Notes under the pieces: model-generated
Told to the model about the DNA's origin: nothing
Databases searched by the model: none
The model's input: the letters and a program-made list of their open reading frames with translations, nothing else
Source of the DNA: Microbacterium horticulturae
Lineage (GTDB): Bacteria > Actinomycetota > Actinomycetes > Actinomycetales > Microbacteriaceae
DNA: 64,000 nucleotides
NCBI RefSeq assembly: GCF_029094505.1
Contig: NZ_CP119108.1
Location: 434,001-498,000, forward strand
Direction: 5' to 3'
Position numbers and translations under genes: made by a program
Shown: positions 1 through 64,000 of the stretch, in pieces
Position numbering within the stretch: position 1 is the first letter of the stretch
Layout: the number at the start of each line of letters is the position of its first letter

Positions 1-538
1 GTTCGGCTATGCCGGCATCGCGACCTTTCTGCCCTACTACCTCACCGAGCGCTTCGAGCTGACCGAGCAGGGCGCGATCACGACGATCCTCATCGCGAAC
101 CTCGCCTCCACCGTCATGATGGCGATCTCCAGTCCGCTGGGCGGATTCCTCTCCGACAAGGTGGGCAAGCGCCGCCCGTTCGTCGCCATCGCGGGCGTCA
201 TCATGGTCGTGGGCCTGGTGATCCTCGCGTTCGCGCCGACGATCCCCGTCGTGATCATCGCCCAGGCGATCATCGGCCTGGGAGCAGGATCCTTCTTCTC
301 CGTCGACCTGGCTCTGGCGACCCAGGTGCTGCCCAGCCCCGACGACACGGCGAAGGACCTCGGCGTGCTCAACATCGCCAATGCCCTGCCGCAGTCGCTT
401 GCGCCCGCCATCGCGCCCGGCATCATCGCGCTGGGCGCCGGCACCGCCATCGGCGGCTACTCCACCTGGTACCTGTTCGGCGCGGTCGTCGCGCTGGCCG
501 GCGCCGTGCTCGTCTACCGCATCAAGGGAGTCAAATGA
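1..538 (+). CDS. MFS transporter, C-terminal part (5' end outside window)
   Basis: About 178 residues are visible, reading in frame from base 2 with no start codon, so the N-terminal half lies upstream of the window. Several hydrophobic segments alternate with short loops. A loop with the pattern GGFLSDKVGKRR matches the conserved MFS motif between helices (G-x-x-x-D-[KR]-x-G-[RK]-[RK]-[RK]). Its stop overlaps the start of the next gene (ATGA at 535-538), so it is translationally coupled to a GH3 glycosidase. The family imports small solutes, and the coupling suggests a sugar or glycoside as substrate. The substrate cannot be read from this fragment. Confidence 0.85.
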   Translation, partial: FGYAGIATFLPYYLTERFELTEQGAITTILIANLASTVMMAISSPLGGFLSDKVGKRRPFVAIAGVIMVVGLVILAFAPTIPVVIIAQAIIGLGAGSFFSVDLALATQVLPSPDDTAKDLGVLNIANALPQSLAPAIAPGIIALGAGTAIGGYSTWYLFGAVVALAGAVLVYRIKGVK

Positions 539-2298
539 CCACGCCCGAGACCACCACCGCACGCCCCTGGCTCGACCCGGAGCTGCCGGTCGATGAGCGC
601 GTCGAGCTGCTGCTGGGCGAGATGACGCTCGAAGAGAAGGCGGGCCTGTTCTTCCACACCATGATCGGCGTCGCCGAGATGGATGCCGCAGACCCCGTGT
701 TCGGCATGCCCTCGGCCGTCGACCTGGTCGAGCACCGGCAGATGACGCACTTCAACCTGTTCGGCACGACCACGACAGCCCATGAGATCGCGCATTGGCA
801 CAACGAACTGCAGCGGCTCGCGGCATCCACTCGTCTCGGCATCCCCGTCACGCTGTCGACCGATCCTCGGCACTCGTTCACCGACAACCCGGGCGCCGCG
901 ATGCTCGCCGGGCCCTTCTCGCAGTGGCCTGAGCCGCTGGGGCTGGCCGCTATCGGCGACGCGGCGACGGTCGAGCGCTTCGCCGACATCGCCCGGCAGG
1001 AGTACCTCGCGGTCGGCCTGCGCGCCGCCCTGCACCCGCAGGTGGACCTGGCGACCGAGCCGCGCTGGTCGCGGCAGTCGTCGACGTTCGGCGAAGACGT
1101 CGAGCTGACCTCGCGCCTGGGTGCCGCGTACGTGCGGGGATTCCAGGGGGCGTCATTCGGCGCGGCGTCCGTCTCGACGATGACGAAGCACTTCCCGGGC
1201 GGCGGCCCGCAGAAGGACGGCGAGGACCCGCACTTCGCCCACGGCCGCGAGCAGGTGTATCCGGGCGGCGAGTTCGAGCGGCACCTGCAGCCGTTCGAGG
1301 CGCTCATCGCCGCCGGCACCCGCCAGATGATGCCGTACTACGGCATGCCGGTGGGCACCGAGTACGAAGAGGTCGGGTTCGGCTTCAACCGCTCGGTCGT
1401 CACCGGGCTGCTGCGCGAGCGCCTCGGCTTCGACGGCGTCGTGTGCACCGACTGGGGCCTCATCAGCGACGCCGAGATCTTCGGCCAGCCGTTCCCCGCG
1501 CGCGCGTGGGGTGTCGAGCATCTCTCGCCGCGTGAGCGGATGAAGAAGGTGCTGGATGCCGGAGCCGACCAGTTCGGCGGCGAAGCCTGCCCCGAGCTGC
1601 TCATCGCCCTGGTCCGCGACGGCGAGATCGACGAGGCACGACTCGACGTGTCGGCACGGCGGCTGCTGCGCGAGAAGTTCGAGCTCGGCCTTTTCGAGAA
1701 CCCGTTCGTGGACGAAGACGCCGCCGACGCCATCGTCGGCAAGCCCGAGTTCCGCGCGGCAGGCGAGGCCGCGCAGCGCGCGTCGATCACGCTGCTGACC
1801 AACCGTGATGCCGTGCTGCCGCTGCAGCGAGGGCTGCGCGTGTACGTGGAGGGGATGGATGCCGCGGCCGCCGCCGCATACGGCGAGGTCGTCTCGTGCG
1901 CCGAAGATGCGGACGTCGCGGTGCTGCGCCTGCAGGCGCCGTACGAGGAGCGCGCGACGACGTTCGAGAACTTCTTCCACTCGGGCTCATTGGAGTTCTC
2001 GGAGGACGTCATCGCGCACGTGCGCGACATCGCCTCGCGCGTGCCGACCGTGATCGACGTGTTCGCCGACCGGCCCGCAATCCTCACGCCGATCGCTGAG
2101 GTCGCCGCCGCCGTCACGGTCAACTGGGGCGCGAGTGCTGCCGCGCTGCTGGACGTGCTGGCCGGCGTCGTGCCACCGGGCGGCCGGCTGCCGTTCGACC
2201 TGCCGCGCTCGATGGCGGCGGTCGAGGCATCCCGCCCCGATGTGCCGTTCGACACCGTCGATCCGTTGTTCCGCTTCGGGCACGGGCTGACGTACTGA
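535..2298 (+). CDS. Glycoside hydrolase family 3 protein (beta-glucosidase-like)
   Basis: 587 residues, no signal peptide, so cytoplasmic. The N-terminal two-thirds is a GH3 TIM barrel: a KHFPGGGP motif around residue 218 and VVCTDW with the expected nucleophile Asp306. The remaining part is a short GH3 C-terminal alpha/beta domain ending in RFGHGLTY, a common GH3 terminus. It is shorter than typical 750-800 residue GH3 enzymes because it has no fibronectin-III-like tail. It starts inside the stop of the MFS gene, so the pair probably imports and hydrolyses one glycoside. The substrate (glucose, xylose or GlcNAc linkage) is not determined. A strong hairpin follows the gene. Confidence 0.88.
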   Translation: MTTPETTTARPWLDPELPVDERVELLLGEMTLEEKAGLFFHTMIGVAEMDAADPVFGMPSAVDLVEHRQMTHFNLFGTTTTAHEIAHWHNELQRLAASTRLGIPVTLSTDPRHSFTDNPGAAMLAGPFSQWPEPLGLAAIGDAATVERFADIARQEYLAVGLRAALHPQVDLATEPRWSRQSSTFGEDVELTSRLGAAYVRGFQGASFGAASVSTMTKHFPGGGPQKDGEDPHFAHGREQVYPGGEFERHLQPFEALIAAGTRQMMPYYGMPVGTEYEEVGFGFNRSVVTGLLRERLGFDGVVCTDWGLISDAEIFGQPFPARAWGVEHLSPRERMKKVLDAGADQFGGEACPELLIALVRDGEIDEARLDVSARRLLREKFELGLFENPFVDEDAADAIVGKPEFRAAGEAAQRASITLLTNRDAVLPLQRGLRVYVEGMDAAAAAAYGEVVSCAEDADVAVLRLQAPYEERATTFENFFHSGSLEFSEDVIAHVRDIASRVPTVIDVFADRPAILTPIAEVAAAVTVNWGASAAALLDVLAGVVPPGGRLPFDLPRSMAAVEASRPDVPFDTVDPLFRFGHGLTY

Positions 2299-2312
2299 CG
2301 CGCATCGCATGA

Positions 2313-2342
2313 CCGCCGGCGGGGCCGTGGCCCCGCCGGCGG
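2313..2342 (+). terminator. GC-rich hairpin after the GH3 gene
   Basis: A 14-base arm is repeated in perfect inverted form around a 2-nt centre, about 15 bases after the GH3 stop, and is followed by TGTTTC. It lies before the next gene's ribosome binding site, so it fits an intrinsic terminator. Confidence 0.7.
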
Positions 2343-2393
2343 TGTTTCACCCTGCCTCGAAACCGCAATCCACACCGCATCAAAGGAGATTCC

Positions 2394-3209
2394 GTGAACA
2401 CAGCATCCGTTCGTCGTACCGTCCTCGTGGGCGCTGCAGCCGTCGGCCTGATCGCCGGTCTGGCGGCCTGCGCGGGGCCCGCCGCCGAATCCGTGCCGAG
2501 CGCCGACAGCGCGCCGGTCACTATCTACCTCACCCGACACGGTGAGACCATGCTCAACGTGCTCAGCCGCGCGCAGGGATGGGCGGATTCGCCCCTGACG
2601 AAGGAGGGACAAGACATCGCCGTCGACCTCGGAGAGGGGTTGGCAGAGGGCGGCGTCACCTTCGACGCGGCGTACTCGGCCGACATGGTGCGTCAGTACA
2701 CGACCGCGACGCTCGCGCTGAAGGGTGCCGACCAGCATCTGACCCCGGTACGGGACGAGCGTCTTCGCGAGATCGACTTCGGTGGGTTCGAGGGCGCGTC
2801 GAACGACGAGATGTGGACCGCCGCCGCCAAGCGGCTCGGATACCCGAACGAGGGGGCGATGTTCGGCGATATGGGCAAGATCGGCATGGATGCCGCGCTC
2901 GACGCCATCGCAGCGTCGAACCCCGAGCCGTCGCTGCCTGCCGAGACCAGTGACGAGGTCCGCACGCGGGCGATGGCAGCGCTCGACGAGATCGGGGCCG
3001 AGGCGCAGAAGAAGGGCGAGAAGAACGTGCTCGTCGTCTCCAGCGGCATAACGATCTACGTCGCGCTCGAGGGAATGGGCGCCGACCTCAGTAAGGTCGC
3101 CACGGGCATCGACAACGCGGCTGTCAGCAAGCTCGTCTATGACGACGGCGACTGGACCGTCAAGAGCGTCAATGACCTCAGTTACGTCGAGGCGGGGCAG
3201 AAGGACTGA
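2394..3209 (+). CDS. Histidine-phosphatase (phosphoglycerate-mutase-like) lipoprotein, altered active site
   Basis: 271 residues with a GTG start preceded by AAAGGAG at 2382-2388. A lipoprotein signal ends at LAAC with Cys26, so it should be anchored outside the membrane. The core carries the RHG signature LTRHGE (Arg48, His49) and the conserved DERLREIDFGGFEG segment. Family members act on phosphate esters with a phosphohistidine intermediate. The second catalytic His, normally in a [VS]SHG motif, is Ser217 here (VVSSG). That suggests weak or lost phosphatase activity, perhaps a binding role. It stands alone between a terminator and a convergent gene. Confidence 0.85.
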   Translation: MNTASVRRTVLVGAAAVGLIAGLAACAGPAAESVPSADSAPVTIYLTRHGETMLNVLSRAQGWADSPLTKEGQDIAVDLGEGLAEGGVTFDAAYSADMVRQYTTATLALKGADQHLTPVRDERLREIDFGGFEGASNDEMWTAAAKRLGYPNEGAMFGDMGKIGMDAALDAIAASNPEPSLPAETSDEVRTRAMAALDEIGAEAQKKGEKNVLVVSSGITIYVALEGMGADLSKVATGIDNAAVSKLVYDDGDWTVKSVNDLSYVEAGQKD

Positions 3210-3237
3210 AGGCCTGGCTCAGCTGCTGCTCACCGGG

Positions 3238-3933
3238 TCATGACGCCCGGGTCGCCCACAACATCCCTCTCTCGATGATCGTGCGGACGGTGGGGTGCTT
3301 GAGCACGTCGACCGAGTGGCCCGGCGTGGCGACGACGATGCGTCCGGCTCCCCAGGTGCGTGTCCACACAGCCGGGGAGACGACGGGGCGGTGCCAGGGA
3401 TGCCATGGACGCGGCGGATGCATCGTGGTGGCCAGCACGTCGATCAGCGAGTCGTGCAGCACCCAATACTGCTCGGTCTCCAGGGTGAAGTCGTCGAGCC
3501 CCGCAGTGACGGGGTGCGTCCTGCCCGCGTCGGTGAACTCGACGGTGTGCGGCAGATAATTGTCGGTCTCGTCACCGCGGCGCAGCGACGGATCTTTGCC
3601 CGGGTGCGTCACGAACTGTCCGCCGATCAGCTGCAGGTAGGGGAGCTCGTCGCGGTACGAGTCGACGATCCCGCCGTGCCAGCCGACGAGACCGGTGCCC
3701 GCCGCGACGGCGTCGCACAGTCCCTGACAGGCCTCGTGACTGATCGACGACATCGAGACGCTCTGCACGATGAGGTCGACACTGCCCAACCGGGCACGGT
3801 CGGCATAGACCTCGCTGGAGTCGCTGATCGCCACGGTGTAGCCCTGGGCGCGGAGGTAGGGGACGAAGAGGTCGGTGGTCTCGACCGGGTGATGGCCGTC
3901 CCACCCGCCGCGGACGATCAGCGCGTCTGTCAT
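3238..3933 (-). CDS. ThuA-like domain protein
   Basis: 231 residues, no signal peptide. The sequence follows the ThuA (trehalose utilisation) family, a class-I glutamine-amidotransferase-like fold: N-terminal IVRGGWDGHHP, GLVGWHGG in the middle, a tyrosine/aspartate-rich TETEQYWVL-type stretch, and a C-terminal GAGRIVVATPGHS. The biochemical role of ThuA proteins is poorly defined, though many lie near sugar catabolism genes. The start ATG (3931-3933) overlaps the stop of the upstream esterase by 4 bp, so the two form an operon. It ends 28 bp from the convergent phosphatase gene. Confidence 0.85.
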   Translation of the reverse strand: MTDALIVRGGWDGHHPVETTDLFVPYLRAQGYTVAISDSSEVYADRARLGSVDLIVQSVSMSSISHEACQGLCDAVAAGTGLVGWHGGIVDSYRDELPYLQLIGGQFVTHPGKDPSLRRGDETDNYLPHTVEFTDAGRTHPVTAGLDDFTLETEQYWVLHDSLIDVLATTMHPPRPWHPWHRPVVSPAVWTRTWGAGRIVVATPGHSVDVLKHPTVRTIIERGMLWATRAS

Positions 3934-4589
3934 GCGAGGCGCTTGTCGAGGAAGGTGCGCACGTCGGTCAGCTCTTCCTCCGAAACGCTGTGCGTGAGAC
4001 CGGGATACACCCGCCCCGACAGGTCGCTGTGCGCGGGCAACCACTGCGCGGTGTGTTCCACGAGTTCGGGCGGGATGACGTCGTCGCGCGCGCCCCGACC
4101 CCAGAACACCGGGATGCGTGCGGCGGCCAGCTCGGCGTCCCGCGGCAGGTCGCCGGGGGCCGCGTAGCCGCTGAGGTTCACCGCGAACGCGAACCGGTCG
4201 GGTCGCAGCCGCAGCGCCTGCAGCGCGACCGAGGCGCCCTGCGAGAAGCCGAGCAGGCCGATCGTCTGCGCGTCGTCGGCTGCGGCATCCAACCACGTCA
4301 GAAAGGTGGATGCCGCGGCCGTCACCCGCGCGGGGTCCCGGCCCGCGAGCTGCACATCGACGACATCTTCGATCGGATACCAGGAGTAGCCCGGCGCCGG
4401 CCAGGGCGGAGCCAGCGGCGCCCGGATCGCCGCGCACACGAAGTCGTCGGGCAGGAACGGCGTGAGCGCGAACAGGTCCTTCTCGTCCGCGCCGTAGCCG
4501 TGCAGCAGCACCAGCAGCGGTCGGTCGGAGCGGTCGGATGCCGGAGCCGACCACAGCGCGACGTCGGGGTCGATGCGCAGCTCGTTCAT
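3930..4589 (-). CDS. Alpha/beta hydrolase, phospholipase/carboxylesterase family
   Basis: 219 residues from ATG 4589. The pattern is that of the small carboxylesterase family: LLHGYGADEKDL oxyanion region, GFSQGAS with nucleophile Ser116, a later RDDVIP region with the acid residue and LTHSV with the His. These enzymes hydrolyse short-chain esters or lysophospholipids in the cytoplasm. The start is supported by a -10-like CAGACT at 4596-4601, 6 nt upstream, with no Shine-Dalgarno, which suggests a leaderless mRNA. It is the first gene of an operon with the ThuA-like gene. The substrate is unknown. Confidence 0.87.
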   Translation of the reverse strand: MNELRIDPDVALWSAPASDRSDRPLLVLLHGYGADEKDLFALTPFLPDDFVCAAIRAPLAPPWPAPGYSWYPIEDVVDVQLAGRDPARVTAAASTFLTWLDAAADDAQTIGLLGFSQGASVALQALRLRPDRFAFAVNLSGYAAPGDLPRDAELAAARIPVFWGRGARDDVIPPELVEHTAQWLPAHSDLSGRVYPGLTHSVSEEELTDVRTFLDKRLA

Positions 4590-4595
4590 GCGCCC

Positions 4596-4601
4596 AGTCT
4601 G
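4596..4601 (-). promoter_or_regulatory. Candidate -10 box (CAGACT), leaderless start of the esterase
   Basis: On the minus strand CAGACT matches the strongest positions of an actinobacterial -10 (A2, T6) and ends 6 nt before ATG 4589. Confidence 0.4.
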
Positions 4602-4665
4602 CCAGTCGGGTGCGCGGGCGCGGAGCGGAGTGGGGCGGCTCCGGGCCGATGTCGACCGCGTGGGG

Positions 4666-4671
4666 TATACA
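4666..4671 (+). promoter_or_regulatory. Candidate -10 box (TATACA), leaderless start
   Basis: TATACA ends 6 nt before ATG 4678. Transcription would begin at or next to the start codon. Confidence 0.5.
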
Positions 4672-4677
4672 AGAGGC

Positions 4678-5328
4678 ATGCCCCCCGTCCGCACGCCCGA
4701 CCCCGAGCCGGAGCCCGAAGAGCCCGATGATCACGGGCTCGGCGCCGGCGAGCCGTTCGTCCCCGGGTCGCTGGGGTCGTTCGGTACGCCCGCCGGGGGC
4801 GACGCGGCAGGCAACCCGGGATGGCTGACCGAGCTCGAGCTGGCCGAGGCGCGCCGCCGCCTGCCGATGCTCTATGTCGAGGCGGTTCCGGTGCGCACCG
4901 ACGGCATGGGTGCGGTCACCGAGGTCGGGCTGCTGCTGCGCGCCACCGCACTGGGTGAGATCACCCGCACGATCGTGTCGGGGCGAGTGCGGTATGCAGA
5001 GACCATCCGCGACGCGCTGTTCCGGCACATGGAGAACGATCTCGGGCCGATGGCGTTCCCACAGCTGCCTCTGCAGCCAACCCCCTTCACGGTCGCCGAG
5101 TACTTCCCGCTGCCGGGCCTGAGCGCGTTCCATGACGACCGGCAGCACGCGGTGTCGCTCGCATTCGTCGTGCCGGTCACCGGCACCTGCGACCCGCGGC
5201 AGGACGCGCTCGAGGTCACCTGGATGACGCCGGACGAGGCGGCGTCCGACGCCGTCGCCGCCGACATGGAGGGCGGTCGCGGCACACTGCTGCGCATGGC
5301 GCTGGCCAGCGTCGGCGCGCTGCGCTGA
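4678..5328 (+). CDS. NUDIX-like hydrolase (DUF4916-type)
   Basis: 216 residues. The first 45 or so are Pro/Glu/Asp/Gly-rich and probably disordered; from NPGWLTELELAEARRRLPMLYVEAVPV onward the sequence resembles the actinobacterial DUF4916 group, which has a NUDIX fold. A canonical NUDIX box (GxxxxxExxxxxxxREUxEExGU) is not clear, so catalytic activity is uncertain. ATG 4678 is chosen because a TATACA box sits 6 nt upstream and no Shine-Dalgarno is present; open frame exists further upstream but looks unlike protein. It is divergent from the esterase operon, 88 bp away. Confidence 0.72.
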   Translation: MPPVRTPDPEPEPEEPDDHGLGAGEPFVPGSLGSFGTPAGGDAAGNPGWLTELELAEARRRLPMLYVEAVPVRTDGMGAVTEVGLLLRATALGEITRTIVSGRVRYAETIRDALFRHMENDLGPMAFPQLPLQPTPFTVAEYFPLPGLSAFHDDRQHAVSLAFVVPVTGTCDPRQDALEVTWMTPDEAASDAVAADMEGGRGTLLRMALASVGALR

Positions 5329-5367
5329 TCCGGGCCGGAGTCTTTTCTGTCGCACAGCCCGGCGGGG

Positions 5368-5373
5368 TAGGGT
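5368..5373 (+). promoter_or_regulatory. Candidate -10 box (TAGGGT) for the DivIVA-like gene
   Basis: TAGGGT lies 55 nt before ATG 5429. The spacing leaves a normal 5' leader containing a GGAG ribosome site at about 5418. Confidence 0.4.
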
Positions 5374-5428
5374 TCAAGTGCCCGATTTCGCCGCGATGCC
5401 GCGGCATTCACCCCGCCGGAGACCCCCT

Positions 5429-6943
5429 ATGTCCGACCACGCCCCGTCCACTGCGCCCCTTTCCTTCGACAGTCTGCTGGCCGACACCGGTGCGGCGACC
5501 GCGGAGTTCGCCACAGCCTTCCGCGGCTACGACAAGGATGAGGTCGACGCGACCATCAACGACCTCATGACGCGTCTGCGCGGCACGGGAGATGAGCTCG
5601 CGACGCTGCGCGACCAGCAGCATCGCAGCGCGGGTGCGCAGCAGGAGGTTGAGCGCCTGCGCGCCGCGTTGGAGACGGCCGATGCCGTGCGCGCCGACGA
5701 GGTAGCGCAGGTGCGTGCCGAGGTCGAGGCGGCGCACGCCGCCGATGCCGAAGAACTCGCTCGCGTCCGGGCCGAGGCGACCGAGCGTACCGAGCACCTG
5801 CGCGCCGAGCTGACGCAGGAGGCCGCCGCCGAGCGCGAGGCGCTCGCGACCGCGTCGGCACGCCTGCAGGGTGAGCTGGGCGCTGCGCAGGCAGAGCTGG
5901 CGAACGCGCGCAAGCAGCTGCAGACGCTCACTGAAGAGCTGACCGGCGAGGGCGACTCGCCCAACCGCAAGCACTTCGAAGAGATCCTGCGGGTCGCCGA
6001 GGAGCAGGCCTCGACGCTCATCAAGAACGCGTCGGTGCAGGGCGACCGGCTGCTGGAGGCCGCGCGCGAAGAGATCGACAACCGCCGCGCGCAGGCGCAG
6101 CAGGAGGCCGACGCCATCATCGCGCAGGCCCAGCACGAGGCGGCGCAGGTGCGTCTGCGCATCGAGACCGAGGTGACCGCGCATGAGGCGCGCATCGAGC
6201 GCGAGGCCGCGCACGCGAGTGAGAAGGTCGCCCAGGCAGAGCAGGAGTCGGCCGCGATCCGCGCCGAGGCAGAGAAGGGCGTGGCGGCTCTCCGCTCGCA
6301 GGTGACCCGCGAGACGACGCGCGACCGCGCCGAGGCCGAGGAGGCCGTGCGCGAGCTGCGTGTGCGCGCTCTCGAGTTCGAGGAGTCGCTGACCCGCCGG
6401 CAGGATGACGCGCACCAGGAGTTTCTCGTGCTGCACAACCAGGCCGTCGCCCACGCCGAGCGCATCACGCTGGACGCGAACGAGCAGGTCGCGGCGGCGC
6501 TCGAGCACTCCAAGCGCGTCTCGGCGAAGGCCGATGACTACGAGCGTCTCGCCCGTGCGCAGGCGCACAAGATCGAGGCCGATGCTCGTGTGAAGGCCGG
6601 CGACACGCTGGAGCAGGCGCGCGCGAAGGCGCAGAAGATCATGGACCTCGTCACCTCGCACACGCAGGGCGTGCTGCGTGATGCCGAAGACAACACGCGT
6701 CAGCTGCGCTGGCGCCAGCACCAGCTGACGAGCTTCATGGCCGAGGTCAAGGAGCTCATTCGCCCCGAGTCGCTGCTGCCGACCGGCGCGACCGGTGAGC
6801 CCGTCGTCGAGGCGGCTGCTGCAGACGAGCAGGTGGATGCCGCGGCCGAGCCCGCCGCCGAGGATGTCGTCGCCGATGCACCCGAGGCGCGCGCCGACGA
6901 GGCCGACGAGGCCGAGCGGATCATCGAGGACGCGCAGGCCTGA
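5429..6943 (+). CDS. DivIVA-domain coiled-coil protein
   Basis: 504 residues from ATG 5429, with GGAG about 8 nt upstream. Residues 9-45 (FDSLLADTG...FRGYDKDEVDATINDL) match the N-terminal DivIVA domain, which binds curved membrane. Residues 45-430 are an almost unbroken Ala/Glu/Arg/Gln-rich coiled coil with heptad spacing. The last 70 residues are acidic and Ala-rich. In actinobacteria such long DivIVA relatives (Wag31- or Scy/FilP-like) organise polar growth and the cell envelope. Nothing here separates a polarity factor from a filament-forming relative. It is transcribed alone and ends at a hairpin. Confidence 0.85.
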   Translation: MSDHAPSTAPLSFDSLLADTGAATAEFATAFRGYDKDEVDATINDLMTRLRGTGDELATLRDQQHRSAGAQQEVERLRAALETADAVRADEVAQVRAEVEAAHAADAEELARVRAEATERTEHLRAELTQEAAAEREALATASARLQGELGAAQAELANARKQLQTLTEELTGEGDSPNRKHFEEILRVAEEQASTLIKNASVQGDRLLEAAREEIDNRRAQAQQEADAIIAQAQHEAAQVRLRIETEVTAHEARIEREAAHASEKVAQAEQESAAIRAEAEKGVAALRSQVTRETTRDRAEAEEAVRELRVRALEFEESLTRRQDDAHQEFLVLHNQAVAHAERITLDANEQVAAALEHSKRVSAKADDYERLARAQAHKIEADARVKAGDTLEQARAKAQKIMDLVTSHTQGVLRDAEDNTRQLRWRQHQLTSFMAEVKELIRPESLLPTGATGEPVVEAAAADEQVDAAAEPAAEDVVADAPEARADEADEAERIIEDAQA

Positions 6944-6955
6944 CTCTCCTATGAC

Positions 6956-6983
6956 GCGCGGGTGCCGTTCTCGGTGCCCGCGC
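6956..6983 (+). terminator. Hairpin after the DivIVA-like gene
   Basis: GCGCGGG (6956-6962) pairs with CCCGCGC (6977-6983), with an inner CCG-TTCT-CGG stem. It starts 13 bases after the stop and is followed by a TTCTT-containing stretch. Confidence 0.55.
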
Positions 6984-6999
6984 GCACTGCTTCTTAGCG

Positions 7000-7156
7000 C
7001 CTCACCAGTTGATGAGTCTGGCTGATCAAGACGTGAGCGCCGCAGGACCCTCTGTTTCGCTCACCAGTTGATGTTCCTGAGTCATCAACTGGTGAGCGCA
7101 CGGTTGCTTTGCCATGCCTCACCTCTTGATGTTCCTGAGTCATCAACTGGTGAGCG
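7000..7156. repeat. Three 40-bp palindromic repeats in a convergent gap
   Basis: Copies start at 7000, 7059 and 7117, with 19- and 18-bp spacers. Copy 2 is a perfect inverted repeat: 15-bp arms (GCTCACCAGTTGATG and its complement) around TTCCTGAGT. Copy 3 differs in the left arm and copy 1 in the right half. It lies between two converging genes. Confidence 0.85.
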
Positions 7157-7358
7157 TTGCGAAACCCGCCGGGGCCCGCCGCAAGCCATCCCGTGCCGCG
7201 GTGTGCACCCGGTAGGGGATTTTCGGCGACGCGCCGCGCTGGGGCGGGGCATGCTTCTCCGGCGTGCCGGTGAGATTCCCCGACGCTGTGCACGGCCGGA
7301 GCGGTGGATGCGCCGGGACGGGCTGCGTAGCCTGCCGGGGCCGCGGCGGCCGGCCGCG
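7157..7358. other. Remainder of the 415-bp convergent gap, no gene seen
   Basis: GC-rich sequence between the repeat cluster and the threonine aldolase stop. No open frame with protein-like composition, RNA gene or terminator with a T-run was recognised. Confidence 0.5.
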
Positions 7359-8426
7359 TCAGGCGCCGGTCTCGCGCGCGATGGCCGCGATGAAGGCGTC
7401 GATGTCGTCCTCGGTGGTGTCGAACGAGCACATCCAGCGCACCTCGTTGCGTGCGGCATCCCAGTCATAGAACCGGAACGACGCGCGCAGCCGGTCGGCC
7501 ACGCCGTCGGGCAACGTCGCGAACACGCCGTTCGCCTGCGTCTTCTGCGTGAAGCCCACCCCGCGGATCGACCCGTCGGCCAGCCCCTTCTCGACGCCGG
7601 CGCGCAGGCGCTGCGCCATCGCATTGGAGTGCCGAGCGTTGCGCAGCCACAGATCGCCTTCCCACAGCGCGACCAGCTGCGCCGACACGAATCGCATCTT
7701 CGAGGCCAGCTGCATGTTGAGCTTGCGCAGGTAGGTCAGACCCGTCGACGCCGACGGGTTCAGCACCGCGATCGCCTCGGCGCCCATCGCGCCGTTCTTG
7801 GTGCCGCCGACACTGACCACATCGATGCCGACATCGCGGGTGAACGCGCGCAGCGGCAGGTCGAGGGATGCCGCGGCGTTCGCCAGCCGCGCGCCGTCCA
7901 TGTGCACGTGCATGCCCAGCTCGTGGGCGTGGTCGGCGATCGCACGCAGCTCGTCGGGCGTGTACAGGGTGCCGAGCTCGGTCGACTGGGTCAGCGAGAC
8001 GACCAGCGGCTGCGCGCGGTGCTCATCGCCCCAGCCCCACGCCTGAAGGTCGACGAGCTCGGGCGTGAGCTTGCCGTCGTCGGTGGGCACCGTCAGCAGC
8101 TTCATGCCGCCCACGCGCTCGGGAGCCCCCTGCTCGTCGACGTTGATGTGGGCGGTGGATGCTGCGACCACGGCGCCCCAGCGGGGCAGCATCGACTGCA
8201 ACCCGGTCACATTCGCGCCGGTGCCGTTGAACACCGGGAACGCCTCTACGCCGTCACCGAAGTGCACGGCGAAGACCTCCTGCAGGCGGGCCGTGTAGAC
8301 GTCCTCGCCGTAGGCGATCTGGTGTCCCTCGTTGGCCGCGGTGATCGCGGCGAGGATCTCAGGGTGGATGCCGGAATAGTTGTCGCTCGCGAAGCCGCGC
8401 AGCTGCGGGTCATGCAAAGGGGTCAC
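7359..8426 (-). CDS. Low-specificity L-threonine aldolase (PLP enzyme)
   Basis: 355 residues. Fold-type I PLP enzyme of the threonine aldolase/beta-eliminating lyase family: RGFASDNYSGIHPE at the N-terminus, HVHMDGAR with the Asp that contacts the PLP ring nitrogen, and SVGGTKNGAMGAE with the PLP-binding Lys (about residue 210). It should cleave threonine/allo-threonine to glycine and acetaldehyde in the cytoplasm. The GTG at 8426 is preferred over ATG 8432 because a TAGAGT box at 8435-8440 ends only 2 nt before the ATG but 8 nt before the GTG, and homologues begin near this point. It is monocistronic. Confidence 0.9.
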   Translation of the reverse strand: MTPLHDPQLRGFASDNYSGIHPEILAAITAANEGHQIAYGEDVYTARLQEVFAVHFGDGVEAFPVFNGTGANVTGLQSMLPRWGAVVAASTAHINVDEQGAPERVGGMKLLTVPTDDGKLTPELVDLQAWGWGDEHRAQPLVVSLTQSTELGTLYTPDELRAIADHAHELGMHVHMDGARLANAAASLDLPLRAFTRDVGIDVVSVGGTKNGAMGAEAIAVLNPSASTGLTYLRKLNMQLASKMRFVSAQLVALWEGDLWLRNARHSNAMAQRLRAGVEKGLADGSIRGVGFTQKTQANGVFATLPDGVADRLRASFRFYDWDAARNEVRWMCSFDTTEDDIDAFIAAIARETGA

Positions 8427-8434
8427 GAGCATCC

Positions 8435-8440
8435 ACTCTA
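8435..8440 (-). promoter_or_regulatory. Candidate -10 box (TAGAGT) for threonine aldolase
   Basis: TAGAGT on the minus strand, 8 nt before GTG 8426. It argues for a near-leaderless mRNA and the later start codon. Confidence 0.4.
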
Positions 8441-8450
8441 ATTCGCGCGG

Positions 8451-8873
8451 CTATGCCTTCACCCACGCGTACCACTCGTCGCCGAGGCGCGCGAGCTCGG
8501 CGTCACCGCATCGCAGGCGGCCGTCGGTCAGGCTCTCCTTGGGCCACCAGTCGGTCGAGATCGCCGGCGTCAGCGGTGCGTCACCGGCCAGGGCGACGCA
8601 CGTCTTGGAGGCGGCGATGCCGTTGGACGAGGCGAACTTCATGAGGTAGTCGCCGTGATCCCCGATGTAGTCGATGACGATCGTCGATGCGTCGTCGGGC
8701 ACCCACGAGGGGATGTCGGCGCTCGACTCGTGGGCGGCCTCGCTCTTGTCGTCGAAGACCAGGCGCCCGGTGAAGCCCGAGCCGTCGAGGGCTGCGCACC
8801 CCGAGAGCGTGAACACGCCGACGAGGGCGAGCGGGATGGCGAGGGCGAGTGGTTTCACGGAGTGCTTGTGCAT
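8451..8873 (-). CDS. Putative lipoprotein of unknown function
   Basis: 140 residues. The N-terminus MHKHSVKPLALAIPLAL leads to LSGC (lipobox, Cys26), so the product is probably exported and lipid-anchored. The mature part has two Cys residues (in KTCVAL and RLRCGD) that could form a disulfide, and several Trp. I recognise no family. ATG 8873 is chosen because TAGCGT at 8881-8886 ends 7 nt upstream. It shares direction with threonine aldolase but has its own promoter. Confidence 0.72.
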   Translation of the reverse strand: MHKHSVKPLALAIPLALVGVFTLSGCAALDGSGFTGRLVFDDKSEAAHESSADIPSWVPDDASTIVIDYIGDHGDYLMKFASSNGIAASKTCVALAGDAPLTPAISTDWWPKESLTDGRLRCGDAELARLGDEWYAWVKA

Positions 8874-8880
8874 GACACTC

Positions 8881-8886
8881 ACGCTA
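8881..8886 (-). promoter_or_regulatory. Candidate -10 box (TAGCGT), leaderless start
   Basis: TAGCGT on the minus strand ends 7 nt before ATG 8873, which decides the start over an ATG seven codons upstream. Confidence 0.5.
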
Positions 8887-8950
8887 TGGAGCACACCCCC
8901 GCTGGCGAATCGGCCCGGGGAATGAGGTCGATCAGCCCAGAGGATGACAA

Positions 8951-8980
8951 GGGGCCCGCGGCCGGGAAGCCGCGGGCCCC
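8951..8980 (-). terminator. Strong hairpin after the ABC-importer operon
   Basis: A perfect 12-bp stem (GGGGCCCGCGGC and complement) with a 6-nt loop, 13 bases beyond the substrate-binding-protein stop on the minus strand. It is followed by TTGTC rather than a long T-run. Confidence 0.75.
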
Positions 8981-8993
8981 ATGAGATCGGGCG

Positions 8994-10034
8994 CTACTTG
9001 CCCGTCTTCACCGCGTCGGAGAACTTCGTGGTGACGAAGTCATCGGCCGCGAGCGGCTTGTCGTAATCGAGCGCACCGAAGCCGAGCCACAGCTTCTGCA
9101 TGCCCAGGAGCTGGTCGGGCAGCGGCGCGAGGTTCGGCAGCCAGTTGTACAGCGGAGTCGCCTTGACCTCTTCGGGAGTCTGGCCCGTCGCATCCGCGAT
9201 GATCTTGATGTTCTCGTCGGAGTTCTTCGCATCGCCCTGCAAGTCCTGCGCACCGCGCGCGACGGCGTCGAAGAACGGCTGTGCGAGGTCGGAGGTCATG
9301 AACTGGCCGCCGTAGATCATGCCCGTGCCGGAGACGCCCTCGGGAGTCTGCCAGATCTTCTGGCCCGTGCCGTCGTCGACCGAGTTGCTCCAGAACGGCG
9401 CCGACATGAAGCCGGCGTCCACACCGCCGGTCTTCAGCGCCGTCGGGATGTCGGGGTTGCCCAAGTTCACGAAGGTGACGTCCTTGGCCGTGAGACCGGC
9501 CTCCTCCAACGCAAGACTCACGTAATACGCGCCCGTGCCGCCGGAGCCGCCGGCCACGCCGATCTTCTTGCCCTTCAAGTCGGCGACCGTCGTCACAGTG
9601 CCGGCGTCATACTCCTTCTTGGAGACGACGAGAGCCGACGCGGGCTCCTCGTCGGCGCCACCGGCGACACCCATCGACGCGACGACCTTGATGTCGAGCC
9701 CGGCGTTGACGGCATTGAACATGCCGGCCGAGAACCCGGCCGCGACGACGTCGAGCTTCCCGCTCGAAGCCAGCGGGATGGCATCCTGACCCGACTTCAC
9801 GTTCTGCAGGTTGACCTTGATGCCCTCGTCCTTGAAGTAGCCCTTCGCCTCGGCCACGTAGATCGGGGCGAAGATCGACAGCTGGACGATGCCGACGTTC
9901 ACCGTCTGCAGCTCTCCGCTGGCACCGGCATCCTTGCCGCCATCCGATCCGCTGCCCGCGCACCCGGACAGAGCCGTGAGCGCCGCAGCCGCCAGTGCCA
10001 GTGCCGCGAGCCCCTTCTTCTTCGACAGTCTCAT
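8994..10034 (-). CDS. NitT/TauT-type ABC transporter substrate-binding lipoprotein
   Basis: 346 residues. Lys-rich N-terminus and hydrophobic core ending in ALSGC (lipobox, Cys25). The mature part has the periplasmic-binding-protein fold of the NMT1/SsuA-like group: VNVGIVQLSIFAPIYVAEAKGYFKDEGIKV, then GKKIGVAGGSGGTGAYY in the ligand-binding region. The family binds sulfonates, nitrate, pyrimidine precursors and other small anions or heterocycles, so the ligand is open. ATG 10034 overlaps the permease stop by 4 bp. It is the last gene of a four-gene operon headed by an FAD oxidoreductase. Confidence 0.9.
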   Translation of the reverse strand: MRLSKKKGLAALALAAAALTALSGCAGSGSDGGKDAGASGELQTVNVGIVQLSIFAPIYVAEAKGYFKDEGIKVNLQNVKSGQDAIPLASSGKLDVVAAGFSAGMFNAVNAGLDIKVVASMGVAGGADEEPASALVVSKKEYDAGTVTTVADLKGKKIGVAGGSGGTGAYYVSLALEEAGLTAKDVTFVNLGNPDIPTALKTGGVDAGFMSAPFWSNSVDDGTGQKIWQTPEGVSGTGMIYGGQFMTSDLAQPFFDAVARGAQDLQGDAKNSDENIKIIADATGQTPEEVKATPLYNWLPNLAPLPDQLLGMQKLWLGFGALDYDKPLAADDFVTTKFSDAVKTGK

Positions 10035-10924
10035 TTCTTGGCCTTTCTCTTGGTGCCGTTGGAATGTCGCCAGGGCAGCATCAGCCGTTCCAGCAGGATG
10101 ACCAGCCCCGTCACGAGTGCCCCGATCAGTGCGACGGTGATGAGCCCGACGAACATGGTCGAGGGCTGGAAGAGCTGCCACGAGTTCCAGATCAGGTACC
10201 CGAGGCCCGTGTTGGAGGCGACGAATTCGACCGCGGTGATGACGATGACGGCCATTCCCGCGGAGACTCGGAGACCGGTCATGATCGAGGGCAGCGCGCC
10301 CGGCAGCAGCACATACCGGAACAGGCGCCAGCCGGTCGCCTTGTATGCGCGCGCGGCCTCGGTGATGCGTGGATCGATCTGCAGAATCCCCGACAGGGTG
10401 TTGATCTGGACGACGAAGAACACCGAGATGACCACGGAGAGGATCTTGGGCGTCTCGGTGAGTCCGAAGATCAGAAGCAGCAGCGGCAGGATGGCGATCT
10501 TCGGCAGCGCGTAGAGCGCCGTGAAGGTGGGCTCGAGTGCTGCCTTGACAGGGCGCCACACACCCATCACGAGGCCCACCAGCACGCCTGCCACCGCACC
10601 GATGACGAAGCCGACGATCAGTCGTGCGACGGTGGCCAAGGTGTGCACCCAGAGCTCACCGGAGAGGATCATCTTCCACGCTTGTGCGGCGATCGCGCTC
10701 GGCGGCGTGAACAATCGACCGTCCAGAGCGCCGGTGCGTGCGGCGATCTCCCACGCGGCCAGGAGCACGACCGGTGTGGCGATCGCGAGGATGAGATCGC
10801 GTCTGCGCAGGCGCCCGAGGCGCCGGTTCTCGCGCTTGATCGCGGCTTCGAGTTCGGGGTCTGCCGTGTGCATGCCGGGTGCCGTTCGTGCTGTCGCTGT
10901 CGCTGTCGTCGGTGTGGAGCTCAT
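10031..10924 (-). CDS. NitT/TauT-type ABC transporter permease
   Basis: 297 residues with a disordered Thr/Ala-rich start and about six membrane segments from residue 45. The EAA loop reads EAARAYKATGWRLFRYVLLPGALPSI, typical of TauC/SsuC permeases. It forms the membrane channel for the binding protein and ATPase on either side. The start overlaps the ATPase stop by 4 bp (10921-10924), and its own stop overlaps the binding-protein start, so the stoichiometry is probably fixed by coupled translation. Confidence 0.92.
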   Translation of the reverse strand: MSSTPTTATATARTAPGMHTADPELEAAIKRENRRLGRLRRRDLILAIATPVVLLAAWEIAARTGALDGRLFTPPSAIAAQAWKMILSGELWVHTLATVARLIVGFVIGAVAGVLVGLVMGVWRPVKAALEPTFTALYALPKIAILPLLLLIFGLTETPKILSVVISVFFVVQINTLSGILQIDPRITEAARAYKATGWRLFRYVLLPGALPSIMTGLRVSAGMAVIVITAVEFVASNTGLGYLIWNSWQLFQPSTMFVGLITVALIGALVTGLVILLERLMLPWRHSNGTKRKAKK

Positions 10925-11745
10925 GAGAACCTCATCGATGCTTGGACCTCGTCGCGCAGCGAGTCCCAGATGTACTGTTTGAGCTCGCCGAACTCCCGGC
11001 TCGCCTCGATGGCGAAGTCGCGCGGCCGACCGAACGGGACGTCGATGATCTCCTTGACGCGGCCGGGCCGAGCGGACATCACGACGATCTGGTCACCGAG
11101 CAGGATCGCCTCTTCGATCGAGTGCGTGACGAGCACCACGGTCTTCTGTTCGATCTCCCACAGGTGCAGCAGCTGCTCCTGCATGAGCATGCGGGTCTGC
11201 GCGTCGAGCGCGCCCAGAGGCTCATCCATGAGGAGCACCGGGGAACCGGTCGCGAAGGCGCGCGCGATGGCGATCCGCTGGCGCATGCCGCCGGACAGCT
11301 GGTGCGGGTATGCATGCTCGAAGCCCGTGAGCCCGACCTCCGCGATCCACCGGCCGGCATTCTGCTCGCGCTCCTTCTTGCCGACGGAAGCCATCTGCTG
11401 GCCGAATGCGACGTTCTGCAGCACGGTGAACCACGGAAAGACGCCGTGCTCTTGGAAGACGAAGGCCGATCGGGGTGTCCTGGCCTGCGGCACGTTGATC
11501 TGCACGCGCCCCTTCGTCGCCGTTTCGAGCTCGCCGACGATGCGCAGCAGAGTCGACTTGCCGCAGCCCGATGGCCCCACGATGCACGTGAACGATCCGC
11601 GCTTCAGCTTCAGATCGATGTCGCTGAGCGCCTGTACACGCGTCGAGCCGACGAACACCTTCGAGACGTCCTCGACGACGAAGTCATAGACGTCGTCGCT
11701 CGGCGCCGGCTGGTGGACGACTCCTGCGTCTCCTACCTTTTCCAT
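10921..11745 (-). CDS. NitT/TauT-type ABC transporter ATP-binding protein
   Basis: 274 residues. Walker A GPSGCGKST, Q-loop FVFQEHGVFPW, signature LSGGM, Walker B VLLMDEP and H-loop LVTHS are all present, as in TauB/SsuB ATPases that power the importer. The start shares one base with the stop of the FAD oxidoreductase gene (TGATG at 11743-11747). It sits second in the operon between the oxidoreductase and the permease, which ties uptake to the oxidation step. Confidence 0.93.
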   Translation of the reverse strand: MEKVGDAGVVHQPAPSDDVYDFVVEDVSKVFVGSTRVQALSDIDLKLKRGSFTCIVGPSGCGKSTLLRIVGELETATKGRVQINVPQARTPRSAFVFQEHGVFPWFTVLQNVAFGQQMASVGKKEREQNAGRWIAEVGLTGFEHAYPHQLSGGMRQRIAIARAFATGSPVLLMDEPLGALDAQTRMLMQEQLLHLWEIEQKTVVLVTHSIEEAILLGDQIVVMSARPGRVKEIIDVPFGRPRDFAIEASREFGELKQYIWDSLRDEVQASMRFS

Positions 11746-13010
11746 CAGATCAGTGCTCCCTGGTCTTGCAGTTCCCGACGCGTTCGTTCGCTGTCGTGGA
11801 CACCCGAATGAGAGTACAGTGCGGCCGCGATGCCGCACGCATGCCCCGTCGCGAATGACGTTCCCATGACGCGGAGCGACGCGTATGCTCGTGCGTCCGA
11901 ACTCGTCAGGCGGCCCCCGGCCCACAAGTTGGTGCGGTTGACCGAACAGATCGCGCCGTAGGGGATGTCGTACCATTCCTTGTCTTTGATGCCGCCGTAC
12001 TGGGTGAGTCCGGGAACGACGTGGCGTTCCATCGGCCACCCGCAGCGGGCGATGGCATCCTCCGGGCGGCGTCGCCCCGAGGACACGTCCGCGGCGGTCA
12101 CGGTGTCCCGTCCGCGCAGGCGGCGCGTCTCGCGGATGCCGATCTGCGGGCCGGTGGTCGCGAGGAACGCTCGCGACCACCCCCGCAACTGGCCTCGGAA
12201 GGCCTCGAGGTACTGCCAGCACTGACGGCGCCCGTCCACTTCGGACCCCGTTATCTCATCCACGTCGAGAGCGTCCCGGTGCGCATCCGCCAGGAGAAGC
12301 ATGACCTCACGGCTGATCGGCAGGCGTGCGGCGATGCCGCTCGTGCGCACGAGTTCGATTCCCGTCCTCGCTCGGTACTGTTCCACGGCATCGGTCATGC
12401 CGGCAGCGCTCAGGTCGGCGTCCTCGTCGACTCCGCCCACGCACATCACCAGCGTGCTGGCCTGGCGTTGCGCCGGAGGTGCCACCGTGACTGCGGCGTC
12501 GGAATGAGCCAGCAGGACACCGTCACCGCTGCAGTCCACGAAAGCCGGGGCGCGGAACACGAGTCTTCCGCCCCGGTGTGCGGCCTCCACCTCGCGCACG
12601 TGCGCGCCGTCGGTCTGGGCGCCGATCACGGTTGTATGCAGGAAGAGCCGGACTCCCGCGTCGGTCACCAGTTCGTCGCACGCGCGCTTGGTCATCTCGC
12701 GGTCCAGGAGCACCACCGTGTTGCCGGTCTCCGGAATCGTGTGCGTGCGGTAAACGTCGTTCTGACGCAGCTTGTCGATGAGCAGCTGCCCGACGCCGCG
12801 CACGACTTGAGTGCGCGTCTGATCGAAGAATCCGCAGTAGGTGAGAACGGAGCTGCTTGAGGCCGCTCCACCGAGAAATCCATACTGCTCGACGAGCACG
12901 ACGTCGGCACCGGCGTGCGCGGCGCCGACGGCGGCCGCAATACCGGCGGACCCACCGCCGATCACCACGACATCGGCGTCCACGTACCGGGTTGTCACCG
13001 TGTCGTGCAT
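11745..13010 (-). CDS. FAD-dependent oxidoreductase (FAD_oxidored family)
   Basis: 421 residues. Residues 12-40 form a Rossmann FAD-binding motif, VVVIGGGSAGIAAAVGAA, followed by EQYGFLGGAA, typical of PF12831-like flavoproteins; the C-terminus has the second FAD-contact region around GTSFATGHACGIAA. No signal peptide. It may oxidise or reduce the imported substrate in the cytoplasm, but the reaction is not inferable. ATG 13010 has AGGAGG about 10 nt upstream. First gene of the operon with the ABC importer, divergent from the LysR gene over a 119-bp gap. Confidence 0.85.
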   Translation of the reverse strand: MHDTVTTRYVDADVVVIGGGSAGIAAAVGAAHAGADVVLVEQYGFLGGAASSSSVLTYCGFFDQTRTQVVRGVGQLLIDKLRQNDVYRTHTIPETGNTVVLLDREMTKRACDELVTDAGVRLFLHTTVIGAQTDGAHVREVEAAHRGGRLVFRAPAFVDCSGDGVLLAHSDAAVTVAPPAQRQASTLVMCVGGVDEDADLSAAGMTDAVEQYRARTGIELVRTSGIAARLPISREVMLLLADAHRDALDVDEITGSEVDGRRQCWQYLEAFRGQLRGWSRAFLATTGPQIGIRETRRLRGRDTVTAADVSSGRRRPEDAIARCGWPMERHVVPGLTQYGGIKDKEWYDIPYGAICSVNRTNLWAGGRLTSSDARAYASLRVMGTSFATGHACGIAAALYSHSGVHDSERTRRELQDQGALI

Positions 13011-13072
13011 CGGCTGCAGACCTCCTCGTCGCTCCTGCTTCGTTGCGGAGTCAGTCTTTCCCCCACGCCGAC

Positions 13073-13080
13073 ATGCGTCA
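13073..13080. promoter_or_regulatory. Half-site ATGCGTCA in the FAD/LysR divergent gap
   Basis: The same 8-mer recurs at 14027-14034 inside a T-N11-A dyad upstream of the other operon of this cluster. It is a candidate LysR contact site. Confidence 0.3.
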
Positions 13081-13115
13081 AATGCCTTGTAGGCCATACG
13101 GCCATGCCTCACACG

Positions 13116-13121
13116 TATACC
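13116..13121 (+). promoter_or_regulatory. Candidate -10 box (TATACC) for the LysR gene
   Basis: It ends 8 nt before GTG 13130; no Shine-Dalgarno is visible between. Confidence 0.45.
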
Positions 13122-13129
13122 CTGGTTCC

Positions 13130-14020
13130 GTGGAGCTTCGACACCTCAGCTACTTCGCGACCGCGGCCGAACTCGGGTCGATCAATCGCGCAGCCGCCGC
13201 GCTGCATATGACGCAGCCGTCCCTGAGTCGACAGATCAAAGAGCTTGAGCGCGATGTCGGCCACGCGCTCTTCGAGCGAACGTCGACGGGGGTGACGCCG
13301 ACCGCCGCGGGGAACGGCCTGCTGCGTCACCTTCAGGTCGTCTTCGCGCAGCTCGAGCGCATGCCCGAGGTGCTGCGTTTGGCCGAGGAGGCACGCGAGC
13401 CCGTGCGGATCGGGCTGCCGCAGGGCATGCCCCACGATTGGTTCCGCGGCATCATCGAGGCTCTGCATGCATCTTTGCCCGCGGCATCCCTCTCCCTCCA
13501 TGAGGCCACGACCGAGGACCAGCGTCCCCTGCTGCAGAACGGACTGCTCGACTTCGGCCTGCTGCACTTCGACGCGCCTGAGCTCGAGACGGTGCCGCTG
13601 CTCGACCAGAGGCTGGGGCTGGCGGTTCCTGCCGGGTCGCCGTTGAGCGACCGCACGTCATTGGAGCTGGCAGATTTCGACGGCCTCACGGTGATGGCCC
13701 ACGCGTTCGGTGAGGTGAACGCCGAAGAGACGCGTGTGCGCGCCGCCGTGGCCGCGAGCGGAGCAGACACCGCATGGGTCTTCCGACGATTCGGTGAGCA
13801 CAGTGAACTGATAGCAATGACCTCTGAGGTGGATGCGGTGTTCATGACGGAGGCTTCGGCCGGACGTCAGCTGTCCGACTGGGTGTGGATACCGGTGGAG
13901 GCTCTCGACACGAGCGGGGTGCCGCTGGTCACGCGCACTTGGTTGGCGTGGACGCCGCCGTTGCGTCCGTTCCTGCAGCGCGTCGTCGACGTCGTGACAG
14001 ATGCGAGCCGACCGGCCTAG
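13130..14020 (+). CDS. LysR-family transcriptional regulator
   Basis: 296 residues from GTG 13130. The N-terminal winged helix-turn-helix is clear: ELRHLSYFATAAELGSINRAA, then LHMTQPSLSRQIKELE, the standard LysR recognition helix. Residues 90-290 form the periplasmic-binding-like effector domain (EPVRIGLPQG). It lies between two divergent catabolic operons and most likely controls both in response to the substrate or an intermediate. The start has a TATACC box 8 nt upstream and no ribosome site, so the mRNA may be leaderless. Confidence 0.92.
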   Translation: MELRHLSYFATAAELGSINRAAAALHMTQPSLSRQIKELERDVGHALFERTSTGVTPTAAGNGLLRHLQVVFAQLERMPEVLRLAEEAREPVRIGLPQGMPHDWFRGIIEALHASLPAASLSLHEATTEDQRPLLQNGLLDFGLLHFDAPELETVPLLDQRLGLAVPAGSPLSDRTSLELADFDGLTVMAHAFGEVNAEETRVRAAVAASGADTAWVFRRFGEHSELIAMTSEVDAVFMTEASAGRQLSDWVWIPVEALDTSGVPLVTRTWLAWTPPLRPFLQRVVDVVTDASRPA

Positions 14021-14052
14021 CAGGGTATGCGTCACGCGCATAGCCACCCTGC
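14020..14052. promoter_or_regulatory. Dyad with T-N11-A (LysR box) and hairpin
   Basis: ATGCG-TCACG-CGCAT at 14027-14041 fits the LysR-family T-N11-A rule. The outer bases GCAGGGT (14020-14026) and ACCCTGC (14046-14052) pair too, with a 4-nt bulge. It may be an operator, a terminator for the LysR gene, or both. Confidence 0.45.
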
Positions 14053-14130
14053 CAAATCGGTATTGGAGCTATGACTCCTCGCTGATCAGGATGGTGATGC
14101 GCCGCACACGGCGCAGAGAAGGTGGGTCAC

Positions 14131-14973
14131 ATGGTCGTGCCGTCAACAGCAGCTCGTCGCGTCGCCGTCACGGGAGCGGCCGGCAGCCTCGCCGGCGACA
14201 TCCTCCCCGGGCTCATCGAGCAGGGATATGAGATCGTCGGCATTGATCGTCGACCGTCGTCGACCTTCGCCGGCGCCGCATGGGAGACGTGCTCTCTCGA
14301 CGATCGCGAGCGCCTGACCGCCGCTCTCGCCGGTTGTGATGCGGTGATCCACCTTGCAGGTATTCCGCTGGAGGACGACTGGGACTCTCTCCTCGCGGTG
14401 AACATCGACGGCACCCAGGCAGTGCTGGAGGCATCGCGCAGTGCGGGTGTGCGTCGTGTGATCCTGGCCAGTTCCATCCACGCGGCCGGCTTCGTTCCGG
14501 TGCCGGAAGACGGAGCCGTCGTCGACGATGACGTGGCGATTCGGCCGAACACGTTCTATGGGGTCAGCAAGGCCGCTCTCGAAGCGCTCGGCCGCCTGTA
14601 CCACGACCGATGGGGGCTCGAAGTCGTCTGCGTGCGGATCGCGTCGCGGTTCGCCAGGCCACTCGACGAACGGATGCTGAGCACCTGGCTGTCACCGGCG
14701 GACGCCATCCGGCTGTTCGCCGCGGCACTGGGTGCGCCGGACGTCGGATACCAGGTCGTATGGGGCGTGTCGGCGAACACCCGAGGGTATCTGTCGACCG
14801 ATGGCGGGGCGTCGATCGGCTACGTGCCGCGCGACGATGCGGAAGTGTTCGCGGCTGACGTCCTCGGGCGCGCGACCGCGTGGGACCGGCGGTACATCGG
14901 CGGGGTCTTCTGCTCGCCGACACCGCCACGGTTCGAAGCGCCGATCGACACGCAGGTGGGGGCGGGACGGTGA
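14131..14973 (+). CDS. NAD-dependent epimerase/dehydratase family, uronate-dehydrogenase-like
   Basis: 280 residues. Extended SDR: VAVTGAAGSLAG for NAD binding near residue 10 and YGVSK as the catalytic Tyr/Lys. The C-terminal half (RMLSTWLSPADA..., VVWGVSANTRGYLS) closely resembles what I recall of bacterial uronate dehydrogenases, which oxidise hexuronates to aldarolactones. An oxidation of a sugar acid or related polyol is therefore plausible, by inference. ATG 14131 has AAGGTGGG upstream; GTG 14122 is possible. First of three overlapping genes. Confidence 0.78.
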   Translation: MVVPSTAARRVAVTGAAGSLAGDILPGLIEQGYEIVGIDRRPSSTFAGAAWETCSLDDRERLTAALAGCDAVIHLAGIPLEDDWDSLLAVNIDGTQAVLEASRSAGVRRVILASSIHAAGFVPVPEDGAVVDDDVAIRPNTFYGVSKAALEALGRLYHDRWGLEVVCVRIASRFARPLDERMLSTWLSPADAIRLFAAALGAPDVGYQVVWGVSANTRGYLSTDGGASIGYVPRDDAEVFAADVLGRATAWDRRYIGGVFCSPTPPRFEAPIDTQVGAGR

Positions 14974-15740
14974 TTGCGCAGGCGAGCACCGCGCGTCGGG
15001 TAGGAATCGTCACCGGCGCCGCCGGAGCAGTGGGCGCCGCCATCGCCGGACGCCTCGCCGCCGATGGCTGGGCGGTGGTACTTCTCGACGCTGCCGATAC
15101 AGAAGCCGTCGCGACCGATCTGCGTGCTGAGCAGGGCGCCGATGTGCTCACGCTGCGCACAGACCTCGCCTCGCCGAGCGCCATCGCTGATTCGATGCGG
15201 GAGGCGCAGACGTGGCAGGGAAGGATCGACGCACTGATCAACAACGCCGGTCTGCAGCTGCGCAGTTCTCTGCGCGAGCTCCAGCCTGCCGCGTGGGATC
15301 GTGTGTTCGACGTCAACGTGCGAGCGCCGATGCTGCTCGCGCAGGCGCTTGAGCCGGTATGGCGTCAGCAGGGCGGCGGCAGCATCGTCAACATCGTCTC
15401 CCGAGACTGGGTCGCCGGCGGGCCGCACGCGTACACGGCATCGAAGTCGGCGCTGGTCGGTCTCACGCGATCGCTGTCGATGTCGCTCGGGCCGTCGGGG
15501 GTGCGCGTGAACGCGGTGGCGCCCAGCTTCATGGCCACGCCCTTTACGATGGGCGGCCGCAGCGACGCGGAGACGGAGGAGATTGTGGACCGGTTCCGTC
15601 GCATGTCTCCGCTGGGGCGAGTGGCCACCGTCGATGACGTCGCCGGTGCCGTGTCGTTCCTCGTCTCGGACGACTCCTCCTTCATCACCGGCGAGGTCAT
15701 TCACGTGTGCGGTGGCACGCAATTGGCGGCACACCCGTGA
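14970..15740 (+). CDS. SDR-family NAD(P)-dependent oxidoreductase
   Basis: 256 residues from a GTG that overlaps the previous stop (GTGA, 14970-14973). Classical SDR: VGIVTGAAGAVGAAI cofactor motif, NNAG at about residue 88, YTASK catalytic Tyr/Lys, and a C-terminal FITGEVIHVCGGTQ. Such enzymes oxidise or reduce hydroxyl/keto groups of sugars and polyols. Together with the uronate-dehydrogenase-like gene and the TIM barrel it forms an oxidation/isomerisation pathway. The substrate cannot be named from sequence. Confidence 0.88.
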   Translation: MIAQASTARRVGIVTGAAGAVGAAIAGRLAADGWAVVLLDAADTEAVATDLRAEQGADVLTLRTDLASPSAIADSMREAQTWQGRIDALINNAGLQLRSSLRELQPAAWDRVFDVNVRAPMLLAQALEPVWRQQGGGSIVNIVSRDWVAGGPHAYTASKSALVGLTRSLSMSLGPSGVRVNAVAPSFMATPFTMGGRSDAETEEIVDRFRRMSPLGRVATVDDVAGAVSFLVSDDSSFITGEVIHVCGGTQLAAHP

Positions 15741-16561
15741 GGTTCAGCGCTTACACCCTGGGGCTGCCGACGCTCACACCCGACGAAGGCGCGCGAGAGA
15801 TCGCCGACGCCGGTCTCACCGGCGTCGAGTGGCGGGTGGTCGACGAGCCGGAGCAGTTCGCGGGGGAGACGCCCTCGTTCACGCGGAACAATCTGTGCAC
15901 GCTCGGACCCCTCGACGGCGCCCGCGCCCGCCGGCTGGCCGACGATGCGGGCCTGGAGGTCGTCGGGATCGCTCCGTACATCCGGGTGGGGGATGCCGCA
16001 GCGTTCGAGCGGGCAGCCTCGCTTGCGCGCGCCGCGAGTGCCGTGCTCGTGCGGATCCGCGCGCCCGAACGTGACGGTCGCCCGTTTCGCGAGCTGTTCG
16101 CCGAGGGGCGGGACTTCGTCGAAGAAGTCGCCGACATCGCAGGTCGATACGGTGTGACGGCGGTGCTGGAGATCCATCAGGGCACCATGTGCCCGAGTGC
16201 GTCTCTCGGCGAGCGGCTCGTGCGTGGGCTCGACCCGCGCCGCGTCGGTGTCATCTACGACGCGGGAAACCTCGTGATCGAGGGGTATGAAGACACGCGC
16301 ATGGCGCTTGACCTTCTCGGCGAGCATCTGCGTCATGTACACCTGAAGAACACCGGCTGGCGCCGAGGTGCGGATGGCGCCTGGGAGTGGTTCTGGGCCC
16401 CGTTGGACGAGGGCATTCTCGACGCGCGGGAGTTTCTGGATCTGCTCGAGCGCGCCGGCTACGACGGCTGGATATCGCTCGAAGATCTCAGCACGACGCG
16501 AGGGCCGGTGGCGACCATGCGCTACAACGCCGCCCTGCTGCGCGAATGGGGGCGTCTGTGA
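15737..16561 (+). CDS. Sugar phosphate isomerase/epimerase-like TIM barrel
   Basis: 274 residues from GTG 15737 overlapping the SDR stop. Xylose-isomerase-like (AP-endonuclease-2) barrel: RFSAYTLGLPTLTPDEGAR start, VLEIHQGTM with a metal-binding Glu, VIYDAGN and LRHVHLKNT with further metal ligands, and WISLED near the end. Relatives epimerise keto-sugars or act on inositol or glycoside intermediates. The metal ligands look intact, so it should be active. Last gene of the operon; it ends 3 bp before the convergent SDR stop. Confidence 0.85.
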   Translation: MRFSAYTLGLPTLTPDEGAREIADAGLTGVEWRVVDEPEQFAGETPSFTRNNLCTLGPLDGARARRLADDAGLEVVGIAPYIRVGDAAAFERAASLARAASAVLVRIRAPERDGRPFRELFAEGRDFVEEVADIAGRYGVTAVLEIHQGTMCPSASLGERLVRGLDPRRVGVIYDAGNLVIEGYEDTRMALDLLGEHLRHVHLKNTGWRRGADGAWEWFWAPLDEGILDAREFLDLLERAGYDGWISLEDLSTTRGPVATMRYNAALLREWGRL

Positions 16562-16564
16562 CGC

Positions 16565-17251
16565 TCACGCCGCGGCGGCCAACTCGATCACGGTGCCGTT
16601 GACCTCGGCCGCGTCCTCGTCCCAGAGGGCGACGAACCGGTCGGCCAGGGCCTGCTCGAGGCCGTCGAGGGTCTTGACGCGGAAGACGGTGGATGCCGCG
16701 GCCAGATCGGCTGCGGCATCCCGTGCCGCCTTTGCGAAACCCTGCGCGACGGCACGCATCCAGGCTTCGCTCGCGGCCTTGACCGCGGCGTAGTTCGCGC
16801 CGCCGGCCAGCGGGCGTGCCACCGCCGTGGACGAGACCATCGCCAGGCGCGCAGCCGACGAGGCCCGCAGATCGCCCTCGAACGCGCGCGTCACGAACCG
16901 CAGCGCGGTCAGCGACCGCTCGAGGACGCGGTAGTCGGCGTCGCTCTGGCCGGCCAGGCCACCCCCGCCGCGCCACCCCCCGACGAGGTGCAGCACGCCG
17001 TCGACCCGCACATCCTGGGCGTGCAGCCGCTCGGCCAGGCCGTCGACGGCCCGCTCGTCGGTCAGGTCGCACGCCTCGGTCATCCACGCGGCGTCGGCGG
17101 CGAGTCGGGCGGCCAGCTGCTCGAGCTTCACCGGGTCGTGGCCGACCGCTATCACGTTGGCTCCGGCATCCACCAGCGTCTGCGCAGCGACCAGGCCGCT
17201 GCGGCTCGTGGCGCCCGCGATCAGCACCGTGCGCCCGGTCAGATCGGTCAT
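16565..17251 (-). CDS. SDR-family oxidoreductase
   Basis: 228 residues. N-terminal cofactor motif TVLIAGATSRSGLVAA, GVLHLVGGW in place of the usual NNAG, an SS-TAVA Ser region and NYAAVKAA with the catalytic Tyr/Lys. The divergent motifs leave cofactor and substrate open. ATG 17251 has GGAGG 14 nt upstream; a GTG at 17326 would add 25 residues but reads through the repeats described separately. It follows the DUF6421-like gene on the same strand, with its own probable promoter at a 20-bp palindrome. Confidence 0.8.
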   Translation of the reverse strand: MTDLTGRTVLIAGATSRSGLVAAQTLVDAGANVIAVGHDPVKLEQLAARLAADAAWMTEACDLTDERAVDGLAERLHAQDVRVDGVLHLVGGWRGGGGLAGQSDADYRVLERSLTALRFVTRAFEGDLRASSAARLAMVSSTAVARPLAGGANYAAVKAASEAWMRAVAQGFAKAARDAAADLAAASTVFRVKTLDGLEQALADRFVALWDEDAAEVNGTVIELAAAA

Positions 17252-17268
17252 CTTGTTGTTCACTTCCT

Positions 17269-17322
17269 CCGAGTGCACATCAAACCGCCGAGTGCACATC
17301 ATCCTGCCCACCAGTTTGATGT
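17269..17322. repeat. Direct and inverted repeats upstream of the SDR gene
   Basis: CCGAGTGCACATCA occurs at 17269-17282 and 17288-17301, 19 bp apart. ACATCAAAC (17277-17285) is mirrored by GTTTGATGT (17314-17322). It lies in the 147-bp gap between the DUF6421-like and SDR genes. Confidence 0.75.
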
Positions 17323-17329
17323 CCACCAG

Positions 17330-17349
17330 GCAAATTCATATGAATTTGC
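17330..17349. promoter_or_regulatory. 20-bp perfect palindrome, candidate operator
   Basis: GCAAATTCATATGAATTTGC is self-complementary along its full length and AT-rich in a GC-rich genome. About 80 bp before the SDR start; TATGAA inside it could be a -10 box, so a dimeric repressor here would block transcription. Confidence 0.6.
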
Positions 17350-17398
17350 CGTCCGGGCGTCCGGGCCGCCGGGGTCACCAGGCCGCGGCAGGAGCGGC

Positions 17399-18826
17399 TC
17401 AGTCGCGCCCGGTGATGCCCGCGGTCGACGCGATCACGTCGCCCATCTTCTTGGCGAGGGCCTCGTAGAACATCGAGAGCGGGAACTCGTCGTCCAGCAC
17501 CGCGTCGGTGTATCCCTTCGGCGCACCGGCGAGGATCTCATCGGGCAGGCCCCGCGCCCACGCCGAGGCGGGGTTCGGCTCGAGCACCGAGCGGACGAGC
17601 TCATACGCGGCCAGCCAGTGCGCGGTCTTCGGCCGGTCGATCGAGCGCCAGTACAGCTCGTCGATAGCATCGCCCAGCGCGACGACCGCGGCCGGCACGT
17701 TCTCCCAATCGAACGCGAGCGCCGTGTCGGTCCAGTGCAGCACATCGCGCTGGTGCAGCCAGGCGAACAGCAGCTGACCGCCCAGACCGTCGTAGTTGCG
17801 CACCCGTGAGCCGGTCAGCGGGAACCGGAAGATCCGGTCGAAGATCACCGCGTACTGCACGAGCTTCGCGTGATCGAGAATCTGCCGCTCGACCGGCGTG
17901 AGGTCATCGCGCGCCTCGAGTCGGCGCTGGATCGCGACCGACTCGCGGAACGCCGTCATGTCGCAGCGCATCTCCTCCAGCGAATAGAGGAAGTACGGCA
18001 TCCGCTGCTTGATCATGAACGGGTCGAACGGCAGGTCGCCGCGCATGTGGGTGCGGTCGTGGATGATGTCCCACATCACGAACGTCTCCTCGGCCAGCTT
18101 CTGGTCGTCGAGCAGGCGCGCCGCATCGGCGGGCAGATCGAGTTTGGTGATGTCGGATGCCGCGGCCACGACGCGCCGGTAGCGCGCGGCCTCGCGGTCT
18201 TGGAAGATCGCGCCCCAGGTGAACTGCGGAACTTCGCGCATCGCGACGGTCTCGGGGAACAGCACGGCCGAGTTCGTGTCGTAACCGGGCGTGAAGTCGA
18301 CCAGCCGCAGCGAGACGAACAGCTTGTTCGAGTAGTCGCCGGCCTGCAGCTCGGCGATGAACTCGGGCCAGATCACCTCGGCGATCAGCGCCTCGACGTA
18401 GCGATTGCGCGACCCGTTCTGCGTATACATCGGGAAGACGACAAGGTGCCGCAGTCCGTCGACGCGGTGCTGCTCGGGGTGGAAGGCGACGAGCGAATCG
18501 TAGAAGTCGGGAACGCCCAGGCCCTCGCTGTTCCAGCGCTCGAAATCGGCGATGGATGCTGCGAGGTATGCCTCATCGTGGGGAAACAGCGGTGCCAGCT
18601 CGGTGATCGACGCGATGATCGTGTCGACGAGGTCTGCGGCGCGGTCGGTGTGCTCGACGACCGAGCCGTCCTGCTCCTGGAGCTCTTGCAGATCGATGGC
18701 CGCCTGCTTCAGCGCGAGCCATGCGGGGGAGGTCTCGACCCCGGCGGCGGTGCCGTCCTCGACGACCTCGGGCTCACCGACGATGGTCTGCTGCGCGCGC
18801 TGGGCGTGGATCTGACTCGTGGACAT
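17399..18826 (-). CDS. DUF6421-like protein of unknown function
   Basis: 475 residues, no signal peptide. It appears to match a conserved actinobacterial family I recall as DUF6421: YTQNGSRNRYVEALIAEV, FVSLRLVDFTPGYDTN and MWDIIHDRTHMRGDLPFDPFMIKQ. The last segment is rich in His and Asp and could bind a metal, but no enzyme family is recognised. ATG 18826 has GGAGG 7 nt upstream. It is divergent from an Lrp-type regulator and followed by an SDR. The family number is from memory. Confidence 0.7.
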   Translation of the reverse strand: MSTSQIHAQRAQQTIVGEPEVVEDGTAAGVETSPAWLALKQAAIDLQELQEQDGSVVEHTDRAADLVDTIIASITELAPLFPHDEAYLAASIADFERWNSEGLGVPDFYDSLVAFHPEQHRVDGLRHLVVFPMYTQNGSRNRYVEALIAEVIWPEFIAELQAGDYSNKLFVSLRLVDFTPGYDTNSAVLFPETVAMREVPQFTWGAIFQDREAARYRRVVAAASDITKLDLPADAARLLDDQKLAEETFVMWDIIHDRTHMRGDLPFDPFMIKQRMPYFLYSLEEMRCDMTAFRESVAIQRRLEARDDLTPVERQILDHAKLVQYAVIFDRIFRFPLTGSRVRNYDGLGGQLLFAWLHQRDVLHWTDTALAFDWENVPAAVVALGDAIDELYWRSIDRPKTAHWLAAYELVRSVLEPNPASAWARGLPDEILAGAPKGYTDAVLDDEFPLSMFYEALAKKMGDVIASTAGITGRD

Positions 18827-18885
18827 GTGGAACCTCCGATCGTTGAGGGTCGGGCCGCGCCAGGGTTCCGGGCGGCACATCCTGG

Positions 18886-18924
18886 AATATTTACGGCGAT
18901 ACTGCCGTCACACCGATAATATTA
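18886..18924. promoter_or_regulatory. Twin AATATT sites in the DUF6421/Lrp divergent promoter
   Basis: AATATTTACGGC begins at 18886 and a second AATATTACGGCC lies at 18918-18929. TAATAT (18917-18922) is also a perfect -10 for the Lrp gene, 7 nt before ATG 18930. This is a plausible autoregulated operator. Confidence 0.5.
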
Positions 18925-18929
18925 CGGCC

Positions 18930-19418
18930 ATGGTGGATGCGAAACCCGAACCCCTCGACGCCGTCGACACGGGCATCATCGCCGCCCTCTCGCTCGATGC
19001 GCGGGCGACGCTCACCCAGCTGGCAGAGCAGGTCGGCCTGTCGATCTCGGCCGTGCAGGCGCGCCTGCGCCGCCTCGAGTCGCGCGGCGTGATCACCGGG
19101 TACCGACCGACCGTCGACCCCGAGGCCGTCGGCAAGCCGCTGGCCGCGTTCATCGAGATCTCGCCGCTCGACCCCGCCCAGCCCGACAACGCGCCCGAGC
19201 TGCTTGAGCCGCTCTCCGAGATCGAGGCGTGCCACTCGATAGCGGGCGAGGCGAGCTACATGCTCTTCGTGCGTGTCGCCTCGCCGCGCGAGCTCGAGCG
19301 GCTCATCGGCCAGATCCGCCAGGCAGCCTCCGTGCGCACGCGCACGACGATCGCGCTGCAGACCTTCTACGAGTACCGGCCGCTTGTGCCCGCGGCATCC
19401 ACCCCTCCCGGTCTCTGA
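18930..19418 (+). CDS. Lrp/AsnC-family transcriptional regulator
   Basis: 162 residues. N-terminal winged helix-turn-helix: DAVDTGIIAALSLDARATLTQLAEQVGLSISAVQARLRRLESRGVI. C-terminal RAM (ligand-binding) domain with SIAGEASYMLFVRV. It should bind DNA as an oligomer and sense an amino acid or related ligand. Divergent from the DUF6421-like gene over a 103-bp gap with repeated AATATT sites, so it probably controls that gene and itself. Start set by TAATAT 7 nt upstream. Confidence 0.92.
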   Translation: MVDAKPEPLDAVDTGIIAALSLDARATLTQLAEQVGLSISAVQARLRRLESRGVITGYRPTVDPEAVGKPLAAFIEISPLDPAQPDNAPELLEPLSEIEACHSIAGEASYMLFVRVASPRELERLIGQIRQAASVRTRTTIALQTFYEYRPLVPAASTPPGL

Positions 19419-19576
19419 GCGATTCCTCGGTTTCGCGGGGAGACGTGGGCCGAGGCGCCGGCGCCCGAATGCGCAGGGGGTGGCCGAAGGCCCCGAAACC
19501 GCGGCATGATGGGCAGTAGGTCACGGCCACGCCGGGCACGGCGCGCGCCGATTGCTCGTGCCGGGAGGCGATATCG

Positions 19577-22387
<2,811 letters not shown>

Positions 22388-22520
22388 GCTCTCCGGTCGT
22401 CGCGTGAGCGCAGCGAGGTGCGGGCGGGGAGCTGAGACCTCGACGCCGGGGCGGAGCTGCGAGACGCGGGACCGACATCGAATACATCCGGGGATGGATG
22501 CCGCGGGCCCATCGCTCCCG

Positions 22521-22526
22521 TAGCGT
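22521..22526 (+). promoter_or_regulatory. Candidate -10 box (TAGCGT), leaderless histidine kinase gene
   Basis: It ends 6 nt before GTG 22533; no ribosome site is visible. Confidence 0.5.
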
Positions 22527-22532
22527 GAACGT

Positions 22533-23696
22533 GTGTTCCGCTCGCTCCAGTCGTATCAGATAGTGATCGACGTCATCATCGCGGTGCTGTTCGCGCTGGT
22601 GACGGCGCCGGCCGAGATCGGCGTGAACACCGCGCAGTGGTGGAGCGTGCCGATCGGCCTGCTCGCGGGCGTGGTCTTCGGCGCCGCGCTCGCGTTGCGC
22701 AGAATGGCGCCGGGGCTCGCCCTGGGCATCGCCTGGCTCGGGGCCATCGTCGAGATGACGTTCGGCCGCGTGCCGGGCCCGGCATCGCTGGCCGTGTTCG
22801 CCGTGCTCTACACCGCGGCGGCCTACGGCACGATCACGGTCTTCTGGTTCGGGTTCGGCTCGGCGATCGCCGGTGCCATCGTCGCCGTGCTGTACCTGTA
22901 CATCGCGCCGGGCAACATCGAGCTCACGATGGCAGGAGTGAGCACGGTGGTGGCGATCGTGATCGCCGCGATCTTCGCATTCCTGCTGGCTTGGACGGCC
23001 GGCGCGCTCGTGCGGGCGACCCGGCGGTCGCGCGTCGACCGGGTCGCGCAGCAGCGCGCCCGGGCCGAGGCGATCGCGGAGCAGGAGCGCACCCGTATCG
23101 CGCGAGACATGCACGACGTCGTCGCGCATTCCCTCGCGGTGGTGATCGCCCAAGCCGACGGTGCGCGGTATGCCGCGGCATCCGACCCCGCCGCCCAGTC
23201 GGCGGCCCTGGGCACCATCTCGTCCACCGCGCGCTCTGCGCTCGCCGATGTGCGTCTGCTGCTCGGGCAGCTGCGCCACAGCCAGGAAGACGGCCCGCAG
23301 CCCACGATCGCCGACCTCGACGAGCTCTTCGGTCAGATCAGAGCCGCGGGGCTCGACATCCGGGTCACGGTCGATCCGGCGCCGCGCGGCGACGTGCCCG
23401 CGGCCGTGCAGCTGGCGGTCTACCGCATTCTGCAGGAGGCCCTCACCAACGCGCTGCGCCACGGCGCCCCCGGACCCGTCGACGTCGGCCTGGCGTGGCA
23501 TCCCGCCCGCGTCGATGTCATCGTGCGCAACGCTCTGGCCGCTCCTGCGGCGCCGGGCGCACCCGGCACCGGCTCGCACGGGCACGGGCTCATCGGAATG
23601 CGCGAGCGCGCGCTGCTGGTGGGTGGCACACTGGATGCCGGAGCCGAAGCCGGCGCATTCGTGGTGCGTGCGGGCATCCCGATCGGAGGAGCCTGA
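22533..23696 (+). CDS. NarL-type sensor histidine kinase
   Basis: 387 residues from GTG 22533. Four to five hydrophobic segments fill residues 8-160 with almost no extracellular domain, so it may sense membrane state. A HisKA_3 dimerisation helix follows with RIARDMHDVVAHSLAVV (phospho-acceptor His194). The C-terminal HATPase region includes LQEALTNALRHG and GHGLIGMRERA. It autophosphorylates and hands phosphate to the response regulator, whose start overlaps its stop by one base. The signal is unknown. Confidence 0.92.
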   Translation: MFRSLQSYQIVIDVIIAVLFALVTAPAEIGVNTAQWWSVPIGLLAGVVFGAALALRRMAPGLALGIAWLGAIVEMTFGRVPGPASLAVFAVLYTAAAYGTITVFWFGFGSAIAGAIVAVLYLYIAPGNIELTMAGVSTVVAIVIAAIFAFLLAWTAGALVRATRRSRVDRVAQQRARAEAIAEQERTRIARDMHDVVAHSLAVVIAQADGARYAAASDPAAQSAALGTISSTARSALADVRLLLGQLRHSQEDGPQPTIADLDELFGQIRAAGLDIRVTVDPAPRGDVPAAVQLAVYRILQEALTNALRHGAPGPVDVGLAWHPARVDVIVRNALAAPAAPGAPGTGSHGHGLIGMRERALLVGGTLDAGAEAGAFVVRAGIPIGGA

Positions 23697-24334
23697 TGAT
23701 CCGCGTGGTGCTGGCCGACGACCAGGCGTTGTTTCGTGCCGGCATTCGGATGGTGATCGATTCTCAGCCCGACCTCGAGGTCGTCGGCGAGGCGGCCGAT
23801 GGGCGCGAGGCGGTCGACGTCGTGCGCGCGACGCAGCCCGACGTGGTGCTCATGGACATCCGCATGCCCACGATGGACGGCCTCACCGCCACCGCCGAGC
23901 TGCTGCGCGACGACGACGCGCCGCGCATCGTCATGCTCACCACTTTCGACCTCGACGAGGCGGCCGCGCGGGCGATCCGCCAGGGGGCGAGCGGCTTTCT
24001 GCTCAAGGACGCCGACCCCGAGTTCCTCCTGGCGGCGATCCGCACCGTGCATGCGGGCTCGGCCGTGATCGCGGCATCCGCCACCCGCGAGCTGTTCGCA
24101 CAGACGATGGATGCCGCGACCAAGCCGGTGCCGCCGTCGTTCGACGACCTCACCGAGCGCGAGAAGCAGATCTTCGCGCTCGCGGCGCGCGGGCTCTCGA
24201 ATGCGGAGATCGCGGCGCGCGAGTACCTCTCCGAGGCGACGGTGAAGACGCACATCAGCCGGATCCTCACCAAGCTCGCGCTGCGCGACCGCGTGCAGCT
24301 GGTCGTGTTCGCGTTCGAGCACGGCCTGGCCTGA
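23696..24334 (+). CDS. NarL/LuxR-type response regulator
   Basis: 212 residues. Receiver domain with the acidic pair Asp8/Asp9 and phospho-acceptor Asp54 in VVLMDIRMP, and a conserved Lys in FLLKDA. C-terminal LuxR helix-turn-helix: LTEREKQIFALAARGLSNAEIAAREYLSEATVKTHISRI. It is the DNA-binding partner of the kinase immediately upstream (TGATG overlap). Targets are not evident. Confidence 0.94.
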   Translation: MIRVVLADDQALFRAGIRMVIDSQPDLEVVGEAADGREAVDVVRATQPDVVLMDIRMPTMDGLTATAELLRDDDAPRIVMLTTFDLDEAAARAIRQGASGFLLKDADPEFLLAAIRTVHAGSAVIAASATRELFAQTMDAATKPVPPSFDDLTEREKQIFALAARGLSNAEIAAREYLSEATVKTHISRILTKLALRDRVQLVVFAFEHGLA

Positions 24335-24379
24335 CGCGCCGCGCCGCGGCATCCCGTCGCTCCCGCGGCTCCTCCCGAA

Positions 24380-24452
24380 CGGTGAGAGTGCAGCTGGTGG
24401 ACGAAGAAGCGGTTGCTTCCCTATCTTTCGGCGACCAGTTGCACTCTCACCG
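24380..24452. repeat. Dispersed ~74-bp palindromic element, copy 1
   Basis: 19-bp arms CGGTGAGAGTGCAGCTGGT (24380-24398) and its near-perfect complement (24434-24452), with a loop containing GAAGCGGTTGCTTCC. The same element occurs at 43610 and 48476. It sits in a convergent gap. Confidence 0.85.
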
Positions 24453-24481
24453 GTGGGAGGCGGGGGAGGGGATGCCGCGGG

Positions 24482-25447
24482 TCAGACCCGCTCGGCGAGC
24501 CAGCGGGCCTGGCGCAGCCACTGCTCGGTCTGGCCGCCCTCGTGGCCGTTGAACTCGTAGACCTCGATCTGCTTGTCGGGCGAGCCGCAGTGGTTGAAGG
24601 CCGCGAAGACGCTCGAGGGCAGCACGATGCCGTCCATGAGTCCGACCGAGAACAGCGCCGGGGCCGCGATGCGTCGCGCGAAGTTCACGCCGTCGAAGTA
24701 CGAGAGCGTCTCGAACACCTGCGCGATCTCGGCGCGGTGCACCGCGAGGTAGCGCTCGATCTCCAGGAACGGGTGGTCGGGCGTCATCTCCACCGAGCGG
24801 CGGAAGTGGCACAGGAACGGCACATCGGGCATCGCGGCGTTCACGGCCGGATGCAGCGCCGCCGCGGCCAGCGTGATGCCGCCGCCCTGGCTGCCGCCGG
24901 AGACGCTGATGCGGGTGGCGTCGACGAACGGCAGCGCCGCGGCGGTGTCGATCAGGCGCACCGCGTCGGTGAACACACGGCGGTAGAAGTACGTGTCGGG
25001 CTGCCGGATGCCCCGCGTCATGAACCCGGGAACGGCGCCGTCCGAGCCGTGCGGGTCGGGGGTGTCGCCGCCGGTGCCCCAGCCGCTGCCCTGCCCACGG
25101 GTGTCCATGAGGATGTGCACGTAACCGGCCGCCGCCCACTGCAGACGCTCGCCGGGCACGCCGCGCCCGCCGTTGTAGCCGATGTACTCGACGACCGCCG
25201 GGAGCGGCTCGTCGGTGCGCGGCCGGGTGATCCACGCGCGGATCGGGTCGCCGCCGAAGCCGCTGAACGTGAGGTCTTCGATGAGCAACTGGGTGACCGG
25301 TGAATCGACCGGAACGACGACCGGATCGGATGCCGCGGCCCGGGCCTCCTCCAGAGTGCGACGCCAGAACGCGTCGAAGTCATCGGGCTCGGCCACGTCG
25401 GGCCGGTAGGTGCGGAGGTCTGCGAGCGGAAGATCTGTCAACGGCAC
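24482..25447 (-). CDS. Acetylxylan esterase/cephalosporin-C deacetylase family
   Basis: 321 residues, no signal peptide, so an intracellular esterase. AXE1 family: LPLADLRTYRP opening, YIGYNGGRG, MDTRGQGSGW, and SGGSQGGG with nucleophile Ser186; the C-terminal His lies in FNGHEGG. These hexameric enzymes remove acetyl groups from oligosaccharides. GTG 25447 is chosen because TACGTT at 25455-25460 ends 7 nt upstream and homologues start here. It faces the GH1 gene across a 219-bp divergent gap and probably strips O-acetyl groups before the glycosidases act. Confidence 0.9.
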   Translation of the reverse strand: MPLTDLPLADLRTYRPDVAEPDDFDAFWRRTLEEARAAASDPVVVPVDSPVTQLLIEDLTFSGFGGDPIRAWITRPRTDEPLPAVVEYIGYNGGRGVPGERLQWAAAGYVHILMDTRGQGSGWGTGGDTPDPHGSDGAVPGFMTRGIRQPDTYFYRRVFTDAVRLIDTAAALPFVDATRISVSGGSQGGGITLAAAALHPAVNAAMPDVPFLCHFRRSVEMTPDHPFLEIERYLAVHRAEIAQVFETLSYFDGVNFARRIAAPALFSVGLMDGIVLPSSVFAAFNHCGSPDKQIEVYEFNGHEGGQTEQWLRQARWLAERV

Positions 25448-25454
25448 GACCGCC

Positions 25455-25460
25455 AACGTA
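25455..25460 (-). promoter_or_regulatory. Candidate -10 box (TACGTT), leaderless esterase gene
   Basis: It ends 7 nt before GTG 25447 on the minus strand. Confidence 0.45.
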
Positions 25461-25584
25461 CACGATGCGGGCACGGGTCTCTGCACGGGCGCCGTGCCGC
25501 GGCATCCCGGCGTTGAGGCGCCCGGCGTCCCGGCGCCCGACGATCGGGAGGGGCGGGCGCTTGCGCGACGGGCGGGGAGGCCCT

Positions 25585-25606
25585 AATCTAAGTCGAAGCG
25601 TTTCGA
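25585..25606 (+). promoter_or_regulatory. GH1-GH43 promoter with LacI-type operator 1
   Basis: TAATCT (25585-25590) fits a -10 box; TCGAAGCGTTTCGA (25593-25606) directly follows it, covering the expected transcription start. The 14-mer fits TCGAA-N-CG-N-TTCGA, a LacI-family operator shape, and recurs near 28667 and 36700. Confidence 0.65.
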
Positions 25607-25666
25607 CTCACGGTGCCGCAGAGGACCCGGAAGAACGCGGACATCGACGTGACGAACGGGAGACCA

Positions 25667-27103
25667 GTGAGCACCGACGCTTCGCCCCAGATCCGCAGTG
25701 CGGATTTCCGAGACAGCGGCCTGCGCTTTCCGACAGGCTTCACCTTCGGCTCGGCCACGGCCTCGTACCAGGTCGAGGGTGCCGCGAACGAGGACGGCCG
25801 CGGCCCCTCGATCTGGGACACGTTCAGCCGCACGCCCGGCAAGGTCTGGAACGGCGACACCGGTGACGTCGCGTGCGATCACTACCACCGCTGGGAGTCC
25901 GACCTCGACCTGATGGCCGATCTCGGTCTGGGTGCCTACCGCTTCTCGATAGCCTGGCCACGCATCATCCCCACCGGCCGTGGCGCAGTCAACCAGGCGG
26001 GCATCGACTTCTACTCGCGTCTGGTCGACGGCCTGCTCGCGCGCGGCATCCGCCCCGTCGCGACGCTGTACCACTGGGACCTGCCGCAGACGTTGGAGGA
26101 TGCCGGGGGCTGGCCGGCGCGCGAGACCGCCGATGCCTTCGCGGAGTATGCGTCGGTGCTGGGCGCCGCGCTCGGCGACCGCGTGCACACCTGGACGACC
26201 CTCAACGAGCCGTGGTGCACGGCCTACCTCGGCTACGGCCAGGGCGGCCACGCGCCGGGCCGGCGCGAGCCCGCCGCATCGCTGGCCGCCGCCCACCACC
26301 TCAACCTCGCGCACGGTCGTGCGCTGCAGGCGCTGCGCGCGACCTCGACCGGCTCGCCCGAGTACTCGGTCACGCTCAACCTGCACGTCGCGCGCGGCGA
26401 GGCCGAGGCCGTGCGCCGCATCGACGCCGTCGGCAACCGCGTCTTCACGAGCCCCATGCTGCGCGGCGTCTACGACGACGACCTCATCGCCGACACCGCG
26501 GCGCTCACCGACTGGTCGTTCGTGCGCGACGGCGACCTCGCCGAGATTCACCAGCCGATCGACGTGCTGGGCGTGAACTACTACTCCACCAACACCGTGC
26601 GGCTGTGGAGCGGCGACGCCCCGCGGCAGAGCAACGACGGCCACAAGCCCGCCGACGGCGGCACGGCATGGCCCGGCAGCGACGACGTCGTCGAGTTCTT
26701 GCCGCAGCCGGGCCCGCACACGGCCATGGACTGGAACATCGCGCCCGACGGACTGCTCGAACTGCTGCACACGCTGCGCGACCGGTTCCCCGAGCAGCCG
26801 CTGATGATCACCGAGAACGGCGCCGCGTTCGAGGACGCGGTCTCGGGCGACGGCGGCGTGCACGACGCCGAGCGGGTCGACTACCTGCGCCGGCACCTCA
26901 CCGCCGCGCACCGTGCGATCGAAGACGGCGTCGACCTGCGCGGGTACTTCGTCTGGTCGCTGCTCGACAACTTCGAGTGGGGCTATGGCTACGCCAAGCG
27001 CTTCGGCGTGGTGCGTGTCGACTTCGATGACCAGACCCGTACGGTCAAGGACTCCGGGCACTGGTTCCGGGGACTGGCCACCACCGGCGTCATCCCGGAG
27101 TGA
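25667..27103 (+). CDS. Glycoside hydrolase family 1 beta-glucosidase
   Basis: 478 residues from GTG 25667 (GGGAGA 6 nt upstream). GH1 barrel with acid/base Glu181 in TTLNEPW and nucleophile Glu383 in [27 protein letters not shown] is the family's N-terminal signature. No signal peptide, so it hydrolyses beta-glucosides inside the cell. It is coupled to the GH43 gene (GTGA overlap). The promoter carries a LacI-type operator shared with the transporter and other glycosidase operons. Confidence 0.94.
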
Positions 27104-28569
27104 CGGCGATGGGTCTGCGCGATGCGGCGACGACGCCGATCATCCCGGGCTTCTTTCCCGACCCGAGCGTCTGTCGCGCAGGCGACACCCTGTACCTCGC
27201 GAACTCATCCTTCGAGTACTCGCCGGGTGTGCCGCTCTGGCGCAGCGGCGATCTGGTCACCTGGCGCGAGGCCGGGCACGCGCTCGACGGCGACCCGGCT
27301 TTCACAGCGGGGGATGCCGCGGCCGGCGGCGGCGTGTACGCGCCCACACTGCGCCACCATGATGGGCGCTTCTGGATGATCACGACCAACGTGTCGGGCG
27401 CACCCGGGCAGCTCGTCACCTCGGCGCCCGAGATCGAGGGGCCGTGGGAGCCGGCGCGCGTCATCACCGGCATCCCGGGCATCGACCCCGATCTGGCGTG
27501 GGATGACGACGGCACCTGCCTGATCAGTTACAGCTCGAACACGCCCGAGGTGCCCGGCATCGGTCAGGTGCCCGTCGACCTCGAGCAGGGTGTGGTGATC
27601 GGGCCCCCGCGCTCGATCATGCCCGGCACCGGCCTGGCCTACCCCGAGGGTCCCCACGTCTTCCGTCGCGGTGCGTGGTGGTATCTGCTGTTCGCCGAAG
27701 GCGGGACCGAGCGCGGGCACTGCGTGAGCGTGGCGCGAGGGCCCGCGGCATCCGGCCCCTTCGAACTCTGTCCCGCGAACCCGATCCTCACCCGGCGCAG
27801 CACCACCTTTCCTGTGCAGAACACCGGCCACTCCGACGTGGTGGAGCTCGCTGACGGCACCTGGGCGATGGTCTACCTCGGGGTGCGTCCGCGCGGGGCG
27901 ACGCCGCTGTTCCACGTCAACGGGCGTGAGACATTCCTCGCGGGTGTCGATTGGGTCGACGACTGGCCGGTCGTGGTCACGGACCGGTACGAGATCCCCG
28001 CGGCGCCCACGGCGTTCGTCGACCGGTTCGAGACGCTGCATCCGCGCTGGATCTCTCCCGGTGCCGCCCCCGCTGACATCGCGACCGTCGGCGACGGTGT
28101 GACGCTGCGGGCCGTCGAGACGCCTGGCGGTGCGCCGGCGTTGCTCGGCGTGCGCGCTCGCGATCCGTACTGGCGCTTCGCCGCTGTCACCGAAGCCCGC
28201 GACGGCGCGGCCCTGCGTGTGCGGATGGACGAGCGCCATTGGTACGAGCTGCGGCTGACCGGCGGGCGGCCGGTCGTGCACGCGCGGATCGGGTCGGTGT
28301 CGCAGGAGTTCGCGGCCGACATGCCGCTGGTGGCGCACGGCGCGATCGAGTTGCGGGTGCGGGCGGATGCCGCCACCACCGGCGGTCCGGACGACCTGGT
28401 CTTCGAGGTGGCCGATGCCGACGGCATCCACCCCCTCGTACGCCTCGACGGACGTTACCTGTCTACGGAGGTCGCCGGGGGATTCGTCGGTCGCGTCATC
28501 GGTCTGCGCACCGAGGGCGGCCCAGTGCGGTTCACCGAGGCGCGCTACGCGCCGGAGGTGCCGAGCTGA
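27100..28569 (+). CDS. Glycoside hydrolase family 43 (beta-xylosidase/arabinofuranosidase-like)
   Basis: 489 residues. Five-blade propeller with the GH43 triad: Asp21 in GFFPDPSV (base), Asp129 in GIDPDLAW, Glu183 in YPEGPHVF (acid). Residues 300-489 form a C-terminal beta-sandwich as in two-domain GH43 xylosidases. No signal peptide. It should release xylose or arabinose from the ends of short oligosaccharides; the specificity is not decidable here. The GTG start overlaps the GH1 stop (27100-27103); ATG 27109 is an alternative. Confidence 0.9.
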
Positions 28570-28579
28570 TGGCACGTTA

Positions 28580-28593
28580 TGGGAGCGCTCTCT
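28580..28593. promoter_or_regulatory. CebR-like 14-bp site upstream of the transporter
   Basis: TGGGAGCGCTCTCT differs by two bases from the streptomycete cellobiose-repressor operator TGGGAGCGCTCCCA (known consensus, from memory). It lies 10 bp after the GH43 stop. Confidence 0.5.
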
Positions 28594-28666
28594 ATCGTTA
28601 TGACGGCGTTACGCGCCAAGAGTTGACGAATCGCCGGGCGCGTGGTTTCTTTATTCCAAGCCGTAA

Positions 28667-28680
28667 TCGAAGCGGTTCGA
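28667..28680. promoter_or_regulatory. LacI-type operator 2 (transporter promoter)
   Basis: TCGAAGCGGTTCGA matches the 14-mers at 25593 and 36700. A TTGACG at 28623-28628 could be a -35 box. An 8-bp inverted repeat (CGACAGTC/GACTGTCG, 28678-28704) follows in the leader. Confidence 0.6.
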
Positions 28681-28760
28681 CAGTCAGCTCTCCCGAGACT
28701 GTCGGACACGGCTGCGGACCGATGCCCGGCGGCACGATCCCGAACGCACGAAGGAGTGAG

Positions 28761-28808
28761 ATGCGAGTAGTGAGCCCTCGAGGCGATGGGCGGGTGATCG
28801 CCCGATGA
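28761..28808 (+). CDS. 15-codon leader peptide coupled to the permease gene
   Basis: ATG 28761 is preceded by AAGGAG at 28751-28756. The frame encodes 15 residues (MRVVSPRGDGRVIAR) and its TGA overlaps the permease ATG (ATGA, 28805-28808). The permease itself has no ribosome site of its own, so its translation may depend on this short frame. Four Arg codons (CGA, CGA, CGG, CGA), three of them rare in high-GC genomes, could slow ribosomes. Its function is inferred only from layout. Confidence 0.5.
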   Translation: MRVVSPRGDGRVIAR

Positions 28809-29791
28809 CGGTTCAGACGGCCATGGTCCAAGAGGTGGCCGCGGCCGGCATCGAGCCGACGGGCGCAAAGCCCACCCGCCGGCGCGGCAGGCCGTCGCGC
28901 AAGTCGATCGGGATGTTCCTGTGCATCGTCCCGTTCCTGGTCCTGGTGTTCCTGTTCTCGTACTTCCCCCTGTACGGCTGGATCTACGCGCTCTTCGACT
29001 ACAAGCCGGCGCTGGGTCTGTCGGGCAGCGAGTTCGTCGGGCTGCAGTGGTTCCGGATGCTGGTCAGCTCGCCGACGCAGCTCGCCGAGATCGGCCAGGT
29101 GCTGCTGAACACCCTGGCCATCAGCTTCCTCGGGATCGCGACGTCCATCCTTCCGCTGGGCTTCGCGGTGTTCCTCAACGAGGTGCGCACCCCGTGGTTC
29201 CGTAATGCCGTCCAGACGTTGACCACCCTGCCGAACTTCATCTCGTGGGTGCTCGTCTACATGATCGCCTTCTCGCTGTTCTCGAGCACGGGCCTGGTCA
29301 ACAGCGTGCTCAACGACTGGGGCCTCATCTCGACCCCGATCAAATTCCTCGACACCGACCAGCACATCTGGCTCACGATGACCCTCTGGAGCATCTGGAA
29401 GGGCCTGGGCTGGGGAGCGATCATCTACCTCGCCGCTATCTCGGGCATCGACCAGTCGCTGTACGAGTCGGCGCGCATCGACGGCGCCGGCCGCTTCCAG
29501 ACGATGTGGTACATCACGATCCCCCAGCTCATGCCGACCTACCTCGTGCTGCTGCTGCTGTCGGTCGCCAACCTGCTGAACAACGGCATGGAGCAGTACT
29601 TCGTGTTCCAGAACGCGTTCAACAAGGAACACATCCAGGTGCTCGACCTGTACGTCTACAACATCGGCATCACCGGCAACAGCCTGTCGATGGCGACCGC
29701 GATCGGCATGCTCAAGAGCGTCATCTCGGTCATCCTCCTGTTCACCGTCAATGCGATCGCCAAGCGCGTTCGCGGCGCATCGATCGTCTGA
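28805..29791 (+). CDS. Oligosaccharide ABC transporter permease (LplB/YteP-type)
   Basis: 328 residues with about six membrane segments from residue 37. The PLYGWIYALFDYKP opening and EAA loop ESARIDGAGRFQTMWYITIPQLMP are typical of LplB-type permeases, which import plant-wall oligosaccharides in Firmicutes and actinobacteria. It is the first subunit gene of the transporter operon. No ATP-binding subunit is encoded nearby, so a shared MsmX-like ATPase elsewhere is likely. Start defined by ATGA overlap with the leader frame. Confidence 0.93.
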   Translation: MTVQTAMVQEVAAAGIEPTGAKPTRRRGRPSRKSIGMFLCIVPFLVLVFLFSYFPLYGWIYALFDYKPALGLSGSEFVGLQWFRMLVSSPTQLAEIGQVLLNTLAISFLGIATSILPLGFAVFLNEVRTPWFRNAVQTLTTLPNFISWVLVYMIAFSLFSSTGLVNSVLNDWGLISTPIKFLDTDQHIWLTMTLWSIWKGLGWGAIIYLAAISGIDQSLYESARIDGAGRFQTMWYITIPQLMPTYLVLLLLSVANLLNNGMEQYFVFQNAFNKEHIQVLDLYVYNIGITGNSLSMATAIGMLKSVISVILLFTVNAIAKRVRGASIV

Positions 29792-29804
29792 GGAGTCGCG
29801 AACG

Positions 29805-30725
29805 ATGAGCACCGTCTCTGCCGGGGTACGCAATCGCCGGGCCGGCGACATGATCTTCACGATCATCAACTACGGGGTCTTCCTGCTGCTGGTCTTCCTG
29901 TGCGCCTACCCCTTCTATTACCTGATCATCAACTCGGTCAGCGCCAACGACGTGTCCGCGCTGGGCGATGTGCGCTGGTGGCCGGTCGGCTTCCACCTGG
30001 GCAACTACAAAGAGGTGTTCCACCTGCAGGGCCTGCCGCTCGCGGCAGTGGTCAGCCTCGGCCGTACCGTCATCGGCACCGCCGCCACCGTGCTGGCGTC
30101 GGCGTTCCTGGGCTTCATGTTCACCCAGAGCAAGATGTGGGCTCGACAGTTCTGGTACCGCTTCATCATCGTCACGATGTACTTCAGCGCGGGCCTGATC
30201 CCGGTGTTCATCATCATGAAGACGCTGGGCCTGACCAACAACTTCTGGGTGTACGTGCTGCCGTTCATCGTGCAGCCGTTCTTCATCATCCTGGTGAAGA
30301 CCTACGTCGAATCGATGCCCGAGTCGCTCCAGGAAGCCGCCGAGGTCGACGGCGCGAACATCGTGCAGATCTTCTTCCGCGTGTACCTGCCGAATATGAC
30401 GCCGATCCTGGCGACCGTCGCCATCTTCGCGGCCGTCGCGCAGTGGAACAGCTTCCAGGACACGCTGATCTACATCACCGACCAGAGCCTGTACACGCTC
30501 CAGTACCTGCTGTACATGTTCATCAACCAGGCCAACAGCCTCGCCCAGGCGGCACAGAACTCCGGGGGCGACCTGTCGTCGATCATCTCGGCCGCCACCT
30601 CGCAGACCCCGACGTCCATCCGGATGACGGTCTCGGTGATCGTCGTGCTGCCGATCATCTTCATCTACCCCCTGTTCCAGCGCTTCTTCGTGAAGGGCAT
30701 CATGCTGGGCGCCGTCAAGGGTTGA
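29805..30725 (+). CDS. Oligosaccharide ABC transporter permease (LplC/YtcP-type)
   Basis: 306 residues with six predicted membrane segments. The EAA loop reads EAAEVDGANIVQIFFRVYLPNM. It pairs with the preceding permease to form the channel of a carbohydrate uptake-1-type importer. ATG 29805 has GAGGAG about 10 nt upstream and lies 13 bp after the previous stop, so the genes are co-transcribed. Confidence 0.93.
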   Translation: MSTVSAGVRNRRAGDMIFTIINYGVFLLLVFLCAYPFYYLIINSVSANDVSALGDVRWWPVGFHLGNYKEVFHLQGLPLAAVVSLGRTVIGTAATVLASAFLGFMFTQSKMWARQFWYRFIIVTMYFSAGLIPVFIIMKTLGLTNNFWVYVLPFIVQPFFIILVKTYVESMPESLQEAAEVDGANIVQIFFRVYLPNMTPILATVAIFAAVAQWNSFQDTLIYITDQSLYTLQYLLYMFINQANSLAQAAQNSGGDLSSIISAATSQTPTSIRMTVSVIVVLPIIFIYPLFQRFFVKGIMLGAVKG

Positions 30726-30755
30726 CTGCGGCCGGTCCCACCAGAAAGGAATGCA

Positions 30756-32510
30756 ATGAAGCTGAAGAGGAAGGTGGCCTTCGCGGCCGTCGCGCTCCTC
30801 GCCGCCGGACTCCTCTCCTCCTGCAGCGGAGGCGGGTCGTCCACGGGTGACACAAAGGCAGTGAGCTCTTTCCCCGCGAAGTGGGACAAGGAGATCACGA
30901 TCGACGTCTTCGACGGGCTCGCGAACTACATGGGCATGCAGAAGGGGTGGTTCGCGAAGATCGTCAAAGACAAGTTCAACATGAAGTTGAACATCATCGC
31001 CCCGAACGTCGCCGGCGGTGGCGACACGCTCTACAACACGCGTGTGGCCGCGGGCGACCTGGGCGACCTGATCATCACCGATCAGGGTGAGAAGCTCGAT
31101 GACCTCGTCCAGGGCGGGCTCGTGCAGGACCTCTCGAAGTACTACCCGGCGATGAAGAACGTCTCGAAATACCAGGCGGCGGTCGACTACGTCAACAAGG
31201 GCAAGGACGGCGTGTACGCCCTGCCCACCCAGGTCTCGTCGATCAAGCCGACGCAGTCGTCGGAGGGCCTCGACCCGACGTTCGGTCCGTACCTGCGCTG
31301 GGACCTGTACAAGAAGCTCGGCTACCCGCAGGTGAACACCCTCGAAGACCTGCTGCCGGTGCTCAAGCAGATGCAGGACCTTGAGCCCACCGCGCCCAAC
31401 GGCAAGAAGGTCTACGCCCTCTCCCTGTTCAAGGACTGGGACGGCAACATGATGAACAACGCGAAGCAGCCCACGACGTACTACGGGTACGACGAGCTCG
31501 GCTTCGTGCTGGCAAAGGCCGACGGATCGGACTACCAGAGCATCATCGACCCCAACGGCCAGTACATGCGCACGCTGAAGTTCTTCTACGACGCCAACAA
31601 GATGGGCCTGGTCGACCCCGAGTCGACGACGCAGAACTACGACACGCTGTTCTCGAAGTACCAGAACGGCCAGGTCCTGTTCTCGTGGTGGCCCTGGCTC
31701 GGCCAGTCGGCTTACAACACCGAGGCGAACACGACCGCCGGGCGCGGCTTCGAGATCGCCCCGTTGAAGGACATGGACGTGTTCTCGTACGGTGCGTCCG
31801 CCTACGGCGGCAAGCAGGTGCTGTCGATCGGCTCGAAGGCCGAGGACCCGGAGCGCATCGCCGCCTTCATCAACTGGCTGTATTCGCAGGAGGGCACGTA
31901 CTCCAACGGCAGCCAGACCGGCGCCGCTGCGGGCCCGCAGGGCCTGACCTGGGATGTCGCCAGCGACGGCAAGCCGGCGCTCACCGACTTCGGCAAGCAG
32001 GTCTTCATCGATGGCAAGGGCACGGTCCCTGCGGAGTGGGGCGGTGGAGACTACACCGACGGCGTCTCGACGCTGAACGTCAGCCTCGTGCTGCCCAACG
32101 ACGTCGACGAGAAGACGGGCTACCCGTACAACTATCAGTTCTGGCCGTCGTACCAGAAGCTCACGTCCACTGCACTGAGCAAGGACTGGTCCTCGCACAT
32201 GGACGACGCCACCTCGACGATGGACTACCTGAAGAAGAACGACCAGCTCCTGGTTGCGCCCGGTGCCAGCTACACGGCGCCGACCGACAGCTCTGAGATC
32301 CAGACGCTGCGCAACCAGATCAAGGCCGTCATCGTCCAGTACTCGTGGAAGATGTCGTTCGCCAAGAACGACGCCCAGTTCGACTCGCTGCAGAAGGAGC
32401 TCATCTCCAAGGCGAACGGTCTGGGCTTCGACAAGGTGCTCAAGGTCGACATGGACAACGCGAAGGCCCAGAACACGGCCCGCGTGGACGTCGCCAAGAA
32501 GCTCGGCTGA
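30756..32510 (+). CDS. Oligosaccharide ABC transporter substrate-binding lipoprotein (LplA-type)
   Basis: 584 residues, long for a sugar-binding protein, as expected for LplA/YtcQ proteins that hold oligosaccharides. The signal ends in LLSSC (Cys23), giving a membrane-anchored extracellular receptor. Many Trp/Tyr residues (KGWF, SWWPWLGQ, FWPSYQ) fit stacking against sugar rings. RBS AGAAAGGA precedes ATG 30756. Last gene of the transporter operon, followed by a strong terminator. Confidence 0.93.
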   Translation: MKLKRKVAFAAVALLAAGLLSSCSGGGSSTGDTKAVSSFPAKWDKEITIDVFDGLANYMGMQKGWFAKIVKDKFNMKLNIIAPNVAGGGDTLYNTRVAAGDLGDLIITDQGEKLDDLVQGGLVQDLSKYYPAMKNVSKYQAAVDYVNKGKDGVYALPTQVSSIKPTQSSEGLDPTFGPYLRWDLYKKLGYPQVNTLEDLLPVLKQMQDLEPTAPNGKKVYALSLFKDWDGNMMNNAKQPTTYYGYDELGFVLAKADGSDYQSIIDPNGQYMRTLKFFYDANKMGLVDPESTTQNYDTLFSKYQNGQVLFSWWPWLGQSAYNTEANTTAGRGFEIAPLKDMDVFSYGASAYGGKQVLSIGSKAEDPERIAAFINWLYSQEGTYSNGSQTGAAAGPQGLTWDVASDGKPALTDFGKQVFIDGKGTVPAEWGGGDYTDGVSTLNVSLVLPNDVDEKTGYPYNYQFWPSYQKLTSTALSKDWSSHMDDATSTMDYLKKNDQLLVAPGASYTAPTDSSEIQTLRNQIKAVIVQYSWKMSFAKNDAQFDSLQKELISKANGLGFDKVLKVDMDNAKAQNTARVDVAKKLG

Positions 32511-32522
32511 CCGCCGACACGG

Positions 32523-32552
32523 GGGCCCGGAGCGCGCAGGCGCTCCGGGCCC
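32523..32552 (+). terminator. Terminator hairpin after the transporter operon
   Basis: GGGCCCGGAGCG (32523-32534) pairs perfectly with CGCTCCGGGCCC (32541-32552) across a 6-nt loop, 13 bp after the stop and followed by TTCGTCGT. Confidence 0.8.
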
Positions 32553-32623
32553 TTCGTCGTGCGTGCGGTCCGACGCTGTGCACGCAGGTGGCGGCCCGCG
32601 CGTGGGCCCGCCGAGGTGGAGCA

Positions 32624-32650
32624 GGGGAGAGGGGAGAGAAGGGAGGGGGG
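32624..32650 (+). other. G-rich tract able to form a G-quadruplex
   Basis: Four runs of three or more G separated by AGA, AGAGAA and A, in the convergent gap between the transporter and DUF624 genes. Confidence 0.5.
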
Positions 32651-32664
32651 ACAGTAACGATGCG

Positions 32665-32687
32665 GGATGCCGCAAGCCGCGGCATCC
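32665..32687. repeat. Inverted pair of the abundant 9-mer
   Basis: GGATGCCGC (32665-32673) and GCGGCATCC (32679-32687) form a hairpin with a 5-nt loop just beyond the DUF624 stop. Confidence 0.7.
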
Positions 32688-32690
32688 ACC

Positions 32691-33296
32691 TCACGAAAGG
32701 TGGCGGGAGAACACCGATCGGAACAGGAACGCCGTGGCGTAGGCACCCACCGAGAACCCGACGGTGAGCAGGATGAACACGAACGGATGGAACAGCAGCG
32801 TGATGCACACCAGCGCGACCGGGATGAGGATGAGCCCGAAGGTGCGCGAAGGTTCGGCACCGGGCAGCAGCAGCGCGTTCTTGAGGGTCTGTTTCAGCGG
32901 CGTCGTGAACCAGGCGACCAGGGCCATCGCGTACATCCATGCGATGAACAGGTAGAGCGCCGCGATGGCCGCGATGACGGCGGCGATGCCGCTGAGCGCA
33001 CCGGGGTTCGCCCACCAGAACACGACGCTGTAGGCCAGCAGCAGTGCCGGCAGCAGCAGGCACAGCGAAGCCAGCGACGCACGCGCGAAGTTGCGGCCGA
33101 AGGCGGGCAGATAGTCCTTCAGCGGATGGCCGCTCTCGTCGTCGGCGAAGCGGATCGTCACCTCATACAGGGCGGAGGTCGCCGCACCGATCGTCACCAC
33201 CGGCAGGCAGGTGACCAGGTACAGCAGATTGAGGGCGACGAACGCGAGGAACGTCGTAACCCCCTGCGCGGTCTTGCCGCCCGGATCGATCGGCAC
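32691..33296 (-). CDS. DUF624 (YesL-like) membrane protein
   Basis: 201 residues from GTG 33296, with about five hydrophobic segments (FLAFVALNLLYLVTCLP, LLLPALLLAYSVVFWW, ALYLFIAWMYAMALVAWF, LILIPVALVCITLL, FVFILLTVGFSVGAY). The TCLPVVTIGAATSALY stretch is the DUF624 hallmark. Members of unknown function usually sit beside LplABC-type oligosaccharide transporters, as here. The start lies 3 bp after the LacI stop, so it is the last gene of the GH95-LacI-DUF624 operon. Confidence 0.82.
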   Translation of the reverse strand: MPIDPGGKTAQGVTTFLAFVALNLLYLVTCLPVVTIGAATSALYEVTIRFADDESGHPLKDYLPAFGRNFARASLASLCLLLPALLLAYSVVFWWANPGALSGIAAVIAAIAALYLFIAWMYAMALVAWFTTPLKQTLKNALLLPGAEPSRTFGLILIPVALVCITLLFHPFVFILLTVGFSVGAYATAFLFRSVFSRHLS

Positions 33297-33298
33297 GA

Positions 33299-34270
33299 TT
33301 ACGCCCCCGCTGACGCCAGCACCGGCGGCAGCAGCACGACCTTCTCGCGTTGCTCGCCTGCGAGCAGGCCGCGCAGCGCGTCGGCGGCGGCCGCGCCGAT
33401 GCCCTCGGCGGGGATCGCGATACTGTCGGCGAGGCCCGACACGGTCTGCGCGATCTCGGCCGGGCACAGCGCGATCACGCCGAGCTCGTGCGCGCTCGAG
33501 GCCAGGTGCGCGGCGATGTGCGGCAGCGCGCCCTCGTTGTGGATCAGGATGCCGCTGAGGCTCGGTTCGGCGGCGAGCACCGCGTCGACGACCTGGGTCG
33601 ACTCGGCCCCGGTCGGACAGGCGTGCACGCTGCCGACGAGGGCGAGCTCGTCGCACGCCGACAGGAATCCGCGCACGAGGCGGTCGGCGTAGGAGGTGTG
33701 ACGCTCGAGCACCTCGGCGGGTGCGCCGAACAACGCGACGCGGCGGTGACCGAGCTCGGCGAGCCGGTGGGCGGCCAGCCGCCCCGCGGCTTCGAAGTCG
33801 AAGTCCACGCAGACCAGACCATCGGCACCGGCCGGCAGCCCGATGAGCACGCTCGGCACGTCGAGCCCCTCGAGCGTCTTGATGCGGGGGTCGTCGGATT
33901 CGACATCCATCACCAGCAGCGCGTCGACCATCGAGGCGCGCGCGGCGTGGCTCAGGCCCGATGCATCGTCACTGGTCAACAGCAGGATGTCGTACTGCAG
34001 CGACCGCGCCTCGGTGACGATGCCCGCCACGATCTGCATCACCACGTGCACGTCGACCCCGGCGCGCAGTGGCGCCTGCAGGCCGATGACGTTGGTCGAC
34101 CGCGAGGCGAGTGAGCGGGCGCTCGCGTGCGGGCTGTATTCCAGATCGGCAATAGCTTCGGCGACGCGGTCGCGTGTCTCTTGCGAGATGGTGCGCTTGC
34201 CGCTCATCACGTACGACACGGTCGAAATGGAGACGCCGGCGGCCCGCGCGACGTCCGCGATGGTCACCAT
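33299..34270 (-). CDS. LacI-family transcriptional regulator
   Basis: 323 residues. N-terminal helix-turn-helix and hinge: [39 protein letters not shown]. Residues 60-320 form the sugar-binding core. It is the obvious repressor for the three TCGAA-N-CG-N-TTCGA sites at 25593, 28667 and 36700, by inference. The 36700 site lies in its own operon's promoter, so autoregulation is likely. ATG 34270 has GGGAGACC upstream and overlaps the GH95 stop by 7 bp. Confidence 0.93.
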
Positions 34271-36675
34271 GCGGTCTCCCTCGAATCGATGGTCAGCGGG
34301 TCGCCCGGCGCAAGCGTCAGACGGCGGTGGCCCCAGCCCGGAACCCGCACCTCCATTGTGATGGGTCGGGCGGCTGAGAGGCGGACCCGACGAGCCCGGC
34401 TGCCAGCCCAGTCGACGTCGACCGTCACCCCGCCGCGGGCGCGCAGCCCCCGCACCGACCCGGAGGGCCAGGCGGCCGGCAGCGCGGGCAGAATGTGCAG
34501 CGTCCCGTCGTGCGACTGCACGAGGGCTTCGGCGATCGCGGCGGTCACGCCCAGATTGCCGTCGATCTGGAACGGCGGGTGCGCGCTGAACAGATTCGGA
34601 TACAAGCCGCCGCGGTGACCGCTGTCACCGTTCTCGGCGGGGCCGGAGGAGGGACGCAGTGACAGGGCGAGCTGTTCGGCGAAGTGTTCGCCGTCGCCGA
34701 GCCGGGCCCACATCGCAGCCCGCCATGCCAGGGCCCAACCACTGGACTCGCGACCGCGCGCGATGATCGTCGCCGCGGCGGCTTCGGCCAGCTCGGGTGT
34801 GCGCTCGGGCGTGATCTGCGCGAACGGGAACAGCCCGACCAGGTGCGAGAGGTGCCGGTGGTGCGGGTCCTCGTCGGCGCGGGGCGGGTTCCACTCCTGC
34901 AGGCGCCCGGCGTCGCCGACGGCGGGGGTGGGCAGCAGCGCCACCACGCGCGTCAGCTCGTCGACCCAGACGTCGTCGCGGCCGAGGGCGGCCGCGGCAT
35001 CCCGGCACACCGACGCCAGCTCGCGGAACAGGGCGACGTCCATGGTCGAGGTCGTGCCGACGCCATACACCGCGCCGTTCTCGACGAAGCGGTTCTCCGG
35101 TGAAGTCGACGGGCTCGTCCACGCGCGGGTGCCGTCCGTCTGGATCCACGACAGCGCGAAGCGCGCGGTCGCCTCGAGCACGGGCCAGGCGCGGGTGCGC
35201 AGCGCGTCGAGGTCGCCGCCGAATGCGAATCGGTCCCAGAGGTGCAGCGCCAGCCAGACGCCCCCCATCGGCCAGAACGCCCACGAGACGTCGCCGTGGC
35301 CTGCGCCCACCGGCGCCGCATGCCCCCACGGGTCGGTGTTGTGGTGCAGCACCCAGCCGTCCACCCCGTGCAGTCGTCGGGCGACGTCGGCACCGGTCGT
35401 GGCCGCGACGCGCTCGACGAAACGCAGCAGCGGCTCGTGACACTCGGGCAGTGCCGTCGTCTCGGCCGGCCAGTACGCCATCTGCAGGTTGATGTTCGTG
35501 GTGTAGGCACACGACCACGGACCGGGCAGTTCGGCATTCCACAGGCCCTGCAGCGTCAGCGGTAGGGGACTGTCGCGCGTGGATGCCGCCAGCAGATATC
35601 GCCCGTAGTGGAAGACGAGGGCCGCAAGCCCGGGATCAGGGCGCTCCAGCGCACGCGCGACGCGCTCGTCGGTGTCGATCTCGGCGGCGTCGGCGGGGGA
35701 GGGCAAGTCGAGAGCGCAGCGGTCCATGAGGGCGGCGTGCGCCGCGGCGTGCGGCTCGTGTGCAGTCGCGGGGGCGGCGGGGGTGAAGGCGTCGAGCACG
35801 GCGCGGGCGCGGGTGGCGGCATCCCGCCCGTCGTCCGGCCCGCCGGGCAGAGACGGCGAGGTCGCCGTGCCGATCACGATCAGATGCGTGCGCGCCGGCG
35901 GCAGCTGCAGGCGATCGTCGACGAGGCGCCCGTCTGCCTCCGGCACGGATGCGCCGGTGCTGTGGGGCGTGAGTGCGACGGGGCCCGACTGCGCGCGGAT
36001 CGCCACCGCGCCGGTCCGTCCGTGCGCGGGGTCGTATCGCACGGGCTCGGTGGGGTGCTCGTGTCCCGGTGCGACGTCGACCGGCAGCATCCATTCGGCG
36101 ACCACGTCGCCGCCGACCTCGCGCGGGGCGCGCGCGGCCCGCAGCAGGCTGTCGATCGTCACGGTCACGGCGACCGCGGCATCGGCGGTGATGCGGTGCA
36201 CGAGGGTGCCCGAGGGCACGTCGGCCCAGGTCTCGTGAACGATGGATGCCCCGGCCGCCGTGTATGCGAGGGTCGCGATGCCGGTTCGCAGATCGAGCTC
36301 GCGGCGGCATTCCCGGGCAGCGGCGCCGGCGACCTCGATGTCGAGGTGCGCCAGCGGCAGATACGCCTGCACCCACGAGGTCTGCTGCCGCTGCAGCAGA
36401 CGTTCGGCTTCGGCGAGGTCGTCGCGCGCTATCGCGTCGCGCCCGGCAGCGAGGGCTTCGGGGCCGGCATCCTGCACGCCCGCGAGCGGGTCGGCGGAGG
36501 CGGGTCCCGACCACGCGGTGATGTCGTTCAGCCAGAGACGCAAGCCGCCGGGGCGCCCGCCGCACATGGCTGCGCGGGTGCCGTTGCCGACGGGAAGGGC
36601 ATCGGTCCAGGTGTGTGCAGCACGCGCGTAGCGGACGGCGAAGAGAGCATCACGGCTCGGCGTGGACAGCGGCAC
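34264..36675 (-). CDS. Glycoside hydrolase family 95 (alpha-L-fucosidase-like)
   Basis: 803 residues, close to the family norm. N-terminal super-sandwich domain with [16 protein letters not shown], then the catalytic (alpha/alpha)6 barrel with [26 protein letters not shown], which carries the conserved Asn residues, and a C-terminal [17 protein letters not shown] segment with the Asp. No signal peptide. The family removes alpha-1,2-L-fucose (or alpha-L-galactose), as found on fucosylated xyloglucan. GTG 36675 has a perfect TATACT box 7 nt upstream, so the mRNA is probably leaderless. It heads the operon with LacI and DUF624. Confidence 0.92.
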
Positions 36676-36681
36676 AAAAGC

Positions 36682-36713
36682 TAGTATATGGTCTGGTTGT
36701 TGAAACGCTTCGA
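36682..36713. promoter_or_regulatory. Overlapping divergent promoters with LacI-type operator 3
   Basis: On the minus strand TATACT (36688-36683) ends 7 nt before GTG 36675. On the plus strand TAGTAT (36682-36687) could be the -10 for GH42. TTGAAACGCTTCGA (36700-36713) is the operator, placed at the GH42 start region and upstream of the GH95 -10. Confidence 0.65.
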
Positions 36714-36762
36714 CAGTTACGGAACACTGCCGACGACCACCCTCGACCCAGAGCTGGAGCCC

Positions 36763-38775
36763 ATGTCATCGACGACGCGCGATCCCGCCCGTTTCGCCGC
36801 ACTCACCGCGGAGCTCGGCATCTGCTTCGGCGGTGATTACAACCCCGAGCAGTGGCCCCGCGAGGTGTGGGCCGAAGACGTCGCGCTCATGCGCGCGGCC
36901 GGCGTCAACCTCGTCACGGTGGGCGTGTTCAGCTGGGCCGTGATCGAGCCCGAGCCGGGTGCGCGCGAGTTCGGCTGGCTCGACGAGATCCTCGGCCTGC
37001 TCCACGACGCCGGCATCTCCGTCGACCTCGCCACTCCCACCGCCTCCCCGCCGCCGTGGCTGGGCGCGCAGCATCCCGACACCCTCCCCGTCGACCGCGA
37101 CGGCGTGCGGCTCGTGCCGGGCTCCCGCAACCAGTTCACCCCGGCCTCGCGCGTGTACCGCGAGCACGCGCTGGCGATCACCCGCGACCTCGCGGCGCGG
37201 TACGCGCAACACCCCGCTGTGCGCATGTGGCACGTGGGCAACGAGTACGGGCAGCTTGACTACGGCCCCGAGGCCGAGCGCGAGTTCCGGCTCTGGCTGC
37301 GTGCGCGCTACGGCACGATCGAGACGCTCAACGAGGCGTGGGGCACCACGTTCTGGTCGCAGCACTACAGCGACTTCGACGAGATCACCCCGCCGCGTCG
37401 CATGCCCTACGTCGTCAATCCGACGCAGGCCGTCGACTTTCGCCGCTACACGTCCGACCAGCTGCGCGCCTGCTATCGCGAGCTGCGCGACGCTATCCGC
37501 GCGGCGGGGGCGACGCAGCCGATCACGACGAACTTCATGGGCTTCTTCCCCCACGCCGATTACCGCTCGTGGGCCGATGACGTCGACGTGATCGCCGACG
37601 ACCAGTACCCCGATCCGGCATCGCCGACCTCGCCCGCCGACATCGCGCTCGTGCAAGACCTCATGCGGTCCCTGGGCGGCGGACGGCCCTGGCTGCTCAT
37701 GGAGCAGGCGGTCAGCGCCGTCTCGTGGCGCCCGCACAACCCGCCCAAGTCTCCGGCGCGCGCCCGCCTCGACTCGCTGCAGGCGGTGGCGCGCGGCGCC
37801 GACGGCATCTGCTTCTTCCAGTGGCGGCAGTCGCGGGCCGGCGCCGAGCGCTTCCACTCGGCGATGCTCCCGCATGCAGGTGCCGACACCGAGGTGTTCC
37901 GCGGCGTCGTGCGCCAGGGCGCCGACCTGGCCCGGCTGCGCCCGGTCGTGGGCGCCCGGATCGACGCGCCGGTCGCCATCGTCTTCGACTGGGCGTCGTG
38001 GTGGGCCTCATCCGAGCCCGCGCTGCCCACCGAGCGGCACGACACCGTCGCCGAGATCACCCGCTGGTACCGCGCACTGTGGCGTCGCGGGCTCGCGGCC
38101 GACCTCGTGGCGCCGGGCGCCGACGTGTCGGCATACCCGCTGGTGCTCGTGCCGCACGCGTATGTGATCGAGCCGGATGCCGCAGCAGCCCTCACCGCCG
38201 CGGCCAACGCCGGTGCGCAGGTGGTGATCGGCACGTTCAGCGGTGTGTCCGACGACAACGGGCACGTGCGCACCGGACGCTCACCCGCGCTGCTGCGCGA
38301 GCTGATCGGCGCGAGCGGCGAGGAGTGGTGCGCGATCGGTGATGTGCGTCTCGACGGCTACTCCGACGCCACCGCCTCGACGCTCGGCGAGCGGCTGCGC
38401 AGCGACGGCGCCGAAGTGCGTGCGACGTATGCGTCGGGGCCCCTGGCCGGTCTGCCCGCCGTCACCCGCAACGCTCGCGGCACGGGGGCGGCGTGGTATC
38501 TGGGAGCCGTCGTGGACGATGTGACCCTGGATGCCGTGCTCGGCGAGGCCGCGGCATCCCTCCCGCGTCCCGTTCCCGGCGTGAGCACGCTGCCCACAGG
38601 GGTCGAGGCCGTGCGCCGCGGCGACGCCCTCTTCCTCCTCAACCACGGCGAGCAGGCCGTGCAGGTGCCGGTGCCGCCGGGCCTGGTGGACCTGCTCACC
38701 GGCGAAGAGACCGAATCCGTCGTGGCCGTCGCGCCCGACGATGCACGAGTGCTGATCGAAAGGCAGGACCGGTGA
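36763..38775 (+). CDS. Glycoside hydrolase family 42 beta-galactosidase
   Basis: 670 residues from ATG 36763 (CTGGAG upstream). GH42 barrel with acid/base Glu161 in [10 protein letters not shown] and nucleophile Glu314 in [12 protein letters not shown]; the opening [29 protein letters not shown] is the family signature. Trimerisation and C-terminal beta domains follow. Cytoplasmic. It would remove galactose from side chains of imported oligosaccharides. Its stop overlaps the GTG of the GH31 gene (38772-38775), so a galactosidase and an alpha-xylosidase are made together. Confidence 0.94.
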
Positions 38776-41078
38776 AGTTCACCGATGGCTACTGGCTGAC
38801 CAAGCCGACCCTCACACCGCTGTACGCGGTCGAGGTCGATGACATCCGCATCGACGAGACCGCGGGCACCTTGACCGTGTACGCGCCCACCGCGAAGATC
38901 CGCGACCGGGGCGACACGCTGAACCGCCCGATGCTGACCGTGCAGTTCTCGTCGCCCGCGCCCGGGGTGGTCAAGGTTCACCTCGACCATCACGCCGGCG
39001 GCGTGCATCCCGGTCCCGACTTCACCGTGCACGACGAGCCCGGATACCGCCCGACGCTGCGCGTGGACGACGAATACGGCGTGCTCGAGGCGGGGCCGCT
39101 CAGCGTGCGGGTGGCGCGCTCGGGCGCGTGGCAGGTCGACTTCGTCGAGGAGGGCGGTCGGGTGCTCACCCGCTCGCTGCCGCGGTCGATCGGCCACATG
39201 ACCGGAACAGGTGAGCTGCGCACCCCCATCGCCCCGACGTGGGTGCATCAGCAGCTGAGCATCGAGCCCGGCGAGCGCATCTACGGGCTCGGTGAGCGGT
39301 TCGGTGCCTTCGTGAAGAACGGGCAGACCGTCGACAGCTGGAACGAAGACGGCGGCACCTCCAGCGAGCAGTCGTACAAGAACGTGCCGTTCTACGTCTC
39401 CAGCCGCGGCTACGGCGTGTTCGTCGACGACCCGGGGCGCGTCTCGTTCGAGGTCGGCAGCGAAGTCAACTCGCGCGTGCAGTTCTCGGTGCCGGGGGAG
39501 GAGCTCGACTACTACGTCATCGCCGGGCCCGAGCCCAAAGACGTGCTGCGCCGCTACACCGCGCTGACCGGGCGCCCCGCGCGCGTGCCGGCGTGGTCGT
39601 TCGGCCTGTGGCTTACGACCTCATTCACCGCGAGCTATGACGAGAAGACCGTCACCGGCTTCATCGAGGGCATGGCCGAGCGCCACCTGCCGCTGAGCGT
39701 GTTCCACTTCGACTGCTTCTGGATGCGCGAGTACCAGTGGGTCGACTTCACCTGGGACGAGCGGGCGTTCCCCGACCCCGACGGGCAGCTGCGCCGCCTG
39801 CACGAACGCGGGCTCAAGGTCTCGGCCTGGATCAACCCCTACATCGCGCAGCGCTCGCCGCTGTTCGCCGAGGCGGCCTCGAAGGGCTACCTGCTGCGCC
39901 GCACCGACGGCAGCGTCTGGCAGTGGGACATGTGGCAGGCCGGCATGGGCATCGTCGACTTCACCAACCCCGAGGCGGCCGACTGGTACGTCGCGCACCT
40001 CGAACGGCTCATGGAGCAGGGCGTCGACAGCTTCAAGACCGACTTCGGTGAGCGCATCCCCGTCGAGGGCGTGGCCTGGCACGACGGCTCAGACCCCGAG
40101 CGCATGCACAACTACTATCCGTGGCTGTACAACGAGACCGTGTTCCGCGCGCTCGAGCGTCGTCGGGGCGCCGGTGACGCGGTCGTCTTCGCCCGGTCGG
40201 CGACCGCCGGCACGCAGCAGTTCCCCGTGCACTGGGGCGGCGACAGCGACTCGACCTTCCTGTCGATGGCCGAGACCCTGCGCGGCGGCCTGTCGCTGGC
40301 GATGAGCGGCTTCGGCTATTGGAGCCACGACATCGGCGGCTTCGAGGGCACCCCCGATGCGGGCCTGTTCAAGCGCTGGGTGGCATTCGGACTGCTTTCT
40401 TCGCACTCGCGCCTGCACGGCTCGTCATCACTGCGTGTGCCGTGGGAGTTCGACGAGGAGGCCGTCGAGGTCACCCGCCTGTTCACGAACCTGAAGCTCC
40501 GCCTCATGCCGTACCTGGCCCGGGTCGCCGAAGAGGCGCACACCGACGGCATCCCGATGATGCGACCGATGGTGCTGGAGTTCCCGGACGACCGCTCGGG
40601 CTTCGACGCCGACACGCAGTACATGCTCGGCGACGCGCTGCTGGTGGCTCCTGTCTTCGACGCCGACGGTCACGCCGAGTACTACGTGCCCGAGGGTGAG
40701 TGGGCGTCGCTCCTGCACGGCGATGTGGCGAGTGGATGCCGCTGGCTGACTGAGACGCACGGCTACGACTCCCTCCCGCTGCGGGTACGCCCCGGTACGG
40801 TGCTGCCGTGGGGTGCGGTCGACGACCGGCCCGACTATGAGTGGGCCGACGGCGTCACGCTGCGCTGCTTCGCGCTGCCCGACGGGTTCGATCAGACGAT
40901 CACCGTGCCCGGGTACGAAGGCCCGGCGACCACCTTCCGCGTGTGCCGCACCGGCGAGACCATCACCGCCACCACCGACGATGCGCGCGCCGCCTGGTCG
41001 CTGCAGGTCGGCGAGAAGACCGTGTCGGCCCCCGTCGCCGGCGAACTGACGATCACGATCCAGGAGAGCGCCCGATGA
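38772..41078 (+). CDS. yicI: Glycoside hydrolase family 31 alpha-xylosidase (YicI-like)
   Basis: 768 residues, the size of E. coli YicI (772). Nucleophile Asp424 in SFKTDFGE and acid/base Asp491 in HWGGDSDS, with LSVFHFDCFWMREYQWVDFTWD and SGFGYWSHDIGGF in the active-site region. This subgroup hydrolyses alpha-1,6-linked xylose from isoprimeverose units of xyloglucan oligosaccharides. No signal peptide. Coupled at both ends: GTGA with GH42, ATGA with GH3 (41075-41078). It is the strongest pointer to xyloglucan as the locus substrate. Confidence 0.92.
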   Translation: MKFTDGYWLTKPTLTPLYAVEVDDIRIDETAGTLTVYAPTAKIRDRGDTLNRPMLTVQFSSPAPGVVKVHLDHHAGGVHPGPDFTVHDEPGYRPTLRVDDEYGVLEAGPLSVRVARSGAWQVDFVEEGGRVLTRSLPRSIGHMTGTGELRTPIAPTWVHQQLSIEPGERIYGLGERFGAFVKNGQTVDSWNEDGGTSSEQSYKNVPFYVSSRGYGVFVDDPGRVSFEVGSEVNSRVQFSVPGEELDYYVIAGPEPKDVLRRYTALTGRPARVPAWSFGLWLTTSFTASYDEKTVTGFIEGMAERHLPLSVFHFDCFWMREYQWVDFTWDERAFPDPDGQLRRLHERGLKVSAWINPYIAQRSPLFAEAASKGYLLRRTDGSVWQWDMWQAGMGIVDFTNPEAADWYVAHLERLMEQGVDSFKTDFGERIPVEGVAWHDGSDPERMHNYYPWLYNETVFRALERRRGAGDAVVFARSATAGTQQFPVHWGGDSDSTFLSMAETLRGGLSLAMSGFGYWSHDIGGFEGTPDAGLFKRWVAFGLLSSHSRLHGSSSLRVPWEFDEEAVEVTRLFTNLKLRLMPYLARVAEEAHTDGIPMMRPMVLEFPDDRSGFDADTQYMLGDALLVAPVFDADGHAEYYVPEGEWASLLHGDVASGCRWLTETHGYDSLPLRVRPGTVLPWGAVDDRPDYEWADGVTLRCFALPDGFDQTITVPGYEGPATTFRVCRTGETITATTDDARAAWSLQVGEKTVSAPVAGELTITIQESAR

Positions 41079-43576
41079 CCGACGAACTGTTCCGCGACAT
41101 CCACGCCCCGCTGCCCGACCGTGCCCGCGACCTGTTGGGCAGGCTCTCGCCTGACGAGCGCATCGCCATGCTGCACCAGAGGCAGCCAGCGATCGAACGG
41201 CTCGGCATGGCCGAGTTCCACACCGGCTGTGAGGCGCTGCACGGCGTCGCCTGGCTCGGCCGCGCCACCGTGTTCCCGCAGCCGGTCGGCATGGCCGCGA
41301 CCTGGAACACCGAACTGCTGCGTCGCATCGGCGATGTGACCGGCACCGAGGTGCGCGCCAAGCACGCCGAGAACCCGCTGGTGAGCCTGAACGTGTGGGC
41401 GCCGGTGGTCAACACGCTGCGTCACCCGGGATGGGGCCGCAACGAAGAGGGCTACAGCGAAGACCCGCACGTCACCGCGCACTTCGGCGCGGCCTACGCG
41501 CGCGGCATGCGCGGCGACCACGAGCGGGTGTGGAAGACCGTGCCGACGCTCAAGCACTTCCTCGCCTACGACAACGAGACCGACCGGTCGACCACGTCGT
41601 CCGAGATGTCGCTGCGCACCCTGCACGAAGAAGAGCTGGCAGCCTTCCGCGAGCCGCTCGAGACGCAGGCCGCAGGCGCGATCATGCTCGCGTACAACCG
41701 GGTCAACGGCATCCCCGCCCACACCCAGCCCGAACTGGTGGGCGAGGCGCGCACGTGGAGTGACGAGTCGATCGCCGTCGTGTCGGATGCCGGGGCGCCG
41801 ACCTTCGTCGTGTCGCTGCAGCACGCGCAGCCCGACCACGCGCACGGCGCGGCTGCGCTCATCCGTGGCGGGATGGACTCGTTCACCGACCACGACGCCG
41901 ACGCGAACCCGACGATCACACACGTGCGCGAGGCGCTCGAGCAGGGGCTGCTGACGACCGACGACATCGACCAGGCCGTGCTGCGCCTGCTCGAGCTGCG
42001 GCTGCGCACGGGCGAGTTCGACGGGGCCGACGACCCCTTCGGCACGATCGGTGCCGACGCGATCGACGCGCCCGGAGCCCGCGACCTGGCCCGCGAGGCC
42101 GTCGCCCGCTCGGTCGTCGTGCTGCGCAACGACGCCGCGGTGCTGCCGCTGGCCGAGCCCACGCGTGTCGCGGTGGTGGGACCCATGGCCGACGCCGTGC
42201 TCACCGACTGGTACGCGGGCACCCCGCCGTACTCCGTCGGCATCGCGCAGGGCTTCGCCGACCGGTATCCGCACGCGCAGGTGACCACGGTGACCGGTGC
42301 CGACACCGTCGTGCTGACGGCGCCCGACGGCGGCTACGTCGCCGCGAACGCCGACGGCTCGGTCGTCGACACCTCGGGGACCACAGCGGATGCCGCTTCC
42401 CTCTGGGACGTCACGGACTGGGGCGACGGCATCCTGACCCTCCGTTCACAGGCGAGCGACAAGCTGCTCACCGGGGGCACCTGGCCGATGCACGCCGATG
42501 CCGACCGCGTCGGCGGCTGGGTCGTGCAGGAGAGCTTCCGCGCCCACGTGCACACCGACGGCAGCTGGTCGCTGCTGCACATCGGCTCGGGGCGTTGGGT
42601 GCGGGTGGCCCTCGGCGGCGGGCTGCTGCTGGCCGAGGCGCGTACGGTCGCCGACGCCACCCGCTTCGGCGTGCGCGTGGTGCGCTCGGGCGCGCAGGCG
42701 GTGGCGGATGCCGCGGCCGCAGCCGACGCCGTGATCGTCGCTGTCGGCAACGACCCGCACCTGTCGGGCCGCGAGACCGAAGACCGCCCGCACCTGTATC
42801 TGCCGGCGTCGGCGGTGAGTGTGTGGCGGGCGGCGCGCGAGGCCAACCCGCGCAGCGTGCTGACGATCGTCTCGAGTTTTCCGTACGTGCTCGGCCCCGG
42901 CGTCGCCGAAGCCGAGACCGTCGTGTGGACAAGCCACGGTGGGCAGGAGCTCGGCCACGGCGTCGCCGACGTGCTCAGCGGCGACCGCGAGCCCGAGGGG
43001 CGTTTGGCCCAGTCGTGGCCGGCCGACCCCGCCCAGGCCGGCGACCTGTTCGACTACGACACGCTGCGCCAGCAGGCCACCTACCGGCACCAGCCCGCGC
43101 CGTACGCCTTCGCGTTCGGGCACGGGCTGGGATATACGACCGTGGAATACGAGTCGGTGACGGTGGATGCCGCGTCCGTCGATGCGCCCGCGCCGACGCT
43201 GCGGCATCCCCTGTTCGCGCCGCGGGGCGACGAGCAGGTGGTCACCGCGACCGTGCGCCTGCGGAACACGGGGTCGCGCGCGGCCGAGGAGCTCGTGCAG
43301 CTCTACTCGGTGTCCTCGGGCTTCGGCATCCCGACCCCGCGGCGCCTGCTCGTCGCCTACGAGCGCGTGCGGCTCGAGCCCGGTGAGGCCCGTGACGTGT
43401 CGCTGCGGTTCGCCGTCGAGCGGCTCGCCGTGTGGGACGACGCTGCGCGGGTTTCGGGAGCGGTTGATGACGGGCTGCACGCCGGCGCGCTGCGCGTACA
43501 GCCCGGCACGTACCGCCTCGCGGCCGGCCCGTCGGCCGACGCGCTGCCGGTCTCGGTGGACCTGACCGTGCGCTGA
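41075..43576 (+). CDS. Glycoside hydrolase family 3 protein with beta-trefoil-like insert
   Basis: 833 residues. GH3 barrel with TLKHFLAYDNE and VVSDAGAP (Asp238 expected nucleophile; the usual Trp or Cys after it is Ala), then an alpha/beta domain with GNDPHLSGRETEDR and a C-terminal fibronectin-III-like domain. Residues of about 414-528 interrupt the alpha/beta domain with a Trp-rich, repeat-like stretch (TLRSQASDKLLTGG, WSLLHIGSGRWVRVALGG) resembling a fascin/beta-trefoil module, perhaps sugar-binding. Cytoplasmic. Probably a beta-glucosidase or beta-xylosidase finishing the oligosaccharides. Last gene of the operon. Confidence 0.9.
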   Translation: MTDELFRDIHAPLPDRARDLLGRLSPDERIAMLHQRQPAIERLGMAEFHTGCEALHGVAWLGRATVFPQPVGMAATWNTELLRRIGDVTGTEVRAKHAENPLVSLNVWAPVVNTLRHPGWGRNEEGYSEDPHVTAHFGAAYARGMRGDHERVWKTVPTLKHFLAYDNETDRSTTSSEMSLRTLHEEELAAFREPLETQAAGAIMLAYNRVNGIPAHTQPELVGEARTWSDESIAVVSDAGAPTFVVSLQHAQPDHAHGAAALIRGGMDSFTDHDADANPTITHVREALEQGLLTTDDIDQAVLRLLELRLRTGEFDGADDPFGTIGADAIDAPGARDLAREAVARSVVVLRNDAAVLPLAEPTRVAVVGPMADAVLTDWYAGTPPYSVGIAQGFADRYPHAQVTTVTGADTVVLTAPDGGYVAANADGSVVDTSGTTADAASLWDVTDWGDGILTLRSQASDKLLTGGTWPMHADADRVGGWVVQESFRAHVHTDGSWSLLHIGSGRWVRVALGGGLLLAEARTVADATRFGVRVVRSGAQAVADAAAAADAVIVAVGNDPHLSGRETEDRPHLYLPASAVSVWRAAREANPRSVLTIVSSFPYVLGPGVAEAETVVWTSHGGQELGHGVADVLSGDREPEGRLAQSWPADPAQAGDLFDYDTLRQQATYRHQPAPYAFAFGHGLGYTTVEYESVTVDAASVDAPAPTLRHPLFAPRGDEQVVTATVRLRNTGSRAAEELVQLYSVSSGFGIPTPRRLLVAYERVRLEPGEARDVSLRFAVERLAVWDDAARVSGAVDDGLHAGALRVQPGTYRLAAGPSADALPVSVDLTVR

Positions 43577-43609
43577 CGCAGCGCGCCCCGCTCGCGGGCC
43601 ACCGCGGGC

Positions 43610-43680
43610 GGTGAGAGTGCAACTGGTGGACGAGAGATAGGGAAGCAACCGCTTCCTCGTCCACCCGCTGCACCCTCACG
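43610..43680. repeat. Dispersed ~74-bp palindromic element, copy 2
   Basis: GTGAGAGTGCA (43611-43621) and TGCACCCTCAC (43669-43679) form the outer stem, GGTGGACGAG/CTCGTCCACC an inner stem, and GGAAGCAACCGCTTCC the tip. Its core is the reverse complement of copy 1. It sits in a convergent gap. Confidence 0.85.
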
Positions 43681-43719
43681 GGTTCAGGGGGAGGGTCCGT
43701 GGGGCGGGATGCTGCGGGC

Positions 43720-44202
43720 TCAGGCGCCGACGGCGGCCAGGACGAGGCCGGTCGGGATGCTGACGGCCAGGATCACCGCGACAGCCCGGAACCCCCACAG
43801 CAGCACCGGATGCGCGGGCGCTCCTCGTCGGGTCGCGATGATGATGAGCACGAGCGCGATGACCAGCAGCGCTCCGCCGGTGAAGGTGAGGGCGAGCACA
43901 CCCGTCAGCTGTCCGGCGAGCACGCCGAGGCTGCCGACGTTGAACAGCACGAACGCGGGCCAGACCAGGGCCGTCCGCGCGTGCTGCGCGAGCCAGCCCA
44001 GCGCGGCGCCCAGCACAGCCTGCGCGACGCCGCCGACCAGCACGATGTACGCGGTCGCCCAGGCGGTCTTCTGCGTGGTGACGTATGCGGTGGCCGCGGC
44101 CAGCACGCCACCCGCGATCACGTAGACCGCCGCCGCCACGAAGAACGGGAGCGCCCGGCGCAGTGCACCGGACGCCCCCGTCATCTCGAGCTTCTCGCTC
44201 AC
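43720..44202 (-). CDS. Small membrane protein of unknown function
   Basis: 160 residues with five hydrophobic segments and short loops (FFVAAAVYVIAGGVLAAATAY, AYIVLVGGVAQAVLGAALGW, LVWPAFVLFNVGSLGVLAGQ, LLVIALVLIIIATR, GFRAVAVILAVSIPTGLVLAA). No family was recognised. Its ATG overlaps the E2 stop by 4 bp (44199-44202), so it is the last gene of the dehydrogenase operon. The conserved link, if real, would suggest a membrane partner or a passenger gene. Confidence 0.72.
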   Translation of the reverse strand: MSEKLEMTGASGALRRALPFFVAAAVYVIAGGVLAAATAYVTTQKTAWATAYIVLVGGVAQAVLGAALGWLAQHARTALVWPAFVLFNVGSLGVLAGQLTGVLALTFTGGALLVIALVLIIIATRRGAPAHPVLLWGFRAVAVILAVSIPTGLVLAAVGA

Positions 44203-45572
44203 ACCAGGATCCGCAGGGGCTCGGTGAGCAGGTCGGTCAGATCCTTGAGGAAGGCAGCGGCCCCGGCTCCGTCGAGCACCCGGTGGTCGACCGTGATGGT
44301 CAGCCGTGTGCGCGGGCGGATCTTCACCTCGCCGTCGACGACGACCGCCTCGTCAGCGGTGCCGCCCACGGCCACGATGATGGCCTCGGGCGGGTTGATG
44401 ACCGCGGTGAACTGGTCGACCCCGAACATGCCGAGGTTCGACACCGAGATCGTGCCGCCGCTCATCTCATCGAGCTTGAGTCGACCGGCACGGGCGCGGG
44501 TGGCAAGGTCCTTCACCTCGGCACCGATCGCCGTGACCGACTTCTTGTCGGCATCCTTCACGACCGGCACGACCAGCCCGTCGTCGAGGGCGACGGCCAC
44601 ACCGACGTTCACGTGCTTGTGCTGCAGGATCGCATCGCCGCCGAACGAGGCGTTCGCCTCGGGGTGCAGCGCGAGAGCAACGGCCACCGCACGCACGATC
44701 AGGTCGTTCACGCTCACCTTCACGCCCGCATCGGCCAGGCGCGTGTTGATGTCGCGGCGCACCTCGGTCAGCCGCGACGCGTCGACCACGCTGGTCAGCT
44801 GGAACACCGGAACCAGCGCCGCCTCGGTCAGCCGGCGCGCGGTCACCTTGCGGATCTGCGACATCGGCACGACTTCGTCATCGGGCTGCGGGGTGCCGAC
44901 GGGAGCGGCGGATGCCGCGGCCGGGGCCGCCTGCGGCTCGGGCGCGGTGGGCGCGGCCGGTGCGGCGGCGGGCTTGGAGCCCGAGCCGATCAGCTGTTCG
45001 ATGTCGGCGCGCACGATCCGGCCGCTGGGGCCCGATCCGGTCACCGTCGCCAGGTCGATGCCGTGCGTCCGCGCAAGCGAGCGCACGAGCGGCGTGGCCT
45101 TGATCTTCGATCCGGATGCCGCGGGCGCTTCGCTCTCGTCGGCGGGCGTCTGTGCCGTCTCGGCCGGCTTCGCCTGGGCGGTCTCGGCGGGCGCTTCCCC
45201 GGCCTCCGCGGCTTCGGCAGGCGCAGCGGCTTCGCCGGTCGGGGCCTCCTCGTCGGCCGCCTCGGCTGGTGCGGCCTCGGGCTCTGCCGACGGCGCGGCC
45301 GCGGCATCCCCCGCTCCGTCCGACGAACCCGCGCCCGACCCGTCGCCGATCACGGCGATCGGGGCGCCGATGGCGACGTTCTCGCCCGGCTGCACCAGGA
45401 TCTTCTCCAGCACGCCGCCCTCGTAGGCCTCAAGGTCCATCACGGCCTTGTCGGTCTCGATCTCGGCGATCACGTCACCGCGCTTCACGGTGTCGCCTTC
45501 GGACTTGAGCCACTGGGCGATGGCGCCCTCGGTCATGGTGTCCGACAGGCGCGGCATGAACACGTCAGTCAT
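44199..45572 (-). CDS. 2-oxoacid dehydrogenase E2 (dihydrolipoamide acyltransferase)
   Basis: 457 residues. One lipoyl domain with Lys42 in ETDKAVMD, an Ala/Glu/Pro-rich linker (residues 85-150), a peripheral-subunit-binding domain (ATPLVRSLARTHGIDL...GPSGRIVRADIEQLI), and a catalytic domain ending in TITVDHRVLDG (His430, Asp434). It transfers the acyl group to CoA in the core of a pyruvate-, branched-chain- or acetoin-type complex. RBS GGGGGA about 10 nt upstream. It follows the E1 genes; no E3 gene is nearby. Confidence 0.94.
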   Translation of the reverse strand: MTDVFMPRLSDTMTEGAIAQWLKSEGDTVKRGDVIAEIETDKAVMDLEAYEGGVLEKILVQPGENVAIGAPIAVIGDGSGAGSSDGAGDAAAAPSAEPEAAPAEAADEEAPTGEAAAPAEAAEAGEAPAETAQAKPAETAQTPADESEAPAASGSKIKATPLVRSLARTHGIDLATVTGSGPSGRIVRADIEQLIGSGSKPAAAPAAPTAPEPQAAPAAASAAPVGTPQPDDEVVPMSQIRKVTARRLTEAALVPVFQLTSVVDASRLTEVRRDINTRLADAGVKVSVNDLIVRAVAVALALHPEANASFGGDAILQHKHVNVGVAVALDDGLVVPVVKDADKKSVTAIGAEVKDLATRARAGRLKLDEMSGGTISVSNLGMFGVDQFTAVINPPEAIIVAVGGTADEAVVVDGEVKIRPRTRLTITVDHRVLDGAGAAAFLKDLTDLLTEPLRILV

Positions 45573-45589
45573 GGTCCACGGTCCCCCTT

Positions 45590-46615
45590 CTAGCGCGCGA
45601 ACCGCGTCGCATCGAGCTGTTCGTTGATGACGCGGATGAGCGCGTCGGCGTCCGGCAGAGCGATCTTCTCCAGCGACTTCGCGTAGGGCAGCGGAATCTC
45701 CGCGGCGGCCACGCGACGCACTGGAGCGTCAAGGTAGTCGAACGCCCCCTCCTGGATCGACGCGGCGATCTCCGCACCGATCCCGTAGGTGAGCCAGTCG
45801 TCTTCGAGCACGACGGCCTTGCCGGTCTTCATGACCGAGCGGCACACCGTCTCGCGGTCGAGCGGCCGCAGGCTGCACAGGTCGACGACCTCGACCGAGA
45901 TGCCCTGCGGCTTCAAGCGCTGCGCGACGTCGGCGGCGATGACCGCCGCACGCGAGTAGCTGACGACAGTGATGTCGGTGCCGGGCACGATGACCTTCGC
46001 CTTGCCGAACTCGGCGACCTGTTCGCCCTCGGGCACGACACCCTTGGTGTTGTACAGCGACAGGTTCTCGAGCAGCAGCACCGGGTCGTCGTCGCGGATC
46101 GCCGCGGTCAGCATGGCCTTGGCGTCGGCGGGCGTCGAGGGCGCCAGCACCTTGAGCCCCGGCACGCTCGCGTACCAGGCCTCGATGTTCTGCGAGTGCG
46201 TCGCCGCCAGCTGCTGGCCGCCGCCGCCGGGCGTGCGGATCACCATCGGCACCGACGTCTGACCGCCGAACATGCCGTAGATCTTCGCCGCGTGGTTGAC
46301 GATCTGGTCGATCGCTATCAGCGAGAAGTTCAGGGTCATGATCTCGACGACCGGGCGCATGCCCAGCATGGCCGCGCCGATCGCAGCTCCCACGAAGCCC
46401 TCTTCGGCGATGGGGGTGTCGCGCACCCGCTCGGGGCCGAACTCCTTGAGCATGCCCGCGGTGATCTTGTACGACCCCTCGAACTTGCCGATCTCCTCGC
46501 CGAGCAGAAAGACGTTCTCGTCGCGCAGCATCTCGCTGCGCAGCGTGTCGTGCAGCGCCTGACGGTAGGTGATCTCGGGGGCGGATGCCGCCTGCTTGTC
46601 TGCGTTCTCAGCCAT
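45590..46615 (-). CDS. 2-oxoacid dehydrogenase E1 component, beta subunit
   Basis: 341 residues. ITYRQALHDTLRSEMLRDENVFLLGEEIGKFEGSYKITAGML, FVGAAIGAAMLGMRPVVEIM and GGGGQQLAATHSQ are hallmarks of heterotetrameric E1 beta subunits. It forms the E1 active site with the alpha subunit and decarboxylates the 2-oxoacid using thiamine diphosphate. ATG 46615 is preferred (AAGGAGG about 10 nt upstream); a GTG at 46624 overlaps the E1 alpha stop (GTGA) and is only 1 nt from that ribosome site. Confidence 0.94.
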   Translation of the reverse strand: MAENADKQAASAPEITYRQALHDTLRSEMLRDENVFLLGEEIGKFEGSYKITAGMLKEFGPERVRDTPIAEEGFVGAAIGAAMLGMRPVVEIMTLNFSLIAIDQIVNHAAKIYGMFGGQTSVPMVIRTPGGGGQQLAATHSQNIEAWYASVPGLKVLAPSTPADAKAMLTAAIRDDDPVLLLENLSLYNTKGVVPEGEQVAEFGKAKVIVPGTDITVVSYSRAAVIAADVAQRLKPQGISVEVVDLCSLRPLDRETVCRSVMKTGKAVVLEDDWLTYGIGAEIAASIQEGAFDYLDAPVRRVAAAEIPLPYAKSLEKIALPDADALIRVINEQLDATRFAR

Positions 46616-46620
46616 GGGCG

Positions 46621-47835
46621 TCACGCCTCCTTTCCTGCGCCGACCGGCTCTTTATCCCACCCGACCGGCAGTACCGGGTCACCCGGCATGAGCCGCGACG
46701 CGTTGGGGACGTCGGTCGCATACGTGAAGTCGAACAGCGTCGAGGTGGCCGGCTCAGGGCTGGCGTCGGCGAACGCTATGGCGTCGGCGACCTCCTTCGC
46801 GGCGTCGCCCTCGATCTTCTCGGCGGCCTTCTCGTCGAGCACGCCGTCGGCGATCAGCTGCTCGCGGTACGGCGGCAGCGGGTCGTGCTCCTTGAGCTCG
46901 GCGACCTCTTCCTTGGTGCGGTACCGCGCCGGGTCGACCACGGAGTGGCCGCGCAGGCGGTACGACATGACCTCGAGGATGCCGGGCTGGCGGTTCTCGC
47001 GGGCGTCGTTCAGCATCTCCTCGGCGGCCTGACGGACGACCTCGGGGTCGCTGCCGTCGACGCGGCGACCGGGGATGCGATACGAGCAGCCGCGCTTGTA
47101 GAGCTCGGGCTCACCCGATGCGGCCTCGACGGTCGTGGCCATGCCCAGACCGTTGTTGATGATCACGTACACGATCGGCAGCTTCCAGATCGCCGCGATG
47201 TTCAGCGCCTCGTGGAATGCGCCGATGTTCGTGGTGCCGTCGCCCATCTGGCACATCACAGCGTCGGAGTCGGACCCCGGCTTCTGCTGCAGTGTGATCG
47301 CGAGGGCGGCGCCCGTCGCCGGAGGGATCTGCCCGCCGACGATGCCGTAGCCGCCGAGCATGCGCTTGGACGCGTCGTACATGTGCATCGAGCCGCCCAG
47401 GCCCTTCGAGACGCCGTCGGTGCGGCCAAAGAGCTCGGCCATCACACGGTCGGCGCCCATTCCGCGGGCGATCGCGTAGCCATGGTCACGGTAGTTCGTG
47501 AACAGGTAGTCGTTGGAGCGCAGCGCGGTCATCAGCCCCACGACCGTCGGCTCCTCGCCGAGGTTCAGGTGGCAGTAGCCGCCGATCTTCGCACGCTGGT
47601 ACATCTCGCCCGCGCGCTGCTCGAACTCGCGGATGAGCGCCATCTCACGGTAGTAGTCGACGCGGGTTGCGGCATCCACCCCCGTGCTCTTCTCTGCAGG
47701 GGATGTCTTCGCGCCCGTCGTCTTCTTGGCGGGTGCCTTCGTCCTTCCTGTCGTCGTCTTCGCGCTGTCCGCGCGCGCGGAGCCGCTTGAGGCGGCCTTC
47801 TTCTCGCGCTGCGGATCCTGCGTTCGTCCGGCCAT
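46621..47835 (-). CDS. 2-oxoacid dehydrogenase E1 component, alpha subunit
   Basis: 404 residues. Thiamine-diphosphate motif GDGTTNIGAFHEALNIAAIWKLPIVYVIINN and the phosphorylation-loop region RLRGHSVVDPARYR are clear. Residues 1-52 are an unusual Lys/Ala/Thr/Ser-rich extension without homology to the fold, probably disordered and basic. The pair E1 alpha/beta plus E2 could be acetoin, branched-chain or alternative pyruvate dehydrogenase; sequence alone does not settle it. ATG 47835 lies 48 bp after the CBS gene, with a 7-bp hairpin (47859-47877) between. Confidence 0.92.
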   Translation of the reverse strand: MAGRTQDPQREKKAASSGSARADSAKTTTGRTKAPAKKTTGAKTSPAEKSTGVDAATRVDYYREMALIREFEQRAGEMYQRAKIGGYCHLNLGEEPTVVGLMTALRSNDYLFTNYRDHGYAIARGMGADRVMAELFGRTDGVSKGLGGSMHMYDASKRMLGGYGIVGGQIPPATGAALAITLQQKPGSDSDAVMCQMGDGTTNIGAFHEALNIAAIWKLPIVYVIINNGLGMATTVEAASGEPELYKRGCSYRIPGRRVDGSDPEVVRQAAEEMLNDARENRQPGILEVMSYRLRGHSVVDPARYRTKEEVAELKEHDPLPPYREQLIADGVLDEKAAEKIEGDAAKEVADAIAFADASPEPATSTLFDFTYATDVPNASRLMPGDPVLPVGWDKEPVGAGKEA

Positions 47836-47858
47836 TGTCGAATCCCTTTCACCGAACA

Positions 47859-47877
47859 ACGCGGTTTGTGACCGCGT
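47859..47877 (-). promoter_or_regulatory. Small hairpin between the CBS and E1 alpha genes
   Basis: ACGCGGT-TTGTG-ACCGCGT, 7-bp stem. It may end CBS transcription or act as an attenuator for the dehydrogenase operon. Confidence 0.35.
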
Positions 47878-47883
47878 GCCTCG

Positions 47884-48378
47884 TCAGGGACCGGGGGGTT
47901 GCTCCTGCAGCCCGAACCGATCCTCGCTTCCGCCGCATTTCGGGCACACCAGCGGCGGGTGCGCGCCGCGGACGGTTTCTCCGCAGACGCCGCACGCCCA
48001 TTCCAGCACTCGGCCGACCAGGTCGTGCCGGCTGAGTATTCCGACCAGACGGCCGGAGGAAAGAACCGGGACACGGCGGATGCCCGAACCCACGAGGATC
48101 CGTCGCACCTGCTCGATATCGGTGTCGGTCGTGACGCTGATCACGGCGGTCGTCATGACGTCCTGCGCCGTGCGTCCGCCGCGCGTGAGCATGTCGAGTT
48201 CGCTGACCAGTCCCAGCACCGCACCCGACGCGTCGACGACGGGCACCGCACTGATGCGCGACGACGTGAGTGTGTCGGCGATGCGCGTGACCGGAGTGTC
48301 GGGGGTGACCGTCACCACCGGTGCGGTCATCACCTGACCGGCCGTGATTCCCGCTGCCGCACCTGCTCGTGGCTCCAT
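47884..48378 (-). CDS. CBS-pair protein with C-terminal zinc ribbon
   Basis: 164 residues. Two CBS motifs: AGQVMTAPVVTVTPDTPVTRIADTL and AQDVMTTAVISVTTDTDIEQV, which together bind adenine nucleotides or S-adenosyl compounds. Residues 128-157 (WACGVCG...LVCPKCGG) hold two CxxC pairs, a rubredoxin-like metal site. The combination suggests energy- or redox-sensing, inferred. ATG 48378 has GAGGTGAGG upstream and TAATCT (48405-48410) as a likely -10. It precedes the dehydrogenase operon on the same strand. Confidence 0.85.
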   Translation of the reverse strand: MEPRAGAAAGITAGQVMTAPVVTVTPDTPVTRIADTLTSSRISAVPVVDASGAVLGLVSELDMLTRGGRTAQDVMTTAVISVTTDTDIEQVRRILVGSGIRRVPVLSSGRLVGILSRHDLVGRVLEWACGVCGETVRGAHPPLVCPKCGGSEDRFGLQEQPPGP

Positions 48379-48475
48379 GACCTCACCTCTTGTCCCTGCA
48401 TCGCAGATTATCAGTCTTGGGAGCCCTCTCGGTTGCCTTCGGCCGTGCGTAACCCGGGCCGGCCCGTGCAGCGAC

Positions 48476-48549
48476 CCGGAGGGTGCAGCTGGTCGACGAG
48501 GAAGCGGTTGCTTCCCTCTCTCTCGTCCACCCGCTGCATGCTCACCCGG
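48476..48549. repeat. Dispersed ~74-bp palindromic element, copy 3
   Basis: Shares GGTGCAGCTGGT-GACGAG, tip GGAAGCGGTTGCTTCC and CTCGTCCACC with the copies at 24380 and 43610. Unlike them it lies in a divergent gap. Confidence 0.8.
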
Positions 48550-48638
48550 TGATGAGGGCGGATGCGGCATCCCGAATCATCCTCGGGATGTACACCGGAC
48601 GCGACTTGCGGGCGATGTGAGGGGTGGATGCCGCTCCG

Positions 48639-48644
48639 TACCGT
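48639..48644 (+). promoter_or_regulatory. Candidate -10 box (TACCGT), leaderless ABC gene
   Basis: It ends 7 nt before ATG 48652; no ribosome site lies between. Confidence 0.45.
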
Positions 48645-48651
48645 CGATGAC

Positions 48652-49437
48652 ATGGAGATCACATCGACCGACCTGGGGCTTGCTGCCCGGGTGCAGCAAC
48701 TCACCAAGACCTACGGCGCGGGCGAGGGGGCGGTGCGCGCCCTCGACGGCGTGACCGTCGGAATCCGCCGCGGCGAGTTCACCGCGATCATGGGGCCGTC
48801 GGGTTCGGGCAAGTCGACCCTGATGCACATCTTCGCGGGGCTGGATGCCCCGACCGCCGGCCACGTGTGGATCGGCGACACCGAGATCACGGGGCTCAGC
48901 GACCTCGAACTGACCGTGCTGCGGCGGCGCCGCGTGGGCTTCGTCTTCCAGGCGTTCAATCTCGTGCCCACGCTGGACGTGATGGGCAACATCCTGCTGC
49001 CGTTCGACCTCGACGGTCGGCAGCCGACCGTGCTCGAGCGGTCGCGGATCGACGGCCTGATCGCCTCGCTCGGGCTCGGCGATCGGCTGCGGCACCGCCC
49101 CCATGAGCTGTCGGGCGGGCAGCAGCAGCGCGTCGCGATCGCCCGCGCGCTGGCCACGGCGCCCGATCTGGTGTTCGCCGATGAGCCGACCGGCAACCTC
49201 GACTCGCGCACGAGCCGCGAGGTGCTCGCGCTGCTGCGCGCGGCCAGCGCCGAGCACGGCCAGTCGATCGCCATGGTCACGCACGACCCGATCGCCGCCT
49301 CGCACGCCGATCGGGTGCTGTTCCTCGGTGACGGGCGCATCGTCGCCGACAAGCCGCGGCAGAGCGCCGAGCAGATCTCGACGTACATGCTGGCCGCCGA
49401 GCAGGACGTGGCGCGGGATGCCGGGGTGACGGCATGA
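48652..49437 (+). CDS. ABC transporter ATP-binding protein (MacB/LolD-type)
   Basis: 261 residues. Walker A GPSGSGKST, Q-loop FVFQAFNLVPTLDVMGN, signature ELSGGQQQR, Walker B LVFADEPTGNLDS, H-loop MVTHD. The DEPTGNLDS form is typical of MacB/LolD/FtsE ATPases that drive mechanotransmission rather than import. It pairs with the FtsX-like permease whose ATG overlaps its stop. Such pairs in Gram-positives often give peptide-antibiotic resistance or export; no sensor kinase is adjacent. Confidence 0.93.
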   Translation: MEITSTDLGLAARVQQLTKTYGAGEGAVRALDGVTVGIRRGEFTAIMGPSGSGKSTLMHIFAGLDAPTAGHVWIGDTEITGLSDLELTVLRRRRVGFVFQAFNLVPTLDVMGNILLPFDLDGRQPTVLERSRIDGLIASLGLGDRLRHRPHELSGGQQQRVAIARALATAPDLVFADEPTGNLDSRTSREVLALLRAASAEHGQSIAMVTHDPIAASHADRVLFLGDGRIVADKPRQSAEQISTYMLAAEQDVARDAGVTA

Positions 49438-50852
49438 ATGCACGGCACTGGCTCCGCAAGCGGGGGATGGGCGCCAGCATCCTCGTCTCCGCCATATCGA
49501 CCGCGTTCGGCGTGGTGCTCATCTCGGCGACGGGATACATCGGTGCGATGCTGAAGGCCGACCCGGCCCTGGGCGACAGCGGCACGCTCGCGTTCGTGAT
49601 GAGCTTCATCACCTTCGTGCTCGTCGGGCTGGCGGTGTACGTCGCCGCGATCGTGACGGCGAACACATTCGCGACCGTCGTCGCCGGCCGGACCCGACAG
49701 ATAGCGCTGCTGCGCCTGATCGGCGCCTCGGCGAGGTCGCAACGGGCGGCCGTGGCGCGGCAGGGGCTCGTCGTCGGTGCGATCGGCGCCGGCATCGGGC
49801 TGGTAGCGGGCGTCCTCGGCTCGGTCGCCGGCATCGCGGTGCTCGCGCGGCTGCTGGGTATTCAGGGCGTGGGCTATGAGGTGCTGCAGCCGGCGCTGCT
49901 CGCGCCCGCGGTGATCGTGGCGCTCACGACCTGGGCCGCGGCATGGGCGGGCTCGCGGCGGGTGCTGACTGTGACGCCGCTGCAGGCGCTGGGCTCGTCG
50001 AACGAGTCGAGCCGCGAAGAGGTCGTGCAGCGCACCGGACGCAATGTGACCGCGGTCGTGCTGGTGGCGATCGGCGTCGGGCTGCTGGCCGGGGGCATTG
50101 CGCTCGGGCTGATCAGCCCGCTCGGGGTGGCTGTGGCCTTCTTCGGAGGAGTGCTCTCGTTCACGGGCATCGCGGTGGGGGCCGCGCTGTTCATGCCGCC
50201 GCTCCTGCGGGCCACGGGGCGGATGTTCGGCCGCTCCGCCGTGGCCCGCCTCGCGTCGGAGAACGCGCTGCGGTACCCCGAGCGCTCGAGCCGCATGGCG
50301 ATCGGCGTCGTGATCGGCGTGACGCTCGTGACGATGTTCGCGGTCGCGATGGAGTCGGCGAAGGTCGTCTTCACCAAGGCCGCCGGTGGCACCCTGCCGC
50401 CCGAGCTCGCCACGCCGCTCGACGCGTTCGCGGGCATCATGATGGCGTTGGTGGGCGTCTCGGCCGTCATCGCCGCGGTCGGCCTGGTCAACCTGCTGAC
50501 GCTCGGGGTGGTGCAGCGCCAGCGCGAGCTCGGGCTGCTGCGTGCTCTCGGGCTGTCGACCGGGCAGGTGCGCCGCGTCGTGCTGCTGGAGGCCGCACAT
50601 GTCACGATCACGGCCGTCGTGACCGGCGTCGTGCTCGGGGTCGCCTACGGCTGGGCCGGGGCGCAGTCGCTGCTGGGGGCGGTGGCTGCGAACCCGAACC
50701 ACGAGAAGGCGGGCCTCGTCTGGCCGGCGATCCCGGTGCCGGTGGTGGTGCTCATCGTGGCCGCCACCGCCGTGCTCACGCTCGTCGCCGCCGTCGTGCC
50801 GACGCGACTGGCGACCCGGGTCTCGCCGGTGGAGGCGCTCGCCGCCGCCTGA
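49434..50852 (+). CDS. FtsX-like ABC transporter permease
   Basis: 472 residues with about ten hydrophobic segments and no large extracellular domain: two FtsX-type cores, the second around MMALVGVSAVIAAVGLVNLLTLG and QRQRELGLLRALGLSTGQVRRVVLLEA. The first core contains the parallel RTRQIALLRLIGASARSQRA. It is coupled to the ATPase by an ATGA overlap. This is the compact actinobacterial form in which one polypeptide carries both halves. The substrate is unknown. Confidence 0.9.
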   Translation: MNARHWLRKRGMGASILVSAISTAFGVVLISATGYIGAMLKADPALGDSGTLAFVMSFITFVLVGLAVYVAAIVTANTFATVVAGRTRQIALLRLIGASARSQRAAVARQGLVVGAIGAGIGLVAGVLGSVAGIAVLARLLGIQGVGYEVLQPALLAPAVIVALTTWAAAWAGSRRVLTVTPLQALGSSNESSREEVVQRTGRNVTAVVLVAIGVGLLAGGIALGLISPLGVAVAFFGGVLSFTGIAVGAALFMPPLLRATGRMFGRSAVARLASENALRYPERSSRMAIGVVIGVTLVTMFAVAMESAKVVFTKAAGGTLPPELATPLDAFAGIMMALVGVSAVIAAVGLVNLLTLGVVQRQRELGLLRALGLSTGQVRRVVLLEAAHVTITAVVTGVVLGVAYGWAGAQSLLGAVAANPNHEKAGLVWPAIPVPVVVLIVAATAVLTLVAAVVPTRLATRVSPVEALAAA

Positions 50853-50868
50853 GCGGCCCTGCGCCCGC

Positions 50869-50960
50869 GAGGTCGTACGTATTTTCGCGAGGTCGTACGT
50901 GGTTTCGCGAGGTCGTACGTGGTTTCGCGAGGTCGTACGTGGTTTCGCAAGGTCGTACCC
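50869..50960. repeat. 20-bp tandem repeat, four copies plus a partial
   Basis: Unit GAGGTCGTACGTGGTTTCGC at 50869, 50889, 50909 and 50929 (the first has ATTTTCGC at its end), then a degenerate 12 bp. It starts 17 bp after the FtsX stop, in a convergent gap. Confidence 0.9.
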
Positions 50961-51089
50961 GCCCTCGCCGGGCGCGGAGTGGCGGGATGCCGCGGCGCGG
51001 CGTGCCAGCGTCGGGCCAGGCGGTTGACACGCCGGGCAAGCTGCCCTGCGCGACGATGCGCCGCGCCGCGACGGCGCCCGGCGCCGAGC

Positions 51090-51155
51090 CGAGGAGATCT
51101 CACCAGACGAGTACGGGAAGGGGCGATTCGCTACTCATCCGGTGAGATCTCCTCG
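51090..51155. repeat. 24-bp inverted repeat reaching into the SRPBCC-like gene
   Basis: Arms 51090-51113 and 51132-51155 match with two differences around an 18-nt loop; both contain GAGGAGATCTCACC or its complement. The right arm includes the stop and last codons of the gene 51131-51688. Confidence 0.85.
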
Positions 51156-51688
51156 TTTCGTGCGCGCAGGACGTGGCCGGTCGGGTCGTCAGGCGTGGCT
51201 GCGGGTGCGGGGTCGTGCGCCCAGGTCGGGGCGAGCGCACGGATACGCGCCTCGCGCCACTGCCACACCGTCCAGAGCGCAGGCCACAGCGCAGGCGCGG
51301 TGCGGCCGCCGATCACGAGCCGCTCGCGCCACAGCGTGCGCGTCGGGTCGTCGGGCGCGGGGCTCACCGCCATCTGGTGGTCCCAGACGTCGAGCGTCGA
51401 CAGTGGACCGGTGAGGGGGATGCCGCTGTCCCGCAGGATCCGGACTCGTTGGCCGCGGTGCTCGCGCTCGCTCTCACTGACGTCGATGAGCTGAGTGCCC
51501 AGCGGAACGGGTCCCACCGCGAGGCCGATGATCGCATCGTCGCCGGGCGTCCACGACGTCGGCAGATCGTCGAGGGACGTCATGGTCACGAACGGCCCGT
51601 CGAGCTGCGCGAGCGCCGCCGGCGAGTGGAGCGCCCGCCACGCGGCATCCACATCGCAATCGATCGTGAACCTGAGGAAGACCCGCAT
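51131..51688 (-). CDS. SRPBCC-like (START/Bet v1 fold) protein
   Basis: 185 residues from ATG 51688. MRVFLRFTIDCDVDAAWRALHSPAALAQLDGPF resembles the start of polyketide-cyclase/START-fold proteins, with alternating strands and a final helix (WPALWTVWQWREARI). These proteins enclose a hydrophobic pocket; ligand and role are unknown. Start supported by GAGACT at 51695-51700, 6 nt upstream. Its last eight or so codons lie within an inverted repeat, so the C-terminus may have been rewritten by the repeat. Confidence 0.65.
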   Translation of the reverse strand: MRVFLRFTIDCDVDAAWRALHSPAALAQLDGPFVTMTSLDDLPTSWTPGDDAIIGLAVGPVPLGTQLIDVSESEREHRGQRVRILRDSGIPLTGPLSTLDVWDHQMAVSPAPDDPTRTLWRERLVIGGRTAPALWPALWTVWQWREARIRALAPTWAHDPAPAATPDDPTGHVLRARNEEISPDE

Positions 51689-51694
51689 ACGGGA

Positions 51695-51700
51695 AGTCTC
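51695..51700 (-). promoter_or_regulatory. Candidate -10 box (GAGACT), leaderless start
   Basis: Has A2 and T6 of the -10 consensus and ends 6 nt before ATG 51688. Confidence 0.35.
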
Positions 51701-51726
51701 TCCCACGATGGCGCCCACGTCGACCG

Positions 51727-51732
51727 TAGGCT
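51727..51732 (+). promoter_or_regulatory. Candidate -10 box (TAGGCT), leaderless comB-like gene
   Basis: It ends 6 nt before GTG 51739; the same box and spacing occur at 55301. Confidence 0.5.
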
Positions 51733-51738
51733 GTCGAG

Positions 51739-52356
51739 GTGCCGGTCTTCGATCAGTCGTTTTATCAGGTCCGCCTCGAGTGGGGCATCGACGGCCTGGC
51801 GCGCCTCGCACCGGCCGATGTCGTCGTCGTAGTCGACGTGCTACGTTTCACGACAGCGGCGACGGATGCGGCGGCTCGCGGCGAATCGTTCGCACTCGAC
51901 CACAGCGGCTCGGTCAACGGCGCGCCCTTGGCGGCCGCGGCGACCGGCGCGCTCGTGCTGGCCGGCAGCCTGCGCAACGCGGGCGCGGTGGCACGCGCGA
52001 TCATGGCCGAGCAGCATCGGCTCGGCGGCCGCGTGACCGTGGCCGTGCTGCCCGCGGGGGAGCGAGCCAAGGACGCCGCCGACACGATCCGTTTCGCGAT
52101 CGAAGACCAGCTGGGTGCCGGCGCGATCATCGCGGCGCTCGCCGATCTCGGCATCGACCACATTTCGCCCGAGGCTGCCGTCGCCTGCGAGTCGTTCCGC
52201 GCGCTGCGCGGTGCGGTGCGGCACCTGCTGACGGCCAGCGGCTCGGGCCAAGAGCTCATCGAACGCGGACTGCGCGACGACGTCGTGCACGCGGCCGAGC
52301 TCGACGCGTCAGACGCCGTGCCGGTTCTGCGCGACGGGGCCTTCGCCCCGGTGTGA
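51739..52356 (+). CDS. comB: 2-phosphosulfolactate phosphatase family (ComB-like)
   Basis: 205 residues. VVVVDVLRFTTAATDAAARG near residue 30 and LAGSLRNAGAVARAI match the ComB family, Mg-dependent phosphatases that act on 2-phosphosulfolactate in coenzyme M synthesis. No other coenzyme M or sulfolactate gene is present, so the true substrate in this organism is open. GTG 51739 has TAGGCT 6 nt upstream. Divergent from the SRPBCC-like gene over 50 bp. Confidence 0.82.
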   Translation: MPVFDQSFYQVRLEWGIDGLARLAPADVVVVVDVLRFTTAATDAAARGESFALDHSGSVNGAPLAAAATGALVLAGSLRNAGAVARAIMAEQHRLGGRVTVAVLPAGERAKDAADTIRFAIEDQLGAGAIIAALADLGIDHISPEAAVACESFRALRGAVRHLLTASGSGQELIERGLRDDVVHAAELDASDAVPVLRDGAFAPV

Positions 52357-52433
52357 TCAGTCGTGAGGACGCTGTTCTGACCGCGCGGGGCCCGGCCCCT
52401 GGGTGAGGGGGCGAGGCAAAGGGCCTTCGCTGA

Positions 52434-52482
52434 CCGTGCGGGGCCGGTGACCGTCCGCGGGCCGTGCGGGGCCGGTGACCGT
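52434..52482. repeat. 21-bp direct repeat in a convergent gap
   Basis: CCGTGCGGGGCCGGTGACCG (plus T) at 52434 and 52462, 28 bp apart, between the comB-like and SprT-like genes. Confidence 0.75.
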
Positions 52483-52516
52483 GGGGGCGCTGAGCCGCGG
52501 CATCCACTCCTCCGCC

Positions 52517-53005
52517 TCAGCGCGGCGTCGTCGCGGCGCGGCGTGTGGCGGCAGAGATCTCGCGGCGCGTCCAGCGGAGAAGGAAGCGCCGGTCGAAGCT
52601 ACGGCAGCACCTGGCGCACGACATCTCGTGCGCCGGACGCCGGTGCCGGTACACGACGTGCCCGGCCGGGCATCGTCCGACCCAGGGCGCGAGTTCGGTG
52701 GCGGTCTCGAGCCGGTGCGTGGTGCCGCCGACGTAACCGAGCTCGAGCGCCGTCTTCTTCCACGCCGGGCCGTGCCCGGCCGCGTGCCCAGCGAGCGCGT
52801 GCGCGACCTCGTGCAGCAGCGTCTGGTGGTTGTCGTCGTCTTCGTGGCGCGCGGCCAGATATCGCGACAGCGTGATGCGTTTTCGCGTGTAGTCGCACTG
52901 CCCAGCGCGGCGTTTGGCGTTGTCGAAGCCGAACGTCCACGATTCGTCGAGGTGGAGGCTTATCAGCGCGTCTGCCCAGGCGCGCACTCGCTGAAGATCC
53001 GACAT
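52517..53005 (-). CDS. SprT-like zinc metalloprotease domain protein
   Basis: 162 residues. LLHEVAHALAGHAAGHGPAWK carries the HExxH zinc motif (His65, Glu66, His69). A C-terminal zinc-ribbon region (CPAGH...CARCC) follows, as in SprT/Spartan-like proteins. Relatives cleave or bind DNA-linked proteins, though bacterial roles are unclear. ATG 53005 has TAGCGT 6 nt upstream (53012-53017); a GTG two codons earlier is possible but touches the box. It follows the TPR gene by 36 bp on the same strand. Confidence 0.85.
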   Translation of the reverse strand: MSDLQRVRAWADALISLHLDESWTFGFDNAKRRAGQCDYTRKRITLSRYLAARHEDDDNHQTLLHEVAHALAGHAAGHGPAWKKTALELGYVGGTTHRLETATELAPWVGRCPAGHVVYRHRRPAHEMSCARCCRSFDRRFLLRWTRREISAATRRAATTPR

Positions 53006-53011
53006 GATCAC

Positions 53012-53017
53012 ACGCTA
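53012..53017 (-). promoter_or_regulatory. Candidate -10 box (TAGCGT), leaderless SprT-like gene
   Basis: It ends 6 nt before ATG 53005 on the minus strand, in the 36-bp gap to the TPR gene. Confidence 0.5.
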
Positions 53018-53041
53018 GAACGTACCTACGACACTCACGTG

Positions 53042-53569
53042 TCAGACGGCGATCGATGCCGCGGCCGCACGCCGCTCCGCGGCATCCACCGCCAACAAAG
53101 TGGACTGGAGCTGGTCCTCGGGAGCCCCCGCCTGCTGGCGGAGGAACAACGCGCGCTTGAAATCGGCGCGCGCCGCGTCGAAGTCGCCGGCATCGAAGGA
53201 GACCTTGCCGCGGTGCTGGTATGCGAACGCGGCGATCGAGGGCCAGCCCTGGCCTTCGGCCTCTTCGGCGCACGGAGTCATCTCGGCGATCGCGGCGTCG
53301 TAGGAGCCGCGGAACTGCAGGATCGTGCCGTACAGAAGGCGGGCGCGCAGCAGGTCTTTGCGGGTGCCGGCCATGCGCGCCTGGCGCACTGCGGCCTTGG
53401 CGACGGTGAGGGCCTCGTCGAGCTCGTCGAGCACCTTGAGCAGCCACACGCGCTCGAGCAGCGCCGGCAGACTGCGTTGCCCGCCGATCTCTTCAAGGCG
53501 CTCGCGGCACCCGCTCGGGTCCACGATCTCGCGGAGGGTGTCGGGGTCATAACCCTCGATGTAGCTCAC
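53042..53569 (-). CDS. Tetratricopeptide-repeat-like protein
   Basis: 175 residues, GTG start with GGGAG upstream. Helical throughout, with repeated spacing of Ala/Leu/Gly/Tyr (LLRARLLYGTILQFRGSYDAAIAEM, FAYQHRGKVSFDAGDFDAARADFKRAL) typical of two to three TPR units. Such proteins bind partner proteins. No enzyme motif. It is followed by the SprT-like gene on the same strand. Role unknown. Confidence 0.75.
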   Translation of the reverse strand: MSYIEGYDPDTLREIVDPSGCRERLEEIGGQRSLPALLERVWLLKVLDELDEALTVAKAAVRQARMAGTRKDLLRARLLYGTILQFRGSYDAAIAEMTPCAEEAEGQGWPSIAAFAYQHRGKVSFDAGDFDAARADFKRALFLRQQAGAPEDQLQSTLLAVDAAERRAAAASIAV

Positions 53570-53714
53570 GGATGACTCCCTTCACGCACGGTGTCTCCAG
53601 TGTGCCCGACACCGCCTGTGTGGGCGCTCAGGGGCGCCGCGTGTCCGACGGGACGCGGCTAGCGTCGGACCCCTGATCGGGTGGAGTGGTGGATGCTGCG
53701 GCTGGGGTGTGTGT

Positions 53715-54566
53715 TCAGCATCCTTGTCCGTGGGGGTCTTCGGTGCAGGTGTGGGCGACCAGGGCGGTGTGGGCTTGGTAGATGTGGATGGTCTGGGTGG
53801 GGCTTGTCGCGGTGATGTAGCCGGGGACGGGTCGCCAGGTCCCGTCGCCGAAGTTGACGGCGGGTGTGTAGGCGACGGTCACCGAGGCGGTGTAGCGGCC
53901 GCGGTGTGCGTAGGCGTGGCTGGTGGCGGTGGGGGTGAACTGTGGGTCGCCGGTGGTCTGCCAGCTTTCGCCGGGGGTGCGGGTGGTGGTGTGGGTGCCG
54001 TCGCCGGGGGTGAACGTGTAGTGGTGCGGGGTGAACCGTACCGCGACGGGGAAGCCCAGGAGGGTGCCGTGGAGGGTCTGGGTGCCGGTGGCGGCGACCA
54101 GGTTGGTGGGAAGCCCGACGATCCCGACCTGGTCGGGCTCGCTGACAAGCTGCGGGGTGTCGGGGCGGAAGGAGGCCAGGTCGCTGAGCGTGACGGTCGG
54201 GATGCTGCGCACGGTGCCCGGCTCGTCGGTCTCGGGAGCGGGGGTCGGGTTGAGGGTGCAGGGGATGACGGGTGACTCACAGTCCACCGCTGTCGCATCG
54301 GGAACCTCGGGAGGATCCGGGACCGACACGTGCTGCCCGGTGCCGTTCGCAGTGTTGGTATTGCCCGCGCCCGCGCGGTGCGTCGACTCCCGATCACCCG
54401 GCGTCGTCTGGGACGCCGAAACATCGAGGGAGGTGCCGTTGTTCGATGCTTCATAGGAATTACCGAGGCCCACACCGAAGCCGCCTTCGGGCGGCGGCGG
54501 TTGGTCATCTGAGCCAACACCGGTCATTAGGAGCGTGGCCAGCAAGATGCAGGCGCTTAGGCGCAT
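53715..54566 (-). CDS. Secreted protein with PKD-like domain
   Basis: 283 residues. Signal peptide (MRLSACILLATLLMTGVG), then a Ser/Thr/Asn/Pro-rich stretch to residue 110, then beta-rich sequence with PKD-like features: FTPGDGTHTTTRTPG, HAYAHRGRYTASVTVAYTP, NFGDGTW. PKD domains mediate adhesion or protein contacts outside the cell. Composition (Thr-rich, many GTG/GGG codons) differs from its neighbours. The start overlaps the stop of the upstream lipoprotein by 10 bp, so the two probably form a surface pair. Confidence 0.72.
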   Translation of the reverse strand: MRLSACILLATLLMTGVGSDDQPPPPEGGFGVGLGNSYEASNNGTSLDVSASQTTPGDRESTHRAGAGNTNTANGTGQHVSVPDPPEVPDATAVDCESPVIPCTLNPTPAPETDEPGTVRSIPTVTLSDLASFRPDTPQLVSEPDQVGIVGLPTNLVAATGTQTLHGTLLGFPVAVRFTPHHYTFTPGDGTHTTTRTPGESWQTTGDPQFTPTATSHAYAHRGRYTASVTVAYTPAVNFGDGTWRPVPGYITATSPTQTIHIYQAHTALVAHTCTEDPHGQGC

Positions 54567-55093
54567 GCAGGGTCACCATCTCGGCTCGCGATTCCGGCGA
54601 CAGCGAGTTGCGTGTCTGAGCCAGCCGTCGTGACGAGGCGGATCGTTACGCTGTGTACGTCACCCCGATCGGCTGAAACCAGGGAATTTCCGGATCCGTC
54701 AATCAACTCAACGTCCGACACATCCAAACAGGCGCTCAGCTTCACCTCCGAGAGGTCGGTCGTGGCCGACTGCGGCGATAGAAGAGTGATCACCGAGTCC
54801 CCAGTCATCGTCACTCCCTGGGCATGGTACGAAGTGAACACTTTCTTGTCGCTCGCGAGCGCATTCGAGGTTTCCCATTTGTAGACCTCCTCGAAGGTGG
54901 CGGGGTCACTGAAATCGATGCTGTTCCCGGCGTCCACGTAGGCCCGATAGGTCTCCTCGGCCGCTGCGAATGCTTCGTCTTCGCTGGCAAAAGCGGCGGT
55001 CTGCGTGGGTGTCGGGTCGGGCTGCGGGGCGCATCCGGCAATCAGTGCGGTGGCGCACACGAGGACGGCGGCGAGCCCGAGACGAGAAGACAC
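54557..55093 (-). CDS. Putative lipoprotein paired with the PKD-like protein
   Basis: 178 residues. Signal with ALIAGC lipobox (Cys21), a PTPTQTA linker, then a mixed alpha/beta domain starting AFASEDEAFAAAEETYRAYVDAGNSID. Two Cys (KLSACLDV and the terminal DPACA) may be oxidised. This pattern of a helix plus curved sheet resembles NTF2-like extracellular domains, inferred only. It is coupled to the PKD-like gene by overlap and divergent from the BTAD regulator. Confidence 0.72.
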   Translation of the reverse strand: MSSRLGLAAVLVCATALIAGCAPQPDPTPTQTAAFASEDEAFAAAEETYRAYVDAGNSIDFSDPATFEEVYKWETSNALASDKKVFTSYHAQGVTMTGDSVITLLSPQSATTDLSEVKLSACLDVSDVELIDGSGNSLVSADRGDVHSVTIRLVTTAGSDTQLAVAGIASRDGDPACA

Positions 55094-55300
55094 AAGCCCA
55101 CCGTAGCGATTCGAGGGTCCGGGCCGCCGGAGTTATCCACAGGCAGGATGCCGCGGCCCACAGCATCCACTTCTCTCCGAGACCGGCGCTGGAGAGATAT
55201 GCGTTTGCCGCTGCGATTCGCATGCGCGAGCGTGAAAAACGACAGCGCGAGCGATGTCGACCGCAGCCGCGCCGCATCCCGCGCGGAACCCGCGCCTGAC

Positions 55301-55306
55301 TAGGCT
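55301..55306 (+). promoter_or_regulatory. Candidate -10 box (TAGGCT), leaderless BTAD regulator
   Basis: It ends 6 nt before GTG 55313, same box and spacing as at 51727. A single CGACAGC heptamer lies upstream at 55240. Confidence 0.5.
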
Positions 55307-55312
55307 CGCTCT

Positions 55313-58300
55313 GTGAGTTCCGACGGTCTGCGGGTGGCGGTGCTCGGCCCAGTGACGGTCGAGGCCGAGGGCGCACGCATCGACCTCGCCGGCGCCAACA
55401 CGCGGGCACTGGTGGCCGCGCTCGCGCTGGCGCCGCGCACCGCCCGCAGCGCCGACGCGCTCGCCGACGACATCTGGGGCGATGATCCGCCGAAGAATCC
55501 GCGGGCAGCTCTCCAGACCCTCGTCTCGCGTGTGCGGGCGGCTGCCGGCGCCGACGCGGTGCGCAGCATGCCGGGCGGCTACGCGCTCGGCGATGCGTCG
55601 ACCGACCTGGACGAGGCAGCGAGCCTGCTCGACAACACCGTGCGCTCCCGCGCCGACGCCAGCGCCCGCGACCAAGACCCGCACACCGCCCAAGCCCACA
55701 TCCGCGACCCCCTCGCCGCCCTCGACGCCGCGCACGCGCTCTGGCGGGGCGAGCCGGGCGCGGATCTCGAGCCCGCCCCGGTCGCGGCGGCGGTGCGGGA
55801 TGCCGCAGCATCCCTCCGCGCCCGCCTCGACGCCGCGCGGGCCGAAGCGCTGCGCGCGGCCGGCCGGCTCGACGAGGCCGTCGAGGCGCTCCAGGCCCGC
55901 GCGGATGCGCACCCGTACGACGAGACCGCGCACCTCCAGCTGATGCGCGCCCTGGCCGACGCAGGCCGTGCGGCAGAGGCGTTGCGCGTCTTCGCGTCCC
56001 TGCGCGTGCGCCTGCGCGACGACCTGGGCGCCGATCCTGGCGAGGAGATCACGCGCGTCAACGCGACGCTGCTGCGCGGCGAGTCGCCGAAGACCACGAC
56101 GCGCCTGCGCATCGGCCTGCAGGCCGCCCCCAACGCGCTGCTGGGCCGTTCCGATGACCTCGCCGCTATCGAGCGCCTGCTCACGCAGTCGCGCGTCGTG
56201 ACGATCCTGGGCACCGGCGGCCTCGGCAAGACGCGCCTCGCCCAGGCGGTGGCGGCGGCATCCCCCTCTCCCGCCGTCGTGGTCGTGCCTCTGGCCGGCG
56301 TGCGCGACGACGGCGATGTCGTCCCGGCGATCGCCGGCGCTCTGGGCATCAGCGAGGCGTCGGGCGGAGGCACGCTCCCCGACCTCCGTCTGGCCCCGGC
56401 TCTGCGTGCGCGCATGCTCGCGCAGCTCGCCGAGCAGCAGACCCTGCTCGTGCTCGACAACTGCGAGCAGGTCATCGACGGTGTCGCGCGCTGGACGGCC
56501 GACGCTCTCGCCGCGGTGCCGACGCTGCGGGTGCTCACCACCAGCCGCACGCCGCTGGCCATCGCGGGCGAGGTCGTCTACCCGCTCGCGCCCCTCGCAC
56601 TCGAGCACGCCGATGCCCCCGCCGTGCGACTCTTCCTCGAGCGGGCGCGGGCGGTGCGGCCCGCGGCATCCCTCTCCCTCGCCGTCGTCACCCGATTGTG
56701 CAGTCACCTCGACGGCCTGCCGCTGGCGATCGAGCTGGCCGCGGCGCGGGTGCGCACGATGACGCCCGAGCAGATCGAGCAGCGCCTGCAAGACAGGTTC
56801 GCGCTGCTGACCACCGGCGACCGCGCGGCCCCCGAGCGACACCGGACCCTCGAAGCGGTGATCGGCTGGAGCTGGGAACTGCTCGACGACCATTCGCACC
56901 GCGCGATGGCTGTGCTCTCGGTGCTGCCCGCCGGGTTCAGCGCCGACACCGCCGCGGCCGTGCTGTGCGCGCCCGCCGACGATGTGATCGAGCGGCTCGT
57001 CTCGCAGTCGCTGCTCATCGCTGCGGAACGGCCCGCGGGCCTGCGTTTTCGCATGCTCGAGACGATCCGCGAATACGCGCTGGCGCGGCTGGCCGACGAT
57101 CCGGACGGCGTCGAGAAGGCGTGGGATGCTGCGGCCGACTGGGCGCGGACGTTCAGCATCGAGCAGCTCGGTCACGCCTTCGAGCTGGCCTCGCACACGA
57201 AGGTGCGTGCCGAGCACGACAACCTCATCGCGGTGTTGCGCCGCGCTATCGACCGCGGCGACGACGACACGACGATCCCGTTGTTCGCACTGCTCGCGCA
57301 GGCCTGGATGGTGCAGGGCGCGCTCACCGAGATGATGTCGTTCACCGAGGATGCCGTGGCCGCCGCTATCCGCACACCCGATGGGCGCGTGTCGGCGGAC
57401 GCGCTGATCATCGTCCTGATCGTGGGCACGCTGCTGGGGCAGTTCGCACCTGGACCTGTCGCCCTGCGCTCGCTTGCGCGCGTGCGTGCGCTGCGTCGCC
57501 GGCATCCCGACCTGCAGCCGATGATCGGGGCCCTGGCCGACGCGGTCGTCCGGGTCTTCGCGGCGTGGGCCGCCCGCCAGACCGACCGGATCGAGGTGGC
57601 GCTCGAGAGCATGCGCACCGATGCCAACCCGGCAACGAGGCTGGTCGGCGAGTCGCTCGTCGCGCAGCTGGCCGAGAACGACGGGCGCCCCGACGTCGCG
57701 CTGCAGGCCGCGCTGCGCGTCGAAGAGCTCGCCGACGAGACGGGCGCCGAGTGGTTCGCGGCGATGGCGGCGGCGTCGGTCGCGGCGCTCGCCAGCCAGA
57801 CCGGGCAGCCCGCGCTCGCGCTCGAGTGGCTCGATCGCGCCGATGAGGGTTACGACCGATTCGGCGCCGTCGAGCAGCAGCGGCAGCTCGTCTGGCTGCG
57901 CGCCTCGAACCTCGCGGCCCTCGGCGACGTCGCTGCGGCCCGTGCGCTCTACACGGAGCTGGCCGGCACGAGCGAGCACGCGGAGGACGGCGCCGAGATC
58001 GCCGCGATCGGTGTGTACGGCGTGGCCGAGATCGCCCGGCTCGACGGCGACCGTGAAGCCGAGGCCGCCGGCTTCGAGCGTGCGCTGACGATGTTGGATG
58101 CCGCGCTGGAGCGCGTCTCGCCGTGGCATCTCATGGCGCGGGCCGGGGCGTTGTCGGCGGTGGTGTTCGACGGGCTGATGACCGTCGCGCAGCGACGCGA
58201 CTGGGCGAGGCGGCTGCGCAGCCGTACCCTCGTCACCATGCGACTGCGCAGCAATGCCACCGACCGTCCGGCGCTGGGCTCGGTGCTCGTGGGCTGGTCG

Positions 58301-58546
58301 GCGTGGATGATGCGGGATGCCGCAGACACCGACCGCGGGCTTGAGGCGCTGGCCCTCGGCCAGGCGCTGGGCGCCCGGCAGGACATGCACAGCCTGAGCT
58401 GGATCGAGCACGAGGCCCGCGCCGCCGAGCTGGTCGGACCCGAGCGCCTCGCCGCAGCGCAGGAGGCGGCATCCGCCCTCGACCGTGATGAGCTGTTCGC
58501 ACGGGCGCTGGCCGTGCTGCGTGCCCCGGTGGCGCCCGGCGCGTGA
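55313..58546 (+). CDS. BTAD/SARP-type regulator with NB-ARC-like ATPase and TPR region
   Basis: 1077 residues. Residues 5-90: OmpR-like winged helix (RVAVLGPVTV...NPRAALQTLVSRVRAA). 95-255: BTAD bacterial activation domain. 270-560: STAND/NB-ARC-like ATPase with Walker A GTGGLGKTRLA near residue 300 and Walker B TLLVLDNCE. The rest is helical, TPR-like. This is the AfsR/large-SARP plan: ligand or partner sensing switches an ATPase that frees DNA binding to direct repeats. Three CGACAGC repeats stand upstream of the exporter operon 2 kb away, a likely target. GTG start is leaderless. Confidence 0.9.
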   Translation: MSSDGLRVAVLGPVTVEAEGARIDLAGANTRALVAALALAPRTARSADALADDIWGDDPPKNPRAALQTLVSRVRAAAGADAVRSMPGGYALGDASTDLDEAASLLDNTVRSRADASARDQDPHTAQAHIRDPLAALDAAHALWRGEPGADLEPAPVAAAVRDAAASLRARLDAARAEALRAAGRLDEAVEALQARADAHPYDETAHLQLMRALADAGRAAEALRVFASLRVRLRDDLGADPGEEITRVNATLLRGESPKTTTRLRIGLQAAPNALLGRSDDLAAIERLLTQSRVVTILGTGGLGKTRLAQAVAAASPSPAVVVVPLAGVRDDGDVVPAIAGALGISEASGGGTLPDLRLAPALRARMLAQLAEQQTLLVLDNCEQVIDGVARWTADALAAVPTLRVLTTSRTPLAIAGEVVYPLAPLALEHADAPAVRLFLERARAVRPAASLSLAVVTRLCSHLDGLPLAIELAAARVRTMTPEQIEQRLQDRFALLTTGDRAAPERHRTLEAVIGWSWELLDDHSHRAMAVLSVLPAGFSADTAAAVLCAPADDVIERLVSQSLLIAAERPAGLRFRMLETIREYALARLADDPDGVEKAWDAAADWARTFSIEQLGHAFELASHTKVRAEHDNLIAVLRRAIDRGDDDTTIPLFALLAQAWMVQGALTEMMSFTEDAVAAAIRTPDGRVSADALIIVLIVGTLLGQFAPGPVALRSLARVRALRRRHPDLQPMIGALADAVVRVFAAWAARQTDRIEVALESMRTDANPATRLVGESLVAQLAENDGRPDVALQAALRVEELADETGAEWFAAMAAASVAALASQTGQPALALEWLDRADEGYDRFGAVEQQRQLVWLRASNLAALGDVAAARALYTELAGTSEHAEDGAEIAAIGVYGVAEIARLDGDREAEAAGFERALTMLDAALERVSPWHLMARAGALSAVVFDGLMTVAQRRDWARRLRSRTLVTMRLRSNATDRPALGSVLVGWSAWMMRDAADTDRGLEALALGQALGARQDMHSLSWIEHEARAAELVGPERLAAAQEAASALDRDELFARALAVLRAPVAPGA

Positions 58547-58604
58547 GCGGAGCGAGACGAACGGCCGGTGATCGCTGGTCGGCCAACCCGGCCCGGCCCA
58601 CACG

Positions 58605-58733
58605 TTCGGTCGTCACAGATGACGGTTCTCGCGCGATAAAACGGTAATCCGTGACGACTGAAAATCGGGCCATCGTTCGGTCGTCACAGATGACCATTCT
58701 GTCGCCGCAAAACGGTAATCCGTGACGACTGAA
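58605..58733. repeat. Two tandem 58-bp palindromic units in a convergent gap
   Basis: Units at 58605-58662 and 58676-58733, 71 bp apart. Each starts TTCGGTCGTCACAGATGAC and ends GGTAATCCGTGACGACTGAA, so the ends form imperfect 23-bp arms. Confidence 0.85.
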
Positions 58734-58795
58734 GAATGGATGCCGCGGGCTGGGCATTCGCTCAGGGACTCGGGTTCCCGCTCAGGGTCCTGCGC

Positions 58796-59620
58796 TCAGG
58801 CCTTGCGCATGTACGCGCGCACGGTGAGCGGGGCGAAGACCGCGACGATGACGGCGGCGCCGAGCAGCGACATCCACACATCTCCGGTGATCGCACCGTT
58901 GTTGGCGATCTCGCGGACGGCCGTGACCAGGTGCGAGACCGGGTTGATGTGCACGAACCACTGCAGCCAGCCGGGCATCGTCGAGGGATCGACGAACGCG
59001 TTCGAGAAGAACGTGAGCGGGAAGAGCACAATCATCGAGATGCCCTGCACGCTGCCGGCGGTGCGGGCGATGACCCCGAAGAACGCGAAGATCCAGCTGA
59101 TCGCCCACGAGCAGACGATGACGAGGATCGCGGCGAGCACGACGTTGCCGAAGCCGCCGGCGGGGTGGTAGCCCATGAAGAAGCCCATGACGAAGGTCAG
59201 CGTCGTCGCGATCGCGTAGCGCACCGTGTCGGCCAGCAGTGCTCCCGACAGCGGTGCTATACGCGCGATGGGCAGCGAGCGGAACCGGTCGAACACGCCC
59301 TTGTCCATGTCTTCACGCAGCTGTGTGCCGGTGACGACCGAGGTCGTGATGACCGTCTGCACGAGGACGCCCGGGATCAGTGCGGGCAGATAGCTCTGCA
59401 CGTCGCCGGCGATAGCACCGCCGAACAGGAACGCGAACATCAGGGTGAAGATGATCGGCTGCACCGTCACATCGACGAGCTGCTCGGGCGTGCGGCGGAT
59501 CTTGACGAGACCGCGATAGGCCATCGTGAGGGTGTTCTGGATGCTCTGCACCAGACTCGTGTGGTTGGAAAGGCGCCGCTCGGACGCCGGGACGATCGGG
59601 CTGGCGGTGATGATGCTCAT
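58796..59620 (-). CDS. ABC-2-type exporter permease (DrrB-like)
   Basis: 274 residues with six membrane segments. The VTVQPIIFTLMFAFLFGGAIAGDVQSYLPALIPGVLVQTVI region and FFSNAFVDPSTMPGWLQWFVHINPVSHLV are typical of DrrB-type permeases, which export antibiotics or lipids. Its ATG overlaps the ATPase stop by 4 bp (59617-59620). With DrrA-like protein it should form an efflux pump. The cargo is unknown. Confidence 0.92.
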   Translation of the reverse strand: MSIITASPIVPASERRLSNHTSLVQSIQNTLTMAYRGLVKIRRTPEQLVDVTVQPIIFTLMFAFLFGGAIAGDVQSYLPALIPGVLVQTVITTSVVTGTQLREDMDKGVFDRFRSLPIARIAPLSGALLADTVRYAIATTLTFVMGFFMGYHPAGGFGNVVLAAILVIVCSWAISWIFAFFGVIARTAGSVQGISMIVLFPLTFFSNAFVDPSTMPGWLQWFVHINPVSHLVTAVREIANNGAITGDVWMSLLGAAVIVAVFAPLTVRAYMRKA

Positions 59621-60606
59621 GCCTGGACCTCCTCTTTCTGTGCGACGGCGGCCTGGTCGGCGGCGTCGTGTCCGGTGATGGTGAGAAACACCTCGTCGAG
59701 CGTCGGCTTCTGCATGCTCATCTCGTCGAGGTGGATGCCGGCGTCGCGCAGCGTGATCAGCAGTTCGGCGACGCGGTCGACGTCGGCCATGGGCGCGGTG
59801 ATCCGCGATGCCTCAGGCGAGAGTGTCGCGGTGACGCCCAGCACCCGCTCGACAGCGCGCACGGCGTCGTCGGTGTCGGCGTCGTCGACCAGCCGCAGGA
59901 CGAGGCTCGAGGTGCCGACCGAAGACTTCAGGTCGTCGGCGGTGCCCTCGGCGACCACCTTGCCGCGGTCGATGACCGCGATGCGGTCGGCGAGCTGATC
60001 GGCTTCGTCGAGGTACTGGGTGGTCAGCACGACCGTCGATCCGGTGGCGACGAGCTCGCGCACGGTGTCCCACATCTGCCCGCGGGTGCGGGGGTCCAGG
60101 CCCGTGGTCGGCTCGTCGAGGAAGATGAGCGGCGGCTGGGCGATGAGGGATGCCGCCAGGTCGAGGCGCCGGCGCATGCCGCCAGAGAACTTCTTCAGGG
60201 GGCGGCGGGCCGCTTCGGCCAGGCCGAAGCGCTCGAGCAGGTCGGCCGACTTCGCTCGGGCGTCGCTGCGCGACAGCCCGAGCAGGCGGCCGAAGATCAC
60301 GAGGTTCTCGGTGGCCGAGAGCATCTCGTCGACCGACGCGAACTGGCCGGTGACGCCGATGAGCTGGCGGACGATCTGGGGAGCGCGCACGACGTCGTGG
60401 CCGAAGACGCGGGCCGAGCCCGCGTCCGGGCGCAAGAGAGTGGCGAGCATGTTGATGGTGGTGGTCTTTCCGGCGCCGTTGGGGCCGAGCACTCCGTAGA
60501 CGGTGCCGGACTTCACCCGCAGGTCGACGCCGTCGACCGCGCGGTTGGTCCCGAACACCTTCACGAGGGAGTCGGCCTCAACGGCCCATTCGGTGGAACT
60601 TGTCAT
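59617..60606 (-). CDS. DrrA-like ABC exporter ATP-binding protein
   Basis: 329 residues. Walker A GPNGAGKTT, signature KKFSGGMRRRL, Walker B LIFLDEPTTGLD, and the DrrA-type C-terminal extension (LVLRLVDDADTDD...KPTLDEVFLTITG). It powers the adjoining ABC-2 permease. ATG 60606 has GACGCT (60613-60618) 6 nt upstream, a weak -10 needing an activator; three phased CGACAGC repeats at 60639-60667 cover the -35 region. This fits positive control by a SARP-like regulator such as the one at 55313. Confidence 0.93.
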   Translation of the reverse strand: MTSSTEWAVEADSLVKVFGTNRAVDGVDLRVKSGTVYGVLGPNGAGKTTTINMLATLLRPDAGSARVFGHDVVRAPQIVRQLIGVTGQFASVDEMLSATENLVIFGRLLGLSRSDARAKSADLLERFGLAEAARRPLKKFSGGMRRRLDLAASLIAQPPLIFLDEPTTGLDPRTRGQMWDTVRELVATGSTVVLTTQYLDEADQLADRIAVIDRGKVVAEGTADDLKSSVGTSSLVLRLVDDADTDDAVRAVERVLGVTATLSPEASRITAPMADVDRVAELLITLRDAGIHLDEMSMQKPTLDEVFLTITGHDAADQAAVAQKEEVQA

Positions 60607-60612
60607 GCGACA

Positions 60613-60667
60613 AGCGTCGGCGACCCCGCTTTCACGCCGCTGTCGTGGCGCTGTCGTGCGCTGTCGT
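60613..60667 (-). promoter_or_regulatory. Exporter promoter with three phased heptamers (SARP-type)
   Basis: On the minus strand ACGACAGC occurs three times (plus-strand positions 60660-60667, 60650-60657, 60639-60646), spaced 10 and 11 bp. The nearest copy sits where a -35 box would be for the -10-like GACGCT at 60618-60613. Confidence 0.6.
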
Positions 60668-60688
60668 CACCTTTCGCGAGCCGACGCC

Positions 60689-61555
60689 CTACCGCTCGAA
60701 CAGGGTCGTGCTGGGTTTCGGGGAGGGGCGGGCCGCGGCATCCAGCACCGGCCCCAGCGATCCCGCGAACTCGTCGATCTCGCGCCCCTGCGCCACCTTC
60801 GCGGGGTGCGGGCCCGCGGCCATCAGCCGCGGCAGCCACTGCGTGGGCAACGGCGCCGCCGACGCCGCGATCACGAGGTTGCCGAAGCGGCGCCCTTTGA
60901 GCGTCTGCACCTCGGCGAGCACGATGACATGCTCGAGCACGGCGCGCACGGTCGCGACCTGCTGGCGCGCGAAGGCGAGCCCGGCGCCGTCGGCGACGTT
61001 CACCAGCAGCACACCCTCGGCGTTCAGCAGAGTGGATGCCGCCCGGTAGAACTCCACGGTCGTCAGATGCGCGGGCGTCTGGGCGCCGGCGTAGACGTCC
61101 GACACGACGAGGTCGACGGCGCCGGTCAGCGCCGGAGGCAGCCGAGTCAGGCCCTCACGGGCGTCGCCGATGCGCACGCGGATGCCGGCGTTCTTCGGCA
61201 GCGGCAGGTGCTCGCGCACGAGGTCCCACAGCGCCGGCTCGAGCTCGATGACCTGCTGGCGCGACCCCGGGCGGGTCTGGGCGATGTAGCGGGGGATCGT
61301 CAGCGCCCCCGCCCCGAGGTGCACGGCGGTCAGAGGCTGGCCGGGCAGGCGCAGCTGATCGATGACCGCGCCCATGCGCGCGACGTACTCGAAGTGCAGG
61401 TGGGTCGGGTCGTCAAGGTCGACGTGCGACTGCGGCGTCTCGCCGACCATGAGCTCGAAGCCCGTCGTGTAGGGGCTCGGCACGACCCGGGCGAGGGTGC
61501 CGTCCGACAGACGTGTCTGCGGCGCATCGTCGTCGCGCTGTCGGTTCCGGCCCAC
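60689..61555 (-). CDS. Spermidine-synthase-like SAM-dependent protein
   Basis: 288 residues. Rossmann methyltransferase-type fold: LTAVHLGAGALTIPRYIAQTRPGSRQQVIELEPALWDLV, then DLVVSDVYAGAQTP. It resembles spermidine-synthase-like proteins of actinobacteria, many of which lack polyamine synthase activity; the acidic motif GGGDG is replaced by HLGAG. GTG 61555 has TACCCT 6 nt upstream (61562-61567). 83 bp upstream of the exporter operon on the same strand; a functional link is not evident. Confidence 0.8.
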   Translation of the reverse strand: MGRNRQRDDDAPQTRLSDGTLARVVPSPYTTGFELMVGETPQSHVDLDDPTHLHFEYVARMGAVIDQLRLPGQPLTAVHLGAGALTIPRYIAQTRPGSRQQVIELEPALWDLVREHLPLPKNAGIRVRIGDAREGLTRLPPALTGAVDLVVSDVYAGAQTPAHLTTVEFYRAASTLLNAEGVLLVNVADGAGLAFARQQVATVRAVLEHVIVLAEVQTLKGRRFGNLVIAASAAPLPTQWLPRLMAAGPHPAKVAQGREIDEFAGSLGPVLDAAARPSPKPSTTLFER

Positions 61556-61561
61556 GCGCCC

Positions 61562-61567
61562 AGGGTA
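61562..61567 (-). promoter_or_regulatory. Candidate -10 box (TACCCT), leaderless start
   Basis: It ends 6 nt before GTG 61555 on the minus strand. Confidence 0.45.
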
Positions 61568-61610
61568 GCGGGCGGGCCATGGCGCTCGCCGCAGAGTGGC
61601 GGTCGGTGCC

Positions 61611-61633
61611 GGATGCCGCGGCCCGCGGCATCC
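61611..61633. repeat. Inverted pair of the abundant 9-mer
   Basis: GGATGCCGC (61611-61619) and GCGGCATCC (61625-61633) with a 5-nt loop, in the divergent gap 61556-61713; same geometry as 32665-32687. Confidence 0.75.
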
Positions 61634-61700
61634 ACCCGTCGTCCGGAATCTCCACCCGCGTCTCCACCTCGGGGTGGGGGGACGCCGGCGGCGGGGCGCC

Positions 61701-61706
61701 GAGACT
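61701..61706 (+). promoter_or_regulatory. Candidate -10 box (GAGACT), leaderless start
   Basis: It ends 7 nt before ATG 61714; same hexamer as at 51695-51700. Confidence 0.35.
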
Positions 61707-61713
61707 TTCGAGT

Positions 61714-62223
61714 ATGGACCTGGAGACCTTCATCGACATTGTGCTGGGCATCGCCATCATCTGCTGGATCGGCTACCGGCAGACCACGTGGCGCCCGGTC
61801 TCGACCGGTTCGATGTACCGGATGAGTCTGATCCTCGCGGTGGTCGGCGTGGTGCTCGGCGCGTCGTCGCTGGCGGCGATGAACGGGCTCGACCTGGCCG
61901 TGCTCGTGGCCGAACTGGTCATCTCGCTCGCGATCGGGGCGTGGATCGGCGCGCTGGCGCGATTTCGCCGGCTCGATCCGCCGGTGTCTGTCGGGCGCCG
62001 CGGCACGGTCGCCGATCACGAGTCGCGCACCGGCTGGTGGGGCCTGCTGCTGTGGCTGTCGCTGATCGCGGTGCGCGTGGGGATGGATGTCGCCGCCACC
62101 GCGATCGGTGCCCGCGTGGCGACGACCGCCGGGGTGATCCTGTTGCTGCTGGCCGCGAACCGGGCCGCGCGCACCGCGATGATCGCCCATCGGGTCGAGC
62201 GGCTGCGCCTCGTGGCGGCATGA
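61714..62223 (+). CDS. Membrane protein of unknown function
   Basis: 169 residues with four to five hydrophobic segments: TFIDIVLGIAIICWIGY, MSLILAVVGVVLGASSLAA, LDLAVLVAELVISLAIGAWIGALA, LLLWLSLIAVRVGMDVAATAIG, TAGVILLLLAANRAAR. I recognise no family. It starts at ATG 61714 with GAGACT 7 nt upstream. Located 60 bp before a two-component system on the same strand and possibly co-transcribed with it, in which case it could be a membrane partner of the kinase. Confidence 0.72.
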   Translation: MDLETFIDIVLGIAIICWIGYRQTTWRPVSTGSMYRMSLILAVVGVVLGASSLAAMNGLDLAVLVAELVISLAIGAWIGALARFRRLDPPVSVGRRGTVADHESRTGWWGLLLWLSLIAVRVGMDVAATAIGARVATTAGVILLLLAANRAARTAMIAHRVERLRLVAA

Positions 62224-62283
62224 GCCGCACCGCGTCAGGGCATGAGCCCGACTGCGTCACTCGAGATGCGTGAGGATGGAGTC

Positions 62284-63447
62284 ATGAACGCGCGTGGCGG
62301 AGCGCTGTCGCTGGCCCTGAACCTCGTCGGCGCGGTGCTTGTCGCCTGGTGGCTGTTCGGGATCGCCCGTGACGATCTGGCCGGCTGGGCGGCGACCGTG
62401 GCCGGCATCGCCGTGCTGGCCTGGGGTGCCCGGGCTGTCTGCGCCTTCGCCGGCGCGCCGCGTACGGCCGTCGTGCTGACCGCGCTGGCGGTCGCTGCGG
62501 GCGCACTGGCGGCGGCGCCGACCGAGGGCACCTCGGTGATTCCTGCGGCGGTGTGTCTGCTCGCTCTCGTCGGCGATGAGAGGTGCTCGCCGCTGGCCGC
62601 GGTCGGCGCGACGGTGGCTGCGATCGGCGTGGCGGCCGTCGGCGTCGTGCTCGCCCCGGTGGAGCTGCCGGTCGTGCTGACCATCTTCGGCGTGCTCGTG
62701 ATCTGCTGTCTCGGAGGGCTCGGCCGGCGCCAGGCCCAGGTGGCTGCGACTCAGGCGCGCCTGCTGCACGAGCAGGAGGTCGCTGCGCGGGAGGAATCCG
62801 GTCGGATCGCGATAGCCCGCGATCTCCACGACGTACTCGCCCACAGCCTGGGCGGTCTGGTCATCCAGCTCGACGCCGTCGACGCACTGTTGGAGGCGGG
62901 GGATGCCGCGGCCGCCCGCTCGCGGGTCGTCTCGGCCCGTGACCTCGCCGCAGCAGGCCTCGACGAAGCGCGGCGTGCGGTCGGGGCGCTGCGCGAACCG
63001 CGCACTCCGAGTGAAGCGCCCGTGCCGCCAGAGCGGCTGGCGGCGGCCCTGGCCGAGCTCATGCGCACCCACGTGTCGCTCGGCGGGCAGGCGTCGTGGC
63101 AGGAGGCCGGGCGCGGTGCGACCGTTTCGACCGCCACCGCGGCCGCCCTGACGCACGCGCTGCAAGAGGCGCTGAGCAACGCGCGCCGGCATGCGCCGGG
63201 CACACCCGTCGACGCACAACTGCGCTGGAACGACGGGCAGGTGCGCCTGACGGTGCGCAACCCACTCGTCGCGGGGACGGTGGCCGGCGCCGGATATGGC
63301 ATCGTCGGGATGCGCGAGCGCTTCGCCGGGCTGCCCGCACCGGGCGGCGTGGACGCCGGCGCACACGACGGGATGTTCACCGTGACCGCATATGCCGAGG
63401 TGCCGCCCGCTTCTGAGGGCACGAGAGGGGAGCACGAGGATGGGTGA
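62284..63447 (+). CDS. NarL-type sensor histidine kinase
   Basis: 387 residues from ATG 62284 (GGAG 5-6 nt upstream). Five to six hydrophobic segments in residues 5-145, then a HisKA_3 helix with IAIARDLHDVLAHSLGGLVIQLDAVD (phospho-acceptor His182) and a HATPase domain (LQEALSNARRHAPG, GYGIVGMRERF). Same plan and length as the kinase at 22533, but not a close copy. It phosphorylates the regulator encoded next, whose start overlaps its stop by 8 bp. The signal is unknown. Confidence 0.92.
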   Translation: MNARGGALSLALNLVGAVLVAWWLFGIARDDLAGWAATVAGIAVLAWGARAVCAFAGAPRTAVVLTALAVAAGALAAAPTEGTSVIPAAVCLLALVGDERCSPLAAVGATVAAIGVAAVGVVLAPVELPVVLTIFGVLVICCLGGLGRRQAQVAATQARLLHEQEVAAREESGRIAIARDLHDVLAHSLGGLVIQLDAVDALLEAGDAAAARSRVVSARDLAAAGLDEARRAVGALREPRTPSEAPVPPERLAAALAELMRTHVSLGGQASWQEAGRGATVSTATAAALTHALQEALSNARRHAPGTPVDAQLRWNDGQVRLTVRNPLVAGTVAGAGYGIVGMRERFAGLPAPGGVDAGAHDGMFTVTAYAEVPPASEGTRGEHEDG

Positions 63448-64000
63448 CGGTCCGATCCGGGTGCTGGTCGCCGACGACCAGGCCATCGTGCGCGACGGAC
63501 TGGTCACGGTGCTCGGCCTGCTTCCGGATGTCGACGTCGTCGGCGCCGCGGCCGACGGCGAGGAAGCCGTCGCCCTCGCCGTATCGCAGAAGCCGGACGT
63601 CGTCCTGATGGACTTGCGGATGCCGCGCTTGGATGGTGCGGCCGCGACCGCGCGGATCGCCGCCGATGTGCCGACCGCCGCCGTCCTGGTGCTGACCACC
63701 TACGCCGACGATGTGTCGATCTCGGCGGCTCTTCGCACCGGCGCGAAGGGCTACCTGACGAAGGATGCCGGCCGGGCGGAACTCGCCGCCGCGGTGCGCG
63801 CCACGGCGGCCGGACAATCGACGTTCGGCGCAGACATCGGCGTCAAGGTCATCGGAGCCGTCACGGCGGCGGCTGCGGCATCCATCCCCGCCACGCCCTC
63901 CGCCGCGCTCGCACGCCGCTTTCCGCAGCTCACGCCGCGCGAGGCGGACGTGCTCGCGCTGATGGCGGACGGTCATGGAAACGCCGAGATCGCGGCAGCG
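63440..64000 (+). CDS. NarL/LuxR-type response regulator (3' end outside window)
   Basis: 187 residues visible. Receiver domain with Asp12/Asp13, phospho-acceptor Asp58 in VVLMDLRMP and Lys in GYLTKDAG; a linker of about 35 residues; then the beginning of a LuxR helix-turn-helix (LTPREADVLALMADGHGNAEIAAA), cut by the window edge. Partner of the preceding kinase; ATG 63440 lies within the kinase reading frame (8-bp overlap) with GAGGGGAGCACGAGG upstream. Confidence 0.92.
   Translation, partial: MGDGPIRVLVADDQAIVRDGLVTVLGLLPDVDVVGAAADGEEAVALAVSQKPDVVLMDLRMPRLDGAAATARIAADVPTAAVLVLTTYADDVSISAALRTGAKGYLTKDAGRAELAAAVRATAAGQSTFGADIGVKVIGAVTAAAAASIPATPSAALARRFPQLTPREADVLALMADGHGNAEIAAA

Follow-up and report, generated by a model that had tools for sequence, protein, structure and literature searches.

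Abundance and placement of the 9-mer

The window analysed here, a stretch of 64,000 nucleotides (64 kb) of the Microbacterium horticulturae chromosome, is strewn with copies of one 9-mer, GGATGCCGC. An exact scan found 70 of them, 40 on the plus strand and 30 on the minus strand, the first at position 681 and the last at 63875-63883 (Table 1). The first-pass annotation had counted about 65 by hand (37 and 28): the excess stands, but not the exact figure. The zero-order expectation is 1.8, close to its chance estimate of about 2. Among all 9-mers of the window GGATGCCGC ranks first, as it does among the 2,520 nine-mers of equal composition, where the runners-up are its own overlapping shifts (46 and 41 copies) and the next word reaches only 25. 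The whole 3.65-Mb genome holds 2,512 copies, approximately 1 per 1.45 kb, divided 1,257/1,255 by strand, in agreement with the scatter in both orientations described before; the backward word, used as a control, gives 29/39.

Table 1. Copies and close pairs of the 9-mer in the window.
Feature	Position	Strand	Context	Basis or remark
40 copies of GGATGCCGC	681..63626	+		exact scan
Starts of GGATGCCGC, part 1	681, 1857, 2888, 4308, 6835, 7866, 15991, 16691, 18155, 20169, 22496, 24109, 24470, 25328, 27312, 28365, 32665, 33547, 35581, 38175	+		exact scan
Starts of GGATGCCGC, part 2	40734, 42388, 42706, 43165, 44910, 45114, 46583, 48626, 50985, 51418, 55146, 55798, 58096, 58315, 58738, 60148, 61034, 61611, 62901, 63618	+		exact scan
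30 copies, read GCGGCATCC on plus strand	820..63883	-		exact scan
Starts of GCGGCATCC on plus strand	820, 4282, 7453, 13481, 16713, 19392, 22344, 23175, 24071, 24346, 25499, 26043, 27745, 32679, 34994, 35816, 38551, 43201, 45301, 47669, 48564, 51642, 52497, 53079, 56255, 56663, 58466, 60735, 61625, 63875	-		exact scan
11 copies (starts)	22496, 24346, 24470, 25499, 32665, 32679, 48564, 50985, 52497, 55146 (55146..55154, +), 58738		intergenic	
Edge copy (start)	48626		gene edge	
Convergent (head-to-head) pair, spacing 14	32665..32687		intergenic, flanking genes called convergent	stem-loop capable, terminator-like position
Convergent pair, spacing 14	61611..61633		within called gene 61579-62223, close to its start	
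Convergent pair, spacing 22	16691..16721		within called gene 16565-17278 (minus)	
Convergent pair, spacing 36	43165..43209		within called gene 41075-43576	
Divergent pair, spacing 26	4282..4316		within called gene 3930-4589 (minus)	
Divergent pair, spacing 38	24071..24117		within called gene 23696-24334	

Most copies are genic (58 of the 70 lie within called genes, 11 are intergenic and 1 sits on a gene edge; non-coding DNA makes up 4,959 of the 64,000 bp). In genes the word reads mostly Asp-Ala-Ala or Ala-Ala-Ser. The earlier remark that GCA is a rare Ala codon here holds because GCA accounts for 8.3% of Ala codons in the window and GAT for 19.8% of Asp codons.

Both peptides are common in high-GC proteins, and biased codon use, dipeptide use or base composition could in principle produce the abundance of the word as a by-product. 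A codon-aware model, run on the window and 20 further stretches (464 kb together), refutes this: 279 coding copies were observed against 36.2 ± 5.6 under synonymous shuffling (maximum 53 in 100 shuffles), 63 intergenic copies against 3.8 expected, and GGATGCCGC has the top excess score among all 9-mers in genic and intergenic DNA alike. Moreover, the word is missing from genomes of other families in the order, whose GC may differ. We give such a by-product practically no chance; the first-pass annotation had called codon bias alone a poor explanation. Its intergenic excess is also confirmed, with a density of 1.14/kb in intergenic against 0.68/kb in coding DNA, but its number of about 14 intergenic copies in the window is not. 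A restriction-modification or methylation recognition site would equally be a short fixed word with species variants; however, an approximately 8-fold genic and 17-fold intergenic enrichment is, from general knowledge, not expected of it, and we regard this explanation as very unlikely.

The flanks show weak preferences in M. horticulturae, GGnGnT-GGATGCCGC-GGCC, and appreciable conservation reaches no further than some 6 bases before the core and 4 after it. The over-represented one-off variants carry C6T, C7T or a substitution of any kind at position 8 or 9, a pattern that is in part the expected outcome of CpG-transition decay. Some copies stand in inverted pairs, which would suit a dispersed mobile repeat of the REP or MITE kind; such an element should display a conserved intergenic unit longer than the core, and what we found is the short conservation just described and copies in each of the six frame-and-strand classes of genes. 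We rejected this candidate as highly improbable.

Among 23 pairs of copies no more than 60 bp apart in the genome, 16 are convergent, 2 divergent and 5 in the same orientation. The density of the word also depends on the type of intergenic region: 2.04/kb between convergent genes, 1.2 between tandem genes and 0.89 between divergent genes. The head-to-head bias is clear in two of the ten genomes compared (M. horticulturae and G142) and absent from the other eight. Convergent pairs hint at a putative two-fold receptor.

Replication polarity and foreign DNA

With the chromosome halved at its middle and base 1 taken as the origin, 174 copies in the 21 stretches point one way and 172 the other. Neither a Chi-type orientation bias with replication nor a KOPS-type orientation towards the terminus was observed for GGATGCCGC in these stretches, which upholds, together with the even genomic strand count, the argument previously drawn from the lack of strand bias. 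The word is denser near base 1 (1.03/kb vs. 0.54/kb, two sparse stretches left out). Only 1 and 4 copies were counted over 20 kb in those two stretches, both of lower GC; a plasmid search using one of them returned a single small match only. Four Microbacterium phages carry 4 copies against 102 expected at the M. horticulturae density, and in phage Efeko the top 7-mer is GGATGCC, the 7-base core of the 9-mer (19 vs. 3.5). Depletion of the word in foreign DNA is, thus, mixed: the sparse stretches and the four phages are low in it and Efeko is rich in its core.

Chi-type words also vary among bacterial groups and occupy resident DNA. A Chi-like hotspot, i.e., a word that stops degradation by a RecBCD/AdnAB-type helicase-nuclease and prompts RecA loading, would be consistent with an abundant, family-specific 9-mer that has lineage-specific variants and is scarce in the lower-GC stretches and the phages. 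It would not account for the lack of co-orientation with replication or for the preference of M. horticulturae for convergent pairs, from which a directional Chi would not profit, and Chi and the uptake signal sequence (USS) are distinct in Haemophilus influenzae, according to PMC3630211. We hold a Chi-like function to be unlikely.

Taxonomic range and dialects

Across 299 Microbacteriaceae genomes, counts of GGATGCCGC range from 5 to 2,858. Outside the family, 184 genomes representing 19 families of the same order were compared, and none is similarly rich. In this sample the motif is restricted to the family, which has rich and poor members. Within the family the word varies, and at least four dialects are well supported: CGGATGCCG, CGGATCCG, TGGTTCCG and GGATGCTGC. 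The form with C before GGATGCCG is the commonest in G142, G102, G106, G001 and G063, and the CGGATCCG dialect occurs in three genera. In G164, CGGATCC reaches 299 coding copies against 74.0 and 50 intergenic copies against 13.1; it is also a dialect in G034. Counts of GCGGATCCG are 1,315 in G164, 1,230-1,356 in three g35 genomes and 939 in G151, all five of them poor in GGATGCCGC. M. mitrae has 2,917 copies of TGGTTCCG (1,457/1,460) against 105-130 in five others, and M. sp. AG1240 has 1,170 of GGATGCTGC against 41-462 in five others. One genome, G126, uses two dialects. No other dialect of the same kind was detected in G016 and G050 (60 kb each), among the matches listed for G014 (60 kb), or in G010, G013, G059 and G024 (100 kb each); the weaker words CGATCCGC in G051 and CGCAGGATC in G087 are tentatively listed as possible dialects.

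These dialects bear on the idea of a chromosome-architecture or regulatory site of a putative nucleoid protein, abundant words of the HIP1 kind included. The word's genome-wide spread, intergenic density above coding, excess near base 1 and convergent pairs would all fit such a site, but a swap of words between congeneric species is hardly to be expected of a global organiser, most copies are genic, and different genera share the positions of the word in lepA and leuS only in part. We consider this role improbable.

Competence and pilus genes

The first-pass annotation had proposed a search for com genes, and comEA and comEC are both present in M. horticulturae, along with two tad (Flp pilus) loci and a type IV pilus operon (L125). 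ComEC was found in 80/80 family genomes searched, motif-rich or not, which rules out its presence as the cause of the rich/poor split; a T2SSE ATPase was found in 55/55 genomes. An alignment of ComEA from 14 genomes follows one common plan, and by eye nothing distinguishes the CGGATCC genomes.

In 80 hand-picked and phylogenetically non-independent genomes, the poor ones among which may speak unrecognised dialects, the tad-1 TadA is present in 33/36 motif-rich and 19/44 motif-poor genomes (p 4.6e-6; counted by genus, 18/3 vs. 13/12, p 0.026). Richness shows no association with N_methyl pilins (20/33 vs. 15/34, p 0.22), which were not found in the motif-rich G142, G280, G106, G215, G258, G057, G126 and G060. 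We reject a type IV minor pilin as a general receptor: since such pilins were not found in several of the motif-richest genomes, there is no general ComP-type receptor, and GGATGCCGC is, as a rule, not a ComP-type DNA uptake sequence (DUS); another type of receptor may read it. The match with tad-1 has exceptions: the streamlined G010, G013 and G059 have its TadA, but 100 kb of each contained no motif of this kind, and no tad-1 TadA was found in the motif-rich G043, G155 and G151. In the motif-rich G106 and G109, the 3.8-3.9 kb read yielded no tad-1 minor pilin gene beyond tadC. Nor were such genes found in 10/80 named loci; four of these ten stop some 2 kb or less from tadA.

We compared divergence at Microbacterium tad-1 loci in genomes that switched dialect, with TadB and TadC as controls; these showed no marked excess (z -1.4 to 0). 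The minor pilins of M. mitrae diverge in excess (z -4.6 for E, -4.7 for F and -2.3 for G), as do those of G164 (-4.7 for flp, -2.3 for E, -1.9 for F and -2.8 for G). The remaining CGGATCC genomes show a weak signal (-1.3 to -1.75 for G, -0.5 to -1.3 for F and 0 to +1 for E), and the two one-base dialects show no minor pilin deviation in this test. Such covariation is only suggestive and makes the tad-1 minor pilins a lead as candidate receptor.

Discussion

We consider it likely that GGATGCCGC serves as an uptake sequence by which the genome would mark DNA as its own; Actinobacteria would then possess an uptake-sequence system, probably pilus-read. A likeness to uptake sequences had been pointed out by the first-pass annotation, and at the sequence level this reading is mostly supported, by strand neutrality, codon-independent excess, lack of polarity, family restriction and dialects. 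Above all, it is the dialects between genera and species that match its prediction. Inverted pairs, another feature of uptake sequences, are present, clearly so in two of the ten genomes; the Neisseria-like type IV pilin link is not.

A surface receptor on the competence pilus would bind free DNA bearing the word in either orientation, and the pilus would haul it to ComEA/ComEC, which would import one strand for RecA to recombine into the chromosome. Copies born by mutation would spread and be kept at permissive sites because word-bearing fragments would be imported more often, and the word would accumulate in long-resident DNA rather than in fresh islands. As the receptor drifts, a genome may gradually swap one dialect for another. 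We infer that the reader sits on the tad-1/tad-2 Flp pilus rather than on the type IV pilus, with the TadE/F/G-like minor pilins of tad-1 as leading candidates. The fuller proposal is more tentative and, in our judgement, falls a little short of probable: a dialect-switching uptake system of Microbacteriaceae whose reader is not a type IV minor pilin but the Tad/Flp competence pilus, and whose word changes even between congeneric species (CGGATGCCG, CGGATCCG, GGATGCTGC, TGGTTCCG). It would be the first such system of a Gram-positive phylum. If true, co-living Microbacterium species would be partly isolated genetically by the word they read.

To our knowledge, uptake sequences are established only in two Gram-negative families. 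Judged by title and start of abstract, none of the matches listed from the open-licence PMC literature reports an actinobacterial uptake sequence, which does not prove novelty, and papers containing the letters of the word were, on the same basis, unrelated among the matches listed. An additional case among Actinobacteria, in which four or more dialects are well supported and CGGATCCG is common to three genera, would show repeated evolution of the trait and offer a natural experiment on molecular drive versus selection. Flp pili would become possible sequence-reading uptake devices, and tagged DNA could serve as a route to transforming Microbacteriaceae.

The USS of Pasteurellaceae has a 9-bp core and A/T-rich flanks; the Microbacterium flanks, in contrast, are G-rich upstream and GGCC downstream. 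As in that system, the core is 9 bp long, dense and genome-wide. PMC3630211 mentions the USS and describes the Neisseriaceae DUS as the commonest genomic repeat, about 1 per kb, with terminators among the places where it forms inverted pairs, several dialects within the family, occasionally two per genome, and one-off copies outnumbering exact ones. The Microbacteriaceae word shares the rank as commonest repeat at about that density, the family dialects, the inverted pairs, the coexistence of two dialects (in G126) and the predominance of one-off copies. It differs in the word itself, in its Gram-positive actinobacterial host and in the several motif-rich genomes devoid of N_methyl type IV pilins. 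In Micrococcus luteus, transformation requires comEA/comEC and tad loci (PMC4322843), and the phrase "uptake sequence" occurs 0 times in that Flp/Tad competence paper. M. horticulturae resembles it in combining comEA/comEC with a pair of tad loci, of which one has a fused TadB/C and a small Flp and the other TadE/F (tad-1 and tad-2 being matched to the M. luteus loci by resemblance), and differs in its additional type IV pilus operon.

Like Chi sites, the word is short, abundant and lineage-specific, but it is free of replication polarity. It is also a very abundant short word like HIP1 of cyanobacteria, which is palindromic; GGATGCCGC is not, whereas its CGGATCCG dialect is.

Abundance of the word

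The 9-mer GGATGCCGC and its dialects are best explained as a putative uptake-sequence system of the Microbacteriaceae. The signal of the word is real and very strong: an exact scan of the window gave 70 copies (40 plus, 30 minus), slightly more than the approximately 65 (37 and 28) of the first-pass annotation, and composition alone (zero-order) predicts 1.8, in line with the two or so that it had allowed to chance. Its other check was whether 9-mers of the same composition reach similar counts; GGATGCCGC tops all 2,520 of them in the window. The single contig containing the window (3,645,982 bp, the window spanning 434001-498000) carries 1,257 forward and 1,255 reverse copies, so the lack of strand bias noticed earlier extends to the whole contig, where the word read backward, as a control, has 29 and 39 copies.

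Codon and dipeptide usage, the other explanation raised at first, was weighed on the window plus 20 further stretches, 464 kb in total, where a simple codon-based caller predicted 420 genes (88% coding) and GGATGCCGC has 346 copies (279 genic, 63 intergenic, 4 at gene edges). When synonymous codons were shuffled gene by gene in 100 rounds, 36.2 ± 5.6 genic copies remained (maximum 53), far from the 279 observed. Between genes, 63 copies compare with 3.8 expected, and the suspected intergenic surplus holds at 1.14/kb vs. 0.68/kb in genes. GGATGCCGC has the top excess score among all 9-mers, genic and intergenic alike.

Flanking preferences are weak (G at −6, −5 and −3; T at −1; GGCC at +9 to +12, counted from 0) and much alike when intergenic copies are taken by themselves. 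One-off copies number 735 vs. 488 expected in 504 kb. There, numbering positions 1–9, clear excess is seen for C6T (2.6-fold), C7T (3.0-fold) and any change at position 8 (2.1–4.7-fold) or 9 (2.5–4.3-fold), while variants at positions 1–5 exceed 1.4-fold only for rare words (10, 7 and 5 copies). C7T and G8A, being CpG transitions, are changes that mutational decay of the copies would be expected to produce.

Layout on the chromosome

With the chromosome halved at its middle and base 1 taken as presumed origin, sampled stretches sum to 110 plus and 105 minus copies in the first half and 67 and 64 in the second; the word thus has no replication polarity. In the first half GC skew is for the most part positive, in the second negative. 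Two lower-GC stretches hold hardly any copies (1 and 4 per 20 kb). When these two sparse stretches are left out, the word is approximately twofold denser near the presumed origin than opposite, declining from 1.03/kb for stretches up to 600 kb from base 1 to 0.54/kb for those more than 1.2 Mb away (rho −0.73, p = 3e-4); for the full set of 21 stretches, rho is −0.39 (p = 0.079).

Neighboring copies at most 60 bp apart are convergent in 16 cases, divergent in 2 and same-direction in 5, and the bias persists for pairs wholly inside genes (11 vs. 2); among nine other genomes, it recurs in one, G142 (7 vs. 2). Intergenic copies are densest between convergent genes (2.04/kb), followed by tandem (1.2) and divergent neighbors (0.89), which is consistent with some use in terminators.

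Spread and dialects

Across 299 family genomes, GGATGCCGC counts range from 5 to 2,858; six genomes of the own genus have 2,512, 1,436, 138, 1,856, 1,743 and 646. None of 184 genomes from 19 other families of the order, scanned for GGATGCCGC alone, was comparable, the densest noticed having 154 copies in 2.1 Mb.

CGGATCC leads the 7-mers of G164, a congener low in GGATGCCGC (coding 299 vs. 74.0 expected, intergenic 50 vs. 13.1), and likewise those of G034 from another genus (150 vs. 33.1 and 19 vs. 8.1). The variant word GCGGATCCG occurs 1,315 times in G164, 1,230, 1,356 and 1,264 times in genomes of genus g35, and 939 times in G151 (genus g6), vs. 1 to 671 in the remaining 194 of 199 genomes; these five are poor in GGATGCCGC (138, 150, 150, 148, 63). 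G126 has both words (1,277 GGATGCCGC, 671 GCGGATCCG). In the sampled parts of G142, G102, G106, G001 and G063, GGATGCCG is preceded mostly by C; in the own genome, T is the most frequent base there (190 of 561).

Our own thresholds sorted 80 named loci, each 21 kb long at most, into 60 with the GGATGCC form, 4 with CGGATCC (M. sp. 8M, Au-Mic1, M. azadirachtae, Pcu381_bin15), one with GGATGCTG (M. sp. AG1240), one with CGGAACC (M. mitrae) and 14 without class, among them M. sp. 18062, which favors GGATGCGG (17 vs. 2.4). Two of these dialects were borne out by counts over whole genomes: M. mitrae has 1,457/1,460 TGGTTCCG vs. 105–130 in five others, and AG1240 has 607/563 GGATGCTGC vs. 41–462 in five others. 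The frame CGGA-x-CC is common to CGGATGCCG, CGGATCCG and CGGAACCA; the AG1240 and 18062 forms are each one base away from GGATGCCG. G087 and G051 tentatively hold further dialect words; samples of G014, G016, G050, G010, G013, G059 and G024 yielded no comparable word. A locus titled Planococcus sp. APC 4015 (71% GC, Microbacterium-like TadA at 75%, 32 GGATGCCG in 21 kb) is, given these features, probably a mislabelled Microbacterium.

Uptake machinery and receptor candidates

The own genome encodes ComEA (SLBB, HhH) and ComEC (Competence, Lactamase_B). comEC was found in all 80 family genomes searched, and a comEA-like gene adjoins it or lies within approximately 6 kb at all 14 comEC loci read. 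In G285, poor in GGATGCCGC (240 in 4.8 Mb), the comEC match falls into two adjoining pieces, frameshift-like.

Loci and stretches with their positions and contents
Feature	Genome	Position	Contents
Tad locus L188	M. horticulturae		tadA, tadB, tadC, small Flp-like, TadE, TadF-like, TadE/G-like (Pfam Tad); Flp-like and TadF-like genes without Pfam match, named by our reading
Tad locus L189	M. horticulturae		tadA, one T2SSF gene (taken as fused tadB/C), small Flp-like protein (Pfam DUF4244), TadE
Type IV pilus operon L125	M. horticulturae		
comEC match	G285	C1:2981383-2982173	
Lower-GC stretch L078	M. horticulturae (G000)	C1:3260001-3280000	

The two tad loci resemble tad-1 and tad-2 of Micrococcus luteus as described in PMC4322843, where both are required for transformation and comEA/EC are shown beside them. 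Among the best 80 of 449 relatives of the own TadA, 75 are titled Microbacterium (identity up to 79%).

In 80 hand-picked genomes, calling tad-1 TadA at E <= 1e-80 and motif-rich at GGATGCCGC >= 150/Mb or GCGGATCCG >= 200/Mb, so that "poor" may include genomes of other dialects, TadA was present in 33 of 36 motif-rich vs. 19 of 44 other genomes (Fisher p = 4.6e-6). By genus, the present/absent counts are 18/3 vs. 13/12 (p = 0.026); at 200/Mb for both words, they are 32/2 vs. 20/26 for genomes and 18/2 vs. 13/13 for genera. Motif-rich genomes without it are G043, G155 and G151. N_methyl pilins were not associated with richness (20/33 rich vs. 15/34 poor, p = 0.22).

Within Microbacterium, tad-1 minor pilins of M. 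mitrae and G164, the most deviant dialects, have diverged beyond what tadA-C predict; TadB and TadC of the same genomes show no such extra divergence, nor do minor pilins of one-base dialects in the same test. This makes the tad-1 minor pilins first candidates for the receptor, and no more. Caution comes from loci where tad-1 pilin genes were not found: the stretches read in motif-rich G106 and G109, and 10 of the 80 named loci, although four of these ten stop approximately 2 kb or less from tadA. In G106, G109 and also G016 (L191, L196, L203), the part not found within the stretch read is flp-tadE-F-G after tadC.

Comparison with known uptake sequences

By most sequence criteria tested, the GGATGCCGC system would work like the DNA uptake sequences (DUS) of Neisseriaceae. 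According to Frye et al. 2013 (PMC3630211), no repeat is commoner there than DUS (approximately 1,900 in 2.2–2.3 Mb). The same paper reports dialects, two of which can share a genome, inverted pairs located at terminators, dyads whose arrangement hints that a dimer recognizes the word, and one-off copies outnumbering exact ones; every trait listed here from that paper finds a likeness in the GGATGCCGC system. Sparse stretches parallel the integrated elements that, in Hughes-Games et al. (PMC7371117), were found through atypical DUS distribution. The GGATGCCGC system is nevertheless kept apart from the ComP-read Neisseria system, because the type IV pilin requirement of the latter, when tested, did not hold across motif-rich relatives.

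Foreign DNA and other repeated words

Four Microbacterium phages (147.6 kb) carry 4 GGATGCCGC vs. approximately 102 at own-genome density. Counting against a simple depletion story, GGATGCC is the top 7-mer of phage Efeko (19 vs. 3.5 expected), with different flanks. CGGTCTC is also among its top 7-mers (26 vs. 6.4) and is frequent in G102 (37 vs. 15.5), suggesting that the phage may track host words. L078 has one GGATGCCGC in 20 kb, and 134 bp of it match an adenine methyltransferase gene of an Arthrobacter plasmid (80.6%).

Other words recur as well. A longer dispersed intergenic repeat of CTTCGACAGGCTCAG type has approximately 15 copies in 60 kb of G050, G063 has intergenic GCCTGTCGA (6 vs. 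0.1), and words around CTACAGCCCTACAG and GAGACCTAC are frequent in G142. In a 55 kb intergenic sample of the own genome, AGGTCGTAC (17 vs. 0.34) and ATTCATATG (13 vs. 0.07) are perhaps regulator sites.
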